This document shows, piece after piece, positions 1 to 39,602 of a stretch of DNA of 39,602 nt (positions are counted from its first letter, which is position 1; the number at the start of each line of letters is the position of its first letter). The translations under genes were made by a program, and so were the position numbers. Source of the stretch: an uncultured Planctomycetota bacterium (lineage in GTDB: Bacteria > Planctomycetota > Brocadiia > CAIUPP01); contig CAIUPP010000035.1 in assembly GCA_903901045.1 (NCBI GenBank), positions 1 to 39,602 on the forward strand, in the 5' to 3' direction. The notes below the pieces were generated by a model. It had not been told where the DNA came from. It searched no databases and saw nothing but the letters and a program-made list of their open reading frames with translations.

Positions 1-20
1 ACTATGCGCAAGAAGCCGCC

Positions 21-375
21 CGTTCGGTACTCCTATTGACCTTTGCGTAACAAATGGAAATGCCCGATGGCCGGAAAGGGCCTGAAAACATAGCCGTTTC
101 TTGTCTTGTGCGATTCCATTACTTCTGCAATCCTCAATAATAGGAGTCGAACCACCAAAAAACGGCGTCGTCACGACCCCTCGCTGCGTAACGACCGTTG
201 AACTGACAACCAGGCAGGGGGTGGTTGTCAGTTATCGGAGAAAGAGAGAGAAAAGGGGCCGAGAGTGGGGATAGGTTGGGGCACCTGGTTGCCGGATCGT
301 GCAACGGCGCGCGCTGCGGGAATTCCGGAACCCTTGCGATTATTGGCCCATAACGCGCATGGCCCGCCAGCGTGT
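21..375 (+). ncRNA. Structured repeat family A, copy 1 (candidate RNA)
   Basis: The region is non-coding and matches 14451-14713 closely, especially over 145-300. Helices seen: ACTCCTATT at 29-37 with AATAGGAGT at 139-147; AACGG plus TCGT (161-171) with ACGACCGTT (191-199); a 12-bp hairpin AACTGACAACCA at 201-212 with TGGTTGTCAGTT at 222-233; and GCG/TTAT (336-343) with ATAA/CGC (350-356). The first helix encloses about 100 nt here but only 3 nt in the other copy. Base changes between copies keep the helices paired, which points to a structured RNA rather than protein. Strand and ends are uncertain. The rest up to 571 shows nothing else I can name beyond a weak match near 410-430 to the tail of copy 2. 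Confidence 0.5.
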
Positions 376-571
376 GCTGAAGAGCCTTTTCGCGTCGAGG
401 AGTTTGTTCTCCGGTTGACTGGCGAAACTCTCATGGACTCCGGCAAGCCACGTCAGTATCTAGCCTTATAGTAATTGTTTACGACAATACCAAAGTTGTC
501 CACAATGTTGAAAGTTTCTGATTACAGCAGAGTTCCCTCTAGGACTACAGGTTGACGTCACCAGAAAATGC

Positions 572-600
572 TTGACGGCATTCTTAGAAGTCGCTACACT
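572..600 (+). promoter_or_regulatory. Sigma70-type promoter of the first operon
   Basis: TTGACG (572-577) and TACACT (595-600) are separated by exactly 17 nt. The -10 box lies inside the left arm of the palindrome at 596-620. The promoter precedes the regulator start at 653 by about 50 nt and probably reads the whole plus-strand run to 14364, because no terminator stronger than the internal hairpin at 3229 is visible before 14366. Confidence 0.7.
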
Positions 601-620
601 GTATCCGTTGGATACAGTGT
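596..620. promoter_or_regulatory. Perfect 11-bp palindromic operator
   Basis: Arms ACACTGTATCC and GGATACAGTGT are perfect inverted repeats around a 3-nt spacer GTT. The site overlaps the -10 box and the expected transcription start, the classic position for a repressor. The adjacent GntR-LacI fusion regulator (653-1783) is the obvious ligand-responsive binder, so autorepression is inferred. Confidence 0.75.
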
Positions 621-652
621 GCGGGTTTTGGCCGTCTGAGGATGCTTCAGCA

Positions 653-1783
653 ATGAGTAAAGTGAGCACTTTCCGAGATGCAAGCCAGAACTCCTCCCAA
701 CGCGTTGCAGAAGAGCTTCGGCATGCGCTGGCGGAGGGGAGGCCCTACCCGCATGGGCAATTACCTTCGCACCGCGAACTTTGCCGCCAGCACCGTGTTG
801 GCGTCAATACCTTGAGGAAAGCGCTTGACATTCTCGAACAAGAAGGAGTGCTCTACCGCGTTGAGCGCGGCGGCACGTTTCTTTCCACGACGTTGCCTCG
901 CCCCGCCATCTCTGCTACCGGCGCTTCTCTGAAATGCATCAACTTCCTGGAACAGTATCCGCCCCTCTGGACGTGGTTGAAAACGGACTACCTTGCCGGG
1001 TACACCGATGCGCTGGATCATGTGGACATTAAGATGCGTTTCGTTCCCTGTCCCCGGACTGTGACAAATTTCACAAGCCTCATTCTGGACCGGCTCGACT
1101 TGAAGGAGCAGGGGTGCGTGCTGGTGAACGTGGCGCCGCCGCGCCTGCTGGAGTGGCTGAGGGGACAGAATATTCCGTTCGTCGTTCAATATTTCACTGC
1201 TTACGAGCGGACCGACCTGCCGGAGCACCATAGCGTTTATGTCAACAAGACAGGAGCCGCGGCGGACGCCGTGCGCCATCTTCTGGAATTGGGGCATCGG
1301 CGAATCGGGTATGCAGGCCCCTTGCACCCGGGACAGGGTGTTGTGGGGCTGTATGAGGGCTATCGCGCCGCGTTGCAGTGCGCTGGGCTGGGCCAGACGC
1401 GGGTGAGCATTGTGGCCGAGGTCAATACCGACGACGTGTCGGCCGCGATGGGGCAGGCAACCGAATATCTCAGGCAACCGAATTGCCCAACGGCCATATT
1501 CGCCGGGACCGACGCGGTGGGGATTGCTCTTCTGCGGGCGGCCCAGTCACTCGGAATTGCCGTGCCGCGACAGTTGAGCGTGGTGGGTTTCAATGACCAA
1601 CCGGAAGCTGCCGCGAGCGTTCCTCCGCTGACTACCATGGCGGGCCCGCGCCGGCTGCTGGCTCGGACGGCGGTTGAGACGCTTCTGTCTGCCGCTGAAG
1701 GAAAGTTCGATTCGTTTCAGACGAAGATTCTGAACTGTCGGCTGGTCATGCGGCAGAGTACGGCGGCTCCGGAGAAAACGTAA
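653..1783 (+). CDS. GntR-LacI fusion transcriptional regulator
   Basis: The 376-residue protein has an N-terminal GntR-type winged helix (roughly residues 15-80, with the LPSHRELCRQ and NTLRKALDILEQEGVLYR segments typical of GntR recognition and wing elements). It is fused to a LacI/periplasmic-binding-protein effector domain (about 95-365, with LGHRRIGYAGP and VVGFNDQPEAA). This is the AraR-like architecture, in which a sugar relieves repression. ATG 653 was chosen because the longer frame would start inside the promoter; TGAGGA upstream is a fair ribosome site. The palindrome at 596-620 is probably its operator. It heads a seven-gene plus-strand run of secreted carbohydrate-active proteins, so a local glycan-derived inducer is likely. 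The sugar cannot be named. Confidence 0.9.
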   Translation: MSKVSTFRDASQNSSQRVAEELRHALAEGRPYPHGQLPSHRELCRQHRVGVNTLRKALDILEQEGVLYRVERGGTFLSTTLPRPAISATGASLKCINFLEQYPPLWTWLKTDYLAGYTDALDHVDIKMRFVPCPRTVTNFTSLILDRLDLKEQGCVLVNVAPPRLLEWLRGQNIPFVVQYFTAYERTDLPEHHSVYVNKTGAAADAVRHLLELGHRRIGYAGPLHPGQGVVGLYEGYRAALQCAGLGQTRVSIVAEVNTDDVSAAMGQATEYLRQPNCPTAIFAGTDAVGIALLRAAQSLGIAVPRQLSVVGFNDQPEAAASVPPLTTMAGPRRLLARTAVETLLSAAEGKFDSFQTKILNCRLVMRQSTAAPEKT

Positions 1784-1871
1784 GTTGTCAGCGATCGTCA
1801 TCCGTTCTCGCCGGTTTGGCGGACGTGCAGGCTCCTGATGGGTTAGGAAGGTTTTATTAGGAGGGCGTGTT

Positions 1872-3215
1872 ATGGCGAATGGTCTGAGAAGGTGGTTGTC
1901 GGCGTTCACGTTGATCGAGCTGTTAGTGGTAATCGCCATCATCGCTATTCTGGCCGGGATGCTCCTGCCGGCGCTGGCGGCGGCAAGGGAGAAGGCCCGC
2001 CGGACCGCGTGTGTGAACAACCTGAAGCAAATTGGCCTTGCCTTGGAGAGTTATAACAGCGACTACTCCGGGTACCTGCCGAGCTGGGCGGGTTGGGCTG
2101 GACCGGACTTTGACGTGTGTCTGCCGAACAAAACGGCCTGCGACGAAGCCGCCTCCCTCTACCACACGGCGGCCGGCGACTGCTGGAAGCTGAAATGGGC
2201 TCCTTTGGGGATGGCCGGGTCCATGTTCACAAACAAGCCCGGCGATGCGGCGATTCGCGTGGACGGTGGAGCGTTCGCCAGCACGCTGCGCAACGCGACG
2301 TTCAATGCCAGTTACCGTTGCATCGGCTGGGCGGTGAAGACCAGCGGTTCAACGGCGGCCGCGTGGAATCCCGGACTGCTCAACCAGGCGCCGGTGGGAA
2401 TCGGGTTTCTGCTGACCGCGGGATATCTTCCGGACGCCAAGACCTACTTCTGTCCCAGCGCGGACAACATGCTTGGGGACGCAGGCGATCTGGGCTACCA
2501 GGGCGTCACGCGGGTGGGCGATTTCCAGAAACTGGGCGGATTCGACGCCAAGTCCTTCCTCTATGGCGACCATCGGCTGTTCCCGTTCTACAACTCAACC
2601 TATCAGCACTACTACCGGATTACGCTCTCCCATTACAACTACCGCAACGTCCCCCTGGCCGTGGGGTCGAACAACTACGGAACCGTCTGGCATACGGCTC
2701 AGAATGGCACATTCAATCTGCCGGGCATCAAGCCGGCTATTAAGATGCGCATGAACCAACCGGCTTTCCGCACGGCGAAGGAATTGGGCAGCAGAGCGAT
2801 TGTGAGCGACACGTTCAGCAAGGGGGAGAAGTACGACGGCGCGGGTAACGATGTCAGCGCTTATAATGGGGTTGCCGATTGGGTGTCCGGACAGAAGGCC
2901 GTCGGCATGGGGATGCGGGCGCACCAGGTGGCCTACAACGTCCTTTATGGGGACGCGCACGTCAGTATGTACGGTGACCCCCAGATGCGCATTGCCTTCC
3001 ATCGTCAGGGACGCATGTATTACGGAACGCCCAAGAGCAGCACCGCGCCAAGCGATCCGGCCTATAACACAACTGGCTTTGGCCTCTCCACCAACCGTAT
3101 TCTGGCGGGCTTCATTGAGGGCATGGGCATTCAGAGTGACGACCTTTCCGGCACGGCGTATTCGGTGTGGCACGATTTTGACGTGTCCGCCAGCGTAGAC
3201 GTCAGCGCTCCATAG
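1872..3215 (+). CDS. Type II pseudopilin-like protein with HX9D C-terminal motif (first copy)
   Basis: The 447-residue protein starts with a short basic leader and the prepilin cleavage/methylation helix [19 protein letters not shown] (about residues 14-32), followed by [17 protein letters not shown] as in the large PVC and Planctomycetota pseudopilin families. The glutamate of FTLIE is the usual E5 residue after cleavage. The C-terminal region has YFCPSA, a HX9D motif ([11 protein letters not shown], with Ala where HX9DG proteins have Gly), MYGDPQ and a tail [11 protein letters not shown], all shared with the pseudopilins at 18457 and 34963. A strong AGGAGG site precedes ATG 1872. Expected to be inner-membrane inserted and cleaved by a prepilin peptidase encoded elsewhere; role in surface or periplasmic display is inferred. 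Confidence 0.92.
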
Positions 3216-3228
3216 ATTGCATGGCGAC

Positions 3229-3261
3229 CGGGCCGGGGCGCCACGCAGGTTCCCCGGCCCG
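3229..3261 (+). terminator. Strong GC hairpin between pseudopilin and LamG gene (first copy)
   Basis: CGGGCCGGGG (3229-3238) pairs perfectly with CCCCGGCCCG (3252-3261), a 10-bp stem with a 13-nt loop, just after the pseudopilin stop. No clear T-run follows, so it may be a partial terminator, an attenuator or an mRNA 3'-end stabiliser. Equivalent hairpins sit at the same place in the other two units (19779-19804 and 34909-34940). The remaining bases to 3516 show no gene and no convincing promoter. Confidence 0.7.
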
Positions 3262-3516
3262 TCTTGCCCGGATGCGCCGCGAAGAGCGATATCGCGCCCC
3301 TGGTTCGTTCCATCGATGCCCGGTCCGGGCCACTCCAAAAAGAAAGTTGTGGTCAGGGACCATCCTTCAGCTTATGCTTCCAGTGGAAGGGGGACTCCAG
3401 TGCGCGTCAATTTCACTCGCCGGCGTCCCTTTAACTGCGTGCGCGCCCAGTCACTGTGAATGGCGGCGGGCGGTTTCGCTTCGCGTTTCGAAGAGGCCAT
3501 GAGTAGGAGAAAACGC

Positions 3517-6500
3517 ATGATCGGGAGAGGACGACAGACAGGGTGTGGCGTCGCGCTGTTATGCGTTCTGGCGTTCGCTTTCGGAGCCGTGCCGGCAATG
3601 GCCGAGACGGAAGTTCTTCCCGGAGTCATTGCCAATTGGAATCTGGACGCGGGGGACGGCAAGGTTGCGCCGGATGCGTCGGGCAAGGGACACACGCTGA
3701 CGCTCAATGGCGCAGTCTGGGCTGAAGGGCGTTTTGGCAAGGGGCTGACCTTCGCAGACAAGGCCTATGCCACAGTGCCGGGGTGGAAAGAGCCCGGGTT
3801 GGCCGAGCAGTTCTCCGTCGCCGCATGGGTCAAATTCAGCAAGCTCGGGCAGGGGCGGCAAAAGATCGTCTACTGCGGCGAGAACCAGCAACGCTGCGTG
3901 AATTTTTCGATGGGCAAGAACGAATACGCCGACAAGATAGAGTTCCGTTTCACCACAGGCGGGGAGATTCGTCAAATCACCTCGGCCACGATTCTGAAGG
4001 TCAACACGTGGTACCACGTGGCGGTCACGTACAACGGTTCGCATATGTGCATCTATATCAACGGCAAGGAAGACAGTTCCGGCAAGGCGGCCGGGAAGGC
4101 CGATGGCGATGTTCCGTTGTCCCTGGGGACGATCGGCGGCAGTGACTATTTCCAAGGCTCCATGGACGAGGTGCAGATTTACGGCCGGGCGTTGAGCGCC
4201 GCAGAGGTGGCTCAGATGGCAGGCAAGGCGCAGACGACGGGCGCGGCGGCGGAACCCGCCCCGGTCAGGAAGGTGCTTCTCACTCCGGGCGGGGCTGCCA
4301 CGGCGTTGCTGTTCGATTGCGGCCCGAAGGAGCAGCAGGCAGCGCCGGGATCAACGTCCCTGAGCGGCCAGGATACGTATTCGCCCGAACAGGGCTATGG
4401 TTGGATCAAGGAATGGGGCTTTGACGCGGCCACGGCGGGGACCGCTCCCAAGACCACGGTGTTGGGCTCCTCGACCACCGCGCGGGAGCATGTGGATGCC
4501 CAGCCGGAACAGAACGACGTCACCTTTCGCGCGGACGTCCCGAACGGCGTCTATGCCGTCACCATCTGGGTGGGCGACGCGTCGCCGCGGGAAGGACGCC
4601 TCGGCACGTGCGTTGCGACCAACGGTCGGGCCGTTCTCCCGCCCCCCGGCGTGGGGGGATGGGGCGTCGTGACCGAGCGCACGCTTCCCGCCGTGGTGGA
4701 GGATGGCGCGCTGCTGCTCAACTTCTACGTCGTGGGCAAAGGGGGCGCGGCGCGGCTGGCCGTTCTGGGCTTCAAGATCGAGCCGGTCACGGCCCCCGAA
4801 AAGGAGGGCGTGCTTCGAAAGAAATGGCTTGAGAGCGAGATGAAGGGGGAAAAACCGCGCGAAGTCAAGATAGGCGAACAAACCTTTATGGAAGTCGGGC
4901 GGCGCCGCGAGATACCTCTCGGCGCCCTGTCCGGATCCTGGCAGGGGCTGCCGCTGCTGGTATTCACTCGGTCCAATCCGGGCGATATTCTGGACTACAG
5001 CATTCCGCGCAAAGAGGAAGTGACGGAGCGGCTCGGCGCGTTCGCCGCCCCCGACGAAGACCAACCGCTCTGGTTTGGCATTCACGCGCTTCGCGACCTC
5101 AGAGATGTCCGCGTCGTCTGTTCCGACCTGAAGGGGGCCGCCGGGGAGATCCCGGCCCGGGAGGTGGAAATGTTCACCCAGACCACACGGCTGCGCTCCA
5201 TGTCGGACCGCCCGGGCAGTTCGGTCACTTTCGCGTCCGATCTGCTTGAACAGAACATGCCGATTGACGTGGCCAAGGGCCAAAGTCAGCCGATCTACCT
5301 TCGCATCCATGTCCCGTCGAGGACTGCAGCGGGGTTCTATTCGGGTGTTGTGACCCTTACTGCCGAGGACACCAAGCAGGTGGAACTGCCCCTGTCGCTT
5401 CGCGTCCTCCCAATCACGCTTCAGTCCCCGCAGGACAAGGTGTGGCACCTGGCGACCGATGGAACGCGCTGGACTTCCATGACGCAGCCCCAGTGGCGCG
5501 CGGAGATTGACGATATGGCCCGGCACGGCATCAACAGCCTGGAGGTGGGCTATCCTCCCTTCGGCGTCACTTATATTGAGCAAGGCGGACGGATCGTTGA
5601 CTCGGACCTGGGTGTTACCGGCGAGATTCTCCAATATGCGGCGCAACGCGGCATGAAAGGGCCCGTGATCGTCGGCGCCACCCCGGGCATCTTCTGGCGC
5701 TGCCGGGGATGGGGGATCGGCCAGAAGGGGGCCGCGACGCATGAATTCACCGCGGGCCAGGAGGGACGGGCGCTGCTCTTGAAACATGCCGATGCCGACG
5801 CCCGTTCCGGAGTGGACCAATTGATCGGCGCTTTGCTGCCGCCAGGGGAGACCGTCGGACTGGAGGTCCGTTACCAGGTCTTGGGCGGCGGATCGGCGAC
5901 CGCTGACCTGACCTTCTGGAAGACGCACAAGCGCGATGCCGTTGCGGAAGGACGAGTGACCGGGACGTTGAAGGCCGGTGAGGGATGGCAGACGTTCAGC
6001 GCCGTCACCCGCGTCCCGCAGGACGCTCTCTATGGCCGCGTCAGCATCTCATTTAGCGGAGGGCCGGGCTCTGTCCTCATTGACGAAGTCCGCCTGGTGC
6101 GCGAAGGGAAAACGGTCAACCAGATTATCAACCCCGGCTTCGAGCGCGACCTGGACATCCCCTCTGAGACGGCCGAGGAATGGCCGGAGTTGTTCGCGCG
6201 CGATTTTGTCGATGCGATCCGCGCCCTCGGGCGCGGGGTGGAGCGGGTGGGATCGAAGGCCTGGATTGAGGGGACCGACGAGGCCAGCGGAACGCTGCGC
6301 GAAGTGAACGAAATGCGCGGCGCTCACGCCTCCGGCTTGCCGACCTACTGCAACCTCAATCCTGCGGCTATCGGCAAGATGGGCAAGGACCTCGACACGA
6401 TTTGTCTCTATTCGAGCTTTCTGGGCACGGAGGAGAATTGCGGCAATCTCCTGACCACCTACCACAGTCGGAACCAGAAGTTGTTCTTCATCGCCTCCGG

Positions 6501-8274
6501 CGCATACGTGGGGCAGGAATTCGATTTCATGCCCAATCGCCACAGCGTGGGGCTCTGCTTCTGGAAGAGCAAGGCGGATGGCACGCACGTCTGGACCTAC
6601 CAGCGGCCCAGCGGCGACCCCTTCAATGATCTGGACGGAGGCGTTAAGGACTACTGCATGGTCCTGCCGCCCCGCGCGCCGGGAGGCAAGCCGGTGCCGA
6701 CGCTGGGCTGGGAAGGCATTCGCGAGGGATGGCGGGACTTCAAGTATGTCTATACGCTGGAGCAGTCCGTGGCGCAGGCGGAGAAGGATGGCCGCGCGGA
6801 GGCCGCCGGCATGGGCCGCACCGTTCTGTCGTTTATCCGCGACACCGTGCCATGGTTTGACCAGTCCGGCGGCGTGGGCTACGACAATGCATCCGCCGAT
6901 CAGCTCCGGTGGCTTGCGGCGTGGGCGACGCTGGAAGTTCAGGAAGGCAAAGGGGCCGCGACCGCTTTCGTCGCGCCAGCCGGCGTGAAGCCGCTGGACG
7001 TCAAGTTCGCCTCCGCGCCTCCCGCGACGGCCGTGGCTCCGCTGCTTTGCGCCGTGACGGCGGAAGCCCCCGTGCTGGATGGACGGCTGGAGGATCCCCT
7101 CTGGGCCAAGGCGACAAAGATCGACGGGCTCAAGAGCTACCTGGACGCGAACGCGGCGGCGCGCCAGAAGACGGAGATTTTCCTCACCCATGACGCCGCG
7201 AATCTCTACATCGGCTTCCGCTGCTTTGAGCCGGCGATGGACCAGGTCAAGGCGACCGTTAAGGAACTCGATGGCAACGTCTTCGCCGATGACAGCATCG
7301 AACTCTTCCTCGATACCGCCAACGATGAGTTTAACTTCTTTCAACTGGCCTTCAATGTCGACGGCACGCGGTTTGATATGCGATGTGCCGGGGACAACAA
7401 CGCCGGAGCGAACGTCTTCGGAGCCAATTACGCGAAGCAGAAGGTTCGCGACGTGAAATGGAACGGCGAGTGGTCCGTGAAGACCAGCCGCCAGGCCGAC
7501 CGGTGGGAAGCGGAAGTGGTTCTTCCATTCAAGACCTTCGGACGCGAGAGCGACCTGTGGGGCATCAACCTCTGCCGAAATCGCAAGGCGGCCGAGCCGG
7601 AGACCTCCGCATGGCGGGCCTTTGGCTCCTTCCACCAACCGCAGAAATTCGGAAAGCTGCTCCTGACCGGGGCGCGCGGCGGGAAGTCGACGATCACGCA
7701 GGTCAGCCTGCCGCTCACCCGTTTCGGATTGAGCACAGCCGAGCTTCGTTTGAGCGGTGGCCAGGGACTCCAGGCGCGCACCGAGGTCACCAGTAAAAGC
7801 GGCCCGGCGCGGCGATTCGACGGCACTGCCGTAACGGAGGGCGTCGCTCGCCTGCCGTACAACCTGGATGAATCCGCGACGGCCCTCACCTATCTTATCG
7901 AAGAGAACGGCGCCGTACGGCACTGTATTCGGATGCCGGCGGAAGTTCCTTCGCCCATCGGCGTCATGCGCGGACAGAAGGTCCTTTCGACCGCCATGCC
8001 GCGCGGTGTGTTCCAGATGGCGATCCAGCTTTCCGAGCAGGAACAGACCCAGAGGCGCTTCCAGGTCACCCTGTCCGGTCCCGACGGCAAAGTCATTGAC
8101 CAGGCGGAATTGCCGCTGAGCGGCGCCGCTTGCTCGGTGTCGCTGAACCTCGACAAGTTCCCGCAGGGGACGTATGCGATGACGCTGGCACTGACGGGAC
8201 CGAAAGGCTCAACCCCGATTGAGCGACGCGAGGCCGTCGTTCTGGTTCCGCCGTTCCTGGCCGAGAAGAAGTAA
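3517..8274 (+). CDS. Giant secreted LamG / GH123-like (DUF4091) / CBM9-like protein
   Basis: The 1585-residue protein opens with a signal peptide ending AMA|ETE. ATG 3517 was chosen because AGGAG lies 7 nt upstream; in-frame ATGs at 3460 and 3499 lack such a site. Domains in order: LamG/concanavalin-like fold (about 36-235, NWNLDAGDGK to IYGRALSAAEVA); a beta-sandwich (about 264-425); a long GH123/DUF4091-like region (about 470-1145) ending in the family-typical WEGIREGWRDFKYVYTLE near 1064; and a CBM9-like domain (about 1174-1385, PVLDGRLEDPLWAKAT, ANLYIGFRCFEP, DSIELFLD). A beta-rich segment of about 150 residues (735-882, ending SVLIDEVRLV..NPGFER) appears to interrupt the barrel and looks like a CBM4/9-type module. 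Likely a secreted hexosaminidase-like or related glycosidase; substrate unknown. Confidence 0.85.
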   Translation: MIGRGRQTGCGVALLCVLAFAFGAVPAMAETEVLPGVIANWNLDAGDGKVAPDASGKGHTLTLNGAVWAEGRFGKGLTFADKAYATVPGWKEPGLAEQFSVAAWVKFSKLGQGRQKIVYCGENQQRCVNFSMGKNEYADKIEFRFTTGGEIRQITSATILKVNTWYHVAVTYNGSHMCIYINGKEDSSGKAAGKADGDVPLSLGTIGGSDYFQGSMDEVQIYGRALSAAEVAQMAGKAQTTGAAAEPAPVRKVLLTPGGAATALLFDCGPKEQQAAPGSTSLSGQDTYSPEQGYGWIKEWGFDAATAGTAPKTTVLGSSTTAREHVDAQPEQNDVTFRADVPNGVYAVTIWVGDASPREGRLGTCVATNGRAVLPPPGVGGWGVVTERTLPAVVEDGALLLNFYVVGKGGAARLAVLGFKIEPVTAPEKEGVLRKKWLESEMKGEKPREVKIGEQTFMEVGRRREIPLGALSGSWQGLPLLVFTRSNPGDILDYSIPRKEEVTERLGAFAAPDEDQPLWFGIHALRDLRDVRVVCSDLKGAAGEIPAREVEMFTQTTRLRSMSDRPGSSVTFASDLLEQNMPIDVAKGQSQPIYLRIHVPSRTAAGFYSGVVTLTAEDTKQVELPLSLRVLPITLQSPQDKVWHLATDGTRWTSMTQPQWRAEIDDMARHGINSLEVGYPPFGVTYIEQGGRIVDSDLGVTGEILQYAAQRGMKGPVIVGATPGIFWRCRGWGIGQKGAATHEFTAGQEGRALLLKHADADARSGVDQLIGALLPPGETVGLEVRYQVLGGGSATADLTFWKTHKRDAVAEGRVTGTLKAGEGWQTFSAVTRVPQDALYGRVSISFSGGPGSVLIDEVRLVREGKTVNQIINPGFERDLDIPSETAEEWPELFARDFVDAIRALGRGVERVGSKAWIEGTDEASGTLREVNEMRGAHASGLPTYCNLNPAAIGKMGKDLDTICLYSSFLGTEENCGNLLTTYHSRNQKLFFIASGAYVGQEFDFMPNRHSVGLCFWKSKADGTHVWTYQRPSGDPFNDLDGGVKDYCMVLPPRAPGGKPVPTLGWEGIREGWRDFKYVYTLEQSVAQAEKDGRAEAAGMGRTVLSFIRDTVPWFDQSGGVGYDNASADQLRWLAAWATLEVQEGKGAATAFVAPAGVKPLDVKFASAPPATAVAPLLCAVTAEAPVLDGRLEDPLWAKATKIDGLKSYLDANAAARQKTEIFLTHDAANLYIGFRCFEPAMDQVKATVKELDGNVFADDSIELFLDTANDEFNFFQLAFNVDGTRFDMRCAGDNNAGANVFGANYAKQKVRDVKWNGEWSVKTSRQADRWEAEVVLPFKTFGRESDLWGINLCRNRKAAEPETSAWRAFGSFHQPQKFGKLLLTGARGGKSTITQVSLPLTRFGLSTAELRLSGGQGLQARTEVTSKSGPARRFDGTAVTEGVARLPYNLDESATALTYLIEENGAVRHCIRMPAEVPSPIGVMRGQKVLSTAMPRGVFQMAIQLSEQEQTQRRFQVTLSGPDGKVIDQAELPLSGAACSVSLNLDKFPQGTYAMTLALTGPKGSTPIERREAVVLVPPFLAEKK

Positions 8275-8290
8275 CAGGAGAGGATTGAGA

Positions 8291-9091
8291 ATGGTTATTG
8301 ATACGCACACGCACGCAGCCCAGGGCTGGAATGAGGCGGACGTCCGCGAGCACTTCCAGGCGACGGGAGTCGCCAAGGTTCTTCTCTCGGCCGCGCCGAT
8401 GGACTTCTGGGGATCCGACTTGAACGAGGGCTGTGCGCGGCTCATCGAGTTGTTTCCGGACAAGGCCGTCGGGCTCATCGGCATTCACCCTCCTCAGATC
8501 GATCAATCCTTGCGGGATATTGACCAGTATCATCGCAAGGGTTTCATCGGGGTGAAGCTGATGCCGACGACGGGCTATTACCCCGACGATGAACGCTACC
8601 GGAAAGTATTCGAGGAAGTCAATGCGCGCCGAATGATCGTGTTGTCGCATTGCGGGTGGTGCGCCCCGGGCCTCAACAGGCCAGACTTGCCTCAATGCAC
8701 GCTGTACTCGCACCCATACCATCTGGAGCCTCTCATTCGTATCTTCCCGGAGACGGATTTCATCATGGCGCACGGCGGGGGACGGACGACCTTTCAGGAG
8801 GCGTTCGAGCTGGTGCAGTATCACGAGAATGCCTGGCTGGACACCTGCCCGGGTCATGGCACATGGATTTTGCAGAACGCGGGCGCATGGTTGAACGTCC
8901 TCAACTGGAGCCGGGTCCTCTTCGGGACCGACACGTGCTATGGGCGGCGGGGGTCCTTCGCCAACTTCAAGAAGGTGGAGGAATTCGTCAGATTGTGCCT
9001 TCCCTACGCCGGATTCCCCCAGCACGTTGAGGCCGTGATGGGCGTCAACGGGGCGCGGCTGCTCAAGAAGCATGGCGTCCTTCTTCCGTAA
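8291..9091 (+). CDS. Amidohydrolase family 2 metal-dependent hydrolase
   Basis: The 266-residue cytoplasmic TIM-barrel hydrolase has the metal motifs of the amidohydrolase-2 family: IDTHTH at the N-terminus (HxH), GVKLMP, VLSHCG, FIMAHGGGR and LFGTDT with the late aspartate. There is no signal peptide. ATG 8291 follows AGGAGAGG by 8 nt, 16 nt after the LamG gene stop, so the two are cotranscribed. Relatives hydrolyse lactones or act on sugar-acid or aromatic-acid breakdown products, so a sugar-lactone step is plausible but not shown. A decayed homologue of the same family lies at 29973-30345 in the minus-strand unit. Confidence 0.85.
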   Translation: MVIDTHTHAAQGWNEADVREHFQATGVAKVLLSAAPMDFWGSDLNEGCARLIELFPDKAVGLIGIHPPQIDQSLRDIDQYHRKGFIGVKLMPTTGYYPDDERYRKVFEEVNARRMIVLSHCGWCAPGLNRPDLPQCTLYSHPYHLEPLIRIFPETDFIMAHGGGRTTFQEAFELVQYHENAWLDTCPGHGTWILQNAGAWLNVLNWSRVLFGTDTCYGRRGSFANFKKVEEFVRLCLPYAGFPQHVEAVMGVNGARLLKKHGVLLP

Positions 9092-9200
9092 GGGAATACC
9101 TGTGCGAACAACTCGGTGCCTGCCCGGAACGGGGTATGGCGTGTTACTGCCCAGGTTGCTGGCGGTCAAATCGGCGGCGGAACTGCGCACACGCGCGCCC

Positions 9201-11093
9201 ATGACGTACGTGATCGACTATTCGACGCGCTACCTGGACGATCCGAAGGAAATCCGGGCTTTTGAGGACGCGCCGCCTGATCTGATGCACGTGGGGAAGT
9301 CCTGCCCCGTCCTGCATAACTGGGGCCCGGTGCCGCTCATTTCCGGCGAGAACCAGTTCACCGGCGGCCCGAACCATACGCTCGACCGCGCGGCGGTTTG
9401 CCTGCTTACGCCGCAGGAACTGGAGGGGCGCATTCACAGGCTCAAGCGTTACACGCAGCAGTGGCACGAAGCCGGCATCCCGCTGCTGATGTGTTACAGC
9501 TCCATGCATACCATCGCGGGCGATCACCAGACGCGCGATGGATTCTGGAACTTCTTCGACCACTGGAATGACTACACCCAGTGGCTGGGACCGAAGCCGA
9601 AAAAGGACCCCTTTGATTGGCTCATGGTGGACAAGAAGGGCGCGCTATTGCCGGGAGCGTGCGGCGGGTACACGCCCGCCTATTTCGCGCCGCTCCATCG
9701 CTATCGCGTCTGTCCCGAGCACCCGGAATGGCGCAAGTTCCATGTGACCCTGGCAAAGCTGATTGCCGAGGTGGGCTATGATGGCGTCTTCCAGGACAAC
9801 AGCACCCCCGAGAACATGGAGTGCTTCTGCAAGCACTGCCGACGGAACTTCAAAGAATTTGTGAAGGGCATCCCGGAGCGGGAGCGGGGGATTCTCGGCG
9901 TTGCGGGCGACGCCGCCGACGTGGACTTGCTTGCCGGCGCGACCTCCCCCGAGCTGATCCGCCGGTATCGCATCGCCACGACCGCGCGCTGGCAGCTCAT
10001 GGTGCGGGACGCGGGGCGAATGGTCAATCCCGGATTCCAAGTCTTTCCGAATGTGAACTCTTATCACGATTTCATGCCCATCGCCGAATCGTGCGACGTG
10101 CTCATGTTCGAGAGCACCTACTCCCCCGGCGTGCAAAATGGCGCGTACCGGACCCACATCGGCCAGTTGCTCTTCACCATGAACGCGGCGGCGCGCCCCG
10201 TGCTGCTCGACTATGAGTGCCTCGGAACGGGGAAGGAAAACGTCCTGGAACTCGGTCTGGCCGAGTGCGCGGCCTTCACCAATGGAGGCGCTGTCGCCTG
10301 TCGCGGAGAGCCGCTCAAGAAGTATCATCGATTCTTCCGCCGCGCGCGCCGGCTCCACGAAGGGCTTGAGCCGTACGCAGACATCGCGCTTCTCTACTCC
10401 TATTGGGGGCATAACCCGGGCGGAATGGGGCTGAGATCAGGGGACGATCCGTCCCCCGCGGACGATCTCTCCGCCGGTCAGCGGCTCATCAAAGTTCTCA
10501 TGGACCGAAAGGTTCAGCGGGCCGACCTTGCCCGGTTGCGATCGCTGGTTCTTGCCGGGCACGCCCTTGAAATGACTGACAAGCAGGTTGCAGCCATAGC
10601 TGACTTCGTTGGCAGAGGCGGCATGCTCCGCTTTTTCCGCGCAGACACGACCGTGAATGGCGAGCCGGTTGCGAGCGTCTTCCGCGGAATCTGGGAATGG
10701 AAGCAGGGCATCGAACTGCCGGGGTTTGCGCCCCTCGTTCAGGCGCAGGGGGACGCGCGCGGCCTGCGTTTCAGCGCGTTCGTCGGGACTGAAGAACGTC
10801 GCATGACATTGCATGTCGTCAACTACAATGTGAGCTTTGCGGAGAATCCCGCAGGGGTCAGGCCGGTCGAGTCCGTGGGGATCGCCATCCCCCTGCCGCG
10901 GGGCTGGGAAAGCGAATCGGTCAGGGTTCATGATCCGGACGCCGAAATCGCCGAGACGCTTCCTTTCACGCAGGAGAACGGCGCCCTGAAGGTGACGCTG
11001 CCACGCGTGCGCCTCTACAAGGTGCTTGAGATCATGGCGCGACAGGGATGCGCTCCCAGGAACGAGACGTTTGGCATCACCGTTGTCGTATAA
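9201..11093 (+). CDS. TIM-barrel glycoside-hydrolase-like protein
   Basis: The 630-residue protein has no signal peptide from the chosen start. The N-terminal two thirds read as a glycosidase-like TIM barrel: repeated aromatic-rich strands, GYDGVFQDN near residue 192 with a candidate active-site aspartate, followed by the cysteine motif CFCKHCRRNF often seen in GH42-like and unassigned GH-like barrels. The C-terminal part (about 420-630) resembles a glutamine-amidotransferase-like trimerisation segment and a beta-sandwich end. The frame is open from ATG 9072, overlapping the previous gene by 20 nt, but ATG 9201 begins where conserved-looking sequence (MTYVIDYSTRYLDDP) begins. Neither start has a strong ribosome site. 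Substrate unknown. Confidence 0.75.
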   Translation: MTYVIDYSTRYLDDPKEIRAFEDAPPDLMHVGKSCPVLHNWGPVPLISGENQFTGGPNHTLDRAAVCLLTPQELEGRIHRLKRYTQQWHEAGIPLLMCYSSMHTIAGDHQTRDGFWNFFDHWNDYTQWLGPKPKKDPFDWLMVDKKGALLPGACGGYTPAYFAPLHRYRVCPEHPEWRKFHVTLAKLIAEVGYDGVFQDNSTPENMECFCKHCRRNFKEFVKGIPERERGILGVAGDAADVDLLAGATSPELIRRYRIATTARWQLMVRDAGRMVNPGFQVFPNVNSYHDFMPIAESCDVLMFESTYSPGVQNGAYRTHIGQLLFTMNAAARPVLLDYECLGTGKENVLELGLAECAAFTNGGAVACRGEPLKKYHRFFRRARRLHEGLEPYADIALLYSYWGHNPGGMGLRSGDDPSPADDLSAGQRLIKVLMDRKVQRADLARLRSLVLAGHALEMTDKQVAAIADFVGRGGMLRFFRADTTVNGEPVASVFRGIWEWKQGIELPGFAPLVQAQGDARGLRFSAFVGTEERRMTLHVVNYNVSFAENPAGVRPVESVGIAIPLPRGWESESVRVHDPDAEIAETLPFTQENGALKVTLPRVRLYKVLEIMARQGCAPRNETFGITVVV

Positions 11094-11134
11094 TCTTCAT
11101 TCATTGAACAACGCGAGTGAGCGAAAGGCGGAGT

Positions 11135-13276
11135 ATGAGCAAGCATCCTTCAGATTCCTGCAGCGTGGACGTCGCTGCCATTGCGGCAGCCGGGTCGCGG
11201 ACCGCAATTGTCTCGCTTCCGCTACCGCCGGTCCCGGTGGATGTGAAAGTCGCCGGCGCGGATTCCGTTCAGGCCATCCCCCTGGGGGAATGGCCCGCGC
11301 GGCTGATGGCGAACCCGAAGCAGACGTGGCCGTGGCCTGCCGAATGGGTTGCTGCGCCGAAGGGGTTTGGGAACCCTCCTCGCCGCTGCCTGCTGTATGC
11401 GCGGTTCCCCGATGCTGCGCCGGACCGGTTCCGCGTGACCGTGACGACGACGCCTTCAGCCGGGCCCGACCCGGTTGGCGCCCCGCAAGACGCTTTTCCC
11501 GTGCAGGTCAGCGCCGTACCGGGCAAAGAAACGTATATGAAACGAGAGCTTCATCCCGGTCTCTATCACTATGTGAAGCGCGAGGACTCGGTGACCGTTC
11601 GCGGCTTCGGGCACGCACTGACGCTGCGCCTCGGGTTCCGCATCGGGGACGAAACGCGCTACTGGCAATGGTGCACGACGGTGCCGGCCTGGAGCGGCCC
11701 GCTGACAACCGCTATGGTCGTGGGGGGCCACATTTACGCGGGGCCCGTTGACCGCCCGATGACGCTGGAAGAGGGATTTCACTTCTATGAGACACCCTTC
11801 GTCCGTGAAGATACCATCAGCGCAAAAGCCTTTATCGTGGCGCATGCCGACGGGGCCATCGAGGTCACGGTGCATTTCGCCAACGTGCAGGGTTACGGCA
11901 TGGGGTCCGCCGTCGCCGGACTGCCGATCGTTGAACTCTCGGGCGATGAAGGGGGCGCTCTCCGCGAAGAGATATTCCGGGTTTCGGAAGGCGACGCGGG
12001 CCTTTGCGAACAGGGGCGACTGTGGCGCTGGATGCCTGTTAAGGACAGCCGCATCTATCTGGGTCGCCGCGAGGACCGGCTGACCAAGAAGATGGAAGAC
12101 CAGTACGTGCAAGACTCCGACAAGCTCTTTGTCAAAGGAGTGGGGCGCAGCGCGCAGATGACACTCCACCTGGCTGGGGGGAATCAGTCGCCGAGACGGT
12201 GCCTCGCCTCCCCGTCCTGGTACAAGAAATGCGCCGAGTTCGGCGTGGCGTTGCCTGAAGAGGAGACGAATGACTTTGAGGAACTGCGGCGGCTCTCCGA
12301 TGCCGCCGAGCCGGTCTTCCTGCGAAACGTCCATCCGGACGGTATGAGCCGGGGCGCGATTTACCGCTACCTCGACGAACTGTCCGGACGGCATGAGCTT
12401 TCCGGCGACGGCAACGAAAGCAGCTTTGTCTTCCGCGGCGCATACATGCGCGCCTCGGCTGAGCTCTACCGTATCGCGATGGACTCCGCGCAACACATGG
12501 CCGACGTCTTCGTGGACCATGATTATTTCAACGTCCATTATCATGGCGACGAGCCGGACTGGAAACTCTTCTCCCTGATCTATCTGCGCTTTGGAGGACT
12601 GGTTCAGGCATGGCAGGAGACGGGCGACCCCTGGTATCTCGAGAACGCCGAGGCCGTCGCCAACCGGTGGATCGCTGTCAACCGGATGAATCAGCCCCGC
12701 AAGAACATGGGGCGCGACACCGAGCCGGTCGAAGGCATTATGATGCTCTATGAGGCGACGGGGAAAGAGCATTATTTTCAAGAAGCGGAGAAGATTGCGC
12801 TGGATGTCGCGAACTCGCTCGACGAAAACAACATGTGGCGTTGCGGGTTCGGCGTCGGCCCCTACTGGGGCACGAATGCGCTGCGGGGCAGCGCATGGAA
12901 CGGCACCCATCTGCTGGCGGGCATCGAGGAGTTCCTGGCCCGCGCTGCTTCGGAGACAAGCCCCCACTACGACTACCTGCTGAACAAGGCGCGCGCCATG
13001 GTCCAGCGGTTGCTGACGTTGATCAAGACCGAGCAAAAGGGATTCCATCGCACATCGGGGGCGTTCCTTCCGCGCCGGTATTTCCTCGTGGCGTATATGG
13101 CCCGGGACGAAGAGTTGATGAAGGGGATCGTCGAGGCCGTCCGCCTCATCGAAGCCGAGTACAGAAAGAGCGGCGAAGCGTTCTACAAGACCGGCCATCA
13201 CTGCGCCGGCTATTTGGAAGCGCCGTATCTGTTCCGGTCGCTCTTCGGAAAACCCCTGCCTTGGAGATCTCGATGA
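11135..13276 (+). CDS. Large alpha/alpha-barrel glycan-active protein
   Basis: The 713-residue protein has a beta-rich N-terminal half (about 1-380) and an all-helical C-terminal half (about 400-713) whose segments (LIYLRFGGLVQAWQETGDPW, MMLYEATGKEHYFQEAEKIA, NGTHLLAGIEEFLARAA) look like an (alpha/alpha)6 toroid of the six-hairpin glycosidase or polysaccharide lyase type. No signal peptide is visible. ATG 11135 was chosen because AAGGCGG precedes it at good spacing; a GTG at 11117 is in frame. The last four bases overlap the start of the oxidoreductase gene. A glycoside hydrolase or lyase role is inferred from fold and neighbours; I cannot assign a family or catalytic residues with confidence. 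Confidence 0.75.
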   Translation: MSKHPSDSCSVDVAAIAAAGSRTAIVSLPLPPVPVDVKVAGADSVQAIPLGEWPARLMANPKQTWPWPAEWVAAPKGFGNPPRRCLLYARFPDAAPDRFRVTVTTTPSAGPDPVGAPQDAFPVQVSAVPGKETYMKRELHPGLYHYVKREDSVTVRGFGHALTLRLGFRIGDETRYWQWCTTVPAWSGPLTTAMVVGGHIYAGPVDRPMTLEEGFHFYETPFVREDTISAKAFIVAHADGAIEVTVHFANVQGYGMGSAVAGLPIVELSGDEGGALREEIFRVSEGDAGLCEQGRLWRWMPVKDSRIYLGRREDRLTKKMEDQYVQDSDKLFVKGVGRSAQMTLHLAGGNQSPRRCLASPSWYKKCAEFGVALPEEETNDFEELRRLSDAAEPVFLRNVHPDGMSRGAIYRYLDELSGRHELSGDGNESSFVFRGAYMRASAELYRIAMDSAQHMADVFVDHDYFNVHYHGDEPDWKLFSLIYLRFGGLVQAWQETGDPWYLENAEAVANRWIAVNRMNQPRKNMGRDTEPVEGIMMLYEATGKEHYFQEAEKIALDVANSLDENNMWRCGFGVGPYWGTNALRGSAWNGTHLLAGIEEFLARAASETSPHYDYLLNKARAMVQRLLTLIKTEQKGFHRTSGAFLPRRYFLVAYMARDEELMKGIVEAVRLIEAEYRKSGEAFYKTGHHCAGYLEAPYLFRSLFGKPLPWRSR

Positions 13277-14364
13277 ATAGCCCCGAAAGACACGGTGTTC
13301 TTCTGATCGGTTGCGGCATTATGGCCGCCGTGCATTGCGCCGTCCTGTCGGGCATGAAAAACCCGAAACTGGTCGCCGCGGTGGACTTGGACGTCGAGCG
13401 CGCGAAACGATTCAAGGACACCTACGGATTCGAGCGCTGCGGCACGGACTATCGCGCAGAACTGGAGAAGAAGGACTTCGACATCGTTTTGGTCTGCACC
13501 CACTGGCCGACGCGGCTTCAGATCATCCGGGAGTGCTTCGCCGCCGGCAAGCATGTCCTGGCGGAAAAGCCGCTGAGCATCTATCCGGATGAAGTAGATG
13601 AGATCATCGCGATGGCCAATGCCATGCGGCGCAAACTGCGCGTGGGGATGATGGAGCGGTTTCGTCCGATGTTCAGCAAAATCGTGGAGCTCATCGGGCA
13701 GGGGGTCATCGGCAAGCCGCTGGTCTACAGCCTCATGCACCATCAGGCGGAGGCCCCTTCGAAACTGGAGCGCACCTGGCTGTACCACCGGAGCCTGCTC
13801 CACGGCGGCGTCACGCCCAACGTGGACTGCGGCATTCACAAGTGCGACCTCGTGCGCTGGTTCTCGGGATCCGACGCCGAACAGGTGGTTTCGCGCGGCT
13901 GCAAGCTGGAGCCGGACTCCCCGTCGAACAACTTCAACCACTCCATCTTCTGGATGAAGGATGGGTCCACGCTGACGCTCGAAGACTGCTGGTCGAGGAA
14001 CACGCGACCGCTCATCTATATGTGGATGCTCGGAGACAAGGGGCGAATGCAGTTCGAATATGCCGGCAATCACGACCGCCCCATGCACTATTCCGAGGAG
14101 GATGTCATTCACATCTGGCATCGGGAGAACCCCCGGCACGAGACACTGTATACCCCGTGCAGCGTCAAGGCCGTCGGGCCCCAGATGGAAAGTTTCATGC
14201 GCGAGATTGAGGAAGACCGGGACCTGAATTGGCACTACGACAACGTGCGCAAGGCTACGGAGATGGTCATGGGAACCGTGCTGTCAGAGCATCGGAACAG
14301 CATCGTGCGCTTCCCGCTCACAAAGTCGGACATCCAGGACATTCACAAATTGGTCACTCGGTAG
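13273..14364 (+). CDS. Gfo/Idh/MocA family NAD(P)-dependent oxidoreductase
   Basis: The 363-residue protein has an N-terminal Rossmann fold with G13-C-G15-I-M-A and the family motif A-E98-K99-P100 containing the catalytic lysine, followed by the Gfo/Idh/MocA C-terminal substrate domain (HGGVTPNVDCGIHKCDLVRW, with the His/Asp pair typical of the active site). The start codon overlaps the previous stop as ATGA, implying translational coupling; TTGGAG upstream serves as ribosome site. Members oxidise or epimerise sugars, inositols and sugar acids, so a cytoplasmic step after glycan breakdown is expected. It closes the first operon; a terminator-like hairpin starts two bases after the stop. Confidence 0.92.
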   Translation: MNSPERHGVLLIGCGIMAAVHCAVLSGMKNPKLVAAVDLDVERAKRFKDTYGFERCGTDYRAELEKKDFDIVLVCTHWPTRLQIIRECFAAGKHVLAEKPLSIYPDEVDEIIAMANAMRRKLRVGMMERFRPMFSKIVELIGQGVIGKPLVYSLMHHQAEAPSKLERTWLYHRSLLHGGVTPNVDCGIHKCDLVRWFSGSDAEQVVSRGCKLEPDSPSNNFNHSIFWMKDGSTLTLEDCWSRNTRPLIYMWMLGDKGRMQFEYAGNHDRPMHYSEEDVIHIWHRENPRHETLYTPCSVKAVGPQMESFMREIEEDRDLNWHYDNVRKATEMVMGTVLSEHRNSIVRFPLTKSDIQDIHKLVTR

Positions 14365-14365
14365 G

Positions 14366-14381
14366 GGACCGCCCGCGGTCC
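14366..14381 (+). terminator. Hairpin after the first operon
   Basis: GGACCGC (14366-14372) pairs with GCGGTCC (14375-14381) directly after the oxidoreductase stop codon. The loop as drawn is 2 nt, or 4 nt if the closing pair opens. No T-run follows, so Rho-independent action is uncertain. The following intergenic stretch to 15312 holds a tRNA remnant, two repeat families, a promoter and operators. Confidence 0.5.
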
Positions 14382-14412
14382 TCCGGCGGGACTTGAACCC
14401 GCGACCTCCAGC
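14379..14412 (-). other. tRNA 3'-half remnant (T arm and acceptor strand)
   Basis: Read on the minus strand, AGGTC is followed by T stem GCGGG, loop TTCAAGT and CCCGC, then CGGAGGA as a potential acceptor 3' strand. The loop has the TTCAA signature of a tRNA T arm and the preceding AGGTC fits a tRNA variable loop. No D arm, no matching 5' acceptor strand and only a poor anticodon stem are found upstream, so this is not an intact tRNA. Such 3' halves are the usual target and scar of tyrosine-recombinase integration; no integrase is present. Confidence 0.5.
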
Positions 14413-14450
14413 GCCGCAGTATGGCGGATAGAGAATTCTGCTGTTGGCCA

Positions 14451-14713
14451 CGTTCGGTACTTCTAACAGAAGTCGAACCGCCAAAAACGGCGTTGTCGCA
14501 ACCCACTGCTGCGTAACGACCGCCGAACTGGCAACCAGGTAGGGGGTGGTTGTCAGTTATCGGAGAAAGAGAGAGAAAAGGGGCCGAGCGTGGGGATAGG
14601 TTGGGGCACCTGGTTGCCAGATCGTGCAATGGAGCCCGAGGCAGGAATACGAGAACTCATGCGATTATTGGCGCATAATGCACAAGGCCCGCTGCGCATT
14701 GCAGCGGGCCTTG
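14451..14713 (+). ncRNA. Structured repeat family A, copy 2 (candidate RNA)
   Basis: This is the second copy of the element at 21-375. Helices: ACTTCT (14459-14464) with AGAAGT (14468-14473); GGCG plus TTGT (14489-14496) with ACGA and CGCC (14516-14524); AACTGGCAACCA (14526-14537) with TGGTTGTCAGTT (14547-14558), one G-U pair; and GC/ATTAT (14661-14668) with ATAAT/GC (14675-14681). Relative to copy 1 a C-G pair is a T-A pair in the first helix and the last helix uses a shifted but intact set of pairs. The copy ends in a 13-bp hairpin at 14683-14713 that copy 1 lacks. It lies upstream of the second regulator, as copy 1 lies upstream of the first. Confidence 0.5.
14683..14713 (+). terminator. 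13-bp hairpin at the end of repeat A copy 2
   Basis: CAAGGCCCGCTGC (14683-14695) pairs perfectly with GCAGCGGGCCTTG (14701-14713) around a 5-nt loop. No T-run follows. It could end a small RNA or be a transcription barrier before the second unit. Confidence 0.5.
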
Positions 14714-14736
14714 GCTTCCGGAGAGCGTTTCGTTCC

Positions 14737-14790
14737 AGTCGAATGGCGAAGCAAGGGTAACTGTTTTTGAAACTTCTCCGTTCTCGGCCT
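14737..14790 (+). repeat. Repeat A distal segment, first occurrence
   Basis: GTCGAATGGCGAA, then TAACTGT and TTTGAAACTTCTCCGTT, recur at 37338-37390 with the same order and spacing, followed in both places by a looser match containing CGTAAC. Both occurrences lie a few hundred bases upstream of a regulator gene. Non-coding as far as I can tell. Confidence 0.6.
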
Positions 14791-15003
14791 GGAAATTGGG
14801 TGTCGTAACACAAGGAAGTGCAACGGGAGAGGACAAGGTATTCCTGGGGCAAAATGCACTCCTGGAGTCCGGATGTTCCCGTAATCGGACTCACTCCTCC
14901 GCCCCTTGATTCCCCTCAGGTTTGCATCACTACTACACTCGCGCCGTGTAGATCGGCTCGCTGCGTTAAGAGCTTTTTCCCCAGCGCCCACTCTGCCCAT
15001 ACA

Positions 15004-15140
15004 GAACGCGGGAGCGTCTTCCGACGCTATGGGTAACAGCAAGACGCCGCTTTGAACGCGTTTCGCGGTCCTCTTCTCTCCCCAGACCATCCATTTCGAC
15101 CGCTTTTGGCGTCAGATGGAATTTACGGGACGGACGATTG
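15004..15140 (+). repeat. Repeat family B, copy 1 (137 bp)
   Basis: The segment matches 28377-28513 over 137 bases without indels and with ten differences by eye. It begins GAACGCGGGAGCG and ends GACGGACGATTG. A short hairpin AGCGTC/GACGCT lies near the left end. A minus-strand reading frame spans it, but seven of the ten differences between copies change the encoded residue, which argues against a conserved protein. It sits about 40 bp upstream of the promoter of the second regulator. Confidence 0.8.
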
Positions 15141-15182
15141 GACAACCGCACGAAACGGGCAAGAATTTCTTCTGCCAGAATA

Positions 15183-15211
15183 TTGACATCTTCTTTCCCA
15201 TGATGTAGCAT
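15183..15211 (+). promoter_or_regulatory. Sigma70-type promoter of the second operon
   Basis: TTGACA (15183-15188) is a perfect -35 box. With a 17-nt spacer the -10 is TAGCAT (15206-15211), a moderate match. The expected start falls just before or on the first direct-repeat operator at 15217. It would transcribe the regulator at 15313 and the genes behind it. Confidence 0.6.
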
Positions 15212-15216
15212 GTATT

Positions 15217-15248
15217 ACACAAGGTAACTACTTAGCACACAAGGTAAC
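15217..15248 (+). promoter_or_regulatory. Tandem direct-repeat operator, 20-bp period
   Basis: ACACAAGGTAAC occurs at 15217-15228 and again at 15237-15248. The 20-bp period is about two helical turns, so two regulator dimers could bind the same DNA face. The site follows the -10 box immediately, suited to autorepression by the GntR-LacI regulator at 15313. It differs from the inverted-repeat operator of the first unit. Confidence 0.6.
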
Positions 15249-15312
15249 GCGCTGTAGCATGGCAGTAGTTTGGCATTGGTATTCCTCAGTTCCTGATCTG
15301 GTGTGGTGGAAA

Positions 15313-16437
15313 ATGGCAATATCCGGCGGACCTCGTAGCGCGCAGTCCCGTGTGCCGGTGGGGATGCAAATACACAATGATTTTGCTGCCATGATCGAGC
15401 AGAACAAGTTGGCGCCCGGTGTAAAGTTGCCGACAGTGCGTGAAGTGGCCAAGCAGTACGGCGTCTCTCCCAAGACGGCCGCCCTTGCATTCGAACGACT
15501 CCGGGGTGCTGGACTCGTCTCATCACGGGCCGGCAGTGGAACGTTTGTCTCATCGCCGCCTGATGTGGCGACGGCGACCGAGCTGATTTTCTGCGCTTCC
15601 CCTTACATGCTTCACGAAGGCAGGGAAACGTGGCGGGTATTTGCCAGATTGCGAGGGGTCACGTTGGCGGCTCAACAGCACAATGCTCGGCTGTTTATAA
15701 TTACCGACGGGGCGGAGTTGGAGCGCTACGTCCATCCCAATGCGCGGCAAGGCATCATTCTCTTCTCTTCTTATGAAGACGCCATTTTCGGAAGCGTGGT
15801 CAAATACGCCGCCGACCATGAATGGCCGATCTGCCTGGTCATGGGTTCATCTTCGGTAGTGCCCTTCCTCGAAGATCACCGCGACGTAGGTTTTGAGCTG
15901 GCCACGGCACACCTGCTGGCCTTGGGGCATCGGCGGGTGGCCTACTTGGGTACGCCAATAGACCCCACGGAAGTGAACGTCAAGAACAGACCCGCGTGGC
16001 GCGGTCGACTGGGGTATTGGCGCGCTCTGAAACATGCGGGGATTCCGGCTGACCCGGGATATTGTGAAGAGGCGTCCATTCCTGAATTGGACGGCCCCTT
16101 GGAGACTGTCCAGGCAGTTGAACGACTTCTGTCTCGTTCGCCGCGACCTACCGCCATCGTATGCAACAACGATGACCGCGCATTGGTGGTATTGGACGTT
16201 CTTAGAACACACGGTGTCCGCGTTCCCGAAGACATATCAGTGGTCGGCTATGACGACAGCCCGGAAGCACAGAAGAGCACGCCGGCGCTTACGAGCGTGG
16301 ACACCCAACTCAGCGCGCAGGGAGAAGAAGCGGTCGGCTATGTCGTGAACCGCCTCTTGGGGCGAAAGGCGCCACTGCCGTCGGTCATGCCGCGGCTCGT
16401 GGTGCGCGCTTCTTCGGACGTTCCCAAGAAGGCGTGA
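15313..16437 (+). CDS. GntR-LacI fusion transcriptional regulator
   Basis: The 374-residue protein has an N-terminal GntR winged helix (about residues 15-75: LAPGVKLPTVREVAKQYGVS, FERLRGAGLVSSRAGSGTF) and a C-terminal LacI-type effector domain (about 85-365: LALGHRRVAYLGTP, PRPTAIVCNNDDRALVVLD, DISVVGYDDSPEA). It has the same fusion plan as the regulator at 653 but the sequences are well diverged, so the two likely respond to different sugars. ATG 15313 was preferred because the longer frame from 15259 starts almost inside the operator region; the ribosome site is weak and ATG 15364 cannot be excluded. It leads the second operon (GH123-type protein, pseudopilin, LamG giant). Confidence 0.88.
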   Translation: MAISGGPRSAQSRVPVGMQIHNDFAAMIEQNKLAPGVKLPTVREVAKQYGVSPKTAALAFERLRGAGLVSSRAGSGTFVSSPPDVATATELIFCASPYMLHEGRETWRVFARLRGVTLAAQQHNARLFIITDGAELERYVHPNARQGIILFSSYEDAIFGSVVKYAADHEWPICLVMGSSSVVPFLEDHRDVGFELATAHLLALGHRRVAYLGTPIDPTEVNVKNRPAWRGRLGYWRALKHAGIPADPGYCEEASIPELDGPLETVQAVERLLSRSPRPTAIVCNNDDRALVVLDVLRTHGVRVPEDISVVGYDDSPEAQKSTPALTSVDTQLSAQGEEAVGYVVNRLLGRKAPLPSVMPRLVVRASSDVPKKA

Positions 16438-16529
16438 CCGAAAGAGGGGACGATAGACGAGAATGGCTGGCGGGGGAACTCATCAAGGTCGTGAGTTCAT
16501 GCAGGAAGTTTCCATCTGAGAGAAATCGA

Positions 16530-18245
16530 ATGTCCAAGCGCCTGGCAGTTATCGCTCTGTTGATTGTGGTTGGATCATTTGCGCGGGCCGACGTGAAGGT
16601 TGGGGCCATAGCCGGCACCATGCGTTATACGCGAGCCGACGTACCGCCGGCCGTTTGCGCAGTCTCTCTTTCCGCAGCGCGGAATGAATGGCGAAGCTTC
16701 CAGATTCTGCTCCAAAGCACGGCCGAGGAAACCGTCACTTCGGTGACGGCGGGCGACCTCATTGGCCCGGACGGGGCCGTGATACCGGCGTCGTCGGCTT
16801 CACTTTACCGGGAACACCAGCTCGAAATCACGATGGCGAGCAACCGCAATTTCAACTTTAAGGCGGGATATTATCCCGACGCGCTCATTCCATTCAAGAA
16901 TCCTGAGGACGGCGCGCTGCTGACCGGTGGCAGGTTCAAGGCAGTTCCATTCCTCCTTCCGGCCGGTGAGACCCACGGGTTCTGGGTGGACTTGTTCGTC
17001 CCGCGAAATACCCGCCCCGGCACCTACACGGGAGAATACAAGGTTCGATTTGCCCACCAGCCGATGATCGTTGTCCCTGTGACCCTGACGGTCTGGGGCT
17101 TCACTCTTCCCGATACGCCGTCCCTCATGACGCGTTTCGGCGACCCGGGGTTTGGACTTGCAAGGTATTACCGGGCTAAGAAACTCCCCGAGCCTGCCGA
17201 TTGGAAGGCTGTCTACGATCAGTGCGACCGCCTGACTTCCCAAAACAGGTGCAGCGCCGAGAACTGCAATGTGGTCACGTTAGATCCCGAACTGCAACCC
17301 GACGGCACTTACACCGTGCCCCCCGCCGTGATCAAAGCTATTCAATCTTTCGTCGACACCTATCACACGAATATCTTCTGCCTGGGCAATCCAGCAGGCT
17401 GGGGGTTCACGGACCCGGTTGCGGATAACGCCAAACTGCTCGCGCGGCTGCGGGCCTGTGACACAGCGATCGCGCAAATCAACCGCCCCGTACTCTACTA
17501 CATCTATCTTTCTGATGAAGCGAACGATGCCGCTGCCTACAAATATATCCGCGACTGGGGTAAGGCCATTCGCGCGGCGCATTCAGCCGCGAAGGTCTTG
17601 GTTGTCGAGCAGCCGAAACCCCAGGACCCGGCTTGGGGTGATCTCTATGGTGCGGTGGATATTTGGTGTACCTACTTTGCGCTCTATGACGGGCCGGCGG
17701 AAGCCTCGCGCCAGGCTCTTGGCGAAACGGTGTGGGCTTATACGGCGCTCACGGAGGTCGCGCCTTGTCCTTACTGGGAAATTGATTTTCCCCTCTTGAA
17801 CTACCGCGCTCCCGCCTGGATCGCATGGTCCCTGCGTGATCGCGGGCTCCTCTACTCGGGGAACCTGATCTATTGGGACGATGTGGACGACCCCTGGACG
17901 CAGCCAATGACTCTGACCAGCAAGACTCAGGAGAAGAATAACGATGGGACCGTCACCTACAAGACGCAGTTCGGATGGAACGGCGAGAGTAATTTGACCT
18001 ATCCAGCCAGGGAGGTCGGTTACGACGGAATCGTTCCGAGCATGAGGCTGAAAGCCATTCGCGACTCGGCCCAGGATTACGACTACATGGCAATCTTGGA
18101 ACGAGCCGGATTGGCGGCCGAGGCGCAGAGCATCGTGAACGGCGTCGTAAAATCATGGACCGTATGGTCAAGCGACCCGCAGGCCTATGATGCGGCGCGG
18201 CTCAAGCTGGCAAATCTGATCGTGCAGCGTGGGCTGAGTCGGTAG
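16530..18245 (+). CDS. Secreted GH123 / DUF4091-type protein
   Basis: The 571-residue protein has a signal peptide (MSKRLAVIALLIVVGSFARA, cleavage expected after residue 20). It has a beta-sandwich N-domain with VCAVSLSAARNEWRSFQILL and LPAGETHGFWVDLFVPRNT, as in GH123 N-domains, then a TIM barrel with YIYLSDEAND holding an acidic pair (D329, E330) in the position expected for GH123 catalysis, and the closing DUF4091 motif MRLKAIRDSAQDYDYMAIL. Known GH123 members are exo-beta-N-acetylgalactosaminidases, but this branch is uncharacterised, so hexosaminidase activity is only suggested. ATG 16530 begins the signal peptide; an upstream GTG in frame at 16434 would place it internally. It lies 92 nt behind the regulator. 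Confidence 0.85.
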   Translation: MSKRLAVIALLIVVGSFARADVKVGAIAGTMRYTRADVPPAVCAVSLSAARNEWRSFQILLQSTAEETVTSVTAGDLIGPDGAVIPASSASLYREHQLEITMASNRNFNFKAGYYPDALIPFKNPEDGALLTGGRFKAVPFLLPAGETHGFWVDLFVPRNTRPGTYTGEYKVRFAHQPMIVVPVTLTVWGFTLPDTPSLMTRFGDPGFGLARYYRAKKLPEPADWKAVYDQCDRLTSQNRCSAENCNVVTLDPELQPDGTYTVPPAVIKAIQSFVDTYHTNIFCLGNPAGWGFTDPVADNAKLLARLRACDTAIAQINRPVLYYIYLSDEANDAAAYKYIRDWGKAIRAAHSAAKVLVVEQPKPQDPAWGDLYGAVDIWCTYFALYDGPAEASRQALGETVWAYTALTEVAPCPYWEIDFPLLNYRAPAWIAWSLRDRGLLYSGNLIYWDDVDDPWTQPMTLTSKTQEKNNDGTVTYKTQFGWNGESNLTYPAREVGYDGIVPSMRLKAIRDSAQDYDYMAILERAGLAAEAQSIVNGVVKSWTVWSSDPQAYDAARLKLANLIVQRGLSR

Positions 18246-18456
18246 CCCCTCCGGGCATCCGGCGCTTACACTGGAAAAGGGGGTGATACAGAGAGAGTGA
18301 GAGTGAATGAAGTACAGTATCGGGCTTTGTGGAGACGCTGTTTGGGCAATCGTGATGAACCACAGGTCGATAGGAAAGGGCAGATCGATGGAAGCGGTTA
18401 TGTGTGGGCTGGTGATTTTGCTGTTCGCGCGTGTCTTGTTTGGAAGGAGACAGCCG

Positions 18457-19755
18457 ATGAAGCGGCTATATGACCGGTTGTGCAGCGCGTTTACGCTGAT
18501 CGAATTGTTAGTCGTAATCGCTATTATCGCCATTCTGGCTGGGATGCTCCTGCCTGCGCTGGCCGCAGCGCGTGAAAAGGCGCGCAGAACCTCTTGCCTG
18601 AGTAATCTTAACCAGACGGCCAAGGCCCTGGAGAGCTACTGCAGCGACTACAGCCAGTACTTCCCGAACTGGGCAGCTTGGGGAAAGTGGCCGGGGGTAC
18701 TCACAGCAGGCAGCGGCACGGACGCGGACATTACATACGTGAACGACTATGGTAAGTTCACTGACAACCATCTTACCGGCACCGACTTCACGACCTATGG
18801 CGCCTGCCAAACCTATGCTCCGGCTCCGGGCGGCTTCCCCGGCCAGCGTTACGGCGGGTCGTTCTGGAATCCTGCGCTCGACTACCGCGTCATCTTCAGC
18901 GGGTACAATAACGGCTTCACGTCCACGCAGGTTAACCCAACGCCCGGGAAGTATCAGTCCACGAACCCCGTCGGGCTGGGCTACCTGGCATGGGCAGGGT
19001 ACATGAACGACCTCAACGTCTTCTTCTGCCCCAGCGCCACTAACATGCCGGCGGACCAGATAAGCGATTGCCGCTGCAGTGCGGCCACTTCGGTCGCGCA
19101 ACTCAAGCACGCCGCGGCAACCGGCGGAGGCGGATTGGACGCCAAGTCGGTCATGTACGCGGACTGGTCATGGCTCGGAGACTGGACCAGCAACAACTAC
19201 ATTTCCGCAAGGGCGATCGAAGGCAGCTACAATTACAGGCTCCTGCCAACGTACATGTGCCCTGAGAATACGTACTCCAACTACAACAGCCCTACGCTCT
19301 CCCGGATTGGCATCCTCTACACCAGTCCGCGGCAGATCATCAAGCACGGAGAGCCGGTATTCAAGACACAGAAGCAACTGGGGGGACGCGCCATCGTGAA
19401 TGACTCATGGGGCGCATGCTGGAGCCGGTATCCGACTGCGGTGCAGACGCCCGGCAACGGCATTTACGCGCACCGCGACGGCTACAACACGCTCTACGGC
19501 GACTGGAGCGCCAAGTGGTACGGTGATCCGCAGCAGAAAATCATGTGGTGGCCGATCTACGGGACGACAGGCGACTACAGGGACAGCTATTACGGCGGGT
19601 ACACAAACATCGTTTCCGACGATTACTGCCCCGACTATGGCGGAGAGCCTCGTGACCCGGGCACAGCCGGAAAGATGTGCGGCTCCATCGCCATCTGGCA
19701 CCAGTTCGACGTCAGCGTCGGCATTGATGTGGGGGTGGACGTTCCTCCGCGATAG
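18457..19755 (+). CDS. Type II pseudopilin-like protein with HX9D C-terminal motif (second copy)
   Basis: The 432-residue protein carries the prepilin helix [19 protein letters not shown] close to its start, then [15 protein letters not shown]. Shared family marks are [42 protein letters not shown], the HX9D motif [20 protein letters not shown] and the tail [19 protein letters not shown] sits 8 nt before ATG 18457; the frame extends upstream to 18307 but the extension has no ribosome site and would bury the leader. Many tyrosines, glycines and asparagines in the central part suggest an extracellular beta-rich domain. The 211-nt gap before it (18246-18456) shows no clear terminator or promoter. 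A hairpin and the LamG giant follow. Confidence 0.92.
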
Positions 19756-19778
19756 GCGGCTCTTGATGTCATGCTGTA

Positions 19779-19804
19779 CCGGGGGCCGCTTCGGCGGCCC
19801 CCGG
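19779..19804 (+). terminator. 11-bp TTCG hairpin between pseudopilin and LamG gene (second copy)
   Basis: CCGGGGGCCGC (19779-19789) and GCGGCCCCCGG (19794-19804) form a perfect 11-bp stem closed by the very stable tetraloop TTCG. There is no T-run. Position matches the hairpins at 3229-3261 and 34909-34940. Confidence 0.75.
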
Positions 19805-19898
19805 CCCGCCGTGCGGCAGTTCCCACCTCGCGATCGGAATGAAATGCGGACGTCCCCTTTACTAATACAGGCCTTTGGCCTGACAATGGAGACACGCC

Positions 19899-22800
19899 AT
19901 GCATTTTCCCAGAATCGTCCGGTCCGGTCTTCTTGCTCTGGCAGTCTGCGCGTGTTCGGCTGAACTCATTCAGGCGGCGACACTCAAGGCGTATTGGAAA
20001 CTTGACGAAGGCTCTGGAACTCAAGCGCTTGACTCCAGCGGGAACGGCCTGACCGGAACAATCACCGGGGCCGTCTGGAAGCAACGAGGAAACGGCTATA
20101 TCCTGCAATTCGACGGAACCGGCACCTTCGTGAATTGCGGCAACCCGGCGGCTCTGGACCTCACCGGGCCGCTCTCCCTGAGCGTGTGGGTCCGCCCCGA
20201 CCTCGTCCCTTCGCCTTATCCGGCTGAACCACTCATCGCCGGTCGCAACATGTTCACCAATTACGCCATGACCTACTACGTGGATGGAATTTCCTACGGC
20301 TACATCGGCGGGGGCGGCAACAATGTGCAAAGCAATGCGTTAACGCTAAGGGAATGGTCACACCTGGTGATGGTCTACGACGGAACGTACATGCGTTTGT
20401 ATCGAAACGGCGCCCAAATCGGCGTCGACCATCTGTCGACTTCCACACCGCAATCCAACTCGAATCCGTTCTATATCGGCAAGCGGACGGACGTGGCGAA
20501 GTACTTCCAGGGCGTCATCGCCGACGTCAAGGTGTACAGCGGGGCGCTGACAATCGGGGAGGTCCAGAGCGAATATAACACCGGAACCGCCGGGCGCTTC
20601 CAGCCACAGGGGGATGATTCCCTCGTGGCTCACTACCCGTTGAACGAGGGTAGCGGTACGGCGGCGCATGACGCCACCAATCCTTCCGGGGAAGACGATG
20701 GCGTGCTCTCGGAGGCAAACTGGGTGCAGTACGGGTCCAATCAGTTCCTGATGTTCGACGGGATAGACACCAAGGTGGACTGCCCGTCCGGGCCATGGCT
20801 GAGCCTTACCGGCCCTCTGTCCGTAAGCGCCTGGGTCTGGTCGGATCAACCGCCGGGGTATGAGGCGGGGATTGCGGGGAAGCACCCCAACAGCTACCTC
20901 CTTTCGGCGTATGCCTTTGACCGGACGGACTACTTCTATATTGGCAGTGGAACCAACCATATCAATGGCGCGCCACTATCCGGCGGGTGGAGCCATATGG
21001 TTGGGATATTCGACGGAACGTACTTGCGGATGTATGTTAACGGGACGGCGCTTACTCCCGTGCTGTCTTCAGTTGGAAACGTGCCTGCCGGCGGGGACTT
21101 TTGGATCGGGTACAACCCAGGCCTGACGTACGGGAACTATTTCAACGGCATGATCTCCGACGTGAAAGTCTGGAAACGGGCCATCACGGAAGGAGACGTT
21201 TTGGCCGACTACAACGCCGGGATAGCCGGGCGCTATGCGCCGCTGTCGGTGACCTGCCCCGACGTCACCGGCAACTACGTGTCCATCAGCAAGACGGACG
21301 CGAACGGCACGCTCAGCGCGCGCATCGGAAATGATGCCGGCCAGAAGGGCGTCATCGAAGTCTTCGTGCCGGGCACGTCAGCTCATTTTCTCCTGGAAAG
21401 CGATTTCTCCTATCCCGGCGGCGGGCCGAGTTTCCGGAACGCCTTCTCGCACCTGACGTACACGAAGGAGAGCGCCTGGTCTCCCGTGGCCACCCAATTG
21501 GCCGCCGACAGGGCAAAGATCACCGCGCAGGGGAGCTGCTTCAGCGTCGAGCGCACAATCACGCTGGCGAGCAGCGGGCGCATTGACGTGTCGGACGTCT
21601 TCACTAATCTGGGCGGCGTCAACGCCGTGGGCGTCCTGACGGAAAGCACCGTCACGGCCCAGGCCGCGTTCACCTCCAGCCGGCTTGGGCTGGGGCAGTG
21701 CGACCCGTTCATCTTCGGCGCGCAGCCGGCCTATGACATCGGCCTGTTGGCTAATGACCGCATCTCCCGCAGCCAGTTCATGCCTTCGCTTGATGGAAAT
21801 CTCCTTCGGTCCCGGATGTACCACTTTGCGCTGAGTCCCTCCGGCAGCCAGACGCTCAATTACAGCCTCTATCCTTATGTCCCGCTGACGGCGTACAAGG
21901 GGGACCCGCTCAACTTCGTCAACATGGCGCGTGCGGGCCTGGGTTCTAACTGCACCATTCAGGGGCCTGCTGAATTTCTGGACGCGACCGGGCCAATCGT
22001 CACCGACCCCGTTGCGCTCAAGGACCACCTCAAGCGGATGGGGACCAAGATTGTCCTCCTGAATCCGTGGCTCGACTACGACCCGGGCAGCAGTCTGACG
22101 ACGATCCAGACGCGCGCCCAGTATCAAGCCATAGTGCAGCCGGCCTACGCCGCGGTCAAAGCGGCGGACCCAACGGTCAAGGTGATCGGGTGCATGGAGA
22201 CCGACTGGGTCAATATGGATGCGGATGCAATAGACCCCAACTATGATCCGAATGATCCTGACCACCATCTGCCGCGTTGGACGGGGGGAGCGAGCAGTTG
22301 GGGCTGGCTCAATGCGGCGCAGACTCAGCTCATCATCGATTATCACACCGCGCACCCCGGCGCTCTTCCCTGGCTCGATTCGGACAAGTGGAGCGTCGTG
22401 CGGGACAAGGACGGCAACATGGCGTGGGAGGTATACCACCGTGGCGGCCCCGGTTTGTACTCGCTGTGCGTCTACCCGGCGACAGGGAACTACCAGAAGG
22501 ACTTCATGCTTAACCAGGCCAGCTTCATCGTGGACACCTGCGGCCTTGACGGCTATTACACCGACCAGTTCAACCTGGCAAACTCGCAGAGCTACAAGAA
22601 ACTGGACTCCGGCAACAACACCGTCTCAGACTGGGATGGCGTCTCGGTCAACATCGATCCCGGCAACGGACAGATTCTTGCGACGAACGGAAAGTACGTA
22701 GATTGCAGCGTGGCGGGGGTGGACGCGCGTGGTGCGATCATTGACTATTCCATCTCTAACCCGAATCGCATCCATGTCGGCAACTCGTACGCCAGCAGTT

Positions 22801-25721
22801 CAGAGGAGAACGGACGGCGCAGTTTCCGCTTTACGGAGACCGAAGGGAACGTTTATGCGGATACACTGCCGCCAGCGGGGATGAAACCGGACTTCATGCC
22901 CATTCTCGGCACGAGCCAGATTGGCACACCCATTGCTTTCGGCGCTACTGGGCCAAGCGGCGGCAGCGCGACAGCGGCGCAGCTGATGGGATGTGTGCGG
23001 ACCTTCCTGCGGCATAGCATGGTTTACTATCACTATTGGTTCCCGGCCATTCCGCTGCCCGGCCAGCCCGGCGGCGGTGGGTACGGCCCGATCATTAACA
23101 TGTTCCCCATTACACCCGTGCGGCTCTTCGAGGGTGGGATCATCGGGCAGGAGCGCATCATCACCTGCGTCTCCAATCCTCCCGATGGGACCGGCTCGTT
23201 CACTTGGAGCAATTCGCAAATGCCGAACGTTCAGGTGTTTGACACGAACGGCATGCCGAAGATGGGGAACCTCTTTGTTATCACCCCCTCAGGCGGCGGG
23301 TGGAGCGTGCACTTGACCCTTGCGGACTGGTCGGACATCGCCGTGATCTCCGGAGGCGGGGAACAACAGACGTGCCCAGTGGCAGTGCAGTCCACACCGG
23401 CCGCAGGCGCGGCGGTCACCGGCACGGTTGCCGGCACGACCAACTACAGCGCAGGATTCAATCCGGGTACGCCTGTCAGTTTCACCGCACCGGCGCAGTT
23501 TACCGCCTCCGGCGGGACCGATTACCAGTTCACCAACTGGCTCCTGCGCCGCGATGCCAACATCGTGACGCGTTATCGCCTCGATGACGGCGGCGCCAGT
23601 ACGACGGCGGCCGATTCCAGCGGATGGGGGCACACCGGCTCCCTCAGCGGGGGAGGCTCCTGGGTCTCCGACGGCGGCCACACCGTCCTATCCTTGGACG
23701 GCGTCAACGACATCGTCAACTGCGGCAGCGGCGGGATCTTCGATTCGACGACCGGACCGTTCACTTTGAGCGCGTGGGTCAAGCCCGCCGTGCTTCCTCC
23801 TCCGCAGGTAGACTCCGGAATTGCGGGAAAGGACTACGCGTATTTCCAACTGAGCTATTACCATGATGGAAACTGTTACTTTTACGTGGATTGGGGGAAC
23901 GGCGGCGGCTGTGTCGGCACGCCCATGCCGGTGAATACGTGGACACATGTCGTCGCGACGTTCGACGGGACGAACGTCTCCATTCGCCTGAATGGCGGAA
24001 CTCCCGTCGTGGCCGCTTGCGGGCAGTCCACCATTCCGATCGGAGGCAGTTTCGTGATCGGGAAGTGCACGAATGGGTATTTCAATGGGAAGATCGCCGA
24101 TGTTCGGCTCTTCAACCGCGCATTGTCGCCGACGGAAGCCCAAACACTTTACACGCTGGGGATGGACGGCCCCGTGCTGACCGAGACGCAACCGAATGGG
24201 CAGCAGACGGTCACCTTCACCGTGAACGAACCGGTTACGGCGGAGGCGGCGTACCAGGTCGTCCAACGGCAATTGACCGTCAATTCAACCCCTGTCGCCG
24301 GCGTAGCGATTACCGGTACGAGCGCCGGAACCACCGATTACACGGCGGCCGTGAACGACAACAGCGCAGTCAGCCTGAGCGCGCTAACCACATTCTCAGA
24401 GTGCGGTGTCGACTACTCCTTCCTGTACTGGCAGCTCAATGGCGTCAATCAGCCTAACGGCCAAACCACGCTCGCTTTCACTATTCAGGCCGACAGCACC
24501 GCCGCGGCGGTGTACAACGATGTGCCGGCGGTCACCATCACCGCCCCCTCAGCGGGCCAGACGTACAACGCGCCGGTCACGCTGACCGCCACGGTATCCG
24601 ACACTGTCGGGACGATCAGCAAGGTGGAGTTCTTCGAAGGGAGCACGCAAATCGGGCCAGACCTGACAAGTTCTCCGTACACGTACAACTGGACCAATCC
24701 CGCGACGGGTAGTCACACGATCGTCGCCAAGGCCACCGACAGCTACAACGCGGTGGGGACTTCCAGCGGGGTCGCCTTTACCGTGAACGATGTGCCCGGC
24801 GTCAGCCTGGTGGTGAGCCCCGGTTCTCCTCAGGCCGCTCCGGTTACGCTCACCTTGACCGCGACGGTCACCAACACCTATGGCACAATCAGTCAGGTGC
24901 AATTCTTCAACAACGGGATGCTGATCGGCACGGACATCACCAGCCCGTACTCAATCAGTTGGAGCAGCGTCGAGGCCAGTGGCAGCAACGGCCTGAGCTT
25001 GACCGCCAAGGCCACCGACAGCTACAGCGCCGTCGGGACGTCCAACACCGTGTCGTACACCGTCAACGACAGTGCGCTGAAGTGCTACTGGAAATTCGAC
25101 GATCAGACGAGCGGGAGCGGCGGCACGGCGGCCGATTCCGCCGGCAACAGCAACACGGGCACGGTGACCGGAGCATCGTGGCAGACCGGAGGCAACGCTA
25201 GGGTCATCAACTGCCTTTCGTTCAACGGCAGCAGCAATTACGTGCAGAAGACGAGCGCCACCGGCCTGCCGGCGGCGAATGCGACGCAGACGCTTGGCCT
25301 CTGGGTCTATATCCCCGCCACCTATCCGACCATCAAGAAAACGGCGCTAGCGGTCACCGGAAGCGGCGTGGCCACGAACATCGGCTTGGCCAAGATCGGT
25401 TCGACGATGTACTTTGGCGTGTGGAGGTACGACGGTACGCTGCTGGTTTCCACCACTACGTTGCCCACAGGGGGCGTATGGCACTATGTGGCCTACGTCA
25501 AGAACGGCAGCACGAACTATCTGTACATTGACAACAACGCGGCCATTACCTCAACGATCGCCACCGACGGCAGCACCAGTCGCACGGTGATCAATGCCGG
25601 CCGGACCGCCAGCGGAGCGGACTACTGGCCGGGCAAACTTGATGAGGTACGCATCTATAGCCGGGTGTTGACGCAGGCGGAGATACAGGGGCTGTACAAC
25701 AGCGGGAGCCCGAGGCAGTAA
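19899..25721 (+). CDS. Giant secreted multi-LamG protein with glycosidase-like barrel
   Basis: The 1940-residue protein has a signal peptide ending near IQA (about residue 26). Domains in order: LamG (about 29-235), LamG (about 243-445), beta-sandwich (about 450-690), a TIM-barrel-like region (about 700-1080, with LNPWLDYDPGS and TCGLDGYYTDQF), an InlB-type beta repeat split by a third LamG (residues 1220-1423), an intact InlB-type repeat (about 1450-1530), two bacterial Ig-like domains (VTITAPSAGQTYNAPVTLTA, KVEFFEGSTQIG; second copy QVQFFNNGMLIG) and a C-terminal LamG (about 1727-1935). GGAG precedes ATG 19899. No PEP-CTERM, T9SS or LPXTG sorting signal is visible at the end. Probably an extracellular glycan-binding and cleaving enzyme; substrate unknown. 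Confidence 0.85.
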   Translation: MHFPRIVRSGLLALAVCACSAELIQAATLKAYWKLDEGSGTQALDSSGNGLTGTITGAVWKQRGNGYILQFDGTGTFVNCGNPAALDLTGPLSLSVWVRPDLVPSPYPAEPLIAGRNMFTNYAMTYYVDGISYGYIGGGGNNVQSNALTLREWSHLVMVYDGTYMRLYRNGAQIGVDHLSTSTPQSNSNPFYIGKRTDVAKYFQGVIADVKVYSGALTIGEVQSEYNTGTAGRFQPQGDDSLVAHYPLNEGSGTAAHDATNPSGEDDGVLSEANWVQYGSNQFLMFDGIDTKVDCPSGPWLSLTGPLSVSAWVWSDQPPGYEAGIAGKHPNSYLLSAYAFDRTDYFYIGSGTNHINGAPLSGGWSHMVGIFDGTYLRMYVNGTALTPVLSSVGNVPAGGDFWIGYNPGLTYGNYFNGMISDVKVWKRAITEGDVLADYNAGIAGRYAPLSVTCPDVTGNYVSISKTDANGTLSARIGNDAGQKGVIEVFVPGTSAHFLLESDFSYPGGGPSFRNAFSHLTYTKESAWSPVATQLAADRAKITAQGSCFSVERTITLASSGRIDVSDVFTNLGGVNAVGVLTESTVTAQAAFTSSRLGLGQCDPFIFGAQPAYDIGLLANDRISRSQFMPSLDGNLLRSRMYHFALSPSGSQTLNYSLYPYVPLTAYKGDPLNFVNMARAGLGSNCTIQGPAEFLDATGPIVTDPVALKDHLKRMGTKIVLLNPWLDYDPGSSLTTIQTRAQYQAIVQPAYAAVKAADPTVKVIGCMETDWVNMDADAIDPNYDPNDPDHHLPRWTGGASSWGWLNAAQTQLIIDYHTAHPGALPWLDSDKWSVVRDKDGNMAWEVYHRGGPGLYSLCVYPATGNYQKDFMLNQASFIVDTCGLDGYYTDQFNLANSQSYKKLDSGNNTVSDWDGVSVNIDPGNGQILATNGKYVDCSVAGVDARGAIIDYSISNPNRIHVGNSYASSSEENGRRSFRFTETEGNVYADTLPPAGMKPDFMPILGTSQIGTPIAFGATGPSGGSATAAQLMGCVRTFLRHSMVYYHYWFPAIPLPGQPGGGGYGPIINMFPITPVRLFEGGIIGQERIITCVSNPPDGTGSFTWSNSQMPNVQVFDTNGMPKMGNLFVITPSGGGWSVHLTLADWSDIAVISGGGEQQTCPVAVQSTPAAGAAVTGTVAGTTNYSAGFNPGTPVSFTAPAQFTASGGTDYQFTNWLLRRDANIVTRYRLDDGGASTTAADSSGWGHTGSLSGGGSWVSDGGHTVLSLDGVNDIVNCGSGGIFDSTTGPFTLSAWVKPAVLPPPQVDSGIAGKDYAYFQLSYYHDGNCYFYVDWGNGGGCVGTPMPVNTWTHVVATFDGTNVSIRLNGGTPVVAACGQSTIPIGGSFVIGKCTNGYFNGKIADVRLFNRALSPTEAQTLYTLGMDGPVLTETQPNGQQTVTFTVNEPVTAEAAYQVVQRQLTVNSTPVAGVAITGTSAGTTDYTAAVNDNSAVSLSALTTFSECGVDYSFLYWQLNGVNQPNGQTTLAFTIQADSTAAAVYNDVPAVTITAPSAGQTYNAPVTLTATVSDTVGTISKVEFFEGSTQIGPDLTSSPYTYNWTNPATGSHTIVAKATDSYNAVGTSSGVAFTVNDVPGVSLVVSPGSPQAAPVTLTLTATVTNTYGTISQVQFFNNGMLIGTDITSPYSISWSSVEASGSNGLSLTAKATDSYSAVGTSNTVSYTVNDSALKCYWKFDDQTSGSGGTAADSAGNSNTGTVTGASWQTGGNARVINCLSFNGSSNYVQKTSATGLPAANATQTLGLWVYIPATYPTIKKTALAVTGSGVATNIGLAKIGSTMYFGVWRYDGTLLVSTTTLPTGGVWHYVAYVKNGSTNYLYIDNNAAITSTIATDGSTSRTVINAGRTASGADYWPGKLDEVRIYSRVLTQAEIQGLYNSGSPRQ

Positions 25722-25750
25722 GCTTCGGCGGAATGTGAAGCGAGACGAAG

Positions 25751-25794
25751 GGTGCCGACGTCAACTGAGCTCCAAGCCTCTTGACGTCGGCGCC
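25751..25794. terminator. Bidirectional hairpin between convergent operons
   Basis: GGTGCCGACGTCAA (25751-25764) pairs with TTGACGTCGGCGCC (25781-25794), 14 bp with one G-T. It lies between the plus-strand LamG gene and the minus-strand oxidoreductase gene and can serve both. The rest of 25795-25971 shows no supported gene. Confidence 0.65.
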
Positions 25795-25971
25795 ATTCTC
25801 GAATGTCGCAAGGACTGCCCCGCCGCAGGTCTCCTCCTCAATAGATCGAGACGAAAGATTCTGCGCCGAGTTCGGGGTGGGGCAGCCTGCCGGTGGACCT
25901 CGCTTCCGAAAAGCGCTATCGCGGACGCACTTATTGCATCCCACAATGAAGATGCTTCGGGAGAGACGACG

Positions 25972-27222
25972 TCAAGCTTTCCTCCGACCGCTCAGCAGGT
26001 CTGGAATGCAGATCCAAGCGCTCTTGTTCTGCATGGACTTCGTTGCCGCGACGCCGATGAGCACGCTGTTGCAGGCATCCCGCGTGCCGGCCATTTGGCC
26101 TTCCGTGTCAGACAGGCCGGGTTCAAAGAGCATTCGGAGCAAGCGCGAGTCGCCGCCGCCATGCCCTCCGATGCCGATAGGCGGCGTGTGAATGGACCGT
26201 GAGCCGTCATTCAGCATCACGATGACTTGGCGGTCCCTCGGGTCTTTCCAGGCGTTTGCGCTGTGCATCTCTCTGTACTCGAGCCGGCCCTTCTTGCCCT
26301 GAATTTGAAGCTCCAGCCCTTCCCATGGCGACCAAGCTTGAAGCGAATAGGAGAACTTGGCGCCATTCTTGTACTTCACCATGGTGGAGTAATGGTCCTC
26401 GATGTCAATCGCCGGATCAAAGACGCAACTATCGGCGACGTAGCCGGTTTCCTTCTCGGCCGCGCGGTGGAGTTGGATGAAATCACGCCAGAAGGGTTCA
26501 GAATCGAGCCCCAGGTAGAACTGACACTTGCCCTTGTGCGGGCAGCCCATGCAGCGCTTGGAACGGTAGGGTCCCTGCTTGCCGTAGAACGCCAACCCCC
26601 CTTGGGCGCTGACGAACTCCGGCTCGTCGCCGATTATCCAGTTGACAACGTCGAAGTGATGCGTGGATTTGTGCACCTGCAACCCGCCACTGTAAGCGCG
26701 GCGACTGTTCCAGCGGTGGAAGTAGCTCGCGCCGTGGGCCAGGTCGAGCGGCCAGTGCATGTCCACGGTGATTACCTCACCAATTACCCCGTCCTGCACG
26801 AGCCGGTGAATCAACGTCATGGGGGGCGTGAAACGGAAATTGAAGGTGACGGTCACCTTGCGACCGCTCCTCTTTTCGGCAGCAAGGATGGCTCGGCATT
26901 TTTCATCGTCAATAGTCATCGGCTTCTCAGTGATGACGTCCTTGCCCGCCTTGAGTCCCTTGATAATGTACTCATGGTGGACGCTGTCTATCGTCGCTAC
27001 GATGAGCGTGTCGAACTCCACTTCCTTCACCATTTGGTCGAAGTCCTTGTAGGTCGGGACCGGTTTGGGAAGTTGCTTGTTGCAATGGTCCATGTGGACC
27101 TGGGAGATGTCGCAGAGGGCCGCCAGTTCAGACGTTTGGCCGAATTGCGTGCAGAGCGGCAAGGCGTACATGGCACGGCCACGATTCGAGACGCCGACCA
27201 GAGCGAAACGCTTTCTCTTCAT
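25972..27222 (-). CDS. Gfo/Idh/MocA family oxidoreductase with cysteine cluster
   Basis: The 416-residue protein has an N-terminal Rossmann motif (ALVG10-VSNRG15-RA) and the catalytic E99-K100-P101. HKSTHHFDVVNWIIGDEP gives the His/Asp region of the C-terminal domain. A cluster C224-M-G-C227-...-C233 (RCMGCPHKGKC) in the C-domain is unusual for the superfamily at large and could bind a metal. The start at 27222 follows AAGGGAG. The gene lies 64 nt behind the LacI regulator stop, without a promoter in between, so they form a two-gene transcript. A sugar or sugar-acid dehydrogenase role is inferred from family. It is not closely similar to the oxidoreductase at 13273. Confidence 0.9.
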   Translation of the reverse strand: MKRKRFALVGVSNRGRAMYALPLCTQFGQTSELAALCDISQVHMDHCNKQLPKPVPTYKDFDQMVKEVEFDTLIVATIDSVHHEYIIKGLKAGKDVITEKPMTIDDEKCRAILAAEKRSGRKVTVTFNFRFTPPMTLIHRLVQDGVIGEVITVDMHWPLDLAHGASYFHRWNSRRAYSGGLQVHKSTHHFDVVNWIIGDEPEFVSAQGGLAFYGKQGPYRSKRCMGCPHKGKCQFYLGLDSEPFWRDFIQLHRAAEKETGYVADSCVFDPAIDIEDHYSTMVKYKNGAKFSYSLQAWSPWEGLELQIQGKKGRLEYREMHSANAWKDPRDRQVIVMLNDGSRSIHTPPIGIGGHGGGDSRLLRMLFEPGLSDTEGQMAGTRDACNSVLIGVAATKSMQNKSAWICIPDLLSGRRKA

Positions 27223-27286
27223 GAGTCGTGAACTCCCTTAAAATACCGAAATGATAACCCTGTGAGATGCGTGAGGCCCCTTCGCG

Positions 27287-28282
27287 TCATGCCTGCCGGC
27301 ACGGGCCTATGGACTCGCGCTCGATGAATTCGGGCACAAGCGTGACATTAGGGACTTTCTCGCCCTTCATGAGGCGCACCAGCATGTCCACGGAATGGTT
27401 GCGCATGGCATCGCGCGGTTGTCGGAGCGTCGTCAATTGGGGTGAAATGATGCCAGCCGTGCTGATATCGTCATGCCCTATAACGGAACAATCGTGCGGA
27501 ATTTCCAAGCCGAGTGCCTTCAGTGCGAACATCGCCTCGATGGCCATCAGGTCGTTGCTGCAAATGATCGCCGTCACGCTCTTGAACTCAGCCCGATGCC
27601 TCATGAGGTATTCTCGTACGAGGCCGGTCTCACTTCCGGTCACATGGACTTGTGTTTCGTCCGGAAGGCCTGCATCCCGCAGGGCGGCCATGTAACCAGC
27701 GCGCTTCTGTTCGGTGCCCTCGATGGATGGCGCCACGAATGCAATTCGCCTGTGGCCGAGTTCGACCAGGCGCTCTACGGCCTTTCGGACGCCGGCGGCT
27801 CGATCAGTCATCACCCATGGATGGCCGGGCACTTTCTCTGCGGAATGAACGACGCAGGGAATATCAGCAGGAATATATTGAGCCGACTTGCTTCCGTACA
27901 AGCCTGAATGGAAGAGGATGCCATCCACTCGTCGCGCCCGCAGTTCTCTCAAGGCCTGCTCTTCCAGGGCGAAAGATGGGCGGCTCTCAATCATGATGGT
28001 TCCATAGCCGTGGGCCTGAAGCGCTTCGGTCACGCCGGACATGAGATATCCGTTGACCTCCGAATTGAAGAACCCGCCCACGATGCCCACCATGTTTGAC
28101 CGGCGCTGTCGCAACGCTCTGGCGAAACAATTCGGCGTGTAATCCAATTCCTTAGCCGCCTCACGGATAATGCGCTTGGATTCCTGGGAGGCATAGCAGC
28201 GTTTGTCCCCGGAAAGGACCCTGGAAACGGTGGACGCCTCAAATCCCGTTCTCTCGGCCACGTCCTTGAGTGTCACGCGCAC
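27287..28282 (-). CDS. LacI-family transcriptional regulator
   Basis: The 331-residue protein has the canonical LacI headpiece at the extreme N-terminus (VTLKDVAERTGFEASTVSRVLSGDKR, hinge LDYTPNCFARALRQRRS) and a periplasmic-binding-protein-type sugar domain (LGHRRIAFVAP, AIICSNDLMAIEAM, CSVIGHDDISTAG). GTG 28282 was chosen because it places the headpiece at residue 2 and has AAGGAAG upstream; the longer frame to 28369 would run through the operator and promoter. Its own promoter (28329-28357) and an imperfect palindrome (28314-28329) lie just upstream, so autoregulation is likely. It probably controls the oxidoreductase at 25972. Confidence 0.92.
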   Translation of the reverse strand: MRVTLKDVAERTGFEASTVSRVLSGDKRCYASQESKRIIREAAKELDYTPNCFARALRQRRSNMVGIVGGFFNSEVNGYLMSGVTEALQAHGYGTIMIESRPSFALEEQALRELRARRVDGILFHSGLYGSKSAQYIPADIPCVVHSAEKVPGHPWVMTDRAAGVRKAVERLVELGHRRIAFVAPSIEGTEQKRAGYMAALRDAGLPDETQVHVTGSETGLVREYLMRHRAEFKSVTAIICSNDLMAIEAMFALKALGLEIPHDCSVIGHDDISTAGIISPQLTTLRQPRDAMRNHSVDMLVRLMKGEKVPNVTLVPEFIERESIGPCRQA

Positions 28283-28313
28283 GAGACTGTCTTCCTTAAT
28301 AACAATGGATTGA

Positions 28314-28329
28314 TAGCATACGATTGCTA
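28314..28329. promoter_or_regulatory. LacI-type operator
   Basis: TAGCA (28314-28318) and TGCTA (28325-28329) are inverted arms around a 6-nt spacer with a central CG, the arrangement typical of LacI-family sites. It abuts the -10 box of the regulator promoter. Confidence 0.55.
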
Positions 28330-28357
28330 GTGTAATCCTTCTGAGGCCGGAAGTCAA
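28329..28357 (-). promoter_or_regulatory. Promoter of the LacI regulator
   Basis: On the minus strand TTGACT (28357-28352) and TACACT (28334-28329) are separated by 17 nt. The start would fall within the operator at 28314-28329, about 40 nt before the GTG codon at 28282. Confidence 0.6.
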
Positions 28358-28376
28358 CACGATCCGCACCTATGGG

Positions 28377-28513
28377 GAACGCGGGAGCGTTTTCCCACGC
28401 TATGGGTAACAGCAAGACGCCGCGTTGAACGCGTTTCGCGGTCGTCTTCTCTCCGCAGACCATCCATTTCGGCCGCTTCCGGCGTCAGATGGAATTTACG
28501 GGATGGACAATTG
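28377..28513 (+). repeat. Repeat family B, copy 2 (137 bp)
   Basis: The segment matches 15004-15140 at 127 of 137 positions by eye, no gaps. It lies directly upstream of the LacI promoter but in the opposite orientation relative to the regulator, whereas copy 1 reads towards its regulator. No plus-strand gene follows it, so it may be left over from a lost cassette. Confidence 0.8.
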
Positions 28514-28539
28514 CGGTAATCGCCGCCAGCCTTCAGCGG

Positions 28540-29029
28540 GTCAATCCCGTCCCTGTCCCGGAATATCCGTTCGATGACCGCCTGACAAACGCGTTCGACC
28601 TCTTCGAGCGTCCTTCCGTACACGCCAGGAGGAAAGTTCAGCTTGCACACGTCCTGGGTTACTCTTTCCATCGCATCCTCCTGGATCGGCTGCACAGTCA
28701 GATTGGTTTCGTCCGCGATGATGCGATTCCCTTTGCAGCGCAGAATGAGGGCCTTGATCCCATATGCCTTCAGACCCCGCCTGTGGAAATGGATCGGCCA
28801 ATCCAGCGGCACGTTGAACACCCGCGCGGCGCGAAAGGTATTCGGTTCCTTGAACTCTGTTCCGGCCATGAGGCGATATGGCAGAAGACGCCCCCTTGGC
28901 GCGGTCGCAGAACGCACTGGCCACGTTGAACCTCGCGAGGGTCTCCGTCAGGCCGTCTTCTCACTGCCGGAGGTACACGGGATCGAGGCAGGCGTTACAG
29001 ACCAGACGAACTTGCTTACGCAATGCCAT
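28540..29029 (-). pseudogene. Decayed gene of unknown function behind the DapA-like gene
   Basis: A strong ribosome site AAGGAGG (29046-29040) and ATG 29029 follow the DapA-like stop by 26 nt, but the frame stops after 22 residues (MALRKQVRLVCNACLDPVYL..). The same frame resumes past the stop as EDGLTETLARFNVASAFCDRAK, and a protein-like stretch appears in another frame downstream (VFNVPLDWPIHFHRRGLKAY, LTVQPIQEDAMERVTQDVCK). This pattern of good start, early stop and frame change suggests a broken gene. The last segment is faintly like the C-terminus of DegT-type aminotransferases, a resemblance too weak to name a function. Confidence 0.4.
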
Positions 29030-29055
29030 CGCCAGCCGTCCTCCTTGTCAGGGGT

Positions 29056-29970
29056 TCAGCCGAGCCACTTGGCATGCTTGTTGACCATGATTCCCCGGCA
29101 TTTGTGATAGACGTCTTCCGAGAAACAGTGATACGGAGAGAGAAGGCGCAGCGGCATTTCGACTCCGGCTATTCGGGCAAGCATCTTGTCATAAGCCCCG
29201 TCGACAGGGTCACGGAACTTCGTTGGCTCAAGGAAGTCGTGGATGACTTGGGCCATCCCTCCCGCAATGGCAAGTGCCTCGCCAGACCGCCCGCGGCTGT
29301 CGGCATCATAAAGTTGCTTCGTCTTCGTCGGCATCATGCCGCCAAAAGAACTGAGCATCGAGCATTCTCCATACAGGCAACCGTAGGGGAAGAGGAACTC
29401 GCCGAAGAAGTGCTGAAGGTCCGGCGCGTTCGTCATCAGGTCCACCACGCGCATGACGCTGTCGCCCGTGTTCTTGGTCGCAACCAGGTTCGGCACTTCG
29501 TCGGCAATGCGTCGGTAGTCCGAACCGTTCAGGAGCCTCTTGGCGCGCATAAGGTTGTAGTGAAGGAACTTTGAGTCGGGGAAAGCGCCGCACACGTCCC
29601 TGAAGAAGGTCCGCATTTCATCGTTGTCGAGGACTCCCCACGACGGGAGCGAAATCTGAAATTCGCGGAATCCCAACTGGTGGGCAAACGCGATTCGTTC
29701 TACGATGTTCGCCGTGGAAAGGCCGATGGTCCCCACCTGAGGAAAGACGCCGGCTCCCTTTGTCTCTTCCCGGAAGACCGTGACGACCTCGCGGAAACGT
29801 TCCGTATCCACGGCGTAACCTTCCCCGCACGTGCCAAACACGTACACATGGTTGAACCCCTTGGCCAGGAGGTCACGCACGAGTTGACGGAACGCGCCCT
29901 CGATCAGGCGTTCCTTATCATCCCACGGGCAAACCGTCGAAATCAGCATTGCTTGTGGATACCTCGCCAT
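29056..29970 (-). CDS. DapA/NanA-superfamily class I aldolase
   Basis: The 304-residue TIM-barrel lyase of the dihydrodipicolinate synthase / N-acetylneuraminate lyase superfamily has the carboxylate-binding motif GTCGE (46-50, variant of GTTGE), the catalytic tyrosine Y138 in FLHYN and the Schiff-base lysine K166 in LVATKNTGD. In a carbohydrate operon such paralogues usually cleave or dehydrate 2-keto-3-deoxy sugar acids or sialic-acid-like compounds rather than make lysine precursors; this is inferred. ATG 29970 lies two bases behind the stop of the amidohydrolase remnant, whose last codons contain the ribosome site. The remnant and this gene were once translationally coupled. Confidence 0.9.
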   Translation of the reverse strand: MARYPQAMLISTVCPWDDKERLIEGAFRQLVRDLLAKGFNHVYVFGTCGEGYAVDTERFREVVTVFREETKGAGVFPQVGTIGLSTANIVERIAFAHQLGFREFQISLPSWGVLDNDEMRTFFRDVCGAFPDSKFLHYNLMRAKRLLNGSDYRRIADEVPNLVATKNTGDSVMRVVDLMTNAPDLQHFFGEFLFPYGCLYGECSMLSSFGGMMPTKTKQLYDADSRGRSGEALAIAGGMAQVIHDFLEPTKFRDPVDGAYDKMLARIAGVEMPLRLLSPYHCFSEDVYHKCRGIMVNKHAKWLG

Positions 29971-29972
29971 TT

Positions 29973-30345
29973 TCAGCCCTTGTCCTTCAATTTTAAACCA
30001 AAGAGTAGTACGGCATTGTCACTCAGGATCCGTCGTTTCTGTCGTTGCGTAATATCGGCATATTCTATTCGAGCACGCTGCATGGGAGCGAAATAGAGCG
30101 GGGCTGTCCGAGCCGAAGAGTATCTTCTCCGCGCCTGCCTCCCCCACGGCCCATTCGAGGAGCCGGTTCGTGATGGACTTGGCGCTGAAAGTGTCCGCAT
30201 AGACGTCCATTCCGCGCCGCCTGTATGGCGCGCGCTTGTTGGGAGGGATCGCCGTCCAAATCATTCCCCAAATGCGCCAGGATGAGCCGTACGCCGGCAT
30301 TCCTGGCGGCCCTATTCCTTCACCCGGCTCTCACGTCGGCCACGC
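29973..30345 (-). pseudogene. Amidohydrolase family 2 remnant (frameshifted, N-terminus lost)
   Basis: Three frame segments join into one amidohydrolase C-terminus: NAGVRLILAHLGNDLDGDPS and following in one frame; DVYADTFSAKSITNRLLEW to GAEKILFGSDSP in the next; LYFAPMQRARIEYADITQRQ and ILSDNAVLLFGL in the third. AHLGND and LFGSDSP match the conserved metal-site histidine and aspartate regions of the family. There is an in-frame stop before the first segment, and the N-terminal HxH half is absent; the LamG gene ends at 30354 just upstream. Either two true frameshifts or sequencing errors could explain the frame changes, but the missing half argues for a dead gene. Confidence 0.75.
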
Positions 30346-30353
30346 GTGCCCGG

Positions 30354-33300
30354 TTATCGCTCACCGAACACAAACTCGCCGAAATTGGCGTCCAAGTTGA
30401 AGAACCCGCCGCCTGAGTAGGCCCAGCCGGAGAGAGTCGCCTGGCCTCCCTGGCGGAACAGCCCGGCGGTCCAGACGTCCCCCTTCTTCGGGGCAGGGAC
30501 GCCGAAATCGGACCAGGGGATTGCCACCTCGGCCTGCCAGGAAATCTGGAAGCCAAAGTCGGTGGCCGCCTTCCATGTGCCGTTCCAGTCCACATTAGCC
30601 AACTTCACCTGCGGGTCGTCATACACCCCGTCCCACTGTCCGCCGCCGGCGCTGACGCAGAACTGGTAGACCTTGTTGACCCCCTTAGGCATGAGGTAAA
30701 TCTCGATATTCGGTGGCTGGCAGCACTGGCGCGCATCGTGGGTCAGCTTGGTTGGCAGCCGCAGGATCGCTTCGATGCAGCGCGCGCCGACGTACAGGTT
30801 CTTGTCGTCATAACCGACGTAGTAGGTCGTTTGGCCGCCGGGAACATCCAGCCGGGCGGCTTTCGCCCAGTCGGCATCGTTCAACGCGCCGGTCAGCGGC
30901 GGTGGGGTGGGCATGTACGAGATCACCGCTTGTTTCCGCTGGACCTTCAACTCCACTTTCTCCGAGGCAGGGCGGGGGACGAAGCGGAAGTCGGAAACGT
31001 ACGCGCTTCCGGCCGGCAGCGTCCAATACAGCGCGGACGTGCGCTCCCAGTCCGCCTTCGGGTGGGTGTCGAACTGGTCCTCCAGGATCGTGAACTCCTT
31101 CCAGCCGGCGAAGTCCAGCGGGATCTTCTTGACGAAAGCGTTAGCGCCGTTCCCGAATGCGAAGATCAGTTCTCCCTTCGCCGAGCCGCCATTCACCTTG
31201 AAGGTCACTCCCTTGGTCCCCTCGAAAGGGGAGTTGAACGGACTGATGATCCGGCCCGGACCGGTCATCTTCCAGCAGGGAAGACCATCGAACTTGTCCG
31301 CCTCGATCTTCGCCGAACCCTGGTCGCGCAGGTAGCTGAGGGCGTAGTCATTGTACTCGTTCCGTTTCACCGGCGTCAGCGGCGCCGGTTGGCCGCCCTG
31401 CGCCCGGGTCACCACGATCTGGGTATCGCCTCTGGCGACAGGGACTTTTGCGAAGTTCTGGCCGCCGAACGCCAGCGTCTCGCAGGCCACCGGCTTTCCG
31501 TTCACAGACGCCTGCGCCCCCTGCCATCCGGCCGGCAAGAGCGCAAGGATTTCGGCGGCGTCGGCCTCGCTGCGGACGGTCAGACGCACATCATTCGCGG
31601 CCATCGCGCCGTCAATCGCCACGCCGCGGCCGCTGGACATCAGATAGTTCATCCGCCGTCCGTCCGCGGAGTACACAAAGCCAGGAACCTGGCTCAGCGT
31701 GGTCATCCTGAGGATGTTGTACTTCAATCCCGGCGCAACGATCGTGAGCGCGCCGGCTGCGGGGGTGAGGATGTCGAACTGATACGACTCGGAGTCATAC
31801 GACTCGCGCAGATGCTCCGTAACCGGGGGGTGATAGTGAGCGTGCTCGATGAGCGGCTGAATCTGCCAGACATAAACGGGCCGCTGCGGGTCCAGCGCCA
31901 GGCCGGCCAGCGAAAGGGTGATGCTCTCCGTCCGGGTTTCCTCCGCATGGTTGACCACGGGCAGGAGGTAGCTGTTCCCTTGCTTGAGGAAGGCGCTCTC
32001 GAGCGTGGTCGTTTCAAAGGTCCACCAGTTCGGGTGGACGTTGTTGTTGACCAGAAGTTCGTTGTCTTTGACCTCGTAGGACAGGTCGCTGAACAGCAGC
32101 GTATGGGCGATGCCGAGGCTGCTCCACAGCGTTCCCAGGTGCGGCTTGAGGCCGTACATGGCGTAATGGTTGGAGTGGCCTTGTGAACTCCAGTAGAGAA
32201 TGCAATTGATGTTGGGCGGACGCATGGCGCGCGCCATGACATAGGCCATGTTGGCCATCGTGCGCCAGTCCTTCTTGTCAATCGGGTCGAAGGGGGCGCC
32301 GTACTCGAAGTAGCCGCCGTGCGAGGTGTCCGGGTAGCAGCCGCCGTTCTGGAAGTGGATTTTGCCCATCTCCTCGGCCACCAACTTCATCCCGCGCAGG
32401 ATGATGTGCGAGTGGTAATTGTGGACGAAGTTCATCTGCGGGAAGAAGTTGACCGCCTCGCTGTGGCCGCCGTCCACGTAGGTCATGTCCACGTCGAGGT
32501 TCTTGAGCATCTCGCGGCGCTGGTTGAGGATGAAATCCACCTGGTCCTGGGTGACGCAGTTCAGGAAGTAGTTGTAGGTCTCGCCGGAGCCGTACTGGCA
32601 GAGGTCGCCATTCTGGTTGCGCAGCAGCCACTCCGGGTGCTCCTGGTACGTCTTGGACTTATCGGAGGCGCTGCCGTACCATGTATAGAGTCCGAGACGC
32701 ATGCGGGCCGGGTCGAGCGCGTGGAACTTCTCCAGGTCCTTGTTGATCGAATCGGCGCTGCGTACGGCGGGATGCGTGCCGGTTCTATTCAGCGGAAGGA
32801 TGGTTCCTTTGGAGGCATAGTCGCCGGTGATCATCACGTCGCTCAGGAAGGTCGGCAGCATCTCGCCGGGAGCGCAATCCGCCAGGATGTTCTCCGCCCG
32901 CCCGTTGCACCAGCCGGTGTTGTAGGCGATGCTGTCATAATCATAGTGACCGACCGTCTTGACGCGATGCCACCATTCCGGCACTTTGCTCCTGGCCATC
33001 TCCGCCATGTCGGGCAGGTTCATCATGTGATCGTGGAAGGCGCGCGCGTCCCCGTCCAGAACGGCCAGGTGCGTCTCAGCGGAAAAGAAATATCCCTCCC
33101 GGACCACGTCGCCGCTGATGTATCCTTCCCATCCCTGGGGGTCAAGATAACCCTGGTCTTCAATGACATCCGGCATGAAGGCGATGGTGAAGAAGCGCTC
33201 ATAGTGTCCATTGATCTTGAACCGATAGTGGCTGAACATCAGGTTCGTCTTCGGCTGCTGATAGGCGAAAAAAGAACTACTCAAGTCTTGGATGGGCTTG

Positions 33301-34874
33301 CGGGCCTTGACCTCGCTGCCAAGGGCGAAGGGGACAGTCCCGGTTCCGGGGCCGCTGCCGCCGTCCCAGATCGGGCGGTAGATGTAGCCGTCCTTGCAAA
33401 AATCCGGCGTCATCGTCAGGGCCGAGCGAAGGAAAAATAGCTTGCCGTCGTTCGCGTCCGTCGTGGCGCGGAAATAGACGACTTTCGTGACGTAGTCCTT
33501 CTCCAGTCGATACGCTTTCGTCAATTCGATATCCGGCAGGCCGGGGTTGGTGCAGACCAGTTCAAAGCCGTCGGGCTTGCCTTCGGCGCCCTGGCGGAAG
33601 CCGATCACCTTGTCGTTCGCTTCGGAGACGCGCGGACTGTCCTTGTCGCCGAAGAGGTAGATGTCATGGCTCTCCTGGACCACCGAAGTGTTGTCCGGCA
33701 GGTGTACGACGCGAACAACCTGGCCAGTGACGGGGGAGATTTCGCACTCGACCTTGTCGCTGCGCAGCGTCAGTTTGGCCGGCGGGGCCGAGGTGGGGCG
33801 CTGCTCCGGCGTGCGGGTCAGTCCGATGTACGGGCGCGCGGGGTATTTGGGAATCTTGAACGACCCGGTCGAAATGACCTCTTTATTCGGCGCGCGTAAT
33901 GTGGCGCGGATTTCATAGTCGCCAGCCGGCCACTCCGTGGAGGGGAAGGTCACGACGACCTTGCGCGGATCGGCCATTCCCTCCAGTGTGCGCGCGGCCA
34001 CGGGTTTCTCCTGCCCGGCGGCGAGTACTTGGACGTCCACGGCTGGCTTGAATGGCAACGTTTCCGCGCCGGAGAGGTCGAGCGCAACGTGCAAATTCTT
34101 CCCCACGAAGAACGGCAGAGGACGGAAGCCCACGTCAATGACCGGGATTATCTTGTTGTCCTTCGGGGCGTCCGCGGCGAGCGCCTGGATCTCCTGGCCG
34201 GAGAGGGTGCGGTTGTAGATGCGGACGCCGGCCAGAGCGCCCTTGAAGAACATCTTCAGCTCAGGACCGTACCGGCCCTTGCCCAGGACGAGGTTGACGG
34301 GGGTCTCAATCCAGATCAGCGGGTTCTCCGTGCGCGCGCGCGTGGTGTCCAGCGCGCCGTCAATGTACAGCCGCTCCTCGTGTGTCTGCAGGTCGTACAC
34401 CACCGCCACGTGATGCCACTCTCCCACCGGCAGGACGCCCTTTGAAACGGTGGAGGTCCAGTGCTTCTCAGGGACGTCGGAAATGGTGGTGAACCCGACG
34501 TTCCCCTTGTCGGACAAGTAAACGTTGTAGTCGGCCTTGCCAACGACGTAATACTTCTGTTGCTTGGGCAAGGGGGCGTCGCGCATGACCCACATCGCGA
34601 TGCTCAAAGGACCGGGAATCCCCAGCGTTTTCCCGTTGCCGCAGTCCACGTAGGATTGGACGCCGTCGAACTGAAGCGCGAAGCCGCCCGCGCGCTTGAC
34701 CCAGTGCGCGCCGGCGATATTGCCGATATTGCCATTGCCGCTCTTGTCGGCCAGGGCCGCGCCGGAACCCTCCGAAAGGGGGTACCAGGCCGCCAAGCCT
34801 TCTTCCGCCCGCGCTGCCGAGGCGGCGGCAAGCGCCACGATGCACGCCAAGACAAGGAAACAAGAGCGACTCAT
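30354..34874 (-). CDS. Giant secreted LamG / alpha-galactosidase-like / CBM9-like protein
   Basis: The 1506-residue protein has a signal peptide ending ARA|EEG (residue 23). ATG 34874 has AAGGAG 8 nt upstream; the longer TTG start at 34880 is less likely. Domains in order: LamG (about 28-232, AAWYPLSEGSG to VRIYNRTLSGQEI), beta-rich region (about 245-620), a TIM barrel (about 640-960) reminiscent of alpha-galactosidases of GH36/GH27 type (TYQEHPEWLLRNQNGD near 731, LDVDMTYVDGG near 798 with the candidate catalytic aspartate), a beta domain, and a C-terminal CBM9-like module (about 1320-1505, LTGALNDADWAKAARLD, NLYVGARC, NIEIYLMPKG). It is separated from the pseudopilin by a hairpin, as in the other two units. 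Likely extracellular; substrate unknown. Confidence 0.85.
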   Translation of the reverse strand: MSRSCFLVLACIVALAAASAARAEEGLAAWYPLSEGSGAALADKSGNGNIGNIAGAHWVKRAGGFALQFDGVQSYVDCGNGKTLGIPGPLSIAMWVMRDAPLPKQQKYYVVGKADYNVYLSDKGNVGFTTISDVPEKHWTSTVSKGVLPVGEWHHVAVVYDLQTHEERLYIDGALDTTRARTENPLIWIETPVNLVLGKGRYGPELKMFFKGALAGVRIYNRTLSGQEIQALAADAPKDNKIIPVIDVGFRPLPFFVGKNLHVALDLSGAETLPFKPAVDVQVLAAGQEKPVAARTLEGMADPRKVVVTFPSTEWPAGDYEIRATLRAPNKEVISTGSFKIPKYPARPYIGLTRTPEQRPTSAPPAKLTLRSDKVECEISPVTGQVVRVVHLPDNTSVVQESHDIYLFGDKDSPRVSEANDKVIGFRQGAEGKPDGFELVCTNPGLPDIELTKAYRLEKDYVTKVVYFRATTDANDGKLFFLRSALTMTPDFCKDGYIYRPIWDGGSGPGTGTVPFALGSEVKARKPIQDLSSSFFAYQQPKTNLMFSHYRFKINGHYERFFTIAFMPDVIEDQGYLDPQGWEGYISGDVVREGYFFSAETHLAVLDGDARAFHDHMMNLPDMAEMARSKVPEWWHRVKTVGHYDYDSIAYNTGWCNGRAENILADCAPGEMLPTFLSDVMITGDYASKGTILPLNRTGTHPAVRSADSINKDLEKFHALDPARMRLGLYTWYGSASDKSKTYQEHPEWLLRNQNGDLCQYGSGETYNYFLNCVTQDQVDFILNQRREMLKNLDVDMTYVDGGHSEAVNFFPQMNFVHNYHSHIILRGMKLVAEEMGKIHFQNGGCYPDTSHGGYFEYGAPFDPIDKKDWRTMANMAYVMARAMRPPNINCILYWSSQGHSNHYAMYGLKPHLGTLWSSLGIAHTLLFSDLSYEVKDNELLVNNNVHPNWWTFETTTLESAFLKQGNSYLLPVVNHAEETRTESITLSLAGLALDPQRPVYVWQIQPLIEHAHYHPPVTEHLRESYDSESYQFDILTPAAGALTIVAPGLKYNILRMTTLSQVPGFVYSADGRRMNYLMSSGRGVAIDGAMAANDVRLTVRSEADAAEILALLPAGWQGAQASVNGKPVACETLAFGGQNFAKVPVARGDTQIVVTRAQGGQPAPLTPVKRNEYNDYALSYLRDQGSAKIEADKFDGLPCWKMTGPGRIISPFNSPFEGTKGVTFKVNGGSAKGELIFAFGNGANAFVKKIPLDFAGWKEFTILEDQFDTHPKADWERTSALYWTLPAGSAYVSDFRFVPRPASEKVELKVQRKQAVISYMPTPPPLTGALNDADWAKAARLDVPGGQTTYYVGYDDKNLYVGARCIEAILRLPTKLTHDARQCCQPPNIEIYLMPKGVNKVYQFCVSAGGGQWDGVYDDPQVKLANVDWNGTWKAATDFGFQISWQAEVAIPWSDFGVPAPKKGDVWTAGLFRQGGQATLSGWAYSGGGFFNLDANFGEFVFGER

Positions 34875-34908
34875 TGGCAAGACTCCTTACAGGTGGGTTC
34901 TTGGGGGA

Positions 34909-34940
34909 GCGTCCCCGGCGGGGTGCGCTGCCGGGGACGC
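34909..34940 (-). terminator. 11-bp hairpin between pseudopilin and LamG gene (third copy)
   Basis: GCGTCCCCGGC (34909-34919) and GCCGGGGACGC (34930-34940) form a perfect 11-bp stem with a 10-nt loop. It lies between the stop of the pseudopilin (34963) and the start of the LamG gene (34874), the same place as in both plus-strand units. Confidence 0.75.
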
Positions 34941-34962
34941 GCAGAGTGTGGCCGCGGACGGC

Positions 34963-36330
34963 CTAGTTCAGGTTGTACGGGTAGTCCGGCGCGTCGACAT
35001 CTATGCTGTTGCTGGCATCCAGCAAGTGCCAAACCTCCACCGCGCTGATATTTCGATACGAGGCAGTGTCCGGGTTCTTCCCGGTCCGGAACGTGCCATT
35101 GTCCGTGCCGTCCGGCGCCCAATTGTAAATGCCGTTGACCTGGATGGAGGCACTGAACGTGTAGGTGCTCGGCCAGGTATCGGCGTAGTAGGAAGGGAGC
35201 CACCACATGATCTGCTGCTGCGGGTCGCCGTACCAGCGCGCGCTCCAGTCGCCGTAGAGAACGTTGTAGCCGTCGCGGTGCGCGTACTGTCCCTTGCCGA
35301 CGAACGGCGTGTTGCCGTAGGTGCTGTTGTAGTAGCAATCAGCCTGAGAGAAGCTGTCGCTCACCAGCGCGCGCCCGCCCAGTTGCTTCTGCGTCTTGAA
35401 GATAGGATTTCCGGGGCGCACCCGCTGGGCCGGCTTGATGTGCCGCATCCTGACGCCGTCCGTCAGATGGTTGGCAACCACTGCGTTCGACATGTTGTAC
35501 CATGTGCTCAGTCCCACCATCGCCGGGACGTCGCGGTAATTGTAGTTGCTCTGCACGGCGCGGAAATACAGTCCTTTCGCGTAGTTGTCCGAGTTCATGC
35601 CCGAACTGACCCAATTCAGGTTTGTCATGTTACCGTGGCTGATTGAGTTGGCATCAAATCCTCCGAACGTGCGCAGGTCTCTTGGCGACGCCGCTGCGAA
35701 CATCGGCTTATTCTTGATGCTGAGCGCCGAGCCGGCGGCCACTTCGCCGGAGTCGGCGGGCATGTTGTCCCCGGCAGAGGGACAGAAGAACGTCCGCGCA
35801 TCGCCCATATATCCGCAGTCGAGCAGGTAGCCCAAGCCGATCCCGGTCAGGTTGAAATGGCCTGCTGCGCGCGCCTTTCCGTCCGCGGTGGTCCACGGCG
35901 TGTTGCTCGTTTCCTTCTGCCCCACATAGATTGTGCGGAAGTACCAGACCGGCAACCGGTTAATCGTGGAGCTGGTCTCGCCGTTCGTCCGCCAATCGAA
36001 TCCGCCCGTACGCAACTCTTCGCCAAGCTTCGTGTCCTTGACGATGCCCGCATCTGCGCAGTTCCAGACGCCACAATTGCTGCTGGAAACGGCGCCGGTG
36101 AATCCGCCATAGCCCGGCCAGCAAGGAAAGTACGAACCGAAGTCACTGCAGTAGCTCTCCAGACCCCGGCTCATCTGGCTCAGGTTGTTCAAGCAGGCCG
36201 TGCGTCGCGCCTTTTCCCGGGCCGCCGCCAAGGCCGGCAGAAGCATTCCGGCCAGAATTGCAATAATCGCTATCACCACAAGCAGTTCGATCAACGTGAA
36301 CGCCGCACTCCACCTCTGCAAAGACCTCAT
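34963..36330 (-). CDS. Type II pseudopilin-like protein with HX9D C-terminal motif (third copy)
   Basis: The 455-residue protein starts MRSLQRWSA and then the prepilin helix [19 protein letters not shown], with [19 protein letters not shown] behind. It shares with the others [35 protein letters not shown], the HX9D motif [20 protein letters not shown] and the tail [20 protein letters not shown] precedes the ATG. It is the first gene of a minus-strand operon whose promoter at 36541-36569 matches the consensus exactly. Cleavage by prepilin peptidase and assembly by a type II/IV machinery are expected from the family; neither is encoded here. Confidence 0.92.
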
Positions 36331-36515
36331 AAGATTCTCCTTTTTTCCAAAAATCCCTTGTGCCTTGCAGCCTCGCGGTCGCCTCGCCCGACCTCTCGCG
36401 CACGACCTGTGGTTTCCGTCACCGCTGAAACCGGCTACCTTCCCTCTCCGCCACCTCTTTTTTGCCCGCCTCTTGCAAATTCCTAAGGGCTGCGTTATAT
36501 TGCGAGTGGTGGTCT

Positions 36516-36537
36516 AGTGGTATTCCTCTATACCACT
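36516..36537. promoter_or_regulatory. Operator palindrome in the divergent promoter region
   Basis: AGTGGTAT (36516-36523) and ATACCACT (36530-36537) are perfect 8-bp inverted arms around a 6-nt spacer. The site covers the expected start of the leftward promoter and lies about 50 nt before the FadR-type regulator gene, so that regulator is the probable binder. GGT..ACC symmetry fits FadR-subfamily sites. Confidence 0.7.
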
Positions 36538-36540
36538 TGA

Positions 36541-36569
36541 ATTATAGTAACCATTCTTTGGATTGTCAA
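36541..36569 (-). promoter_or_regulatory. Perfect consensus sigma70 promoter of the leftward operon
   Basis: On the minus strand TTGACA (36569-36564), a 17-nt spacer and TATAAT (36546-36541) match the consensus at all twelve positions. The start would be near 36534, inside the operator palindrome. A promoter this strong implies that the bound repressor sets expression of the pseudopilin and LamG genes. Confidence 0.8.
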
Positions 36570-36584
36570 GGGAGGAAAAGAAAG

Positions 36585-37334
36585 ATGCCAATCATGCTGA
36601 AACCGCTAGCGCGTGATTCCCTGATCAACCGCGCTGTGGAGACAATCCACAACTATATCATTGACCGGGAGATGAAGGGGGGAGACCCTTTGCCCTCCGA
36701 GCGGCAGATGGCCAGCGCGCTGTTCATCAGCCGGGTGACACTTCGGAATGCCCTGGCAGTTCTGGAAGGAAGGGGGACTATTCACCGCGACCGGTCCGGC
36801 GCGGCGGTGGTCGCGCCGACCATAGGCATGCGACACGCGGGCGATCCGGAGAAGTTGCGGAGTGAATTGGCGCGCCTCAGAAACTTACGATCCGTCGCCG
36901 AAGTGGGCGCTGCCGAATTCGCCTGCCGTCATCGCACCGACGAAGACGTGGCGCGCCTGCGCGACATCGTGGGCGACATGTCCAGGGAGAACAAGGCGGA
37001 GCATTCCATCACAAGCAAGGACGCGGCGTTCCACTTCGCGCTGCTCCGTTGCGCCGGGGAGTTGTTTGTCCCGACATTCGGCGAAATGATTCGGGAGTTC
37101 TTTCGCCTGGCGACGGCCGCCCGTCCCTTGGTCATGACCAATCCGCAGAACGAGGATATCATCCTGGAGCACACACACATGGTGGATGCGCTCGAAAGAC
37201 GTGACCCATGCGCGCTGCGCGCCCTCCTGATCCAATCGTATGATAAGGACAAGGCTGGCCTCAGCGCCACGGTTCAAAAACGCGTCACGGACAAACCGAT
37301 GGAAACTGATGAGCGGATGTTCGCACGCGCATAA
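36585..37334 (+). CDS. FadR-subfamily GntR transcriptional regulator
   Basis: The 249-residue protein has an N-terminal GntR winged helix (about 15-75: PLPSERQMASALFISRVTLR, LAVLEGRGTIHRDRSGAAVV) and an all-helical FCD effector domain (about 90-230) with potential metal ligands in SKDAAFHFALLRC and EHTHMVDALERRD. FCD regulators usually sense carboxylic or sugar acids such as uronates. ATG 36585 was chosen because GGAGG lies 9 nt upstream; an upstream in-frame ATG at 36462 would run across the operator. The gene is divergent from the pseudopilin-LamG operon and shares with it the palindrome at 36516-36537. A sugar acid inducer would fit the DapA-like aldolase in that operon; this is inferred. 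Confidence 0.9.
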   Translation: MPIMLKPLARDSLINRAVETIHNYIIDREMKGGDPLPSERQMASALFISRVTLRNALAVLEGRGTIHRDRSGAAVVAPTIGMRHAGDPEKLRSELARLRNLRSVAEVGAAEFACRHRTDEDVARLRDIVGDMSRENKAEHSITSKDAAFHFALLRCAGELFVPTFGEMIREFFRLATAARPLVMTNPQNEDIILEHTHMVDALERRDPCALRALLIQSYDKDKAGLSATVQKRVTDKPMETDERMFARA

Positions 37335-37337
37335 CCC

Positions 37338-37390
37338 GGTCGAATGGCGAACCGAACGTAACTGTCTTTGAAACTTCTCCGTTTTAGGGA
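37338..37390 (+). repeat. Repeat A distal segment, second occurrence
   Basis: GGTCGAATGGCGAA, TAACTGTC and TTTGAAACTTCTCCGTTTT align with 14737-14790. It starts four bases behind the FadR-type gene stop and lies upstream of the ROK gene. The stretch between here and 37764 otherwise holds only the repeat B-like fragment and a weak promoter candidate. Confidence 0.6.
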
Positions 37391-37635
37391 CAAAAATGGC
37401 CTATCGTAACGCACACGGCAGGAGCGAAATAAGACAAGGAGCGTTTCGGGGCCGCTTGTGTTTCCAAGGTAGGACCGTCTGAAGGGGCAATCGTACCTTT
37501 CCAACTGCTCGCTTAAGGGGCAGACTGTGCTTCGCTCGCGGCAACCAGCCTTGCCAAGTCACTGCTCGTGCGAAGACTGACGAATAATTGGACAGCACGG
37601 GCTTTCCTTTGGCCACGGTCCCTTTCAACGTCCCA

Positions 37636-37666
37636 TGGTGTCAGATGAAGTTTTCGGGAGCGACAC
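37636..37666 (+). repeat. Degenerate repeat B fragment
   Basis: GGTGTCAGATGAAG followed by TTTTCGGGAGCGACA resembles the right end of repeat B (GGCGTCAGATGGAA, TTTACGGGACGGACGA). Only the last 30 or so bases are recognisable. It lies between the repeat A distal segment and the ROK gene, the same order as in the region before the second regulator. Confidence 0.4.
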
Positions 37667-37694
37667 AGGACTGGTGTAATATGCCTTTCCGCAT

Positions 37695-37700
37695 TATAAT
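37695..37700 (+). promoter_or_regulatory. Possible -10 box for the ROK gene
   Basis: TATAAT is a perfect -10 sequence 64 nt before the chosen GTG start. No good -35 box lies at 16-18 nt upstream (TGGTGT at best), so support is limited. Confidence 0.3.
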
Positions 37701-37764
37701 TACTCGGTCAAGCAGCCAAAGGCCGTTCTTGACGCAGAGCAATTCTCCATTTGAGGTGCCAACG

Positions 37765-39045
37765 GTGCGAGCGAATCAGAAGCCGGATGGCTTCTACCGC
37801 AGCAGCAAAGCGCAGCACAGGCAACTAGTTTTTCAGGCGCTTTATCATCAGGGACCCATCAGCCGATACAAGTTGGCTGAAGTTCTGAAGTTGCGATACC
37901 GCACCCTCCGGCGCTTGCTGAGCGAGATGTTGCATGAAGGGATCATTCAGGAAAGCGGCAATGTGATCGTTCGCCGCGGCCGCGCCCCGATCTTTCTGAG
38001 CGTCAATCCGCATGGCGGTCGAATCATCGGCATTGCCCTTGACGCCTGCGAAGTCACAGGGGTGTTGGTGGGGCTCGACCTATCGTTGCAGCGCACCAGC
38101 CATGCAAAGATCGGCCGGAATTCCTCTCGCAAAGCGATCCTGGAGAACATACACTCCGTCATTGCCGAACTGCGTCAGTCGCCCGAAGGGCGGATGGCGC
38201 CTTTGTGCGGCATTGGCTATGGGGAATATGGGCTTGTGGATGCGAACGCAGGAGTTGCCGTGCGCAGCACTTACCATCGCGCATGGCACGATGTTCCCAT
38301 CAAAGAGCAACTACAGAAGAGCTACGGCGTGCCGGTCAGCATCGAGACCGAAGAACGCTGCGTGCTCCTGGCCGAACACATTTGGGGGGCCATTCCCGAT
38401 ACCCAGACCGCCTTGCTCATCGAAGTGACCAGTGGGATTGGCTTTGCCGTGCTGGATCGAGGAGAACTGTTCTCTGGCGCGCGCGGGTTCGGTGGAGAGT
38501 TGGGACATATCCGTCTCGTTCGTGACGGAGACGCCTGTCCGTGCGGTTCGCGCGGCTGTTTGGAAACGGTGGTAAGCACGCGCGGGATCATCGAGGAAAT
38601 GCGCCAAGGTCTTAGGCATGAAAGGGGCGGGACGCCTGCGGGGCACGCCGATAGGGTGACCTTGGAAAGAGTCATTCAGTCGGCCATGCAGGGTGATGCT
38701 TTGGCCGGCCATGTGGTGGGGAAGACGGCCTCGTATCTGGGCCAAGCTGCCGGCATCGCCATCAACCTGTTCAACCCGGATGCCGTCCTGCTGCGCGGTG
38801 AAATGTTTCGGGTGGGCGGCTCCTGGCTCTTGGACACTGTGCAGCATGAGGCGGACTCCTGCGTGCTCAAAGAACTGAAGATGGGCGTTCGATGGCGTCT
38901 TTCAATGCTGGAAAGCGCGGCCGCACGGGGAGCTGCCGCCCGCGTTTTCGCGGAGATATTCGGCTTCAATCTGTCACTCTTGCCGCGGCCCGCTGTGCCG
39001 ATCCTTGAGAAGAGCCGGCGCACGATGGCGCGTGAAGGGCGATAG
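37765..39045 (+). CDS. ROK-family transcriptional regulator (NagC/XylR/Mlc type)
   Basis: The 426-residue protein has an N-terminal winged helix (about 15-65: HRQLVFQALYHQGPISRYKL, RTLRRLLSEMLHEGIIQESG) and a ROK sugar-kinase-like domain (about 85-400). ROK marks are GARGFGGELGHIRLV with the metal-binding histidine and the cysteine motif C258-P-C260-GSRG-C265-LE that binds zinc in the family. The presence of the helix-turn-helix makes it a regulator rather than a kinase. GTG 37765 with TTGAGGTG upstream was preferred; the frame is open to 37588 and ATG 37681 is possible but would overlap the TATAAT at 37695. It precedes the fourth pseudopilin and probably controls it. Confidence 0.88.
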   Translation: MRANQKPDGFYRSSKAQHRQLVFQALYHQGPISRYKLAEVLKLRYRTLRRLLSEMLHEGIIQESGNVIVRRGRAPIFLSVNPHGGRIIGIALDACEVTGVLVGLDLSLQRTSHAKIGRNSSRKAILENIHSVIAELRQSPEGRMAPLCGIGYGEYGLVDANAGVAVRSTYHRAWHDVPIKEQLQKSYGVPVSIETEERCVLLAEHIWGAIPDTQTALLIEVTSGIGFAVLDRGELFSGARGFGGELGHIRLVRDGDACPCGSRGCLETVVSTRGIIEEMRQGLRHERGGTPAGHADRVTLERVIQSAMQGDALAGHVVGKTASYLGQAAGIAINLFNPDAVLLRGEMFRVGGSWLLDTVQHEADSCVLKELKMGVRWRLSMLESAAARGAAARVFAEIFGFNLSLLPRPAVPILEKSRRTMAREGR

Positions 39046-39210
39046 ACGACTCTGGCCCGGGTGGATACTGCGAAGAATCGAAAGTGCGTCTCAAGGTGCC
39101 TTGCCGTCGCAACTCGGGGAGAGCCGGAAGACAGGGCAGCCGGCTGCTCCTTGGGGGTAGCTCGATAGGCTCTCGATTTCCGGTGCATCCGGGCATTTCC
39201 CATTTTCGTC

Positions 39211-39240
39211 TTGACATATTCCCGCCGCGTGCTATATTAT
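39211..39240 (+). promoter_or_regulatory. Promoter of the fourth pseudopilin unit
   Basis: TTGACA (39211-39216) is a perfect -35 box. TATATT (39233-39238, 16-nt spacer) or TATTAT (39235-39240, 18-nt spacer) can serve as -10. It lies about 85 nt before the pseudopilin ATG. The rest of the ROK-to-pseudopilin gap (39046-39210) holds a 12-bp palindrome GCAGCCGGCTGC but no gene. Confidence 0.7.
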
Positions 39241-39247
39241 GCGCATA
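39238..39247. promoter_or_regulatory. Palindrome at the transcription start
   Basis: TATGCGCATA is a perfect 10-bp palindrome at the -10/+1 junction of the promoter at 39211. Its position suits a repressor site, with the ROK regulator upstream as the likely binder; the site is short, so chance is possible. Confidence 0.4.
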
Positions 39248-39323
39248 GGCACAATACATGATGTGGACGATTGCGTGTTTCCCGGGTGTGCCGGGGAACG
39301 AGTGCTTCTTTGGAGGGCGTGTC

Positions 39324-39602
39324 ATGCAAGAGGCGCGACGGATGTCGAGGAGGTTCTGGTCGGCGTTCACGCTGATCGAGCTGTTAGTCGTCATCGCGAT
39401 CATCGCCATTCTGGCCGGGATGCTGCTGCCGGCGCTGGCGGCGGCGCGCGAAAAAGCGCGGCGGTCGGCCTGCCTGAACAACCTGAACCAGATGGCCAAG
39501 GCGCTGGAGAGCTACTGCAGCGACTATGCCGGTTACTTCCCCTCGTGGGCCGGTTCGGGCACGAATTTCACCTGGTGCAAGAACAGCGGGGGAGCCTGGA
39601 CC
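39324..39602 (+). CDS. Type II pseudopilin-like protein, N-terminal part (fourth copy, cut by window end)
   Basis: The first 93 residues are present: a basic leader ([14 protein letters not shown]), the prepilin helix [19 protein letters not shown], then [20 protein letters not shown] and [16 protein letters not shown], as in the complete copies. GGAGG lies 8 nt before ATG 39324. The HX9D motif, the C-terminal tail, the hairpin and a LamG gene are expected beyond the window. Confidence 0.92.

Follow-up and report, generated by a model that had tools for sequence, protein, structure and literature searches.

DUF1559-type pseudopilins paired with sugar-type regulators and secreted, often glycan-related proteins in a planctomycete genome

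What role does a pilin-type gene have between a sugar-type regulator and a gene for a very long secreted protein, and why does this arrangement return several times within one short stretch of DNA? The window analysed here is the entire contig CAIUPP010000035.1 (39,602 bp) of an uncultured Planctomycetota bacterium, the draft genome of which comprises 4.77 Mb (94% complete, 3% contaminated). Based on Pfam and NCBIfam profile searches, three complete units were recognized in the window, each with a regulator, a DUF1559-type pseudopilin of about 440 aa and a secreted LamG protein of 1,508–1,940 aa, and a fourth unit is interrupted by the contig end at 39602.

The four units and their pseudopilins

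Unit 1 lies on the forward strand and begins with a regulator (653..1783) in which a GntR helix-turn-helix (PF00392) is joined to a LacI-type effector domain (PF13377). It is followed by a pseudopilin of 447 aa (1872..3215) that bears the class III signal SA/FTLIE and an H-x9-D motif, is matched by PF07963, PF07596 and a profile made from the three complete pseudopilins, and is matched in part by TIGR01710 and TIGR02532. The next gene (3460..8274) encodes a secreted protein of 1,604 aa with LamG, GH123_N and CBM9 domains, and accessory genes occupy 8291..14364, namely, one without assignment (8291-9091), two without a Pfam match (9072/9201-11093 and 11117-13276) and a Gfo/Idh/MocA oxidoreductase (13273-14364). 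Unit 2, also on the forward strand, has a second GntR regulator with a LacI-type effector (15313..16437, in an ORF of 15259-16437) and differs in order, since a gene for a protein with a GH123 N-terminal domain (PF22680; 16434..18245) stands between the regulator and the pseudopilin (PF07596 and PF07963; 18451..19755, in an ORF that opens at 18307, with the start at about 18451-18457). Its cargo, the secreted protein encoded next to the pseudopilin, has 1,940 aa with four LamG and two Big_7 domains (19899..25721).

The order of unit 3 differs again, in that the regulator, a FadR-type GntR protein (GntR and FCD domains; 36585..37334, forward strand), is divergent from the pseudopilin of 455 aa (PF07596 and PF07963; 34963..36330) and the cargo of 1,508 aa (30354..34880), which carries LamG and a weak similarity to GHL6/Melibiase. 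These two genes are on the reverse strand, as are an accessory gene of the DHDPS/NanA-type aldolase family (PF00701; 29056..29970) and, more distally, a LacI regulator (27287-28369) and a Gfo/Idh gene (25972-27222), the membership of which in unit 3 is uncertain. On the forward strand, unit 4 consists of a ROK regulator (PF00480; about 37765-39045, in an ORF of 37588-39045) and the beginning of a pseudopilin (PF07596 and PF07963; 39324..39602). The three giant LamG proteins have an N-terminal signal and LamG domains in common, and their remaining domains are different. We found no type IV pilus or type II secretion machinery gene inside the window, and no SusD among its Pfam matches.

An earlier note on this DNA had described three regulator/pseudopilin/LamG units, a fourth unit behind a ROK regulator at the right edge, and a regulator class that changes between two GntR-LacI fusions, a FadR-type GntR and a ROK protein; the profile searches recovered all of these parts. 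The fixed order of pseudopilin and LamG gene that it also reported is seen within the window but is not a general rule, as the next-gene tallies from two genomes given below demonstrate.

All four pseudopilins of the window share a pilin start of 34 residues, and a segment of 26 residues, identical or nearly so in these copies, places them in the type IV pilin/pseudopilin superfamily. They have a charged leader, a small residue before F/M, E at +5 and a hydrophobic helix of about 20 residues, as in a class III signal, and they score above the cutoffs of PF07963 and TIGR02532. PF07596 (DUF1559) is matched at 28.9–44.8 bits (gathering score 23.3) over only the first 38–52 or so of its 268 positions, whereas the GspG model TIGR01710 reaches just 34.6–37.1 bits against a cutoff of 88.85, over the first 58 residues or so. 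In the three complete copies, the pilin start is followed by a divergent part of about 370 residues with the H-x9-D motif already pointed out in the earlier note, in which H351 and D361 are invariant. A stretch of 11 residues of the H-X9-DG prepilin-type domain is strongly conserved in 54 paralogs, although the NCBIfam H-X9-DG model gave no match to the window pseudopilins at E<0.001.

The N-terminus of the family matches solved pilins and GspG. Among the 54 paralogs, mean identity is 76% over the first 70 residues and 31% over the rest, as would be expected if a shared core for polymerisation carried binding domains that have diversified. Two AlphaFold runs predicted the N-terminal helix and modelled the distal domain with low confidence (mean pLDDT 52 and 31).

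Partners of the pseudopilins in this and other genomes

The profile of the three pseudopilins gave 88 matches in the 4.77 Mb genome, corresponding to about 57 long members (about 440 aa) of the family. LacI-type effector domains (PF13377) exceed the cutoff at 44 genomic places, of which 30 are on the upstream side of a pseudopilin and within 1.7 kb of it; chance alone would give about 0.7, on an estimated gene count of some 3,400. GntR domains adjoin pseudopilins in 23 of 41 cases genome-wide, and AraC domains in one of nine. Stretches of 20 kb, 1.48 Mb in all, were annotated with a home-made gene caller, for which start sites are approximate. By these gene calls, a regulator lies immediately upstream of 35 of 60 long copies and within two genes of 42, in contrast to 36 of 920 other genes in the same stretches (3.9%) and none of 15 short or machinery-type pilins, which served as an internal control. 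Between about one in four and one in three of the long copies lack a recognized regulator within two genes. For three further long copies, the upstream neighbourhood is concealed by contig ends.

On the downstream side, a LamG gene directly follows the pseudopilin in 11 of 48 cases, where chance would give about 0.5. The possibility that LamG genes neighbour these pseudopilins no more often than random genes therefore does not hold in this genome, and the excess looked for in the earlier note is large. LamG is nevertheless absent from the other 37 of the 48 next genes, and from 16 of 17 in a related genome of a different genus of the same family (G001). LamG as the constant partner is ruled out by these tallies. 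The next genes are long (a median of 771 aa, against 348 aa), and a simple heuristic assigns them a signal-peptide-like start more often (52% vs 24%); their domains include LamG, CBM9, GH123_N, DUF4838, beta-helix, PcRGLX, rhamnosidase and beta-N-acetylglucosaminidase; a few are of cytoplasmic enzyme types (aminotransferase, xylose-isomerase-like). The cargo thus varies from unit to unit, being mostly secreted and in many cases related to glycans, and the strongest and constant partner of the pseudopilin is the sugar-type regulator, not LamG. With a local regulator and secreted glycan-active enzymes, the units are PUL-like loci in the broad sense; of the PUL-like system proposed in the earlier note, the recurrent unit around a dedicated pseudopilin stands, and the constancy of LamG does not.

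The same arrangement exists in G001, where half or more of the genes upstream of pseudopilins are regulators: among 26 such genes, a LacI effector domain occurs in 13 and a GntR domain likewise in 13, the two sets overlapping. LamG is next in the remaining one of the 17 cases there, and the other cargo consists mostly of glycan-related or uncharacterised proteins. In the sample from the class, the full-length family was found in only two of 75 genomes, this one and G001, which belong to one family. Full-length relatives are also present in the Planctomycetota MAG UR.bin147, one locus of which (L080) has a GntR-LacI regulator followed by three pseudopilin copies in tandem. In the wider superphylum, 76 shorter DUF1559-type pilins were picked by N-terminal similarity, and hence not at random; a regulator of the LacI/GntR type is immediately upstream of 11 of them, all from Lentisphaerota (11 of 30, vs 0 of 46 in other PVC members). 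These Lentisphaerota units, which include some from Victivallis vadensis DSM 14823, are followed by genes for GH42-like, DUF4838, heparinase-like, sulfatase and GHL10 proteins, among others.

Reassortment of regulators, pseudopilins and cargo

In a tree built from the distal domains, copies of this genome and of G001 intermingle (14 changes, against 23.4 after shuffling); much of the divergence is therefore older than the separation of the two genomes, and expansion followed later. The pseudopilin tree does not predict the class of the regulator (28 changes, against 25.9 after shuffling), and pseudopilin and regulator distances are only weakly correlated (Mantel r 0.11, p 0.045); the pairing has thus either survived reassortment or arisen anew. 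Neither the tree shuffles nor the Mantel test supports the duplication of entire units as blocks as the origin of the arrangement. The persistence of regulator adjacency while the partners reassort argues for functional coupling instead.

These results weigh on an explanation without any glycan role, in which lineage-specific paralogs expanded and reached the regulators by block duplication or recombination, with no shared function. DUF1559 families are indeed large elsewhere, with 74 genes in R. baltica (PMC2754498) and 68 in P. limnophila (PMC10632474), no function being assigned in either case. Because regulator class departs from the pseudopilin tree, distances correlate so weakly, and the pairing recurs in G001, UR.bin147 and Lentisphaerota, we regard this explanation as highly improbable.

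Cargo shows some association with the pseudopilins. Copies with LamG cargo group together to a modest degree on the pseudopilin tree (9 changes, against 12.1 after shuffling; 7 of 500 shuffles gave a value as low), and at 100 bits homologous cargo is commoner between close pseudopilins (6 of 37 pairs vs 33 of 2174), two of the 37 being tandem copies with one cargo gene. The main rival explanation draws on this association: the minor pseudopilin of each locus would be a cargo-specific adaptor of type II secretion, recruiting the secreted enzyme encoded beside it, or pushing it, through a GspD secretin common to all loci. It widens to all cargo the proposal of the earlier note that the pseudopilin secretes its cognate LamG enzyme, a proposal that is possible and only weakly favoured by the LamG clustering, although glycan capture fits the precedents of fibres and pili at least as well. 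The tendency of the next gene to encode a large, secreted protein agrees with an adaptor, as does the presence of GspE/GspD-like machinery in the genome. However, most close pseudopilin pairs have unrelated cargo, tandem pseudopilins at two loci (L007 and L015) have one cargo gene in common, and known type II systems serve many substrates with one fixed set of pseudopilins. We consider an adaptor role rather unlikely.

A possible role in glycan capture

The explanation that we favour, at somewhat less than an even chance of being right, is that each pseudopilin is a minor pilin specific to its locus, binding glycan as part of a filament common to the units. Each unit would be a glycan-utilisation locus with its own filament subunit, in which a cytoplasmic sugar-type regulator (LacI/GntR, GntR-FCD or ROK) may sense a breakdown product and control the locus. 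A DUF1559 pseudopilin would come first or second among the structural genes; its near-invariant N-terminus could enter a shared type IV/type II filament, and its divergent distal domain may bind, at the cell surface, the polysaccharide proper to the locus, alone or in complex with the matching enzyme. PilT-type retraction could next pull the glycan up to the outer membrane or across it, so that it would meet the secreted or periplasmic enzymes of the neighbouring genes (LamG/GH123, DUF4838, beta-helix, PcRGLX-like, sulfatase and others). The pseudopilin would in this way be a pilin-based counterpart of SusD.

We prefer glycan capture because of the coupling to sugar regulators, the invariant core with diversified distal domains, the precedents in the superphylum, and the lack of TonB-dependent receptor barrels: PF00593 has no match genome-wide, and therefore no SusC exists. 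Engines for a filament are encoded in the genome, with PilB/GspE-type ATPases, PilT family members well above the cutoff, and a PilQ-like and GspD-like secretins. As for precedents, gold-labelled dextran was seen on pili-like fibres of P. limnophila and G. obscuriglobus (PMC5394234), in Akkermansiaceae of the same superphylum a type IV-pilin-like protein, MUL2A, takes part in glycan attachment/uptake (PMC13174399), and adhesion of Fimbriiglobus pili to chitin is cited in PMC11131199. Several points count against capture: the low AlphaFold confidence for the distal domain lends no support to a glycan-binding fold, some long copies lack a recognized regulator nearby, ordinary outer-membrane porins could import oligosaccharides after digestion outside, and the slight grouping of LamG cargo on the pseudopilin tree would fit cargo secretion as well.

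The same genetic evidence would also be expected if the pseudopilins were adhesins, regulated by locus, that merely hold cells on the particle being digested, with no part in uptake or secretion, and pili of Fimbriiglobus (Planctomycetota) adhere to chitin, as cited in PMC11131199. But dozens of separately regulated versions suggest a substrate-specific step, and attachment would leave glycan import unexplained, given that TonB-receptor barrels are lacking. Attachment as the sole function is in our view decidedly unlikely.

Several known systems resemble the units in part. Like Bacteroidota PULs with SusC/SusD, they combine a regulator, a gene for surface glycan handling and secreted glycan enzymes, many times per genome, yet a pilin takes the conserved central place here. 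The MUL2 system of Akkermansia is one conserved locus in which MUL2A is accompanied by the PilM-like MUL2B and pilus-assembly genes, whereas here dozens of dispersed copies exist, the majority accompanied by a separate regulator and enzyme, and neither a PilM-type nor any other assembly gene was detected with Pfam in the window units. GspG/H/I/J/K of type II secretion share the class III signal, the N-terminal helix and the limited TIGR01710 similarity, but the window copies are much longer and lie outside any gsp operon. The DUF1559/PF07596 (SBP_bac_10) family of Planctomycetes has the same N-methylation motif and PF07596 start, H-x9-D(G), and tens of copies per genome; the copies described here differ by their length with a long distal domain, their restriction to one family in the class sample, and their coupling to sugar regulators. 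The two published accounts of DUF1559 cited here (PMC2754498, PMC10632474) offer a solute-binding guess only, with no function or genetic logic, and for the CAZyme clusters of Planctomycetota functional characterisation is said to be still outstanding (PMC11131199). Large DUF1559 families, PUL-like loci and pilus-mediated glycan capture were thus already known; of the pairing of DUF1559 genes with sugar regulators and enzymes we found no earlier description in the open-access literature on DUF1559 or pseudopilins in Lentisphaerae, Verrucomicrobia and Planctomycetes.

Taken further, the units may amount to a pilin-based equivalent of SusCD, in which dozens of separately regulated, glycan-specific minor pilins on a shared retractable filament replace TonB-dependent capture of glycans, both in Lentisphaerota and in one or more families of Planctomycetota; this broader claim we put forward as possible rather than probable. 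At stake is the way in which planctomycetes and their relatives, without SusC/SusD, take hold of large polysaccharides and bring them in. In the papers cited the dextran-binding fibres are not tied to specific subunit genes, and few gene families of the phylum have expanded as much as DUF1559. The order of regulator, pilin and enzyme would provide a shared and directly testable explanation for both the capture of glycans by fibres and the DUF1559 expansion, and dozens of such units suggest a different fibre subunit for each food polysaccharide. The same order may serve as a genomic marker for glycan loci that are missed by SusC/SusD-based PUL detection, including those of the cultured Victivallis vadensis.

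Tandem pseudopilins and their neighbours

The pseudopilin, a DUF1559-type pilin of about 440 aa, is found not only singly but also in tandem. In the source genome of the window (G000), tandem pairs were recognized at three loci (L007, L015 and L058), and in G001, a related genome from a different genus of the same family, at five (L193, L197, L201, L206 and L210); several of these pairs adjoin a single cargo gene or regulator. At a locus of the Planctomycetota MAG UR.bin147 (L080:4178-9848), three full-length pseudopilins stand in tandem behind a single GntR-LacI regulator.

DUF4838 (PF16126) adjoins the pseudopilin repeatedly, with four cases in G000, two in G001 and one in a Lentisphaerota locus (sets A3, A6 and A8), and this recurrence suggests a shared glycan-related role for the domain, which is uncharacterised. 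Two accessory proteins (630 and 719 aa; 9201-13276) of unit 1, the first regulator/pseudopilin/LamG locus of the window, matched no Pfam family.

Receptors, engines and channels in G000

A search of the whole G000 genome, which encodes many glycan enzymes and in which LacI-effector regulators number 44, gave no match to the TonB-dependent receptor barrel (PF00593). PF00437 was found in 16 places, and at seven of these the match is strong and of the PilB/GspE type, whereas there are only four secretins; pilus or secretion engines are numerous relative to outer-membrane channels.

Regulator-pseudopilin loci in Victivallis vadensis

The regulator-pseudopilin order is present in Victivallis vadensis DSM 14823 at two loci, L143 and L118, the latter with a GH42-like protein downstream. 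This cultured strain offers a practical system for functional tests of such loci.

Follow-up and report, generated by a model that had tools for sequence, protein, structure and literature searches.

The DNA between the P0001 regulator gene and the pseudopilin gene of the window (the whole stretch of 39,602 nucleotides that was analysed) probably forms an autoregulated divergon. As judged from the sequence, an FCD-type GntR regulator would act on a three-box operator between two facing promoters and would control a unit of a pseudopilin gene and a LamG enzyme gene. The locus itself varies on a type of switch already known, and the genome-wide pairing of pseudopilins with regulators is the more interesting lead. 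Coordinates are collected in Table 1.

Table 1. Features of the divergent locus and places of the REP-like element.
Feature	Position	Strand	Remark
Half-site boxes TGGT (36510-36513), TGGT (36518-36521), ACCA (36532-36535)	36510-36535		
24-bp operator core GGTCTAGTGGTATTCCTCTATACC	36511-36534		22/24 the same as the perfect 10+4+10 palindrome at C130
Perfect 8+6+8 inverted repeat AGTGGTAT-TCCTCT-ATACCACT	36516-36537		covers predicted leftward start 36534
-35 TTGACA of leftward (pseudopilin/LamG) promoter	36564-36569	-	6/6 match
-10 TATAAT of leftward promoter	36541-36546	-	6/6 match, spacer 17 nt
Predicted 5' leader of leftward transcript	36331-36534	-	204 nt
Candidate rightward regulator promoter TTGCAA-17-TATATT	36473-36501	+	9/12; faces leftward promoter across operator
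FCD-type GntR regulator P0001	36585-37334	+	249 aa, probable autorepressor
Pseudopilin-like P0002	34963-36330	-	N_methyl PF07963, DUF1559/SBP_bac_10 PF07596; first gene of leftward unit
LamG-domain protein	30354-34880	-	1508 aa; weak GHL6 and Melibiase matches below cut-off
DHDPS-family lyase/aldolase	29056-29970	-	possibly in leftward unit (383-nt gap)
REP-like element	L003 from 1336; L004 2391-2433; L022 1392-1434; L052 2321-2363; L091 952-994; L097 538-580		

All 12 positions of the leftward promoter (36541-36569) agreed with the sigma70 consensus. It has no TG ahead of its -10 element and was the only exact sigma70 promoter with a spacing of 16-18 nt in the window. The consensus-perfect, optimally spaced promoter of the original prediction was thus confirmed. 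In sigma70 promoters the -10 element precedes the transcription start by about 7 nt, and the leftward start is predicted at 36534, 6 nt past this element. No Rfam match was obtained between 34900 and 39602, the leader of the leftward transcript included, at E values up to 1.

Exact TTGACA/TATAAT sites with 16-18 nt spacing occurred 30 times in the 4.77-Mb genome, against 0 for the reversed pattern. At least 12 of the 30 adjoined LacI, GntR or pseudopilin genes in phmmer searches with window proteins, the neighbours having been classified for these kinds alone. Seven of these 12 stood directly before a regulator, three before a pseudopilin, and two were divergent to a regulator. One exact promoter was located 24 nt ahead of a tRNA-Pro gene, and the gene behind another is one that we take to encode ribosomal protein S2. 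As exact promoters also serve housekeeping genes, promoter perfection alone does not imply repression. The earlier argument, that a promoter so strong when unrepressed implies tight control, is therefore reasonable but does not hold as a general rule in this genome.

Within the region from 60 nt before to 40 nt after the -10 end, 5 of the 30 exact promoters had an inverted repeat that no more than 10 of 300 shuffles could equal. Strong repeats (scores 11 and 12, 0 of 300 shuffles) were seen at L103 (C110:20561-23561), where the exact promoter stands before a LacI gene, and at L112 (C153:36677-39677). ARAGORN also predicted a tRNA-Sec at L107 (391-488, minus strand), about 1 kb downstream of an exact promoter.

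P0001 carried both a GntR domain (PF00392, 41 bits, cut-off 27) and an FCD domain (PF07729, 55.9 bits, cut-off 24.3), in agreement with the divergent FadR-type regulator that had been predicted. The best named profile was NanR (NF003011), with 76 bits, below its cut-off of 260, and the best PDB chain in a single-sequence search was E. coli NanR 6on4 (E 2e-12). When a profile of four paralogues was used, LldR (2di3), NanR and PdhR chains scored about equally. The paralogues of P0001 in the same genome, named here by their loci, were 56% (C130), 51% (C17) and 41% (C95) identical to it, and the identity of the four proteins to NanR was 18-24%. No relative of P0001 was found in genome_contigs or viral_contigs, in 74 other genomes of the class (E 1e-25) or in a sample of 391 other genomes of the phylum (E 1e-30). 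With no orthologue found outside the genome, a cross-species footprint was not available. The structure model of the regulator was too poor to be of use (mean pLDDT 43.6).

PMC8012715 describes R128 of NanR as carboxylate-binding and D172, H176, H222 and H244 as zinc ligands. A 32-residue N-terminal extension mediates the cooperativity of NanR. In the alignment to MG1655 NanR, R128, D172, H176 and H222 were identical in all four paralogues, and the column of the fourth zinc ligand, H244, held His in 0 of 4. As R128 and three of the four zinc ligands are kept, a ligand bearing a carboxylate is plausible from this alignment. P0001 begins at about NanR residue 20-24, and most of the N-terminal extension is missing; a NanR-like multi-dimer complex is therefore not demanded. 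Identity as a uronate regulator was rejected, because P0001 scored far under the curated cut-offs for UxuR (43.7 of 442 bits) and ExuR (34.5 of 396 bits). The uronates named earlier for binding assays thus gained no positive support.

The perfect 8+6+8 palindrome claimed at the leftward start was found at 36516-36537, over the predicted +1, and its arms extend to 10/11. Dinucleotide shuffling of 36510-36549 equalled it 12 times in 3000, and shuffling of the intergenic region of 254 nt did so 12 times in 500 (p about 0.02). Across 377 kb of own-genome sequence, perfect repeats with 8-nt arms and loops of 0-12 had a density of 0.86 per kb, a figure that includes nested and overlapping ones. By itself the palindrome is modestly unusual, and the site stands above chance because of its conservation at the paralogue. 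Strong palindromes were not general at pseudopilin promoters: where a promoter scored 10/12 or better (17 upstream regions), the window locus and L059 alone had repeats that no more than 1 of 100 shuffles matched.

These shuffle frequencies, together with the consensus promoters at housekeeping genes, would suit a palindrome that arose by chance or acts as an RNA hairpin beside a constitutive promoter. The predicted rightward (regulator) leader would indeed carry the entire repeat. However, the leftward RNA would not contain the whole repeat and cannot form it, since its predicted start falls within one of the arms. The lack of an Rfam match and the recurrence of the 24-bp core and the box array at paralogues also argue against this explanation, which we consider very unlikely.

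The N2-centres of the three boxes in the window are 36514.5, 36522.5 and 36530.5, in steps of 8 bp, and the boxes read GGTCTA, GGTATT and, inverted, GGTATA. Read as an array, the sequence has the 8+6+8 palindrome as its boxes 2 and 3. The box centre was taken from GT-N2-AC sites of several FadR-subfamily groups (PMC4494728), a definition chosen once the sites had been seen; if the centre is taken as 3 nt, the spacing in the window becomes 8/7.

The site is conserved at C130, the locus of the closest paralogue. C130 carries the perfect 10+4+10 palindrome GGTCTAGTGGTATTCCACTAGACC, from which the window 24-mer differs at 2 positions. When as many as 3 mismatches were allowed, the pattern GGTCTAGTGG-N4-CCACTAGACC occurred at 2 places only in the whole genome, the window (2 mismatches) and C130 (0 mismatches). 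An intergenic blastn comparison (E up to 1) of C35, the window locus, with C130 gave the 24-bp core as the sole similarity (22/24, E 7e-5), also on the opposite strand, and the regulator genes of the two loci aligned at 67%. As the 24-mer alone is alike between intergenic regions whose regulator genes are at 67%, this result indicates a footprint and not a recent copying of the whole region.

The three-box array, in the order +,+,- and with steps of 8/8 bp, was present at the window, C130 and C17, that is, at three of the four regulators of this one genome that the array reading covers. Boxes 2 and 3 of C17 were readable on both strands. As background, triads with steps of 8 or 9 bp in any orientation occurred in 91 of 40000 random 70-nt stretches of the own genome. 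C95 showed two 9-bp two-box sites, one per promoter. Two-box sites were found in 3.9% of random 70-nt stretches and in 20 of the 63 pseudopilin upstream regions, and since they are common, C95 alone adds little. A triad was present in 2 of those 20 upstream regions, the window and L010. About 300 nt upstream of the FCD regulators L076 and L080 contained no triad, and none was detected in a whole-locus scan at the FCD regulator L081, whose start was not located.

A single FadR-type dimer bound symmetrically to the 8+6+8 palindrome, with the box at 36510-36513 idle, could also block the leftward promoter, given that this repeat has no mismatch and lies over the leftward start. An inverted counterpart (GGTM-N8/9-KACC) of its core, GGTA-N8-TACC, was seen by eye, without a background count, at each of the three paralogues. 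This alternative leaves the first box unexplained, and the perfect palindrome at C130 is a different one, with its centre 4 bp off that of the window. The spacing is also against it: the FadR subfamily has 2-3 nt from GT to AC (PMC4494728), and the window site has 10 nt. No TKGT-N2/3-ACMA site with at most 1 mismatch was present in 36441-36600. Sites with 1 mismatch were detected at C130 (one), C17 (two, N2) and C95 (one, N3), and the single canonical sites of C17 and C130 (1 mismatch) fall in the register of the box array. We regard the single dimer as unlikely. The FadR-type operator of the original prediction is accordingly replaced by the three-box array that the paralogues favour. The 8-bp box spacing suggests, by analogy, adjacent dimers with one consensus box each, as for NanR on GGTATA. 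A duplicated regulator with slightly diverged operators in one genome offers a clean test of the box-array reading of FCD-GntR regulators against simple palindromes.

Although the two genes diverge, the promoters predicted for them point towards one another. The rightward start is predicted at about 36508, so that the predicted transcripts overlap at about 36508-36534 (about 27 nt). The best regulator-side promoters of the four regulators had 9, 8, 7 and 8 of 12 matches, scores often attained by shuffled sequence, and they are the least certain element of the layout. The first box was located 8, 5, 5 and 2 nt past the best-scoring regulator -10 element. C130 showed the same layout (TTGCGG-17-TATAGT, 8/12; TTGACA-17-TACAAT, 11/12), and at both C35 and C130 a TTGACA-17-TAYAAT promoter faces the 24-bp core at 6-7 nt. 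At C95 the two promoters point away from one another. Each has a separate site, and that of the pseudopilin promoter includes its -10 element.

Relative to the predicted rightward start, the boxes of the window reach from about +3 to +28, and relative to the predicted leftward one from about -1 to +25. As the boxes lie over both predicted start regions at C35 and C130, a single bound complex should block both promoters. In the proposed mechanism, the FCD-GntR protein would sit on 36510-36535 and repress its own promoter together with the leftward promoter. A small ligand, probably with a carboxylate, would free the operator, and the leftward promoter would then fire strongly. Since the predicted transcripts overlap and each polymerase crosses the opposing promoter, induction may also lower the regulator by transcriptional interference.

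Activating FCD regulators exist, and the annotation of E. coli nanR is that of a dual regulator, so we also considered the GntR protein as an activator or dual regulator with the array as its activating site. The boxes are at or downstream of the predicted starts and not upstream of the -35 element, and a 12/12 promoter should not need an activator. Activation is therefore highly improbable here.

The LamG reading frame opens with TTG, with an ATG at 34874, and lies 82 nt from the pseudopilin gene. At C130 the divergent gene encodes a LamG protein 71% identical to that of the window over 1511 aligned positions, and no pseudopilin was present between the operator and this gene. The LamG/glycosidase-like gene is therefore the target common to both loci, and its product is a probable secreted sugar-active protein. 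High induced output of pseudopilin, as first predicted, is thus too narrow a description of what the promoter would deliver. The DHDPS-family gene gave DapA, NanA, KDG-aldolase and KdgD profile matches, all far under cut-off; uronates are thus neither backed nor excluded, and the gene does not identify the ligand. No terminator-like site was detected on the minus strand of 28300-36600, in a weakly informative scan that gave 7 sites compared with 7.3 in shuffles. The pseudopilin structure model was too poor (mean pLDDT 29.0).

The window was also observed to be a run of modules (572-8274, 15259-25721, 27287-36330, 37765-39602) in which a sugar-type regulator is combined with a pseudopilin and a large protein of the LamG/GH kind. 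The module regulators are GntR-PBP at 572 and 15259, LacI at 27287, FCD at 36585 and ROK at 37765. In the next cassette, the ROK regulator (37765-39045) is followed by a pseudopilin starting at 39324, whose promoter (39212-39241, plus strand) showed 11/12 matches with 18-nt spacing and a short TATGCGCATA palindrome at the -10/start region. A palindromic element resembling REP sequences (GTGGGGACACAAWACTTTCC, together with its mirror) was found at six distinct places in the own-genome DNA examined, two of them upstream of GntR paralogues.

N-terminal matches to P0002 numbered 69 in the genome; one internal TGA was noted in some pseudopilin matches. The start finder kept 63 pseudopilin starts; the others lacked a motif match or had insufficient sequence upstream. 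Within 320 nt of these 63 starts, promoters of at least 10/12 were found at 17 and of at least 11/12 at 10, compared with 11 and 1 of 630 shuffled controls. With the five window regulators as queries, a regulator was located within 1.7 kb upstream at 32 of the 63 starts, 9 of them divergent. A LamG gene came next at 9 of the 29 starts having enough downstream sequence.

Counted from the regulators, a PF13377 match of the LacI/GntR-PBP kind lay at most 1.5 kb upstream of a pseudopilin start in 29 of 44 cases (expected 0.95), and an FCD match in 4 of 7 (expected 0.15). The expected counts assume uniform placement, which ignores that genes cluster by function and is therefore rough, but the excess is still nearly thirtyfold. 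Such a regulator was paired with 33 of the 69 pseudopilins, and about half were unpaired. In the sister genus G001, 14 of 23 regulators were paired against 0.52 expected. Three other genomes of the class gave 2, 6 and 13 P0002-like matches and 1, 2 and 4 regulators, and none of the 7 regulators adjoined a match, although more distant pseudopilins may have escaped the search. Of the sugar-type one-component regulators counted in this family of bacteria, some two thirds each front one pseudopilin, partly with a large LamG/glycosidase gene behind.

We tentatively suggest that the locus may belong to a set of about three dozen pseudopilin cassettes that can be switched, from which the cell would pick a pseudopilin and the matching secreted enzyme for each substrate. 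If so, the pseudopilin would be a custom part in a machine for secretion or surface filaments, or else a fibre that captures the substrate. The puzzling expansion of pseudopilins would then become a testable idea, that of substrate-specific pilins induced with their enzymes. In a literature search, with subscription journals outside its reach, no paper had both DUF1559 and pseudopilin, and among the matches listed none contained DUF1559 or gave an account of pseudopilin-regulator pairing.

Coliphage 186 has opposed promoters, pR and pL, with overlapping transcripts and a repressor between them. Compared with this switch, the window would have a one-component metabolite regulator over a pilin/enzyme unit, and its interference is putative. 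The divergons of the FadR subfamily have a regulator divergent to its target, with the operator between, and extra half-site boxes 7-12 nt from the site centres (PMC4494728). The window shares this gene arrangement, but differs in its GT-AC distance, its lack of a canonical site within 1 mismatch and its facing predicted promoters.

The operator of E. coli NanR is given as (GGTATA)3 in PMC8012715, and the nan boxes, read from the MG1655 genome, are 9 and 8 bp apart. P0001 is also an FCD GntR protein, and the box spacing agrees, with centre-to-centre steps of 8-9 bp between boxes of the form GGT(A/C)T. The third box of the window is inverted, whereas the NanR repeats are direct, and P0001 mostly lacks the N-terminal extension, does not keep H244 and has no identified sialic-acid genes beside it. 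DUF1559 pseudopilin-like families are known from Planctomycetes, Lentisphaerae and relatives. The present set resembles them in being large and paralogous with a prepilin N-terminus, and P0002 carries DUF1559, but here about half of the set (33/69) has a sugar-type regulator directly upstream.
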